Origin: Neobacillus cucumis
Lineage (GTDB): Bacteria; Bacillota; Bacilli; Bacillales_B; DSM-18226
Direction: 5' to 3'
Assembly (NCBI RefSeq): GCF_023715505.1
Contig: NZ_JAMBOH010000045.1
Location: forward strand, 1-26,552
DNA length: 26,552 bases
Shown piece after piece: positions 1 to 26,552 of this stretch (within the stretch, counting starts at the first letter, position 1; each line of letters opens with the position of its first letter). Both the position numbers and the translations under genes were made by a program. The notes beneath the pieces were generated by a model. It made no database searches. It was given only the letters and a program-made list of their open reading frames with translations, and was not told the origin of the DNA.

Positions 1-320
1 TAGTGGATTTGGACGGGTTACCACCTGACTTATTCATTATAAAGGACTTTTTCTTTGCACAAAATAAAATTAGTGAAGATTTAGAGTGTTTTTAATATTG
101 AAATTTAATTAACGCAACACTAGTGATTAAATTTATTTAATTATAGGTAGTCGATAGAGAATTTAAGGGATAGCCTTTAAGCTATCCCTTCTTTGCATTT
201 ATTGATGTTATTTAATCAGAGAATTCCATTGATAGTAGTGACAAAAAATAGGATGCGATTTGCAATGTTTGCACCTCAAAAGGGAACCCGTTATTTTTTT
301 AGATGAAGGGTTTTAATGTA
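1..320. other. AT-rich intergenic stretch, no gene seen
   Basis: No reading frame here has a ribosome binding site or a recognisable product. The stretch lies downstream of the minus-strand repressor gene. The only clear structure is the 10-bp hairpin listed separately at 165-190. The left end may be the 3' flank of a gene outside the window. Confidence 0.5.
165..190. terminator. Hairpin, possible terminator
   Basis: A perfect 10-bp inverted repeat (AAGGGATAGC / GCTATCCCTT) encloses a 6-nt loop. The plus-strand tail CTTTGCATTT is only moderately T-rich, so this is either a weak intrinsic terminator of a gene to the left or a 3' hairpin for the repressor mRNA on the other strand. Confidence 0.5.
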
Positions 321-1337
321 TTACTCTCTTTTTAAAACAGAATTCCGAACGATTTTCTTTGTTTCTATGACCGTCTGTGCTGTCAGTACGTTATTTTCTT
401 TTATTTTAGAGAACAGGATGGCAGCTCCAGCCTTTCCTAGTTCTCGGACTGGTATTTCTATACAGGTCAAGGCCGGGGTAAGAAATGAGGTATGCCCCAT
501 ATTACTGTAGCCCGTGATCGAAAGTTCTTTCGGGATGGTAATGTTCAGTTCTGAAGCTGTTTTATAGACACTCACGACTTTTAAATCATCTGTCGCAAAC
601 ACGGCTGTTGGGCGCTGTTTAGTGGCGAACAGCTGTTTAGCTGCCAAACTTCCTGAATCAAGGGTATAACCGCTGTCGATCACCCATTCCTTCCGAAGTG
701 GTAAACCATAATCATTCATACAGGCTTTATAGCCCTCAAGCCTGTCAATAGAGACATGATAGTCTAATGGTGAATGCAAGCAGGCAATATCCTGATGACC
801 TTGTTCAATTAGATATTTAGTTAAATCATAGCTATCCTGAAAGTTATCCGTATCAACTGAGAAGATATTTTGAAAATCACCTTCTACTTTTCCAATGACA
901 ACTATCGGTATATTAAAAAGATCCAGCTGTTTAAGAAAGTCCTCTTTAGCTGGTGAACTTAGCATGATAATCCCTTTAATCATTTTTCCGCGGATTTTGG
1001 CTATGCACTTTTCGAGTTCGTCCTTGCTATTTTTAGATGTCTGCAAAATCACATCAAAGTTTTCTTCCTCTGCTTTTTCCGCTATGGTTTGCAGGATATC
1101 AGCGAAAAAGGGGTTGTGTGTGGTTGTTTTTGCTGACCGTGATACGACCATAACCGCATCAAATCCGGAGGAAAGTGCCCTTGCTAACTTACTGGGCTGA
1201 TAATTTAATTGTTCAATGGCTCTCATGACGCGCTCACGTGCTTCATCTGAGATATTAGTTTGGTTATTCAGCACTCGGGATACAGTTGATTTTGAAACAT
1301 TTGCCGCCCGGGCAATATCATATATGGTGTAGCCCAA
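321..1337 (-). CDS. LacI-family transcriptional repressor of the adjacent sugar operon
   Basis: The 338-residue product has the usual LacI/GalR length and layout. Residues 3-25 form the helix-turn-helix ([20 protein letters not shown]), followed by the hinge ([15 protein letters not shown]). From about residue 60 it has a periplasmic-binding-protein-like effector domain, including the [12 protein letters not shown] and SITGYSNM segments. The start is TTG (1337-1335) with a strong upstream GGAGAGGAGGGAG on the minus strand. It is divergent from the ycj-like operon, so it is the positional counterpart of E. coli YcjW and most likely binds the repeated TGGGAGCGGTACCA sites at 1561-1672. The effector is probably a sugar or sugar phosphate of the pathway, which is inference. 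Family assignment is certain; the target is very likely but unproven. Confidence 0.93.
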
Positions 1338-1380
1338 AAAACTCCCTCCTCTCCAAATGGAATTGTTTTTTTGTCAAAAT

Positions 1381-1400
1381 AAACGGAAGTAGATCCGTTT
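1381..1400. promoter_or_regulatory. Inverted repeat upstream of the repressor gene
   Basis: A perfect 7-bp inverted repeat, AAACGGA / TCCGTTT, with a 6-bp spacer lies 44-63 bp upstream of the TTG start of the lacI-type gene. It differs from the TGGGAGCGGTACCA operators. It could be an autoregulatory site or the binding site of another factor, or part of the leader RNA. Confidence 0.35.
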
Positions 1401-1440
1401 ACACTATTGGATATATCAATTCGTAGGAGTTACTTATAAG

Positions 1441-1454
1441 TGGGAGCAATACAC
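1441..1454. promoter_or_regulatory. Degenerate upstream operator copy (O4)
   Basis: TGGGAGCAATACAC matches the three downstream operators at 10 of 14 positions. It lies 120 bp upstream of the first good copy, between the divergent genes, so it could serve as an auxiliary site for repression looping or for repressor autoregulation. Confidence 0.4.
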
Positions 1455-1524
1455 GATACATTATAGAGATGAAAACGGAATCAATCAACTTGTTTTTTTA
1501 AAATTGAAATATATAATTGTTCGG

Positions 1525-1553
1525 TTGACAGATTATATTTTCTGTACTATATT
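1525..1553 (+). promoter_or_regulatory. Sigma-A promoter of the ycj-like operon
   Basis: The -35 TTGACA (1525-1530) is a perfect consensus. It is separated by 17 bp from the -10 TATATT (1548-1553, 5 of 6 consensus). The predicted start near 1560 falls on the edge of the first operator. This leaves an approximately 235-nt untranslated leader before the first gene, containing two more operators and a cre-like site. Confidence 0.8.
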
Positions 1554-1560
1554 TACCTTG

Positions 1561-1574
1561 TGGGAGCGGTACCA
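1561..1574. promoter_or_regulatory. LacI-type operator O1
   Basis: TGGGAGCGGTACCA. Extended by a flanking base on each side, the repeated motif is an imperfect 16-bp palindrome around a central CG, as is usual for LacI/GalR operators. It resembles the CelR-type site TGGGAGCGCTCCCA known from actinobacteria. O1 overlaps the predicted transcription start and should block initiation. Confidence 0.75.
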
Positions 1575-1604
1575 TACCTTTCACTCTCTTTTTTTTTAAT
1601 GAAC

Positions 1605-1618
1605 TGGGAGCGGTACCA
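1605..1618. promoter_or_regulatory. LacI-type operator O2
   Basis: This is an exact second copy of TGGGAGCGGTACCA, 44 bp after O1 and inside the untranslated leader. Confidence 0.7.
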
Positions 1619-1658
1619 CGTAAATGAATCTAGAAACTTTATATTTTTTTACCGTTTG

Positions 1659-1672
1659 TGGGAGCGGTACCA
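1659..1672. promoter_or_regulatory. LacI-type operator O3
   Basis: This is an exact third copy of TGGGAGCGGTACCA, 54 bp after O2. With its flanks it reads GTGGGAGCGGTACCAC, the most symmetrical copy. Confidence 0.7.
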
Positions 1673-1735
1673 CGGGGAGGGATTACATTTTTGTCGTAGT
1701 GAAATACTAAAAACCGACATTTATTTTTACTTTTA

Positions 1736-1749
1736 TGAAACCGATTACG
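1736..1749 (+). promoter_or_regulatory. cre-like catabolite-repression site
   Basis: TGAAACCGATTACG matches the B. subtilis cre consensus TGWAANCGNTNWCA at every defined position except the last. It lies in the leader 46 bp before the first start codon and downstream of the promoter, a position typical of CcpA roadblock repression. Confidence 0.55.
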
Positions 1750-1795
1750 GACAACCATTCATTAAAAATATATTTTCTGCGAGGAGGCAGGATCA

Positions 1796-3100
1796 ATGAT
1801 AAAAAAAGGACTCTACTTATTTATGATGCTTCTAGTCATTGCGGCTTTGACCGCTTGCGGTGGGGGAGAGAAAGCAGATGGCAGTGGAAAAGTTACGATT
1901 GAGTTCATGCATTCTTCCGTTGAACAGGAACGTTTAGCAGTTATTGATAAACTGGTTGCAAAATTTGAAAAAGAAAATCCTGATATCAAAATTAAGCAGG
2001 TTCCAGTTGAAGAAGATTCCTATAATACGAAGATTGTTACGTTAGCAAGTGCTGGCAAACTTCCTGCCGTTTTGGAAGTGGGACAGGATTACGCGAAGGT
2101 AATGGATAAAGATCAATTAATAGACAAAGGATCTGTTAAATCGGTCCTCGCGAAAGCTGGCAAAGAGAATTTTTACGAGGGTGCATTGAAATTAGTAAAA
2201 ACTGAGGATGGAAAAAGCTATACAGGTGTACCAATCAGCGGATGGGTTCAAGGGATTTGGTATAACAAAGAAATGCTTGCTGCAAAAGGATTTCAAGAAC
2301 CAAAGAATTGGGACGATGTGTTAGCAATTGCTAAAGCGTTTACAGATGAAAAGAACAAAAAGTACGGAATTGCTATCCCGACAGTTGAAGGTGGTTTCTC
2401 CGAGCAGGCGTTCTCTCAATTCGCGTTATCAAACAATGCCAATATTCTTGATGGCAAAGGAAAGTTAGCTGTTAACTCGACAGAAATGAAGGAAGCACTA
2501 ACTTTCTATCAAGAATTATCTAAATACACCATGCCAGGATCTAATGATGTTACCGAAGTAAAAGATGCGTTCATGAACGGATCCGCACCAATGGCGGTTT
2601 ACTCTACTTATCTTCTTCCAGCTGTATTTGAGGAAGGAAATGCCGCTAATATTGGCTTTGCGATCCCAACTCAAAAAACAAAAGCCGTATTTGGAACCGT
2701 TTCAGCCTTAACGATTTCTTCTGGCCTGGAAGATGACCAGAAAAAGGCAGCAGAAAAGTTCGTAGAATTTATGGCACAGCCAGAAAACATGACAGATTGG
2801 GTTTTAATGTCTCCAGGAGGAGCACAGCCTGTCAGCAAGCAGGTCATTGAGAACGAAAAATATCAATCAAACGAGGTAGTGAAAGCTTTTGGTGAACTAT
2901 CGAATGAAATAGCAGCATCTTATAACGATATTCAAGTGTTTGGATTAGTAGATGGTAAGAACTTCTTGGAAATGGGTGATATCACTAGCTCTGGTGCTAT
3001 CCCAAAAATGGTCAATGGGATTACGGTTGGTGGAAAGAGCATTAACAGTGAGTTAAAAACAGCGAGCAAGTCCATTCAAGAGATTTTAGACAAAAAGTAA
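1796..3100 (+). CDS. ycjN: Sugar ABC transporter substrate-binding lipoprotein (YcjN-like)
   Basis: This extracellular solute-binding protein, family 1 (MalE/UgpB type), captures the sugar outside the membrane and delivers it to the two permeases encoded next. Residues 1-20 are a lipoprotein signal peptide ending in the lipobox LTAC, with Cys21 the lipidated residue. The rest has typical family segments such as VTIEFMHSSVEQERLAVIDKL, GIWYNKEMLAAKGFQEPKNWDD and FMNGSAPMAVYSTYLLP. At 434 residues it has normal length. The ATG is preceded by GAGGAGG. It is the first gene after the operator-rich leader. A GC-rich hairpin follows the stop codon and may favour higher output of this gene than of the permeases. 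The ligand, presumably an alpha-1,2-linked glucoside or related guloside, is inferred from the neighbours only. Confidence 0.92.
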   Translation: MIKKGLYLFMMLLVIAALTACGGGEKADGSGKVTIEFMHSSVEQERLAVIDKLVAKFEKENPDIKIKQVPVEEDSYNTKIVTLASAGKLPAVLEVGQDYAKVMDKDQLIDKGSVKSVLAKAGKENFYEGALKLVKTEDGKSYTGVPISGWVQGIWYNKEMLAAKGFQEPKNWDDVLAIAKAFTDEKNKKYGIAIPTVEGGFSEQAFSQFALSNNANILDGKGKLAVNSTEMKEALTFYQELSKYTMPGSNDVTEVKDAFMNGSAPMAVYSTYLLPAVFEEGNAANIGFAIPTQKTKAVFGTVSALTISSGLEDDQKKAAEKFVEFMAQPENMTDWVLMSPGGAQPVSKQVIENEKYQSNEVVKAFGELSNEIAASYNDIQVFGLVDGKNFLEMGDITSSGAIPKMVNGITVGGKSINSELKTASKSIQEILDKK

Positions 3101-3110
3101 ATTTTTTCTG

Positions 3111-3140
3111 GTGGCGGGATCCTGAGCACCTTCCCGCCGC
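3111..3140 (+). promoter_or_regulatory. Intercistronic hairpin after the binding-protein gene
   Basis: A 9-bp stem (GTGGCGGGA / TCCCGCCGC, one G-U pair) with a 12-nt loop lies 11 nt after the stop codon. No T-run follows, so it is unlikely to be a full terminator. mRNA 3'-end stabilisation is the more likely role. Confidence 0.6.
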
Positions 3141-3174
3141 TATCCAAACTAAAACCATTACCTTAGGGAGTTTT

Positions 3175-3251
3175 AGGAACAGTAAAGATGTTTAAAAGTT
3201 AGTGGCTGTGGAAAGTTGCCTTCCTGATTTGTAAACAGTTTTACTGTTCCT
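3175..3251 (+). repeat. Long imperfect inverted repeat between binding protein and permease genes
   Basis: AGGAACAGTAAA (3175-3186) is the exact reverse complement of TTTACTGTTCCT (3240-3251). Inside it, after a 2-nt mismatch on each side, TGTTTA (3189-3194) pairs with TAAACA (3232-3237). A smaller GGAAAG/CTTCC hairpin lies near the apex. The whole 77-bp segment can fold into one long stem ending about 50 bp before the permease start. It may be an RNA element or a small palindromic insertion. Confidence 0.6.
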
Positions 3252-3303
3252 CCTTCCTGCTCAGGTGGTTCAAAAACAAGATGACTTTTTAGGGAGGGAA
3301 ACC

Positions 3304-4173
3304 ATGAAAGCGATAAAGAGAGAGAAATCAGATTTGAAATTGGCACTTGTTCTGCTATTTCCAAGTATCTTCTTAGTACTGTTGCTTGTTGCCTATCCGA
3401 TGATTTCAAATATTCAAATCAGCTTTTTAGATCTACCGATCAATCCGAGGCTGGATGCCACATTTGTCGGGTTGAAGCATTACACAGACATTTTAACTGA
3501 CGTGGCGTTTCTTAAATCATTGGGAATAACGCTTTTATACATGATACTTGCCGTAGCCGGAAGTACAGCGCTGGGATTAGGTGTGGCCATCTTCTTTAAC
3601 CGGCCATTCAAATTTCGGAAGCTGGCACGTTCATTGATCATCTTATCCTATGTTACTCCGTCTATTTCTTTAGTGTTTGCATGGAAGTACATGTTCAATA
3701 ACAGCTATGGTGTCATCAATTATTTGGGTGTAGATGTCCTTGGGCTATTTGACAAGGCGCCGCTTTGGTTTGATAAACCAGTGAGCAGTTTTATCCTAGT
3801 TGTGTTATTTGCCATCTGGAGATACTTTCCTTACGCTTTTATTTCTTTCTTGGCGATACTTCAAACCATTGATTCTAGTATTTATGAAGCAGCCGAAATT
3901 GATGGGGCATCTGCCTGGAACAAATTTAAGATCGTTACGCTTCCAGCGATTATGCCGGTGTTAATCACCGTTGTTACACTTCGTTCGATCTGGTTGTTCT
4001 ATATGTTCACCGATGTTTATCTGCTGACAAACAAAGTGAACATACTAGGTATTTACCTGTATAAAACAGCATTTGCTTTCAATGACCTTGGTAAAGCTGC
4101 TTCGATTTCAGTCATTCTGTTTATTATTCTTTCTATTGTAATTATAGCAACACGAAAGCGGGTGAAATACTAA
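3304..4173 (+). CDS. ycjO: Sugar ABC transporter permease, MalF/UgpA type (YcjO-like)
   Basis: This 289-residue integral membrane subunit of a carbohydrate importer has about six hydrophobic helices, the first at roughly residues 11-33. The EAA loop reads EAAEIDGASAWNKFKIVTLPAI and is the docking site for the transport ATPase. I start it at ATG 3304 because GGGAGGGAAACC lies directly upstream. The 13-residue upstream extension in the same frame has no ribosome site. The stop overlaps the next start by one base (TAATG), so the two permeases are translationally coupled. Confidence 0.93.
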   Translation: MKAIKREKSDLKLALVLLFPSIFLVLLLVAYPMISNIQISFLDLPINPRLDATFVGLKHYTDILTDVAFLKSLGITLLYMILAVAGSTALGLGVAIFFNRPFKFRKLARSLIILSYVTPSISLVFAWKYMFNNSYGVINYLGVDVLGLFDKAPLWFDKPVSSFILVVLFAIWRYFPYAFISFLAILQTIDSSIYEAAEIDGASAWNKFKIVTLPAIMPVLITVVTLRSIWLFYMFTDVYLLTNKVNILGIYLYKTAFAFNDLGKAASISVILFIILSIVIIATRKRVKY

Positions 4174-5027
4174 TGGCGATGGCAAGTACCAAAAAGGTAA
4201 AGACAGTTAGGAAGGTTGGCTTTTACACGGCACTGATTGCGCTATTAATCGTTAGTTTATTTCCTTTCTTTGTCATGCTGATGACATCCTTTAAATCGTC
4301 GAAGGAAGCGGTGTCCACCAGTCCGACCATGCTGCCGAAGGATTGGACATTGAAGCATTATATCGATATTTTTAACCCTGATATTTTTCCGTTTCTGTCT
4401 TATTTTAAAAACAGCTTAGCCGTTTCCCTTACGGCATCTACAATCGCGGTATTAATTGGGATATTCGGTGCCTATGCCTTGTCGAGGCTGAAGTTTACCG
4501 GTAGAACAACCATTAATGCAAGCTTCTATACCGTGTATATGTTTTCTGGGATTTTGCTTGTTGTACCTTTGTTCAAAATCATTTCAGGTCTTGGCCTATA
4601 CGATACGAAAACAGCGCTTGTGATAACAATGATTGTTCAGACCTTGCCGACTGCGATTTTTATGTTAAAAAGTTACTTTGATACGATTCCGGATGATCTG
4701 GAAGAAGCAGCTTCAATCGATGGCTTAAACCGAATTCAGATTATCTTCTATATTATTATTCCGTTATCGGTATCTGGGATTATCTCTGTGTTTGTTTATT
4801 CGTTTATGGTTTCGTGGAACGATTACTTGTTTGCGTCGATTTTCTTATCAGATTCAGTTAACTTCACCCTGCCAATCGGATTAAACACATTGTTCAGTAC
4901 CCCTGATTATGTTTGGGGAAGGATGATGGCAGCGTCACTTATTACAGCCTTACCGGTTGTCATCATGTATGCTCTTTCTGACCACTTCATTAAGGGCGGT
5001 GCGACAGAAGGCGGCGTTAAAGGGTAA
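4173..5027 (+). CDS. ycjP: Sugar ABC transporter permease, MalG/UgpE type (YcjP-like)
   Basis: This second permease subunit has 284 residues, six predicted membrane helices and the EAA loop EEAASIDGLNRIQIIFYIIIPL. It pairs with the preceding permease, whose stop it overlaps (TAATG), and with the lipoprotein encoded upstream. No ATP-binding subunit is encoded anywhere in this operon, so the transporter probably borrows a shared MsmX/MsmK-type ATPase, as many Bacillus sugar importers do. Confidence 0.93.
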   Translation: MAMASTKKVKTVRKVGFYTALIALLIVSLFPFFVMLMTSFKSSKEAVSTSPTMLPKDWTLKHYIDIFNPDIFPFLSYFKNSLAVSLTASTIAVLIGIFGAYALSRLKFTGRTTINASFYTVYMFSGILLVVPLFKIISGLGLYDTKTALVITMIVQTLPTAIFMLKSYFDTIPDDLEEAASIDGLNRIQIIFYIIIPLSVSGIISVFVYSFMVSWNDYLFASIFLSDSVNFTLPIGLNTLFSTPDYVWGRMMAASLITALPVVIMYALSDHFIKGGATEGGVKG

Positions 5028-5040
5028 AAAAAGCTCAACC

Positions 5041-5061
5041 AGTGGGGGTGCTTCCCCCGCT
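5041..5061 (+). promoter_or_regulatory. Intercistronic GC-rich hairpin
   Basis: AGTGGGGG pairs with CCCCCGCT across a 5-nt loop (8-bp stem, one G-U pair), 13 nt after the permease stop. There is no T-run, so it is more likely a processing or stability element separating transport from enzyme genes than a terminator. Confidence 0.5.
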
Positions 5062-5091
5062 TACATCATACTATTGAAAGAGGTTGTTACT

Positions 5092-6150
5092 ATGAAAAAA
5101 CTTATTGCTGCAGCACCAAGAGTCGCTGCGTTAGTGGAATATGAAGATCGTGCGTTACAAGCAAATGAGGTAAGAATTGATGTTGAGTTTGCTTCGCCAA
5201 AACATGGTACCGAGGTCATTGACTTCCGTGGGATCACGCCGTTTATCGATGAATATTTCGATGAAAAGTGGCGCATGTTTATGCCTCGTGAAGAAGGAGC
5301 TGCACCTGGGATCGTCTTTGGTGAATTCCAGCTTGGAAACATGGTTGTCGGTAAAATTGTCGAAAAAGGCAATGAGGTAACCGATTATGAAATCGGCGAA
5401 ACGGTTTGTACGTATGGTCCCATCATGGAAACAGTCATTGCCAATGCAGTCGATAACCACCGCCTGCTCAAGATGCCAGAAGGTGCAAAATGGCAAAACG
5501 CGGTTTGCTACGATCCGGCTCAGTTCGCGTTAAGCGGAGTCCGTGATGCCAATGTTCGTGCCGGAGATTATGTCGTTGTTGTGGGATTAGGTGCGATCGG
5601 TCAAATAGCCATTCAGCTTGCAAAAAAAGCAGGAGCAAGCATCGTTATTGGGGTAGATCCTTTAGAAAAGCGCCGTGACATCGCCTTAAGAAATGGTGCC
5701 GATTTCTGTTTGGATCCAATCTCTACGGATGTTGGCTATGAAGTGAAAAGACTAACCAACAAGCTCGGAGCGGATTCCATTATTGAAACAAGTGGAAACG
5801 TTGCAGCCCTTCAGTCTGCGTTAAAGGGAATCGCATATGGCGGAATTATCTCCTATGTTGCTTTTACAAAGCCATTCCCTGAGGGCTTGAATTTAGGTAG
5901 GGAAGCTCATTTCAACAATGCAAAGATTGTCTTCTCACGTGCGGCGAGTGAACCAAATCCAGATTATCCTCGCTGGAACCGCAAGCGAATTGAAGCGACT
6001 TGCTGGGAATTATTAATGAACGGTTATTTAAATTGTGTCGATATCATTGATCCGGTTGTCCGCTTTGAAGAGAGTGCTGAGTCCTATATGGAATACATCG
6101 ATAAGCACCCTGAGCTAAGCATTAAAATGGGAATCGAGTATAAAAAGTAA
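5092..6150 (+). CDS. ycjQ: Medium-chain dehydrogenase, probable D-guloside 3-dehydrogenase (YcjQ-like)
   Basis: This 352-residue NAD(P)-dependent MDR/alcohol dehydrogenase-like enzyme has a GroES-like N-terminal domain (about 1-150). Its Rossmann fold has the GLGAIG motif at 165-170 and a GVDP segment (187-190) at the end of the second strand, suggesting NAD use. The E. coli counterpart YcjQ oxidises C3 of D-gulosides, working with YcjR and YcjS. The start is ATG 5092, preceded by AAAGAGG; the longer same-frame extension from 4957 overlaps the permease gene and is rejected. The usual zinc motif CGxD appears as HGTE (38-41), and the four-cysteine structural zinc loop is missing. Class is certain; substrate is inferred from synteny. 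Confidence 0.85.
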   Translation: MKKLIAAAPRVAALVEYEDRALQANEVRIDVEFASPKHGTEVIDFRGITPFIDEYFDEKWRMFMPREEGAAPGIVFGEFQLGNMVVGKIVEKGNEVTDYEIGETVCTYGPIMETVIANAVDNHRLLKMPEGAKWQNAVCYDPAQFALSGVRDANVRAGDYVVVVGLGAIGQIAIQLAKKAGASIVIGVDPLEKRRDIALRNGADFCLDPISTDVGYEVKRLTNKLGADSIIETSGNVAALQSALKGIAYGGIISYVAFTKPFPEGLNLGREAHFNNAKIVFSRAASEPNPDYPRWNRKRIEATCWELLMNGYLNCVDIIDPVVRFEESAESYMEYIDKHPELSIKMGIEYKK

Positions 6151-6158
6151 ACACATAT

Positions 6159-6179
6159 AGCCGTCCTGTTTGGACGGCT
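6159..6179 (+). promoter_or_regulatory. Intercistronic hairpin
   Basis: AGCCGTCC pairs perfectly with GGACGGCT around a 5-nt loop just after the dehydrogenase stop. The tail TTCTGAA is poor in T, so it is a weak terminator at most. The next gene starts 28 nt later. Confidence 0.5.
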
Positions 6180-6207
6180 TCTGAATACACCCTAGGAGGA
6201 ATCGGTA

Positions 6208-7002
6208 ATGAAAATTGGCACACAGAACCAGGCGTTTTTTCCAGAGGATATTAAGGGAAAGTTTCGTTATCTCAAGGAAGTAGGATTTGACGGCTTTGAA
6301 ATCGACGGGAAGCTGTTGGTTGACCATTTAGAAGAGGTAAAGGAAGCAATCGCCGAAACAGGAATCCCGGTTACTACTGCCTGTGGGGGATATAATGGCT
6401 GGATTGGTGATTTTATTGAAGAGCGCAGGGAGAATGGATTGGCGGAAATTAAACAAATCCTCGAAGCGCTGCAGCAGGTAGGCGGAAAGGGAATCGTCGT
6501 GCCGGCAGCTTGGGGAATGTTCACGTATCGACTCCCGCCGATGCAGTCTCCGCGCAGTCAAGAGGGTGACCGCAAGGCGGTAACGGATTCTCTCCTTTAT
6601 TTGGACAAGGTGGCGGAAGAAACAGGGACGACGATTTTCCTTGAGCCATTGAATCGTTACCAAGATCATATGATTAATACGTTGGCCGATGCCCGAAGCT
6701 ATATTGAAGAAAACAAGTTGAAGCATGTAAAAATCATCGCGGATTTTTATCATATGAATATCGAAGAGGACGGCATCTCAAAAGCTTTACACGAAAACCG
6801 TGACTTAATTGGCCATATCCATTTAGCCGATAATCACCGTTATCAGCCAGGCAGCGGCTCGATTGACTTTAAGAAACACTTTGACCAGCTAAAAGAGGAT
6901 GGATATGACGGATTTCTGACACTTGAATGCCGAATCCGTGGAAATGATCCTAAAGCTGAATACAAACAGGCATTAGCACATCTAAGAGAAGCATCACGTT
7001 AA
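6208..7002 (+). CDS. ycjR: Sugar isomerase/epimerase, probable 3-keto-D-guloside C4 epimerase (YcjR-like)
   Basis: This 264-residue TIM barrel belongs to the xylose-isomerase-like (AP endonuclease 2) family. Metal-binding residues are visible: Glu146 in FLEPLNRY, Asp179 and His182 in IIADFYHM, His205 in GHIHLADNH, and Glu240 in GFLTLECR. E. coli YcjR epimerises C4 of 3-keto-gulosides to 3-keto-glucosides, between the reactions of YcjQ and YcjS. Both of those enzymes flank this gene here, which strongly supports the same role. The ATG has TAGGAGGAATC upstream. Related families include hydroxypyruvate isomerase and 3-keto-glucoside hydratases, so the exact chemistry is inference. Confidence 0.86.
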   Translation: MKIGTQNQAFFPEDIKGKFRYLKEVGFDGFEIDGKLLVDHLEEVKEAIAETGIPVTTACGGYNGWIGDFIEERRENGLAEIKQILEALQQVGGKGIVVPAAWGMFTYRLPPMQSPRSQEGDRKAVTDSLLYLDKVAEETGTTIFLEPLNRYQDHMINTLADARSYIEENKLKHVKIIADFYHMNIEEDGISKALHENRDLIGHIHLADNHRYQPGSGSIDFKKHFDQLKEDGYDGFLTLECRIRGNDPKAEYKQALAHLREASR

Positions 7003-7020
7003 AGGAGGCTGGCAGTTGCT

Positions 7021-8055
7021 TTGAAAAAGAAAGTGGCCATCATTGGAGCCGGACAGGTAGCGGAAAAAGTTCATGTCTCCTATTATCAAACACGCGAAGA
7101 ACTAGAATTGGCTGCCGTTGTTGGTCCTAATCCAGAACGGGTGAAGGACTTTGCTGAGCGCAATGGCATCCCCCAATACTTTACGAATGCTGAAGAAATG
7201 CATGCTGCCGTCAAGCCGGATATCGTCAGTGTCTGTACACCGAATCGCTTCCATTGTGAGAATGTTCTGCTTGCCATCGCCCATGGCTGCGATGTGATCT
7301 GCGAAAAACCACCGGCCATATCGGCGGCGGAAGCAAAACAGATGCGGGACGCAGCGGAAGCGAATGGCTGTCTGCTCGCTTATGATTTCCACCATCGCTT
7401 TGCTGACGATGTCACAATTCTCCATGATAAGGTGAAGGAAGGCATACTCGGGGATGTTTATGTAACGAAGGTAAAAGCCTTACGGCGCTGCGGAATTCCT
7501 GGCTGGGGCAGTTTTACGGATAAGGAAGTCCAGGGAGGCGGTCCGCTGATTGATCTTGGAGCGCATATGCTTGATGCTGCCCTATATGTACTTGGATTTC
7601 CAAAAATTAAGCGTGTGTCAGCGAAAATGTACCAAAAGATTGGGACGAAAAAATCAAAAGGCACATTGGGTGAATGGGACCCGAACAAATATGAGGTTGA
7701 GGATTCCTTATTTGGTTTTATTGAGCTTGAAGGCGGAGGTTTAATACAGCTTGAAACCTCTTTTGCCTTAAATATTAAGGATACTTCGATCATGAACGTA
7801 GAATTTTGCGGCGACGAGGCTGGTGCTACTCTTTTTCCAGCACAGATCTATACAGATGAAGGCGGCGAGCTTGTCTATCTTTTGGATAGAAAAACCGCTG
7901 ACGCTGACCGTCATCCAAAAAGTATGGAAGCCTTTGTTGATCGCTGCTTAGGAAAAGACGTGATGGTCGCCGACGGAAGGCAAGGATACGTCATCCAACA
8001 GCTTATCGAAGCATTGTATCAATCTGCTGAAAAAGGGGAAAGTGTAACCCTATGA
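7021..8055 (+). CDS. ycjS: Gfo/Idh/MocA oxidoreductase, probable D-glucoside 3-dehydrogenase (YcjS-like)
   Basis: This 344-residue NAD(P)-dependent sugar dehydrogenase has the N-terminal Rossmann motif AIIGAGQVAEKV (residues 6-17), the family motif EKP (95-97), and the catalytic signature GGGPLIDLGAHMLD with Asp178 and His182. E. coli YcjS oxidises or reduces C3 of D-glucosides. With YcjQ and YcjR it interconverts gulosides and glucosides. The start is TTG 7021, with AAAGGAGG about 11 nt upstream; no better in-frame start is seen. It overlaps the GH65 gene by four bases (ATGA), so the two are translationally coupled. Confidence 0.88.
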   Translation: MKKKVAIIGAGQVAEKVHVSYYQTREELELAAVVGPNPERVKDFAERNGIPQYFTNAEEMHAAVKPDIVSVCTPNRFHCENVLLAIAHGCDVICEKPPAISAAEAKQMRDAAEANGCLLAYDFHHRFADDVTILHDKVKEGILGDVYVTKVKALRRCGIPGWGSFTDKEVQGGGPLIDLGAHMLDAALYVLGFPKIKRVSAKMYQKIGTKKSKGTLGEWDPNKYEVEDSLFGFIELEGGGLIQLETSFALNIKDTSIMNVEFCGDEAGATLFPAQIYTDEGGELVYLLDRKTADADRHPKSMEAFVDRCLGKDVMVADGRQGYVIQQLIEALYQSAEKGESVTL

Positions 8056-10274
8056 ATAAAAAACGGGGAATATATGAACATGGATTTGATGTACATTATC
8101 TGAATAAGTATTCGAGTTTGCTAGCATTGGGAAATGGTTACTTAGGTATCCGCGGTACTCATGAGGAGGACTATACCGGTCAAACCCGAGGAATGTATGT
8201 GGCAGGGGTCTACAATAAGGCGACAGCTAATGAACCTTCAGAGCTGGTCAATTTACCGGACATTACCGGAATCGTGATTGAAATCGACGGACAGCCGTTT
8301 TCCCTGCTTGATGGTGAGGTCCTTTCTTATGAACGGTCGCTTCAGTTCGAAACTGGTGAATTGCGGCGGGAGGTAGTCTGGAAGAGTAAAACAGGTGCCC
8401 GCTATGAGCTTCTGTTGCAGCGCTTTGTTGCCAAGCATGACTTGCATGTTATTGCATCTAAATTAACTCTTATCAGCTTAGATCAACCAGCCGCAGTTAA
8501 AATTGTGACCGGAATCAATGCTCAGCAAACAAACTTCGGAAAACAGCATTTAATCGAGGAAAGTGTCCGAGTATTTAATGAAGAAATCATTCAGGGTGTT
8601 TATAAAACGACTGAATCAGGCGTAACGGTGGCGGTTGGTTCAAGCTTCCATATACCTGAACATAGCAAGAAGACGTTCTCAGCGAAAAACCGCCAGCTGC
8701 TGGCCGCCATTTCGCAGGAAGTGGCGAAGGATGAACCATTCGTGTTTGAAAAATTAAGCACGGTTTATACTTCTCATGAATGCGATCGTCCCGAAACCGT
8801 TAGTTTGGAAGCGGTTCAAGCGATAGCCTTACAGCAGTATGAGGATTTACTAAAAAGATCCGCTGCAGCATGGAAGGAATTTTGGGAACAGAAGAGGATT
8901 ATAATCACATCAACAGATGAGTTTGATCAGACGGCGATGGATTTTGCTCTCTATCATATGGAGATCATGACCCCGGCCCATGATGATCGCTTCAGTATCG
9001 GTGCCAAAGGTCTTACTGGTGAAGGATATAAAGGGCATGTTTTCTGGGATACGGAAATTTTCCTTGCTCCGTTCCATCTTTACACCGAGCCGGAAACCGC
9101 GAAAAAGCTGTTACTGTATCGTTACAAGCATTTACGGGAGGCACAGGAAAAAGCTGTGCAAAATGGTTATCAGGGAGCTTTATTCCCATGGGAAAGCGCC
9201 TTTACAGGAAAAGAGGAGACACCAGAGTATGCGGCCATCAATATTCGAACTGGAACTCGCCAAAAAGTGGCTTCCGCCCTTGCTGAGCATCATATCGTGG
9301 CTGACATCGCCTTTGCTGTTGTTCAGTATTACGAGAATACGATAGATGAAGAGTTTATGAAAAATGAAGGCCTTGCTCTGCTTAAAGAAACAGCACGTTT
9401 TTGGATCAGTCGAACCGTGGATGAAGGGGAACGGCTTTCCATCCATGATGTAATCGGGCCGGACGAGTATACGGAGCACATCAATAACAATGCTTATACG
9501 AATTATATGGCCTATTACAATGTAGAACAAGCCCTTTATTTTATGGAGCAATATGGAGATGTCGATTCATCAATAATCGAGCAGGGACGGGACTTTTTAA
9601 AACGTCTGTATTTGCAAAAGCCAAATGACGAGATGATTATTCCACAGGACGATACATTCTTAACGAAACCAGCGATTGACTTGACTCCTTATAAACAAAA
9701 GCAGGGAAGCCAAGCGATTTTACTAGATTATTCGCGCCAGGAAGTCAATGAAATGCAGATTCTCAAGCAGGCCGATCTTGTCATGCTGCTCTATCTGTTC
9801 CCGGATTCGTTTTCCAATGAAGTCGTCATGAAAAACCTTTTCTATTACGAGGACCATACGATTCACGATTCTTCCCTAAGCAAGGCGATCCACGCGATTG
9901 TGGCTGCCCGCTGTGATGATGATGAAGCGGCATACCGCTTTTTCCAGGAAGCTTGTTTAATCGATTTGGGACCGAATCCGCATTCATCAGACGAAGGACT
10001 TCATGCTGCATCACTAGGGGCCATTTGGCTGGCGGCGATGTTTGGTTTTGCGAATTTGAAAATAGGTTTGGACCGGCTGGCTTTAGATCCTAAGCTTCCG
10101 GAAAACTGGACCGAGCTAAAGTTCCCGCTAACTTATCAAGGGAGAACGCTTGAATTCAAGCTGACAAAACAAGTATGCGAGATTACTAAACTTTCAGGAC
10201 CTGAATTGGAAATTAATATAAATGGTGACATATTCAAGCTGTGTGACCGGCTTGAAGTACCGATGACGAACTAA
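8052..10274 (+). CDS. ycjT: Glycoside hydrolase family 65 phosphorylase, probable kojibiose phosphorylase (YcjT-like)
   Basis: This 740-residue cytoplasmic inverting phosphorylase splits an alpha-glucosyl disaccharide with phosphate to give beta-glucose 1-phosphate. The N-terminal domain carries the GNGYLGIRGTHEE motif. The (alpha/alpha)6 barrel contains GHVFWDTEIF and the catalytic acid Glu472 in IGPDEYTEHINNNAYTN. The phosphate-binding segment HSSDEGLHAASLGAIW follows, and a small C-terminal beta domain ends the protein. GH65 includes maltose, trehalose, nigerose and kojibiose enzymes that cannot be separated safely by eye. Kojibiose (alpha-1,2) is chosen because the cluster matches E. coli ycj, where YcjT has this activity. 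The adjacent beta-phosphoglucomutase uses its product. Confidence 0.87.
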   Translation: MNKKRGIYEHGFDVHYLNKYSSLLALGNGYLGIRGTHEEDYTGQTRGMYVAGVYNKATANEPSELVNLPDITGIVIEIDGQPFSLLDGEVLSYERSLQFETGELRREVVWKSKTGARYELLLQRFVAKHDLHVIASKLTLISLDQPAAVKIVTGINAQQTNFGKQHLIEESVRVFNEEIIQGVYKTTESGVTVAVGSSFHIPEHSKKTFSAKNRQLLAAISQEVAKDEPFVFEKLSTVYTSHECDRPETVSLEAVQAIALQQYEDLLKRSAAAWKEFWEQKRIIITSTDEFDQTAMDFALYHMEIMTPAHDDRFSIGAKGLTGEGYKGHVFWDTEIFLAPFHLYTEPETAKKLLLYRYKHLREAQEKAVQNGYQGALFPWESAFTGKEETPEYAAINIRTGTRQKVASALAEHHIVADIAFAVVQYYENTIDEEFMKNEGLALLKETARFWISRTVDEGERLSIHDVIGPDEYTEHINNNAYTNYMAYYNVEQALYFMEQYGDVDSSIIEQGRDFLKRLYLQKPNDEMIIPQDDTFLTKPAIDLTPYKQKQGSQAILLDYSRQEVNEMQILKQADLVMLLYLFPDSFSNEVVMKNLFYYEDHTIHDSSLSKAIHAIVAARCDDDEAAYRFFQEACLIDLGPNPHSSDEGLHAASLGAIWLAAMFGFANLKIGLDRLALDPKLPENWTELKFPLTYQGRTLEFKLTKQVCEITKLSGPELEININGDIFKLCDRLEVPMTN

Positions 10275-10287
10275 AAGGGGTGGAGTG

Positions 10288-10950
10288 ATGGAGAACAAAC
10301 GGATTGAGGCGGTTGTGTTTGATTTAGATGGGGTGATCACGGATACGGCCCATTTTCACTTTCTTGCTTGGAAACAGCTGGCCGAAGAGCTCGGTATCTT
10401 CATTGATGAAGAGTTTAATGAACGGTTGAAAGGGGTCAGCCGAATGGATTCCCTTGAGTTGATTTTACGGGAGGGCAACCGCCAAAACGACTTTAGTCTG
10501 ACACAAAAGGAAGAAATGGCGGCTAAGAAGAATGCTCATTACTGTGAATTTTTAACAGAATTAACACCTGACGATATATTGCCGGGCATCCCGGAATTGA
10601 TTGCTGCTATTAAGGAAGAGGGGCTTCCGATAGGGCTTGCGTCCGTTTCGAAGAATGCTGGAACGGTATTAAAGGCATTACAGCTTGAAGATGCTCTTGA
10701 TTATGTTGCGGATGCAGCGAAGATTAGTAAATCCAAGCCAGACCCAGAAATCTTTTTAACGGCCTGCAAAGGACTGGGTGCCGACCCTGAGTATTCAATT
10801 GGAATCGAGGATGCGCAAGCTGGGATCGAAGCGATTAAAGCGAGCGGAATGTTTGCCGTAGCCGTTGGCCGGAACCTTGCCAATGCAGATTACAAGGTTG
10901 ATAGAACAGCAGAGCTTCTATGGGGAAAAATAAAGGCAGAATATGAATAG
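10288..10950 (+). CDS. pgmB: Beta-phosphoglucomutase (YcjU-like)
   Basis: This 220-residue HAD-superfamily enzyme converts beta-D-glucose 1-phosphate to glucose 6-phosphate. The nucleophile and acid/base pair are Asp12 and Asp14 in VVFDLDGVITD. A small cap domain follows, then the Ser motif (ASVSKNA), the Lys region SKSKPDPEIF, and IEDAQAGIEAIKASGM with the magnesium-binding acidic residues. Its role is to take the product of the GH65 phosphorylase into glycolysis. ATG 10288 is preferred over GTG 10285 because AAGGGG is 7 nt upstream of it. A terminator-like hairpin follows the gene. Confidence 0.93.
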   Translation: MENKRIEAVVFDLDGVITDTAHFHFLAWKQLAEELGIFIDEEFNERLKGVSRMDSLELILREGNRQNDFSLTQKEEMAAKKNAHYCEFLTELTPDDILPGIPELIAAIKEEGLPIGLASVSKNAGTVLKALQLEDALDYVADAAKISKSKPDPEIFLTACKGLGADPEYSIGIEDAQAGIEAIKASGMFAVAVGRNLANADYKVDRTAELLWGKIKAEYE

Positions 10951-10963
10951 ATTTTAATTTAAC

Positions 10964-10990
10964 GCTGTAGACATGATCTACAGCCTTTTT
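10964..10990 (+). terminator. Intrinsic terminator inside the operon
   Basis: GCTGTAGA pairs with TCTACAGC across a 5-nt loop and is followed by CTTTTT. It lies between the beta-phosphoglucomutase gene and the GH13_18 gene, so it should reduce transcription into the last two genes unless read through. Confidence 0.75.
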
Positions 10991-11015
10991 ATAAAGAGAT
11001 TTAGGAGATGAAGAT

Positions 11016-12695
11016 GTGATGATCCTTACAAAAATAGAACAGAAACTGAAGAGTATTTATAAAGAAGAATATCAGGAAAGCTTTTTAGATCAGTTTCGGA
11101 AGTTGATTGATCAATGGGAGAAGGAACAATGGGACAAGATTGATGCCCCTTCTGAGAAAAATGTTTATTTAATCACGTATGGTGACAGTATTTTCGAGCA
11201 GGGGAAACCGACGTTAGAAACATTGCATCAGTTTTTAAAAAAGGAAGTTGAGGATACGATCACTGATGTTCATTTGCTGCCAATGTTCCCTTACACGTCT
11301 GATGATGGTTTTTCCGTTGTCGATTATAACGAGATTAACCCAGAGTTAGGGAAATGGGACCATATCAAAAACATGTCTAGTGATTACAGGCTGATGTACG
11401 ACTTTGTCGCCAACCATATCTCCAAATCAAGTGAGTGGTTCCAAGGCTACCTCAACGGGGAGGAAAAATATCAGGGATATTTCATTCCGAAGGACCCAGA
11501 GTTTAACACTGAGAATGTGGTTCGCCCAAGAACATCGCCGCTTTTCCATGAGTATGAGGGGAAGGATGGGGTGAAGACAGCTTGGACTACGTTCAGTGAG
11601 GACCAAGTGGATTTGAACTTCCGTCATTTCCCTGTTCTGGTTGAAACAACGGAAATTTTACTATCCTATGCACATAAAGGAGCGTCCAGCATTCGTTTGG
11701 ATGCAATTGGATTCATCTGGAAGGAATCAGGTACCTCTTCCATGCATTTACCGGAAGCCCATGCGATCATTCAACTGTGGCGCGATGTGTTAAATCATTT
11801 CAAGCCGAATACGCAGATTATTACGGAAACGAATGTGCCGCATCAGGAAAACATCAGCTACTTTGGTGATGGTACGAATGAAGCGCATATGGTCTATCAG
11901 TTTTCTCTGCCGCCGCTTGTCCTGCATACGATGACTACTCATGATGCGACGAAGCTGTCTTCCTGGGCACAGACGATTGGCAAGGTGTCAAATGAGGCCA
12001 CGTACTTTAATTTCCTTGCCAGCCATGACGGAATTGGCATGCGCCCAACAGAAGGTATTTTAACAGAAGAAGAGAAACAAAGATTAGTCGATAAGGTCGT
12101 TGAAAACGGCGGAAGGATTTCCTATAAGACGAATACCGATGGCAGCCAGTCTGTCTATGAAATGAATATCAACTACTCCAACGCCTTAATTAATAAGGGG
12201 GAAGATGATACAGAAGAATTAGCGGTGAAAAAGATGCTTGCAGCTCACTCGATTCTTTTATCAGTGATGGGTGTACCTGCGATTTACTACCACTCTTTGC
12301 TAGGTTCAGAAAATGATTATGAAGGTCTAGAAGCATCAGGCATTAATCGCCGTATCAACCGTGAAAAGCTTGAGTTTGCTGAGATTACGAGAGAGTTAGT
12401 GGAAAATCCACGTCGCCAGGGTATCTTCCAAGGATTACGGAAGATGATTTCCATTCGCCAGCAGCAAAGCGCCTTCTCGCCGTATGCACCGCAAACAGTG
12501 GTAGACCTTGGTTCGAACTTATTTGCCTTGAAGCGTCGCAATGATACAACTGGGGATGAAGTTTTCTTCATCGTCAATGTTGATTCGCAACCGGTAGTAG
12601 CGGAAATTGGGATCAAGGGTCGTGACCTGTTAACAGGTAGAGAGATCGATTCCCAAATTACGCTTGAGCCGTACCAATTTGTATGGGTAAGGTGA
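11016..12695 (+). CDS. ycjM: GH13_18 sucrose-phosphorylase-like enzyme, probable glucosylglycerate phosphorylase (YcjM-like)
   Basis: This retaining alpha-amylase-family phosphorylase has about 558 residues. GH13 regions are visible: DFVANHIS (region I), nucleophile Asp in SIRLDAIGF (about residue 228), acid/base Glu in IITETN (about 270), and the third Asp in FLASHDGIGM (about 337). Subfamily 18 includes sucrose, sucrose 6-phosphate, glucosylglycerol and glucosylglycerate phosphorylases. The last is favoured because a glycerate kinase follows directly and because E. coli YcjM has this activity. Products would be alpha-glucose 1-phosphate and D-glycerate. The start may be GTG 11016 (8 nt after AGGAG) or ATG 11019. 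A terminator precedes it. Confidence 0.86.
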   Translation: MMILTKIEQKLKSIYKEEYQESFLDQFRKLIDQWEKEQWDKIDAPSEKNVYLITYGDSIFEQGKPTLETLHQFLKKEVEDTITDVHLLPMFPYTSDDGFSVVDYNEINPELGKWDHIKNMSSDYRLMYDFVANHISKSSEWFQGYLNGEEKYQGYFIPKDPEFNTENVVRPRTSPLFHEYEGKDGVKTAWTTFSEDQVDLNFRHFPVLVETTEILLSYAHKGASSIRLDAIGFIWKESGTSSMHLPEAHAIIQLWRDVLNHFKPNTQIITETNVPHQENISYFGDGTNEAHMVYQFSLPPLVLHTMTTHDATKLSSWAQTIGKVSNEATYFNFLASHDGIGMRPTEGILTEEEKQRLVDKVVENGGRISYKTNTDGSQSVYEMNINYSNALINKGEDDTEELAVKKMLAAHSILLSVMGVPAIYYHSLLGSENDYEGLEASGINRRINREKLEFAEITRELVENPRRQGIFQGLRKMISIRQQQSAFSPYAPQTVVDLGSNLFALKRRNDTTGDEVFFIVNVDSQPVVAEIGIKGRDLLTGREIDSQITLEPYQFVWVR

Positions 12696-12700
12696 GAAGA

Positions 12701-13846
12701 ATGAATTTTTTGATTGCGACAGATTCCTTCAAGGATTCACTTTCTTCATTAGAAGTAGGGAAATGTGTAGAAAAAGGTACCTTACGGGCGATGCCAGATG
12801 CCCAGGTGGTCATTTCTCCCATGGCTGACGGTGGAGAGGGAACGATTGATGCACTCCTTCATGGTGGAAAAGGGCAGGAGATTGAGGTGCAAGTTCATTC
12901 TCCCCTCATGGAAAAAATAACGACTAGTTATGTTGTTTTTAGTCAAGAAGATAAAGAATTTGTTTTTATCGAATGTGCAAGGAGCAGTGGGTTGCCTCTT
13001 GTTCCAACGGAATTACGGAATCCGATGGTCACCAACACTTATGGGTTTGGCGAGCAGATTAAGGATGCTATCGACAAAGGTTATCGCCACTTTATTCTTT
13101 CACTGGGAGGAAGTGCCACCAACGACGGTGGAATCGGCATGCTCCAGGCTTTAGGCTGGGAGTTCTTTGATGAAAAAGGAGAACACATCGGGGCCGAGGC
13201 AAATCCGTTATTACAGGTGGCCACTTTTTCGGATCGGAATGTACTGCCTGGGGTTGAGGATTGTACCTTTATCGCGGCTAGTGATGTGACGAACCCATTT
13301 TATGGACCAAATGGTGCGGCCCATATCTTTGGTAGGCAAAAAGGGGCCAGTGAGGACGAGATCGTTGTCTTAGATAGCGCATTGCAACGGTTTTCTGCTT
13401 TGATTAAGGAGAACTATGATGTTGATGTTCAAGAAGTGGCCGGGGCTGGCGCCGCCGGAGGTTTAGGTGGAGCCATTGTCGGTCCGTTGAGAGGGTCGAT
13501 TCGGTCCGGGGTGGAGCTAGTGATGGAGCTAACCGGCCTAGAGGATAAAATAAAGTCGGCCGATGTCGTGATTACTGGAGAGGGAAGCCTTGATAACCAG
13601 TCGATGATGGGCAAGGTGCCGTTCGGAATCGCCAAGCTTGCGAGGAAATATGGAAAACCTGTCATTGGGATTGCGGGAAGAATTGATACCAACCTGGAAG
13701 AAGTCAATAAATACCTCAACGGCGTATTTTCAATTCAAACGCAGTGCCATACCCTAGAAGAAGCCCTTAACCCAGAGGTTACCTCTCTTCAGCTTGAAGT
13801 CAAAGCCCAGCAAATTGCAAACGTGATTGTAGGAGTTCAGAGATAA
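12701..13846 (+). CDS. glxK: Glycerate kinase, GlxK/GarK type
   Basis: This 381-residue protein belongs to glycerate kinase family 1 (COG1929), which phosphorylates D-glycerate with ATP, usually at position 2. Characteristic segments are IATDSFKDSLSS at the N-terminus, ISPMADGGEGT, LSLGGSATNDGGIGMLQALG, AGAGAAGGLGGAI and VVITGEGSLDNQS. Length is normal. I chose ATG 12701 because AAGGTGAG lies just upstream; the earlier in-frame ATG at 12683 overlaps the end of the previous gene and has no good ribosome site. Its place after the GH13_18 phosphorylase suggests that it consumes the glycerate released from glucosylglycerate. The E. coli ycj cluster itself has no such gene. Confidence 0.93.
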   Translation: MNFLIATDSFKDSLSSLEVGKCVEKGTLRAMPDAQVVISPMADGGEGTIDALLHGGKGQEIEVQVHSPLMEKITTSYVVFSQEDKEFVFIECARSSGLPLVPTELRNPMVTNTYGFGEQIKDAIDKGYRHFILSLGGSATNDGGIGMLQALGWEFFDEKGEHIGAEANPLLQVATFSDRNVLPGVEDCTFIAASDVTNPFYGPNGAAHIFGRQKGASEDEIVVLDSALQRFSALIKENYDVDVQEVAGAGAAGGLGGAIVGPLRGSIRSGVELVMELTGLEDKIKSADVVITGEGSLDNQSMMGKVPFGIAKLARKYGKPVIGIAGRIDTNLEEVNKYLNGVFSIQTQCHTLEEALNPEVTSLQLEVKAQQIANVIVGVQR

Positions 13847-13856
13847 GTAGGTAAGC

Positions 13857-13901
13857 ATGGGGACGGTTCTTCTGCTTCAGAAGCAAGAGAACCGTCCCCA
13901 T
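13857..13901. repeat. REP-like palindrome
   Basis: ATGGGGACGGTTCT (13857-13870) and AGAACCGTCCCCAT (13888-13901) form a perfect 14-bp stem. An internal GCTTC/GAAGC stem extends it. The GGGACGGTTCT family of palindromes recurs in Bacillus genomes and is probably a dispersed REP-type element. No T-run follows on the plus strand. Confidence 0.65.
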
Positions 13902-13906
13902 ACTCC

Positions 13907-13931
13907 CAAAAAAACCCACTTTCCAGTGGGT
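13907..13931 (-). terminator. Intrinsic terminator of the methyltransferase gene
   Basis: ACCCACT (13914-13920) pairs with AGTGGGT (13925-13931). On the minus strand the stem is followed by a seven-T run, the complement of AAAAAAA at 13907-13913. It ends the minus-strand gene at 13954-15057, and its stem may also slow plus-strand transcription. Confidence 0.8.
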
Positions 13932-13953
13932 GTTTGTCGTGGTAATTATTAAT

Positions 13954-15057
13954 TTATTTCCATACATCATTCGCAATAGAAATCACATGTCTAACTTTAT
14001 CCCATTGCTGTTCTTCTGTTAGTAGGTTGCCTTCTTCAGTGGAAGAGAATCCACATTGCGGGCTTAGGCAGAGTTGATCTAAATCTACATACTTCGCTGC
14101 TTCAGCAATACGTGTTTTGATTAGCTCAGGATCCTCTAATTCACCAAACTTAGATGTAATCAGTCCAAGAACTATCTGTAAATCCTTACGGTTCACGTGT
14201 TGTAGCGGAGTAAAGCCGCCAGAGCGCTCATCATCAAACTCAAGGAATAAGCCATCTACCTTTAATTCACCAAAGATATATTCTGAAGCATTATCATAAC
14301 CGCCGCTAGCTGTGTATGTAGATTTAAAGTTTCCGCGGCAGATATGCATCGTGATCACCATATCTTCTGGTTTGTTGGCAATCGATTCATTGATGGCACG
14401 AGTGAAAATTTTAATTAACTCTTCTGGTGTATAGCCTTTGTCGGCAATTTGCTGCTGGCCTTTCTCTGAGAAGAAAACAGCCCAAGAAGTATCATCTAAT
14501 TGCAAATAACGGCAGCCTGCATCATAAAATGCTTGAATTGCTTTTTGGTAAGCCTTAATTAAATCATCAAAGAACTCATCTTTGTTTGGATATGCCGCTT
14601 CCTCAATAACCCCTCTAAAGAAGAGCATATTTGGACTTGGGATCGTGAATTTCGCAACGTGGTCACCTTTGATACTGTCCAAGAATTTATAGTCTTCGAT
14701 AAATGGATGCTGACCGAAGTCTAGTTTACCCGTTACTTTTATTCCGTGTGCTCTTGTTTGAACACCATTAAATTGAATACCTGACTCAGCTTCATAAAGC
14801 TCTACGCCTTCTAATCCTGCTAGGAAGTCGAAATGCCACCAGGCACGGCGCAATTCTCCATCGGTTACAGCTGAAAGACCTACTTCTTTTTGTTTTTCTA
14901 CTAATTTAATGATCTCTTCATCTTCAATGGCACGCAGCTGTTCGGCTGTGATTTCTCCGTTTTCTTTTTGAAGACGTGCTTGCTTTAGACGTTCCGGACG
15001 CAGGAAGCTTCCGACATGGTCGGCTTTGAAGGGTGCTCTAGTAAGTGTTTTTGTCAT
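13954..15057 (-). CDS. MetE-like methionine synthase family protein (YxjG/YxjH-like)
   Basis: This 367-residue protein resembles only the C-terminal catalytic half of cobalamin-independent methionine synthase. Likely zinc-site segments are MHICRGN (His and Cys), LEFDDERSG and the late LSPQCGFSS (Cys). LQLDDTSW and VGSFLRP are also family-typical. B. subtilis YxjG and YxjH are close in size and are part of methionine metabolism, but the methyl donor for this group is uncertain. The start is ATG 15057 with AAAGGAG 8 nt upstream; a 20-residue same-frame extension lacks a ribosome site. No SAM riboswitch is apparent upstream. It is divergent from a YocS-type transporter. Confidence 0.85.
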   Translation of the reverse strand: MTKTLTRAPFKADHVGSFLRPERLKQARLQKENGEITAEQLRAIEDEEIIKLVEKQKEVGLSAVTDGELRRAWWHFDFLAGLEGVELYEAESGIQFNGVQTRAHGIKVTGKLDFGQHPFIEDYKFLDSIKGDHVAKFTIPSPNMLFFRGVIEEAAYPNKDEFFDDLIKAYQKAIQAFYDAGCRYLQLDDTSWAVFFSEKGQQQIADKGYTPEELIKIFTRAINESIANKPEDMVITMHICRGNFKSTYTASGGYDNASEYIFGELKVDGLFLEFDDERSGGFTPLQHVNRKDLQIVLGLITSKFGELEDPELIKTRIAEAAKYVDLDQLCLSPQCGFSSTEEGNLLTEEQQWDKVRHVISIANDVWK

Positions 15058-15288
15058 TTTATCTGCTCCTTTAAAAAATATAATTTTAATTATATAGAAA
15101 ATTTTTGAAAAATGCACAATTGAAATATCTACTAAAAATCCTCTTAAAAGCTGTAAGCCTTTGCATTTTGCAATGTTTTTCCGAAAAATAATTATTGTAT
15201 AGAAAATATTGATTTTTTTAAATATTTATACTAATATATTAAAATATTGATTATTTGGAAAAACGAAATAATTTAGGGGGATTATATT
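15058..15288. promoter_or_regulatory. AT-rich divergent promoter region with direct repeats
   Basis: AAAATATTGATT occurs exactly at 15203-15214 and again at 15241-15252, 38 bp apart. For the plus-strand transporter, TTGATT (15209-15214) and TAATAT (15232-15237) are spaced by 17 bp and are a plausible promoter between these repeats. For the minus-strand gene, TATAAT (15094-15089) is a good -10 without a clear -35. Confidence 0.45.
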
Positions 15289-16251
15289 ATGGGAGTCATC
15301 GAGAAAATCAGCGGATTTGCCGGAAAGACCTTTACATTATGGGTATTAATCTTTGCTGTTGTTGCTTTTAATTTTCCAGCTCACTTTGTGTGGCTGGGAG
15401 GATATATTGTTCCTTTATTAGGAATTGTTATGTTCGGCATGGGGCTGACACTGGAGTTATCGGATTTTAAAGAAGTTTTTAGAAGACCAAAAGAAGTGGC
15501 GTTAGGGGTCATCGGTCACTTTATCATCATGCCGCTCTTAGCGTTTATATTGGCGGTCGGTCTTGATTTACCAAAAGAAGTTGCTGTGGGCGTTATTTTA
15601 GTAGGATGCTGCCCGAGCGGAACGGCTTCAAATGTTATGGTGTTTCTAGCAAGAGGAAATGTAGCGCTCGCAGTTGCGATTGCCTCTGTTTCTACGATTC
15701 TAGCACCAATTGTCACACCGTTGCTTATTCTTCTGTTTGCGAGTAAATGGGTGAATGTTAGTGTGGCGTCTTTATTCCTATCGATTGTACAAGTTGTCAT
15801 TGTTCCATTGGCGCTTGGCTTTATTATTAAAAAGTTCTTTGGGAAACAGGCGAAGGCCGGTGCCAAAGCATTGCCGCTAGTATCTGTTATTGCGATTGTG
15901 CTAATTGTCTCCGCGGTTGTAGCAGGCAGTGCGGCGAAGATTGCGGAAACTGGTTTGCTCATTTTTGGAGTGGTTATTCTTCACAATCTGTTAGGATTCT
16001 TGATTGGATTTTTCTTTGCCCGTTTATGCGGGATGGATCTTGCGAAACAGAAGGCTGTCGCAATGGAAGTCGGCATGCAGAATTCCGGTTTAGGAGTGGC
16101 AATCGCAACGGCTCACTTCTCGCCATTAGCAGCTGTACCTAGTGCGATTTTCAGTGTTTGGCATAATTTATCTGGTTCAGTTTTGGCGAATATTTTTAGC
16201 CGGATGAAAGATAAGAATGAAAACGCGGAAGGTAGCAAGCATATAGCATAA
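15289..16251 (+). CDS. Bile acid:sodium symporter (BASS) family transporter, YocS-like
   Basis: This 320-residue membrane protein has about nine or ten hydrophobic helices. Family segments include GIVMFGMGLTLELSDF, GCCPSGTASNVMVFLARGNVALAVAIASVSTILAPIVTPLL and VAMEVGMQNSGLGVAIATAHF, which contain the crossover motifs of the sodium-binding core. B. subtilis YocS has the same size and architecture. BASS proteins carry organic acids such as bile acids, pyruvate, pantothenate or keto acids; the substrate cannot be read from the sequence. It is divergent from a methionine-related gene, so a sulfur-amino-acid-derived keto acid is possible but speculative. The ribosome site is AGGGGGAT. Confidence 0.9.
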   Translation: MGVIEKISGFAGKTFTLWVLIFAVVAFNFPAHFVWLGGYIVPLLGIVMFGMGLTLELSDFKEVFRRPKEVALGVIGHFIIMPLLAFILAVGLDLPKEVAVGVILVGCCPSGTASNVMVFLARGNVALAVAIASVSTILAPIVTPLLILLFASKWVNVSVASLFLSIVQVVIVPLALGFIIKKFFGKQAKAGAKALPLVSVIAIVLIVSAVVAGSAAKIAETGLLIFGVVILHNLLGFLIGFFFARLCGMDLAKQKAVAMEVGMQNSGLGVAIATAHFSPLAAVPSAIFSVWHNLSGSVLANIFSRMKDKNENAEGSKHIA

Positions 16252-16257
16252 TCTATA

Positions 16258-16280
16258 AACCTCCCAGCTGGGGGGTTTTT
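16258..16280 (+). terminator. Intrinsic terminator of the BASS transporter gene
   Basis: ACCTCCC and GGGGGGT pair (one G-U) across the AGCT loop, followed by TTTT. It lies 7 nt after the stop codon. Confidence 0.8.
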
Positions 16281-16289
16281 TGATGGGAT

Positions 16290-16485
16290 GGAGATTTATT
16301 TCCAATTTTTGTAGAATAAGTTCTGGTTTTCGCAGAATTCCGGCTGAATTAAGTAAAATCATCCGCGATTTCGTAGAATTTCCTTCTTATTTTGTAGAAT
16401 TCTAGCTGAATTAGGTAGAATCCGCCTCTCCTATTAGGAATAAAATCCAATTTCCTTAGAATAGATATTGGTTTTTAAAGAATAA
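16290..16485. repeat. Degenerate tandem array with a 21-bp period
   Basis: About nine units of 20-21 bp begin near 16290, 16311, 16332, 16353, 16373, 16394, 16415, 16435, 16456 and 16477. Most units open with GTAGAATT or a close variant (GCAGAATT, GTAAAATC, TTAGAATA). The best-conserved pair is at 16332 and 16394, where both read AGAATTC, then GCTGAATTA. The array is non-coding and ends at the sigma-B promoter. Confidence 0.65.
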
Positions 16486-16489
16486 TCAG

Positions 16490-16515
16490 GTTTAACAATA
16501 AAATAGGCCGGGTAT
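16490..16515 (+). promoter_or_regulatory. Sigma-B (general stress) promoter
   Basis: GTTTAA (16490-16495), 14 bp, GGGTAT (16510-16515) is essentially the B. subtilis sigma-B consensus with correct spacing. Transcription would begin about 27 nt before the start codon of the CBS-domain gene. Confidence 0.75.
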
Positions 16516-16548
16516 GTCACAAACAAGACTAACAAAGGAGGCATTAAA

Positions 16549-16974
16549 ATGAATGTTGCTAGTGTAATGACAACCGATATTGATTGCTGTACTCCTGAAA
16601 GTACTTGTAAAGAAGTAGCGATTAAGATGAAAGAACTGGATGTAGGTGTGATCCCAGTTTGTGAAAATGAAAAATTAGTGGGCATCATTACCGACCGCGA
16701 TTTAGTGATAAAGGGATTAGCAAACGACCTTTCGGAAGAATCACCCGTTTCTAAATTAATCACAGATATGGTAGTAAAAGGTACCAAAGATATGTCCATT
16801 GAGGAAGCTGCAAAAATAATGTCACACGAACAAATTCGCCGCCTTCCTATAGTGGAAAATGAAAAGTTGGTGGGAATGGTCTCTCTTGGTGATTTAGCTG
16901 TAAATAATCAGTCGAGTGAAAAGGCAGGGGAGGCCCTTAAAGATATCTCGGTTCCATCCGAACCTAATAAATAA
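16549..16974 (+). CDS. Two-CBS-domain protein, YhcV-like
   Basis: This 141-residue cytoplasmic protein is made almost entirely of two CBS domains (about 7-62 and 72-128), forming one Bateman module. Both contain the GIITDRD/GMVSLGD type motif: LVGIITDRDLVIKG and LVGMVSLGDLAVNN. Such modules usually bind adenine nucleotides and act as energy or stress sensors. Size and layout match B. subtilis YhcV. The start has a very strong AAAGGAGG. The probable sigma-B promoter directly upstream suggests expression in general stress. The partner and ligand are unknown. Confidence 0.9.
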   Translation: MNVASVMTTDIDCCTPESTCKEVAIKMKELDVGVIPVCENEKLVGIITDRDLVIKGLANDLSEESPVSKLITDMVVKGTKDMSIEEAAKIMSHEQIRRLPIVENEKLVGMVSLGDLAVNNQSSEKAGEALKDISVPSEPNK

Positions 16975-17047
16975 AGCACTTCTGAGAAAGTTCAAAGTTT
17001 CCATTTGAATGGATTCATGAAAAAAAACTAACTTAGGAGTGAAAGTA

Positions 17048-17347
17048 ATGCCGTTACTAGAAATTAGTATTGTTCCAATCGGAACAGATTCTCCCAGTTT
17101 TAGTACACAGGTTACAAATGCTGTCCGTATCATTGAGGAAAATGATTTAAAGTATGAGTTGACTCCTACTTCAACAGTTGTAGAAGGCGATATTGACCAT
17201 TTATGGGAAGTTGCCAAAGAGATCCATCAAAAAGCTATTTCAAATGGTCCGGAAAGGATTGTGACCAATATTAGTATAGATCATCGGACAGATAAACAAA
17301 TGAATATGGATCACCAAATAGACACAGTTCAAAAAGAGTTAGAATAG
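17048..17347 (+). CDS. MTH1187/YqgV-family thiamine-binding protein
   Basis: This 99-residue protein belongs to the small ferredoxin-like-fold family PF01910. It has the N-terminal segment LEISIVPIGTDSPSFSTQV and central YELTPTSTVVEGD. Members bind thiamine or related molecules and have been proposed to act with HMP/thiamine transport; a direct function is not established. ATG 17048 is chosen because TAGGAG lies 9 nt before it. The upstream in-frame GTG at 17039 abuts this ribosome site. It follows the CBS gene by 73 nt without an obvious terminator, so it may share the stress promoter. Confidence 0.85.
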   Translation: MPLLEISIVPIGTDSPSFSTQVTNAVRIIEENDLKYELTPTSTVVEGDIDHLWEVAKEIHQKAISNGPERIVTNISIDHRTDKQMNMDHQIDTVQKELE

Positions 17348-17370
17348 TTTTTTTAAAACCAGACAAGAGA

Positions 17371-17405
17371 AAGAAATCCGGCCCAATTTAGGAGCCGGAT
17401 TTCTT
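17371..17405. terminator. Bidirectional terminator between converging genes
   Basis: AAGAAATCCGGC pairs perfectly with GCCGGATTTCTT (12-bp stem, 11-nt loop). The right arm overlaps the stop codon of the minus-strand permease gene. The A/T-rich stem base allows termination in both directions. Confidence 0.8.
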
Positions 17406-18066
17406 ATGTTTGTTTTATTTCTAACCTTCGTGCAACAAGTGACAAAGCATAATTTACGATAAAATACATGAACGCTACAATGACAAAAACAGGTATCACA
17501 TATGATCCCTTTTGCGCGTAAATAATTTGTCCATTGTGCAATAAATCCGGCAATGCAATCACGACGGCTAACGATGTATCTTTAAGCAGAGAAATAAATT
17601 GACTGACAATAGGTGGAACCATTCTTCTCAGAGCTTGGGGCAAGATGATATAGCGTAAGGTCTGGAGGTAGTTCAGTCCAGACGCACGTGCTGCTTCAAT
17701 CTGTCCTTTTTCAATCGAATTTAAACCGCTTCGGATAATTTCAGACAGCATGGCTGATTCAAAAACCGTCAACGCTGCGATCGCTGCAGTCGTTATTTCC
17801 ATTTCGATCCCGATTTCGGGCAAGGCAAAATAGGCGAAGAAAATGATCAGCAGCAAAGGAAGATTACGAATCGTCTCGACAACCACGGCAAGTACTGGAG
17901 ATACAACAGGGATCCGTGCATATCTGAGAGTGCCAATAAGACCGCCAATCATGAAGCTGAGCACAATTGAAATGGCAGCGACCTTAAGGGTGACAGCAAA
18001 TCCTTCGAGCAAAAATTTTAAATTGTCCGGGTTATAAACTTCCATGAACGGTGCTAGAACATCCAT
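17404..18066 (-). CDS. glnP: Polar amino acid ABC transporter permease (GlnP-like)
   Basis: This 220-residue HisMQ-type permease has about five membrane helices and the EAA loop GQIEAARASGLNYLQTLRYIILPQALRRMVPPI, which contacts the ATPase. It is the last gene of a four-gene minus-strand operon in the same order as B. subtilis glnQHMP, 12 nt after the other permease. The start ATG has GGAGGTGCC upstream. Probable glutamine or glutamate specificity comes from synteny and the binding protein. Confidence 0.9.
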   Translation of the reverse strand: MDVLAPFMEVYNPDNLKFLLEGFAVTLKVAAISIVLSFMIGGLIGTLRYARIPVVSPVLAVVVETIRNLPLLLIIFFAYFALPEIGIEMEITTAAIAALTVFESAMLSEIIRSGLNSIEKGQIEAARASGLNYLQTLRYIILPQALRRMVPPIVSQFISLLKDTSLAVVIALPDLLHNGQIIYAQKGSYVIPVFVIVAFMYFIVNYALSLVARRLEIKQT

Positions 18067-18078
18067 CTAGGCACCTCC

Positions 18079-18717
18079 TCAATTACTTCTAGCCATGCGT
18101 TTTTCTAAAAACCCTACACCAAGACTTAAAGGGATCGTTAAAATTAAATAAAATAAAGCAACAAAAACATAGGTATCAAAGGTTACGTAGGTCTTTGCAG
18201 AAATTAGGTCCCCCTGATACATTAAATCCCCACCTGCAACGACTGCCAGCAATGATGAATTTTTAACTAAATTGATAAATTGGTTGCCAAGAGGAGGGAT
18301 GACGATCTTGATCGCCTGGGGGAGGATAACCATTCTCATGGCCTGGCCGTAACTTAGTCCTGTAGAGCGGGCCGCTTCCATTTGCCCTCTAGCTACCGAC
18401 ATGATTCCGGCACGGATTGCTTCCGCTATGAAAGCCGCTGTATAGATGGTCAATCCGATGGTTCCCGCAGCCATCCCGCCAAGGTTTCCAGACAAATAAG
18501 TGAAAAACACAATAACGAGTACAGGTATATTCCGAATAAATTCAACATATGCCGTACCAATCCAGTTAAGAGATTTAAACGGGGCAATCCGCATGACAGC
18601 AAGAAGTGTTCCCAAAATAAAGCTGCCTAATAAAGCGATTAAACTGGAAATAATGGTTATTTTTAATCCTTGCAAAAACGAATCTATATGAGTGGTAAGT
18701 ATCGAGAAATCCAGCAA
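18079..18717 (-). CDS. glnM: Polar amino acid ABC transporter permease (GlnM-like)
   Basis: This 212-residue HisMQ-type permease is the partner of GlnP. It has about five hydrophobic helices and the EAA loop GQMEAARSTGLSYGQAMRMVILPQAIKIVIPPLGNQF. The start codon is TTG (18717-18715) with GAGGAGGAGATC before it. The upstream gap to glnH contains a hairpin. The two permeases form a heterodimer in the membrane. Confidence 0.9.
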   Translation of the reverse strand: MLDFSILTTHIDSFLQGLKITIISSLIALLGSFILGTLLAVMRIAPFKSLNWIGTAYVEFIRNIPVLVIVFFTYLSGNLGGMAAGTIGLTIYTAAFIAEAIRAGIMSVARGQMEAARSTGLSYGQAMRMVILPQAIKIVIPPLGNQFINLVKNSSLLAVVAGGDLMYQGDLISAKTYVTFDTYVFVALFYLILTIPLSLGVGFLEKRMARSN

Positions 18718-18736
18718 ACGATCTCCTCCTCATGAA

Positions 18737-18775
18737 TCAGGATGAGCAGGTCTGGAAACCCACTGCCCATCCTGA
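18737..18775 (-). promoter_or_regulatory. Intercistronic hairpin between glnH and glnM
   Basis: TCAGGATG pairs perfectly with CATCCTGA, with an internal GCAG/CTGC extension. There is no T-run on the minus strand. It probably protects the binding-protein message or partly terminates, raising glnH output over the permeases. Confidence 0.55.
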
Positions 18776-18796
18776 CGAGAAACCCGGTATCAATTA

Positions 18797-19603
18797 TTAA
18801 TTTTTAATCCATTTATCCTTAATTTCATCGTACTTTCCTGAATCCTTCAGGCTTTTTAATGCCTTATTCAACGCATCGACAAGCTCTTTATTGCCTTTTT
18901 TAACAGCGATCCCGTAAGGCTCTTCTGTGAACGTTCCTCCGACCAGTTCAAATGACGGATCTTCTTCTGCCATTCCATAAAGGATGGCATCATCTGTTGT
19001 CAGAGCATCACCCTTACCTGCTTTTAAGGCTGTAAAGGCTTCGGCATAGTTTTCGTATTCCAGTACTGTTGTTTCAGGAGCTTTTTCACGAATATTGATC
19101 GCAGATGTCGAGCCTTTAACCGCAAGCACCTTCGTGCCTTTTTTCAAATCTTTAATGCTCTGAATCTTGCTGCCTTTTTTCACAAGTAAGGATTGCCCAG
19201 CTTGAAAATAAACATCCGTAAAATCGACTTCTTTTTTACGTTCTTCCGTGATGGTCATTGTAGCGACTACCGCATCCACCTTACCATTATTGAGGAGGCC
19301 AACCCTGGTTTTTGAAGTAACCTCCACGTACTCAGGCTTAACATCCTTGCCAAACATTTCTTCCGCCAATGCTTTGGAAAGATCAATATCGAATCCTTCC
19401 ACCTCACCTGTCGAAGGATTTTTCAATCCAAACAAACGAGTGTCATTTTTGACTCCAAACACGATTTTTTTATGTTCCTTGATTTGGGCAAGAACATCCT
19501 TGCTGTTGCCCTTAGAGTCCTTGTCCCCGCCGCAGCCAGCAAGAAAAATGGCAGCCATTATTGATACTACCGCCATTTTTACGAAATTTTTTGTTTTGAA
19601 CAT
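18797..19603 (-). CDS. glnH: Glutamine/glutamate-type ABC transporter substrate-binding lipoprotein (GlnH-like)
   Basis: This 268-residue family 3 solute-binding protein has a lipoprotein signal peptide with the lipobox LAGC (Cys24). The mature domain contains the expected GFDIDLSKALAEEMFG, MTITEERKKEVDFTDVYF and GTKVLAVKGSTSAINIREKAP segments. Conserved Arg and Asp residues in such segments bind the ligand's carboxylate and amino groups. It sits between the ATPase and permease genes, as in B. subtilis glnQHMP. Glutamine, glutamate or aspartate are the likely ligands; exact specificity is not readable. Confidence 0.92.
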   Translation of the reverse strand: MFKTKNFVKMAVVSIMAAIFLAGCGGDKDSKGNSKDVLAQIKEHKKIVFGVKNDTRLFGLKNPSTGEVEGFDIDLSKALAEEMFGKDVKPEYVEVTSKTRVGLLNNGKVDAVVATMTITEERKKEVDFTDVYFQAGQSLLVKKGSKIQSIKDLKKGTKVLAVKGSTSAINIREKAPETTVLEYENYAEAFTALKAGKGDALTTDDAILYGMAEEDPSFELVGGTFTEEPYGIAVKKGNKELVDALNKALKSLKDSGKYDEIKDKWIKN

Positions 19604-19617
19604 TTCCTTACCTCCAA

Positions 19618-20346
19618 TTAATGATTTAATATACGACTGAGAAATAAGCGAGCCCGTTCTTCACGCGGATTCTCATAAAACTCAGCCGGAACTGCCTCTT
19701 CTAAAATTCGCCCCTCATCCATAAATACGATTCGGTCTGCCACTTCTCTGGCAAAGCCCATCTCGTGGGTTACTACGACCATCGTCATCCCTTCTTTGGC
19801 CAGGGCTTTCATCACATCTAGAACCTCCCCAATCATTTCGGGATCAAGAGCGGAGGTGGGTTCGTCGAAAAGCATGATTTTTGGTTTCATTGCAAGGCCG
19901 CGAGCTATGGCTACACGCTGCTGCTGTCCTCCGGAAAGTTGGGAAGGATAAGCTTCAGCCTTATCTAAAATCCCTACCTTATCGAGATAATGTCTGGCTG
20001 TATCCTTCGCCTCAGATTCGGGTTGGCCTAATACTTTCATGGGAGCAAGAATGATATTCTCAAGGACGGTTTTGTGAGGATATAAATTAAAATGCTGAAA
20101 AACCATGCCTATATTGCGCCTTAGCCTATTGATATCTGTTTTTTTATCCCTGACTGATACCCCATTAACGGTGAGTGTCCCGTCGGAAATTTTTTCCAAT
20201 TGATTGATACAGCGGAGTAAGGTACTTTTTCCTGAACCAGAAGGGCCTATTACTACGACGACTTCCCCTTGCTTGATTGTCAGATTAATATCTTTTAAGA
20301 CATGGAAATCCCCGTAGAACTTATTTACCTGATTAAATACGATCAT
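19618..20346 (-). CDS. glnQ: Polar amino acid ABC transporter ATP-binding protein (GlnQ-like)
   Basis: This 242-residue ATPase has all family motifs: Walker [10 protein letters not shown] (33-41), Q-loop [10 protein letters not shown], signature [15 protein letters not shown], Walker [14 protein letters not shown] and the switch His in [10 protein letters not shown]. It is the first gene of the operon. The next gene follows after 14 nt. ATG 20346 has GGAGGTCACA upstream. Confidence 0.95.
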
Positions 20347-20382
20347 TGTGACCTCCTAATAAAAACTTATAATATATGGAAA

Positions 20383-20410
20383 ATTATAGGATTCACTAAT
20401 TTATATTCAA
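20383..20410 (-). promoter_or_regulatory. Probable promoter of the glnQHMP operon
   Basis: On the minus strand TTGAAT (20410-20405) and TATAAT (20388-20383) are spaced by 16 bp. The TATAAT is a perfect -10, 37 bp upstream of the glnQ start. I saw no convincing TnrA/GlnR palindrome next to it. Confidence 0.55.
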
Positions 20411-20419
20411 ACCTTGTCT

Positions 20420-20590
20420 TAATTAAACTAGGACTAATTTACTTGTTTTTTTAGGAGGTCAGACCGAGACTGAGAAAAAGTTTTAAGTGGCAGCGGATGA
20501 AATGGTGACGAGGGCAAGCTGTGTTCCTTTTTATTATTCGAAAAAATATGCGTTCATTAGGGATAATTTTCAGAATCTAGTAAAAAGTTT
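20420..20590. other. Non-coding stretch between diverging transcription units
   Basis: No ORF, repeat or riboswitch is recognised here. A locally GC-richer piece at about 20455-20525 looks different from its AT-rich flanks and could be a gene remnant, but nothing in it can be identified. Confidence 0.35.
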
Positions 20591-20591
20591 G

Positions 20592-20620
20592 TTTACAAGA
20601 TGATAACAAAACTATATAAT
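20592..20620 (+). promoter_or_regulatory. Promoter of the TauE/SafE gene
   Basis: TTTACA (20592-20597) and TATAAT (20615-20620) are separated by exactly 17 bp, 43 bp upstream of the start codon. Confidence 0.7.
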
Positions 20621-20662
20621 CCTATATAAATACTTGGAATTAGGATTGGGCGTGAGATCGAT

Positions 20663-21427
20663 ATGAGTATAGGGATTGCATTGATGGGTTTATTGGTCGG
20701 CTTTTTGGTAGGGTTAACTGGAGTGGGCGGGGCAGCGCTTCTAACTCCTGTGCTAATTTTAATAGGGGTGAATCCTTCGATTGCGGTTGGGACAGACCTT
20801 GTTTATAACTCCATTACAAAACTTTTTGGTGTATTTGGACATTGGAAACAAAAAACGGTCAATCTCCAAATGGTGAAGTATCTAGCGATTGGAAGTATCC
20901 CGAGTGCCGCGATTGCGATTATGGCCCTTCATTTCTTTGAAGCTTCTTACCACAATCAGGAACAGATCATTCGCAATGCCCTTGGCTATGTTCTCATATT
21001 TGTTTCATTAGCTATCATCTTTAAAACGTTTTTTGAAAAAAGACTACGGCCTAATCGCATACAAGCCAAACCTTTGAGTGAGAAAAAGGGGCTAACCATC
21101 CTCATCGGTTGCATCTTTGGATTTATTGTCGGACTTACGTCATTAGGATCAGGTTCTTTGTTCGCTGTGGCGATGATTTATCTTTATAAAATGAAGACAT
21201 CCGAGATGGTTGGTACGGATATTACGCATGCCTTTTTTCTAGTCACAGTTGCAGGATTGCTTCACATTGGTTTTGGTTCGGTTAACTATATGCTGGTAGG
21301 GAATTTACTCATCGGCTCGATTCCCGGGGTATTAATAGGCAGTACGATTTCTGCAAAGGTTCCGACAAGACCGCTGCGGGCGGTGGTGGCGGTATTGATT
21401 TTTGTTAGTGGGATAAAGTTAATCTAA
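20663..21427 (+). CDS. TauE/SafE family membrane transporter
   Basis: This 254-residue protein has about seven or eight hydrophobic helices. It shows the internal duplication usual for TauE/SafE (PF01925): GLTGVGGAALLTPVLILI and VGTDLVYNSI in the first half, and GLTSLGSGSLFAVAMIYLY and VGTDITHAFF in the second. Family members export sulfite, sulfoacetate or other small anions; the substrate here is unknown. The ribosome site (GGGCGTGAG) is weak although the promoter is good. It is followed by its own terminator. Confidence 0.88.
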   Translation: MSIGIALMGLLVGFLVGLTGVGGAALLTPVLILIGVNPSIAVGTDLVYNSITKLFGVFGHWKQKTVNLQMVKYLAIGSIPSAAIAIMALHFFEASYHNQEQIIRNALGYVLIFVSLAIIFKTFFEKRLRPNRIQAKPLSEKKGLTILIGCIFGFIVGLTSLGSGSLFAVAMIYLYKMKTSEMVGTDITHAFFLVTVAGLLHIGFGSVNYMLVGNLLIGSIPGVLIGSTISAKVPTRPLRAVVAVLIFVSGIKLI

Positions 21428-21435
21428 TTCTGTTT

Positions 21436-21475
21436 AGAGAAGTGTACCAGCACCTCTCTTTTTTTCTTTTTAATA
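21436..21475 (+). terminator. Intrinsic terminator after the TauE/SafE gene
   Basis: AGAGAAGTG pairs with CACCTCTCT (one mismatch) across a 6-nt loop, followed by a long T-rich run. Confidence 0.8.
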
Positions 21476-21566
21476 GACTTCTACCTAAATTATACCAAAA
21501 TGATAATCTATCATGATAAAATAAACTATATAAATATTGGAAATAAATAGATAGGAGATTCAAAGA

Positions 21567-23480
21567 ATGAGATCCATCCTTTTAAAAGTATTCCTTTTAA
21601 CCTGTTTCATACTCCCGGTTTGGACCCATGAAAATGCTTCTGCGGAGATGACATGGCCAGCTAAATGTGCATCATTTGGGGCATTAATGCCTAATCAAAA
21701 TCCATCTTTTCAGTACATCAACTGCTTGCTGACAAATGCGGCTTTAGCAGCAAACATTCCTCCGGAAGTAGTAAAAGCTGTCGCTGTACAAGAAAGCGGC
21801 TTGCGGCAATTTGATAGTGGCAAGCCTTTAATTACCCCGGACAGCGGAATTGGGATCATGCAAATTACCAATCAATCAAGCTATGATCAGCAGAGATTGA
21901 AAGATGATATCATCTACAATATCCAGGCTGGCGTTGATATTCTAAGTAGCATGTATCAGCGTAAAGATCTTCCTAAAATAAAAGAAGCGGGCCCAGAGGT
22001 CATTGAAAATTGGTACTTTCCAGTTATGGCTTACAATGGGACAAAGCCCATAAACAGTCCTTTCGTTCAGAAAGATGGGAGTAGAAATGCGGACGCATAC
22101 CAGGAAGAAGTCTTTACCAAAATTGAACAAAACAGTTTCTTAGATAATACCAAACTAGGGCAGTACCCTTTCAGTACAGCTGACTTTGTATATAAATCAG
22201 GCAGTGCTGAAAATATCTTGTTTAATAAGCTGCAGTATACTCTTACTGACCAGATGCATGCTTCTATGTCTCTTTTTCAAACTGGGAACAAGGTAGTCAC
22301 AATAGGTGAGGTGAATTTAAGGTCAAAACCTACTACGCAGAATTCACCAATTTTAAAACTGTTGGCAAAAAATACAACGCTAATCATTAACGGGGATTTT
22401 AAATATGACCAAAATATAAGCAGTTTAAACCAATTTGTCTGGTACCCAGTCAAAACCGAGGATCAAAAACTAGTTGGTTATATTCCCTCTGCTTATATTA
22501 TAAAAAAACTAGAATCTCCTGTTATCAGTCCTGTGGATGATAATGATGCAGCTGTATCTGGTACAGCACCGGCAAATGCCTTAGTACAAATCATGAATGG
22601 AAATAAGTTGATTGGCAGTGCCATGGCTAATGCAAACAAATCTTTTAAGGCTTCCATTCCTGTTCAAAAAGCTGGAACAAAGCTGACGATCTTGTATAAG
22701 GATCAACTGAACGCGCTAAGTCCTTCTGTAACAATCGTAGTAGCAGATAAAACAGCCCCAGTAGCCCCGACAGTGAATTCTGTGACTAATAAGTCTTCAG
22801 AACTATCAGGGAAAACAGAGGCGAATGCAACCGTGACTGTGACCATCGCTGGGAAAGCCTATAGTAAAAAGGTGGACGGAACCGGAAATTTCAAAGTTGT
22901 CATTCCGGTACAAAATGCAGCTACCAAGATTTCGGTATCAGCGAAAGACAGTGCAGGAAATATTGGGGCGGCTAGGACCCTTACAGTCGTAAAAGCAGCT
23001 CCGAATATACCAAGTGTGAACACAGTTAATAATAAAGCTGTGACTGTGACGGGGAAAACAGAAGCAAATGTAACAGTGGCGGTCGTCATCGCGGGAAAAT
23101 CTTACACTGCAAAAGCCGATAAATATGGGAACTATAAAGTGGCCATACCCGTACAAAATACAGGGATGAGCCTTTCCGTCACTGCTAAAGACAGCGCAGG
23201 CCGTATAAGTGCCCCAAGAAGTACTGCAGTGATTCGTGTTGCGCCGAACATGCCGACTGTGAATACTGTCAGGTATTATTCTACAGCCGTGACTGGGAAA
23301 ACCGAGAAAAATGTAACAGTAGTTATTAAAATTGGGACAAAGACATATACGACAAAGGCAAATGCCTATGGAGATTATAAATTGAATATTTCAAAGCAAC
23401 GGGCAGGAACTAAACTATATGTATATGCCAAAGATGCATATGGAAAGGTAAGCGCAACAAGAACTGTAACCGTGTATTGA
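21567..23480 (+). CDS. Secreted lytic-transglycosylase-like protein with SH3 and four Ig-like repeats
   Basis: This 637-residue exported protein probably acts on peptidoglycan. Residues 1-27 are a Sec signal peptide with an ASA cleavage site. About 55-165 is an SLT-like domain with the catalytic Glu76 in AVQESGLRQF, the GIGIMQIT motif and the later AYNGT. About 243-313 resembles a bacterial SH3 domain (GEVNLRSKPTTQNSPILKLL). Four bacterial Ig-like repeats of about 80 residues follow (317-392, 398-476, 478-556, 558-637). The last three share GKTEANVTV and AKDSAG motifs and are similar to one another, suggesting recent duplication. No sortase or membrane anchor is seen, so it is released or bound by its repeats. 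Strong AGGAG upstream. Confidence 0.85.
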   Translation: MRSILLKVFLLTCFILPVWTHENASAEMTWPAKCASFGALMPNQNPSFQYINCLLTNAALAANIPPEVVKAVAVQESGLRQFDSGKPLITPDSGIGIMQITNQSSYDQQRLKDDIIYNIQAGVDILSSMYQRKDLPKIKEAGPEVIENWYFPVMAYNGTKPINSPFVQKDGSRNADAYQEEVFTKIEQNSFLDNTKLGQYPFSTADFVYKSGSAENILFNKLQYTLTDQMHASMSLFQTGNKVVTIGEVNLRSKPTTQNSPILKLLAKNTTLIINGDFKYDQNISSLNQFVWYPVKTEDQKLVGYIPSAYIIKKLESPVISPVDDNDAAVSGTAPANALVQIMNGNKLIGSAMANANKSFKASIPVQKAGTKLTILYKDQLNALSPSVTIVVADKTAPVAPTVNSVTNKSSELSGKTEANATVTVTIAGKAYSKKVDGTGNFKVVIPVQNAATKISVSAKDSAGNIGAARTLTVVKAAPNIPSVNTVNNKAVTVTGKTEANVTVAVVIAGKSYTAKADKYGNYKVAIPVQNTGMSLSVTAKDSAGRISAPRSTAVIRVAPNMPTVNTVRYYSTAVTGKTEKNVTVVIKIGTKTYTTKANAYGDYKLNISKQRAGTKLYVYAKDAYGKVSATRTVTVY

Positions 23481-23518
23481 AACAAGGGGTAAGTTTAGTA
23501 GTGCTCCTATCAAGTAAA

Positions 23519-23560
23519 AGAAGGCTGTTTTCTTTGTGAAAACAGTCTTCTTTTTTTTTC
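23519..23560 (+). terminator. Strong intrinsic terminator
   Basis: A 14-bp stem (AGAAGGCTGTTTTC with GAAAACAGTCTTCT, one G-U pair) and a 5-nt loop are followed by nine T residues, after the secreted-protein gene. Confidence 0.9.
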
Positions 23561-23592
23561 AAAGATAAGAAAGAATAAATTTCGACTTCGAG

Positions 23593-23789
23593 AATTGTCC
23601 AGCTCCAGGCGCCATCGGCTGGAGGTCACAAGCTTATCCAGTTGCGGCTCCTTGGGACTCGAGTCATAAGACGCCCCAGAACAGTCGCCTCCACATTTAG
23701 ATCAATCGGTCCAAAAGGTTAAAGAACAACCTTTCAGCCGGCTCGTCTTGTGCTTGTCGCCGATAGGCGGGCGCCTTACGCTTTTCTTA
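23593..23789. repeat. MITE-like dispersed Bacillaceae intergenic repeat
   Basis: This is a GC-rich non-coding block of about 200 bp in AT-rich surroundings. It begins with TGTCCAGCTCCAGGCGCC and ends with GGCGGGCGCCTTACGCTTTT, sequence ends I recognise from intergenic repeats common in Bacillus genomes. The ends are imperfect inverted repeats (GGCGCCATCGGC against GCCGATAGGC plus GGGCGCC). Internal hairpins include CTCCAG/CTGGAG (23603-23624) and AAAGGTT/AACCTTT (23714-23734). It has no transposase and would depend on one in trans. Confidence 0.6.
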
Positions 23790-23810
23790 TATTTTAAAAA
23801 TAGTTTCCTC

Positions 23811-23842
23811 TTTTCACCAAGTTTTCACCATTCTCTATTAAT
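23811..23842 (+). promoter_or_regulatory. Direct repeats and promoter of the PspA cassette
   Basis: TTTTCACCA occurs at 23811-23819 and 23822-23830, 11 bp apart, which is one helical turn and typical of OmpR-type response-regulator boxes. It resembles, from memory, the TTTTCA-type octamers linked to CssR control of htrA/htrB in B. subtilis. TATTAA (23836-23841) is a possible -10 just downstream. Confidence 0.45.
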
Positions 23843-23879
23843 ATTCATTACATCAGGTAACGAAAGGAGGAAAAAAGAG

Positions 23880-24284
23880 ATGAATACAAAAGCAAAAAAG
23901 GGTATTTTCTGGGGAGTCATCATTGCCTCGACAGTGCTAGTGATCAACGTAATCCACTTCCTATTAGGAGGCGGCAGTGCTTTTGCTAGAGGTCCACGTG
24001 GTGAACATGGTCCTGGTGGAATGCGGCAGTATGGCGGCTTCGATCATCACCAGATGATGAATGGTGCACACCATGGGGGCGAATTCCCTTGGCTGTTTCT
24101 TATTATTGGACTAGCAGTTCTAGTTCTACTAGTAAGATGGCTAAGAAAGAAATCGAAAACTTCTTCGATGCAGCAGTTTATTGACACATCACTTGCAGGT
24201 TCACATATTCCAGTAACAAACCAAAATGCTACCATTTTGGATCAATGGGAAAAAACGATTTTAACTAAAAAGGAGAATGAATAA
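23880..24284 (+). CDS. Small two-helix membrane protein with His-rich loop
   Basis: No named family is recognised for this 134-residue protein. It has a hydrophobic helix at about 8-29, a glycine/histidine-rich loop at 36-66 (containing GEHGPGG, FDHHQMM and GAHHGG), a second helix at 69-86 followed by a basic cluster (RWLRKKSK), and a soluble tail. The loop probably faces outside and could bind a metal; that is inference. ATG 23880 has GAAAGGAGG upstream; a longer same-frame ORF runs back through the dispersed repeat and is rejected. It is followed 2 nt after its stop by the PspA gene, so it may be PspA's membrane partner, as LiaI is for LiaH. Confidence 0.8.
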   Translation: MNTKAKKGIFWGVIIASTVLVINVIHFLLGGGSAFARGPRGEHGPGGMRQYGGFDHHQMMNGAHHGGEFPWLFLIIGLAVLVLLVRWLRKKSKTSSMQQFIDTSLAGSHIPVTNQNATILDQWEKTILTKKENE

Positions 24285-24286
24285 AA

Positions 24287-24964
24287 ATGGGTATTTTTAA
24301 ACGATTAAAAACAATTACAATGGCAGAAATTAACGGTTTACTAGATGGGATTGAAGATCCAATTGCAATGCTGAATGAGTATTCTAGGGAAATGGAACAA
24401 GAAATTGTCAAAGGTCAGAATGCTCTAGCTCGACAAATTTTTGTAGAGAAAAAACAAGCGGCACTCATTTCTGAGACCAAATCATTAGTGGACAAGCGTA
24501 CACGTCAGGCGAAGCTGGCACTTGAGCAAGGTAACGAGGCAATGGCAAAACTAGCTGTGCAGGAAAAGCTCAGCAAAGAAAACCAGTTACAAGTATATGT
24601 TGATCAATTAGCTTCGATTAAGGGACAAACACAAATCCTTGTTGAAAAATTGGACCAGCTCAAGGAAACCTATAACCAAATGCAACAGAAGAAAATTTTA
24701 CTAGCATCACGTGCGAATGTGGCTCAGTCGATGAAACAAATCCAGAAAGTAACGGTTTCTTTCAATACGGATGATATTGCTAGAGGAGTGGCCCGTGCCG
24801 AAGAAAAAATCTTAATGATGGAAGCCGAAGTACAAGCAGGCAACCAGTTTGCAACTTCATTAGCTCAGTTCGATGCAGCATATGACAATTATGTGAGCGA
24901 TGAAGAGCTGAATAAGGAACTTGAAAAGTTAAAGGGTGATAAGGAAAAAGTGGCCGCATTATAA
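24287..24964 (+). CDS. pspA: PspA/IM30 (LiaH-like) membrane stress protein
   Basis: This 225-residue, almost wholly helical coiled-coil protein of the PspA/IM30/Vipp1 (ESCRT-III-like) family has the N-terminal amphipathic helix MGIFKRLKTITMAEINGLLDG, then DPIAMLNEYSREMEQEI, which is diagnostic. Long coiled-coil segments cover about 25-150. Such proteins bind and stabilise the cytoplasmic membrane under envelope stress as large oligomers. It lies 2 nt after the small membrane protein gene, with AAAAGGAG upstream inside that gene. A terminator-like hairpin follows. Confidence 0.93.
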   Translation: MGIFKRLKTITMAEINGLLDGIEDPIAMLNEYSREMEQEIVKGQNALARQIFVEKKQAALISETKSLVDKRTRQAKLALEQGNEAMAKLAVQEKLSKENQLQVYVDQLASIKGQTQILVEKLDQLKETYNQMQQKKILLASRANVAQSMKQIQKVTVSFNTDDIARGVARAEEKILMMEAEVQAGNQFATSLAQFDAAYDNYVSDEELNKELEKLKGDKEKVAAL

Positions 24965-24975
24965 TTCAAGGGAGG

Positions 24976-25007
24976 AGCACCGCCTTATAGGGCTGGTGCT
25001 TTTCTTT
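24976..25007 (+). terminator. Terminator or attenuator after pspA
   Basis: AGCACC pairs with GGTGCT, extended by GCC/GGC with one bulge, and is followed by TTTTCTTT. It lies between pspA and the next membrane protein gene, so transcription of the latter probably depends on read-through. Confidence 0.65.
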
Positions 25008-25035
25008 CTATCTGGCAAAGAGAGGAGGATGTACA

Positions 25036-25800
25036 TTGAATACGACAACGTTGATTTTGATTTATTTGGGTGCAGCTTTGGTGGGGAGCATGCTTCCCTT
25101 TTTAAGGGCCTATTTTGCCCACTTTCATAACTTAGTTAATCTCGTGATCAGTGCTTGTTTGGAGGGTAGTAAAATTCATCTTTATTGGGATGGTTCAGGA
25201 CAGACAACGGGGAGTGCTGCTTCACCATTTAAAAGAGCGCTTATTTCGTATGCAGGTTATACGGGCGCTTCGGTGGCAGCGATTGGAATGCTTTATTTAG
25301 TATTGAAAGGCCACTATCATTTGGTGATTTATTTGTATTTAGGGCTTAGTGTTGTTGCCTTATTGTTGTGGATTCGCAATGCCTATGGGGTATTATGGGG
25401 CCTTTCAACTGTAGTTTTATTGGTTTTGCCGGTCTATTTCCGTTATGAAAGTGTTTTGGTTTTACCTGTCAATATTAACTTCGAAACGTTACTCGTTCAT
25501 ATTGGTATTTTCCTGGCATCGGTTCTATTTGTTCAATCGATGATTGGTGCGGTTCAGGTGTGCAGGCAAGCTTTTATGTCGAGAAGCAATCCGAAGAGGA
25601 GGGCGGCACTGGTTCAAACGAAGTTTATCCCAGCGGTTGTTTTGGGTGTTATTCTGTTTGGACAGACCATTTTAGCTGGCTGCTTTTTTGCCCTTAATTT
25701 TATTAGTCTTCCATTTAGTTTGGATATGGATCTACCAAATCAACTTCTTGCTGCGAAGGATGTTATTTGGTCTACAGTTAGTGGGAGTTTGAAGCAGTAG
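25036..25800 (+). CDS. M50B-like polytopic membrane protein without an HExxH motif
   Basis: This 254-residue protein has about six hydrophobic helices. Segments such as RALISYAGYTGASVAAIGMLYLVL and LWIRNAYGVLWGLS recall M50B-like membrane metallopeptidases of Bacillus. Where those have HExxH before an LLxGG-V-H segment, this protein has NLVNL (32-36) before CLEGSKIHL, so zinc-binding His and Glu appear lost. I infer an inactive relative, possibly a membrane sensor or scaffold. The start is TTG 25036 with GAGGAGG 8 nt upstream. It follows the PspA gene after a leaky-looking terminator. Family identity is moderate because it rests on remembered family patterns. Confidence 0.6.
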   Translation: MNTTTLILIYLGAALVGSMLPFLRAYFAHFHNLVNLVISACLEGSKIHLYWDGSGQTTGSAASPFKRALISYAGYTGASVAAIGMLYLVLKGHYHLVIYLYLGLSVVALLLWIRNAYGVLWGLSTVVLLVLPVYFRYESVLVLPVNINFETLLVHIGIFLASVLFVQSMIGAVQVCRQAFMSRSNPKRRAALVQTKFIPAVVLGVILFGQTILAGCFFALNFISLPFSLDMDLPNQLLAAKDVIWSTVSGSLKQ

Positions 25801-25839
25801 GGGATCACTAAAATAGTATGATAATCTCATCTCGCATGA

Positions 25840-25876
25840 TCGGGCTGTTTTTGAAAAGAGAACAGGCCGATTTTTT
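25840..25876 (+). terminator. Intrinsic terminator after the M50B-like gene
   Basis: TCGGGCTGTT pairs with AACAGGCCGA (one G-G mismatch), followed by TTTTTT. It lies about 40 nt after the stop codon. Confidence 0.75.
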
Positions 25877-25955
25877 GTAATAGGTGTATATTTTATCCAC
25901 GTATATAATGATGCTATTAAAGAATAACAAAGGTAGAAGGTTGATAGATTTTATT

Positions 25956-26423
25956 GACGACCGAGCAGGTGAAAAACGAGGTAGTTGGGTAGTCAATCAG
26001 GCTTATTGACGACTGAGCAAGTGGAAAATGAGGTAGTTGTGTAGTCAATCAGGCTTATAGACGACCGAGCAAGTGGAAAACGAGGTAGTTGTGTAGTCAA
26101 TCAGGCTTATAGACGACCGAGCAGGTGAAAAATAAGGTAGTTGTGTAGTCAATCAGGCTAATTGACGACCGAGCAGGTGAAAAATGAGGTAGTTGGGTAG
26201 TCAATCAGGCTAATTGACGACCTAGCAGGTGGAAAATGAGGTAGTTGTGTAGTCAATCAGGCTAATTGACGACTGAGCAGGTGGAAAATGAGGTAGTTGG
26301 GTAGTCAATCAGGCTTATAGACGACTGAGCAGGTGGAAAATGAGGTAGTTGGGTAGTCAATCAGGCTAATTGACGACTGAGCAGGTGGAAAATGAGGTAG
26401 TTGTGTAGTCAATCAGGCTAATT
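25956..26423. repeat. Nine-copy 52-bp tandem repeat array
   Basis: Units start at 25956, 26008, 26060, 26112, 26164, 26216, 26268, 26320 and 26372, each exactly 52 bp with no insertions or deletions. Each begins GACGACYGAGCAGGTGGAAA and ends near GTAGTCAATCAGGCTAATT. Differences are scattered substitutions only, for example GTTGGGTAG against GTTGTGTAG and GACCGAGC against GACTGAGC. The period is not a multiple of three and no long ORF crosses it, so it is non-coding. Confidence 0.95.
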
Positions 26424-26552
26424 GAAGTCAAGTCCATTAAATTGTGTAAAATTATCAACAATGAAATTTTTCGCAACGCTCATAATTATCGTAAGTGGAC
26501 TACGCTATTTCGAATTTACATTGAGGGGCGGGCATGATAGCCTGGAGGGCAA
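26424..26552. other. Non-coding end of window
   Basis: The stretch after the repeat array carries no recognisable gene or structure up to the end of the window. A gene may begin beyond it. Confidence 0.4.

Follow-up and report, generated by a model that had tools for sequence, protein, structure and literature searches.

The window analysed here, a 26,552-nucleotide stretch of Neobacillus cucumis DNA, is best explained as carrying a ycj-type glycoside-degradation operon into which a glucosylglycerate phosphorylase (GGaP) and glycerate kinase (GK) gene pair has been swapped, with the glycerate arm on the pathway (probability about 0.75). What is new is that the GGaP-type gene, judged by its tree position, is not the native ycjM.

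Gene content and regulatory sites

All the genes named in the first-pass annotation are present, in one plus-strand run with a divergent LacI-family gene ahead (Table 1). Ten genes between positions 321 and 12695 have E. coli ycj counterparts, at 42–74% identity, and a GK gene follows. Each gene had one near full-length BLASTP match among the ycj proteins of E. coli K-12, which excludes chance; orthologues of N-O-P-Q-R-S-T-U are all present, in the ycj order. The top PDB match of the YcjR-type protein was 6wn6, the solved E. coli YcjR (E = 3e-131), as expected of an orthologue. E. coli YcjQ and YcjS are annotated as D-guloside 3-dehydrogenase and D-glucoside 3-dehydrogenase respectively. The MDR dehydrogenase likely starts at 5092, residues 1–45 of the listed ORF having no YcjQ counterpart; the GH13_18 protein likely starts at 11019 (GTG ATG) and the GK at 12701, 5 bases past the GH13_18 stop. 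Rfam and tRNA scans gave no matches.

Table 1. Features of the operon and its flanks.
Feature	Position	Strand	Basis
LacI-family repressor, YcjW type	321..1337	-	LacI + Peripla_BP domains; 60% to YcjW
Promoter-like site TTGACA-17-TATATT	1525..1553	+	consensus scan, 11/12; directly 5' of operators
Putative operator copy 1, TGGGAGCGGTACCA	1561..1574	+	exact match
Putative operator copy 2, TGGGAGCGGTACCA	1605..1618	+	exact match
Putative operator copy 3, TGGGAGCGGTACCA	1659..1672	+	exact match
ABC solute-binding protein (SBP), YcjN type	1796..3100	+	SBP_bac_1; 52% to YcjN
ABC permease, YcjO type	3265..4173	+	BPD_transp_1; 71% to YcjO
ABC permease, YcjP type	4173..5027	+	BPD_transp_1; 73% to YcjP
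MDR dehydrogenase, YcjQ type	5092..6150	+	ADH_zinc_N; 74% to YcjQ from listed-ORF residue 46
3-keto-glycoside 4-epimerase, YcjR type, xylose-isomerase-like barrel	6208..7002	+	73% to YcjR
Gfo/Idh/MocA dehydrogenase, YcjS type	7021..8055	+	domain match; 61% to YcjS
GH65 kojibiose phosphorylase (KP), YcjT type, by motif	8052..10274	+	52% to YcjT; motif EEAPAL
Beta-phosphoglucomutase, YcjU type	10285..10950	+	TIGR01990 267 bits, cut-off 189; 50% to YcjU
GH13_18 GGaP by signature, 3'-located/mng lineage	11019..12695	+	TETN, loop A, tree; 42% to YcjM
Glycerate kinase	12701..13846	+	PF02595 434 bits, cut-off 23; TIGR00045 427 bits, cut-off 168; tree
Terminator-like hairpin past operon	13914..13931		weak

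No ABC ATPase, and hence no YcjV, was found among the scanned ORFs of 321–13846, whereas the three relatives searched all encode a UgpC/MsmX-type ATPase elsewhere in the genome. The complete route first proposed is therefore incomplete within the operon, while its glycerate arm ending in a kinase is supported. Glucosylphosphoglycerate synthase had no above-cut-off match in 5/5 relatives, each of which gave weak matches, a result consistent with catabolism.

The three 14-base putative operators share the core TGGnnnCGnnnCCA with the E. coli sites (L001, positions 191 and 10119), so that a YcjW-type repressor gene is accompanied by TGGnnnCGnnnCCA at the promoter. With up to three mismatches, the operator pattern matched five times in the window versus a shuffle mean of 1.02. 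The ChIP-seq results described for E. coli locate YcjW at two places, ahead of ycjM and in the ycjT-ycjU interval (PMC6599011); the YcjW-type repressor would similarly bind the three predicted operators. The promoter-like site draws its support from its position, since such sites are rarer in the window than in shuffles (26 versus 33.0). The terminator-like hairpin is weak evidence because 17 such hairpins were found against a shuffled mean of 15.4.

Signature residues of the two phosphorylases

The printed KP rule is EEAPxx at CsKP positions 64, 392, 394, 402, 416 and 585 (PMC8537180). The window GH65 protein reads EEAPAL at these positions and its top PDB match is CsKP (3wiq), in line with a kojibiose phosphorylase. 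A glucosylglycerol phosphorylase reading was dropped: BsGGP (4ktp) scores below CsKP, and the printed alignment shows Ile and Gly in BsGGP at the places of CsKP Glu392 and Ala394.

The GGaP signature, as given in print, is (T/S)ETN at the tip of beta-strand 5 together with a Glu in loop A (PMC7178133). Both features of GGaP (EC 2.4.1.352) are observed directly in the window GH13_18 protein, as TETN at residues 270–273 and as loop A GIGMRPTEG, which supports the GGaP-type assignment made at first pass. Among the GH13_18 (M) proteins compared, TETN occurs in 81/82 rows and SETN in 1/82. The loop-A Glu is present in 32/32 rows on the window's side of the M tree, a count in which the 3'-located and mng rows are taken together with 16 rows from the database and 2 others, versus 0/50 rows for 5'-located YcjM, the E. 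coli protein among them. Sucrose phosphorylase (SP) identity was rejected: the top NCBIfam match, TIGR03852, scores 217/334 bits, below cut-off, and the SP motif given in print is missing from loop A.

Displacement of ycjM and recruitment of GK

In E. coli, ycjM is the first gene of the cluster, whereas the window GH13_18 gene is second-to-last of the run. All trees were 'quick' IQ-TREE searches with SH-aLRT as the sole support measure. The M tree has 82 rows, drawn from 120 listed database proteins (16 used), 96 locus rows (64 used) and 2 references. The 32 locus rows left out comprise 3 duplicates, 28 rows from outside Bacillota and the E. coli row, which came back as a reference. In this tree the 50 sampled 5'-located YcjM form one clade (SH-aLRT 100), and the window GGaP falls in another, which also serves mng-like (mannosylglycerate) operons; the window thus has a GGaP-type gene that is not orthologous to ycjM. 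The disagreement with the QRS backbone tree is direct: the latter rejects rows with a 5'-located M as one clade (p-AU 1.2e-63). Five changes of M position were counted on it, of which strong branches force three. Displacement is well supported in two cases, the group of the window and Paenibacillus; L143, L170 and L171 sit on long branches or have a weakly supported placement.

Linkage was counted in the best 80 of 140 YcjR relatives (37 Bacillota, 43 others). Within these 80, GK is contiguous with ycj in 31/37 Bacillota loci and in 1/43 others. The GK, first described as an added extension of the operon, is nothing unusual in Bacillota. It is dispensable at that place, being non-contiguous in 6/37 Bacillota and 42/43 other loci of the same sample; L002, the window's closest kin among named genomes, has a 3'-located M without GK. 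On the GK tree (86 rows, 17 of 103 collected being omitted as near-copies or duplicates) the ycj-linked GKs require 5 changes, or 4 without the long branch L171; L010 was removed from the ycj-linked set for this count because its GK sits 4.5 kb past U. A single clade of ycj-linked GKs was rejected (p-AU 2e-95, non-contiguous L010 still being scored as ycj). Some GKs classed as 'other' could be ycj-linked unseen, as most come with 1.5 kb flanks or from context-free protein-collection rows; database rows P0004, P0005 and P0015, whose ycj linkage is likewise unseeable, were left uncounted.

On the linkage counts and the trees, GK as a chance neighbour was rejected. It is very improbable that GK is a bystander of a GH13_18 enzyme acting on sucrose, sucrose-phosphate or glucosylglycerol. 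One GK could arrive by chance, because 89/101 genomes of the order carry a GK gene, and the best, below-cut-off NCBIfam match is a sucrose phosphorylase; however, TETN and RPTEG stand in place of the printed SP, SPP and GGoP loop-A motifs, and GK linkage arose repeatedly. Published work had already deduced the GGaP specificity from gene neighbourhoods, in which GK genes are among those often seen (Franceus and Desmet, 2020; PMC7178133).

We read these results to mean that GGaP was displaced and GK recruited more than once, which would place glucosylglycerate and glycerate on the pathway. In the window lineage, the 5'-located ycjM of relatives was probably replaced by a 3' GGaP-GK pair of another lineage. 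Alternatively, an ancestor with both M genes, followed by losses, could have given the 3'-located M; none of the best 80 of 140 YcjR relatives has two M genes, and tblastn searches of the window for a remnant of a 5'-located M or of an L005-type GK matched present genes only.

Proposed pathway and candidate substrates

In the proposed scheme, an incoming alpha-glycoside would release the YcjW-type repressor from its three tandem operators, and the glycoside would be imported by the SBP and the two permeases, powered by a shared ATPase that is encoded outside the operon. If the window proteins keep the activities described for their E. coli counterparts, the YcjQRS-type enzymes would convert a terminal gulosyl to a glucosyl residue (C3 oxidised, C4 epimerised, C3 reduced). 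Phosphorolysis of an alpha-1,2-glucosyl-glucose bond by the GH65 enzyme would give beta-Glc1P, to be converted to Glc6P by the mutase. The GH13_18 enzyme would phosphorolyse 2-O-alpha-glucosyl-D-glycerate to alpha-Glc1P and D-glycerate, and GK would phosphorylate glycerate for glycolysis. We infer that all these steps serve one pathway. Published work speaks against the scheme in that kojibiose as sole carbon source gave no E. coli growth and a YcjN ligand screen found none.

It is unlikely that the nutrient is glucosylglycerate or gulosylglycerate imported, split and phosphorylated on both halves, with GH65 and the mutase serving another sugar, as first proposed. The GGaP-GK pair is present, and L213, a distant locus, carries Q, R and M, a weak S-like gene only, and no T match in its 20 kb. 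However, the best 80 of 140 YcjR relatives include T (GH65) in 79/80 loci, U in 76/80 and M in 78/80, both loci without M beginning at a contig end; a single disaccharide leaves T and U unexplained, since glucosylglycerate alone needs neither KP nor beta-phosphoglucomutase. Of that first interpretation, the ycj backbone, the signatures and the glycerate arm stand; the unusual GK, the complete route and the single disaccharide find no support in the form proposed.

The near-constant company of T and M with R in these 80 loci is in keeping with the enzymes acting in series on one nutrient, a hexosyl-alpha-1,2-glucosyl-alpha-1,2-glycerate (gulosyl-, or glucosyl-, i.e. kojibiosylglycerate), a possibility that has the odds somewhat against it. 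YcjQRS would provide the terminal glucose and GH65 take it off; the glucosylglycerate that remains would go to GH13_18, and the glycerate released from it to GK. Kojibiose releases YcjW in vitro, and in the same report 'some derivative of kojibiose' is suspected as natural inducer (PMC6599011). An alpha-1,2 GH65 hydrolase, FjGH65A, is described as accepting other groups at +2 (PMC8626586), and a natural analogue, Man-(1->2)-Glc-(1->2)-glycerate, appears in a title cited in PMC3694870. In L145, a gene matching Man-Glc-glycerate synthase, below the curated cut-off, adjoins a GGaP-type gene and GK. The YcjT rim is unlike that of CsKP, with Arg at 412 in 87/87 rows, Ala for Trp416 in 87/88 and a 2-residue insertion in 88/88, in a set that counts two Paenibacillus loci twice. 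These changes possibly give room and charge for glycerate, but Arg412 may mean nothing because CsKP is the sole outside KP compared. L213, with QR and M and no GH65 match, argues against action in series, and neither kojibiosylglycerate nor gulosyl-glucosylglycerate is known as a natural product.

It is equally conceivable that kojibiose-type and glucosylglycerate-type glycosides are used in parallel through one importer and one regulator, YcjQRS salvaging gulosyl forms of either. YcjT and YcjM of E. coli are assigned different substrates, the one being catalogued as a kojibiose phosphorylase and the other as a GGaP, and GGaP-type genes occur without QRST too; the joint near-fixation of T and M in the sampled YcjR loci and the single operator set speak against this arrangement.

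A three-part glycerate osmolyte could be the natural, so far unrecognised substrate of ycj, GGaP displacements and GK gains then reflecting selection for its glycerate part, an idea to which we give less than even odds. Repeated GGaP replacement and GK recruitment in Gram-positives suggest that glucosylglycerate and glycerate are on the pathway; they narrow the substrate search to glycerate glycosides, and turn the question of the physiological substrate of ycj into a short list of compounds.

Comparison with known systems

Both ycj-type clusters of Firmicutes and the pairing of GGaP with GK in gene neighbourhoods have been published before, and the window is mostly known biology. Compared with E. 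coli ycj (ycjMNOPQRSTU, ycjV, a pseudogene in MG1655, ompG and ycjW), the window has nine orthologues, the N-to-U order and the operator core in common, as well as a YcjW-type regulator and a GGaP-type enzyme. Unlike in E. coli, its GGaP lies at the 3' end and belongs to another clade, GK is added, the regulator is divergent at the front, and no ATPase or porin gene was found. The window has three operators in one promoter, whereas the two E. coli sites lie apart, the first ahead of ycjM and the second where ycjT ends.

The backbone is common to other Bacillota ycj loci (Neobacillus sp. DY30, L005; Peribacillus; Gottfriedia; Listeria), where GK is usually present, belonging to different lineages and placed elsewhere, following T or U. 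Identities between the window and L005 are 71% for W, 80% for N, 89% for O, 88% for P, 84% for Q, 86% for R, 84% for S, 75% for T and 79% for U; the L005 M gene is 5'-located, with 44% identity to its counterpart in the window, and the two GKs share 43%.

Likened by their printed description, the GH13_18 GGaPs of the Meiothermus silvanus type (Franceus and Desmet) have TETN, the loop-A Glu and a GK neighbour in common with the window, whose GGaP, unlike theirs, lies within a QRST operon; among the window operon genes, neither a glucosylphosphoglycerate synthase nor a phosphatase was seen. Of six loci labelled mng, L139 was checked with HMMs (matches below curated cut-offs) and the other five were labelled from gene order and sizes; GK was found in 1/6 of the 18–20 kb stretches. 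The Bacillaceae locus L139 is among the closest GGaP kin outside ycj: its adjacent GGaP-type and GK genes are 70% and 58% identical to the window's, whereas a 2-O-mannosylglycerate PTS and a GH38 mannosylglycerate hydrolase (matches below curated cut-offs) replace the ABC importer, QRS and GH65.

Gene content of the operon and its match to the E. coli ycj cluster

The ORF listing of the window gave ten plus-strand genes in one run, which Pfam and NCBIfam matches assigned to an SBP, two permeases, an MDR dehydrogenase, a xylose-isomerase-like barrel protein, a Gfo/Idh/MocA protein, GH65, beta-phosphoglucomutase, GH13 and a glycerate kinase (GK). Compared by BLASTP with the E. coli K-12 ycj proteins, the regulator and the backbone genes had a single match each (YcjW 60, YcjN 52, YcjO 71, YcjP 73, YcjQ 74, YcjR 73, YcjS 61, YcjT 52, YcjU 50 and YcjM 42%); these matches and the domain assignments recovered the gene set named in the first-pass annotation. 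In contrast with the window, the E. coli ycj cluster has no counterpart of the GK, whose gene is separated from that of GH13_18 by 5 bases, given a GK start at 12701. The nearest named relatives of the window's GH13_18 in the protein collection were from Bacillus sp. AFS076308 (98%) and Neobacillus vireti (95%), which makes a Neobacillus-like host probable. An inverted repeat between the SBP and first permease genes could raise expression of the SBP above that of the other operon genes. Domain matches of the genes that follow the operon, up to 20346, gave no sign of a link with it.

Features of the window
Feature	Coordinates	Strand	Remarks
LacI-type regulator gene	321-1337	-	divergent from the operon
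Operator-like stretch	1441-1454		TGGGAGCAATACAC, degenerate, seen by eye 5' of the three exact operator copies; outside the patterns used
Operator copies	1561, 1605, 1659		TGGGAGCGGTACCA, exact, in the 458-base regulator-SBP gap
Inverted repeat	3109-3140		G+C-rich, seen by eye
Hairpin	10964-10984		terminator-like, then CTTTTTATAA, between the mutase and GGaP genes, where the putative swapped-in pair joins; hairpin count in the window not above chance
End of the ten-gene run	13846	+	
Genes beyond the operon	13954-20346		MetE-like methyltransferase, PanS-like symporter, CBS protein, thiamine-binding protein, four-gene amino-acid ABC transporter
Transporter ATPase gene	19618-20346		sole ATPase gene scanned; part of the amino-acid transporter set
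Multidomain protein	21567-23480		SLT lytic domain, SH3_3, four Big_6 Ig domains; above the NF033510 cut-off
Two-gene stretch	24287-25800		PspA/IM30 family protein, then Peptidase_M50B-like protein

Occurrence of ycj clusters and of the linked GK

A species-genome scan with a YcjR alignment gave 140 relatives, of which the best 80 (by record title, 37 Bacillota and 43 others) were analysed with their fetched flanks. The 37 Bacillota loci held YcjT in 37, YcjM in 36, YcjU in 34 and GK in 30 cases, and the 43 others held them in 42, 42, 42 and 1. Two loci without YcjM (L027 and L064) lie at a contig start; L038, without YcjT and YcjU, is not at such an edge. All but one of the 30 Bacillota GK genes have a ycj gene at most 69 bases away, the remaining one (L010) being 4.5 kb off, and in two Paenibacillus loci (L042 and L058) GK lies directly after YcjM, slightly beyond the fetched flank. 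GK is consequently contiguous with ycj genes in 31 of the 37 Bacillota loci among the best 80 of 140. Within the order, 17 of 397 genomes had YcjR at E<=1e-70; at E<=1e-60 it was present in 7 of 296 genomes of the Paenibacillus order and in 1 of 398 of a phylum sample, that one being the centre genome. Given this contiguity and these low counts, ycj clusters of Gram-positives as a rule come with GK, whereas the ycj cluster itself is uncommon; the GK described as an extension in the first-pass annotation is thus not unusual for this group.

One record labelled Chryseobacterium (L045) carries an Enterobacterales-like ycj cluster, and its YcjM and QRS sequences fall among Enterobacteriaceae; it is probably contamination or a mislabelled contig.

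Probable displacement of ycjM and recruitment of GK

Between the window and Neobacillus sp. DY30 (L005), YcjW and YcjN to YcjU are 71-89% identical, compared with 44% for YcjM and 43% for GK. Among the Bacillota of the best 80 of 140 loci, YcjM lies 5' of YcjR in 33 and 3' of it in three, and among the others it is 5'-located in 42; additional 3'-located cases came from later searches beyond the 80. In a YcjM tree of 82 rows, all 50 5'-located proteins formed one clade (SH-aLRT 100), and eight 3'-located ones, including the window's, were on the opposite side, interspersed with database proteins and proteins of mannosylglycerate-type (mng) operons. The three labels (5', 3' and mng) required five changes, database and two other rows being uncounted.

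The backbone tells a different story. In a QRS tree built from 58 rows and 962 columns, the window grouped with L002 and L167, all 3'-located (support 100), and this group joined the 5'-located L004 and L005 (support 100). The 3'/5' label changed five times, three of the changes being forced by strongly supported branches, and a single clade of 5' rows was rejected (p-AU 1.2e-63). Two 3' cases have a firm position: the window's group, and Paenibacillus, which is sister to 5'-located rows from Gottfriedia. L143, L170 and L171 have long branches or weakly supported positions. We read this conflict between the QRS and YcjM trees as displacement of YcjM on apparently more than one occasion. An ancestor that carried both YcjM genes, followed by losses, could conceivably have left the 3'-located copies, but none of the best 80 of 140 loci holds two YcjM genes.

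Because ycj-linked GKs fall in several lineages on the GK tree, we likewise read GK as having probably been recruited repeatedly. This tree had 86 rows, 25 of them ycj-linked including the window (L010 was removed from the ycj set and three rows were uncounted). The ycj label required five changes, or four without the long-branched L171; strongly supported branches forced four with L171 included. A single clade of ycj-linked GKs was rejected (p-AU 2e-95, L010 still counted as ycj in that test). The lineages are those with GK after YcjT (Bacillaceae, Fictibacillus, Listeria and Limnobaculum), after YcjU (L004/L005), after YcjM (the window and L167 in one lineage, Paenibacillus in another) and between YcjT and YcjM (L171). 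L002 has a 3'-located YcjM without an adjacent GK; therefore, the swap does not always include GK.

Specificity marks and relatives outside ycj

Glucosylglycerate phosphorylases (GGaP) are marked by (T/S)ETN and a Glu in loop A (Franceus and Desmet, 2020; PMC7178133). The window's GH13_18 has both, TETN and a loop A GIGMRPTEG, in agreement with its predicted assignment as GGaP. TETN was present in 81 of the 82 aligned YcjM rows and SETN in one. The loop-A Glu was conserved in all 32 rows that lie with the window in the tree, compared with 0/50 of the 5'-located clade (NP[ILV]RG). E. coli YcjM (L001:217-1896) and the 49 other 5'-located rows have Arg where the printed rule wants Glu. On these residues, the rule is a better fit to the window enzyme than to E. 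coli YcjM, which is itself tabulated as GGaP (PMC8950772).

Outside ycj, YcjM homologues follow genes whose products are about 650-680 and 890-930 aa long in six loci, with 68-71% identity in five of them and 63% in the sixth. In L139, these preceding genes match 2-O-mannosylglycerate PTS (NF007293, 502 bits, under the cut-off of 763) and mannosylglycerate hydrolase (NF007331, 794 bits, under the cut-off of 1138), with GK downstream. In L145 (5049-12419), the homologue (46%) and GK adjoin a mannosylglucosylglycerate synthase match (NF041101, 441 bits, under the cut-off of 640) and a sugar-diacid-type regulator, and in L144 the homologue adjoins an MGH1-like hydrolase. Judged by these neighbours, the GGaP-type genes that lie with the window in the tree accompany glycerate-glycoside metabolism.

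Kojibiose phosphorylases (KP) of GH65 are marked by EEAPxx (PMC8537180). The window's GH65 and E. coli YcjT both have EEAPAL, which agrees with the KP type predicted for the former. The 88 YcjT rows had EEAPAL (72), DEAPAL (15) or EEAPWL (1). Compared with the characterised KP CsKP (3wiq), their rim is remodelled, with Trp416 replaced by Ala in 87/88 rows, a two-residue insertion in 88/88 and Arg at position 412, which corresponds to Arg403 of the window's GH65, in 87/87 (L171 left out). Two long GH65 proteins (P0361, 970 aa, and P0305, 967 aa) were encountered; P0361, named beta-phosphoglucomutase, also has HAD domains and looks like a fusion of YcjT and YcjU functions.

A predicted operator shared with Enterobacterales

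Allowing up to three mismatches, the operator sequence repeated in the regulator-SBP gap had five matches in the window, compared with a shuffle mean of 1.02, and 0/100 shuffles reached five. E. coli carries TGGGACCGCTACCA directly upstream of ycjM and again where ycjT ends; the YcjW ChIP-seq sites reported lie upstream of the start of ycjM and in the ycjT-ycjU interval (PMC6599011). By position comparison, 20 of the 24 occurrences of the pattern TGGGANCGNTACCA in nine relatives were at the ycj locus; its reversed control occurred 10 times. Since the pattern recurs at ycj loci of relatives and of E. coli, the predicted operator is common to Bacillota and Enterobacterales, and the window's repressor presumably binds it.

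Proposed pathway and its substrate

The window's proteins would keep the activities reported for the E. coli proteins (PMC11543891; PMC8950772; E. coli annotation). In the chain with the best support, a glycoside would be imported and YcjQRS would convert guloside to glucoside; GH65 would release beta-Glc1P, which the mutase would turn into Glc6P, and GH13_18 would produce alpha-Glc1P and D-glycerate, the latter becoming phosphoglycerate by the kinase. Unlike the complete route proposed in the first-pass annotation, the operon falls short in import: no transporter ATPase was found in it, and a UgpC/MsmX-type ATPase was above cut-off in 3/3 relatives searched. Glucosylphosphoglycerate synthase had no match over cut-off in 5/5 relatives (weak matches in all five), which favours scavenging over the turnover of an endogenous solute.

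YcjT and YcjM are nearly inseparable in YcjR loci, suggesting that one nutrient requires both. This could be a hexosyl-alpha-1,2-glucosylglycerate, a single compound taken apart in series and compatible with every enzyme of the operon, although we know of no kojibiosylglycerate. Mannosyl-(1->2)-glucosyl-(1->2)-glycerate is a related compound that does occur naturally (title cited in PMC3694870). Kojibiose is reported to release YcjW in vitro, E. coli growth on kojibiose alone was not obtained in that work, and its authors suspected a kojibiose derivative as natural inducer (PMC6599011). Against a serial compound, L213 (8358-16295) has distant YcjQ, YcjR, a GGaP-type YcjM and a GH2 enzyme without a GH65 match. 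The serial compound is a tentative proposal (probability about one in three), and two parallel substrates are equally plausible.

Comparison with known clusters

A search of the open-licence literature returned no report of GK within ycj clusters or of ycjM displacement. Ycj-like clusters of Firmicutes (Enterococcus, Listeria and Bacillus; PMC11543891), Listeria genes named YcjP-S (PMC5808219) and the GGaP-GK neighbourhood (PMC7178133) have been published. The finding is sound and its claimed novelty modest; the part worth following is the evolutionary pattern, read here as ycjM displacement and GK recruitment.
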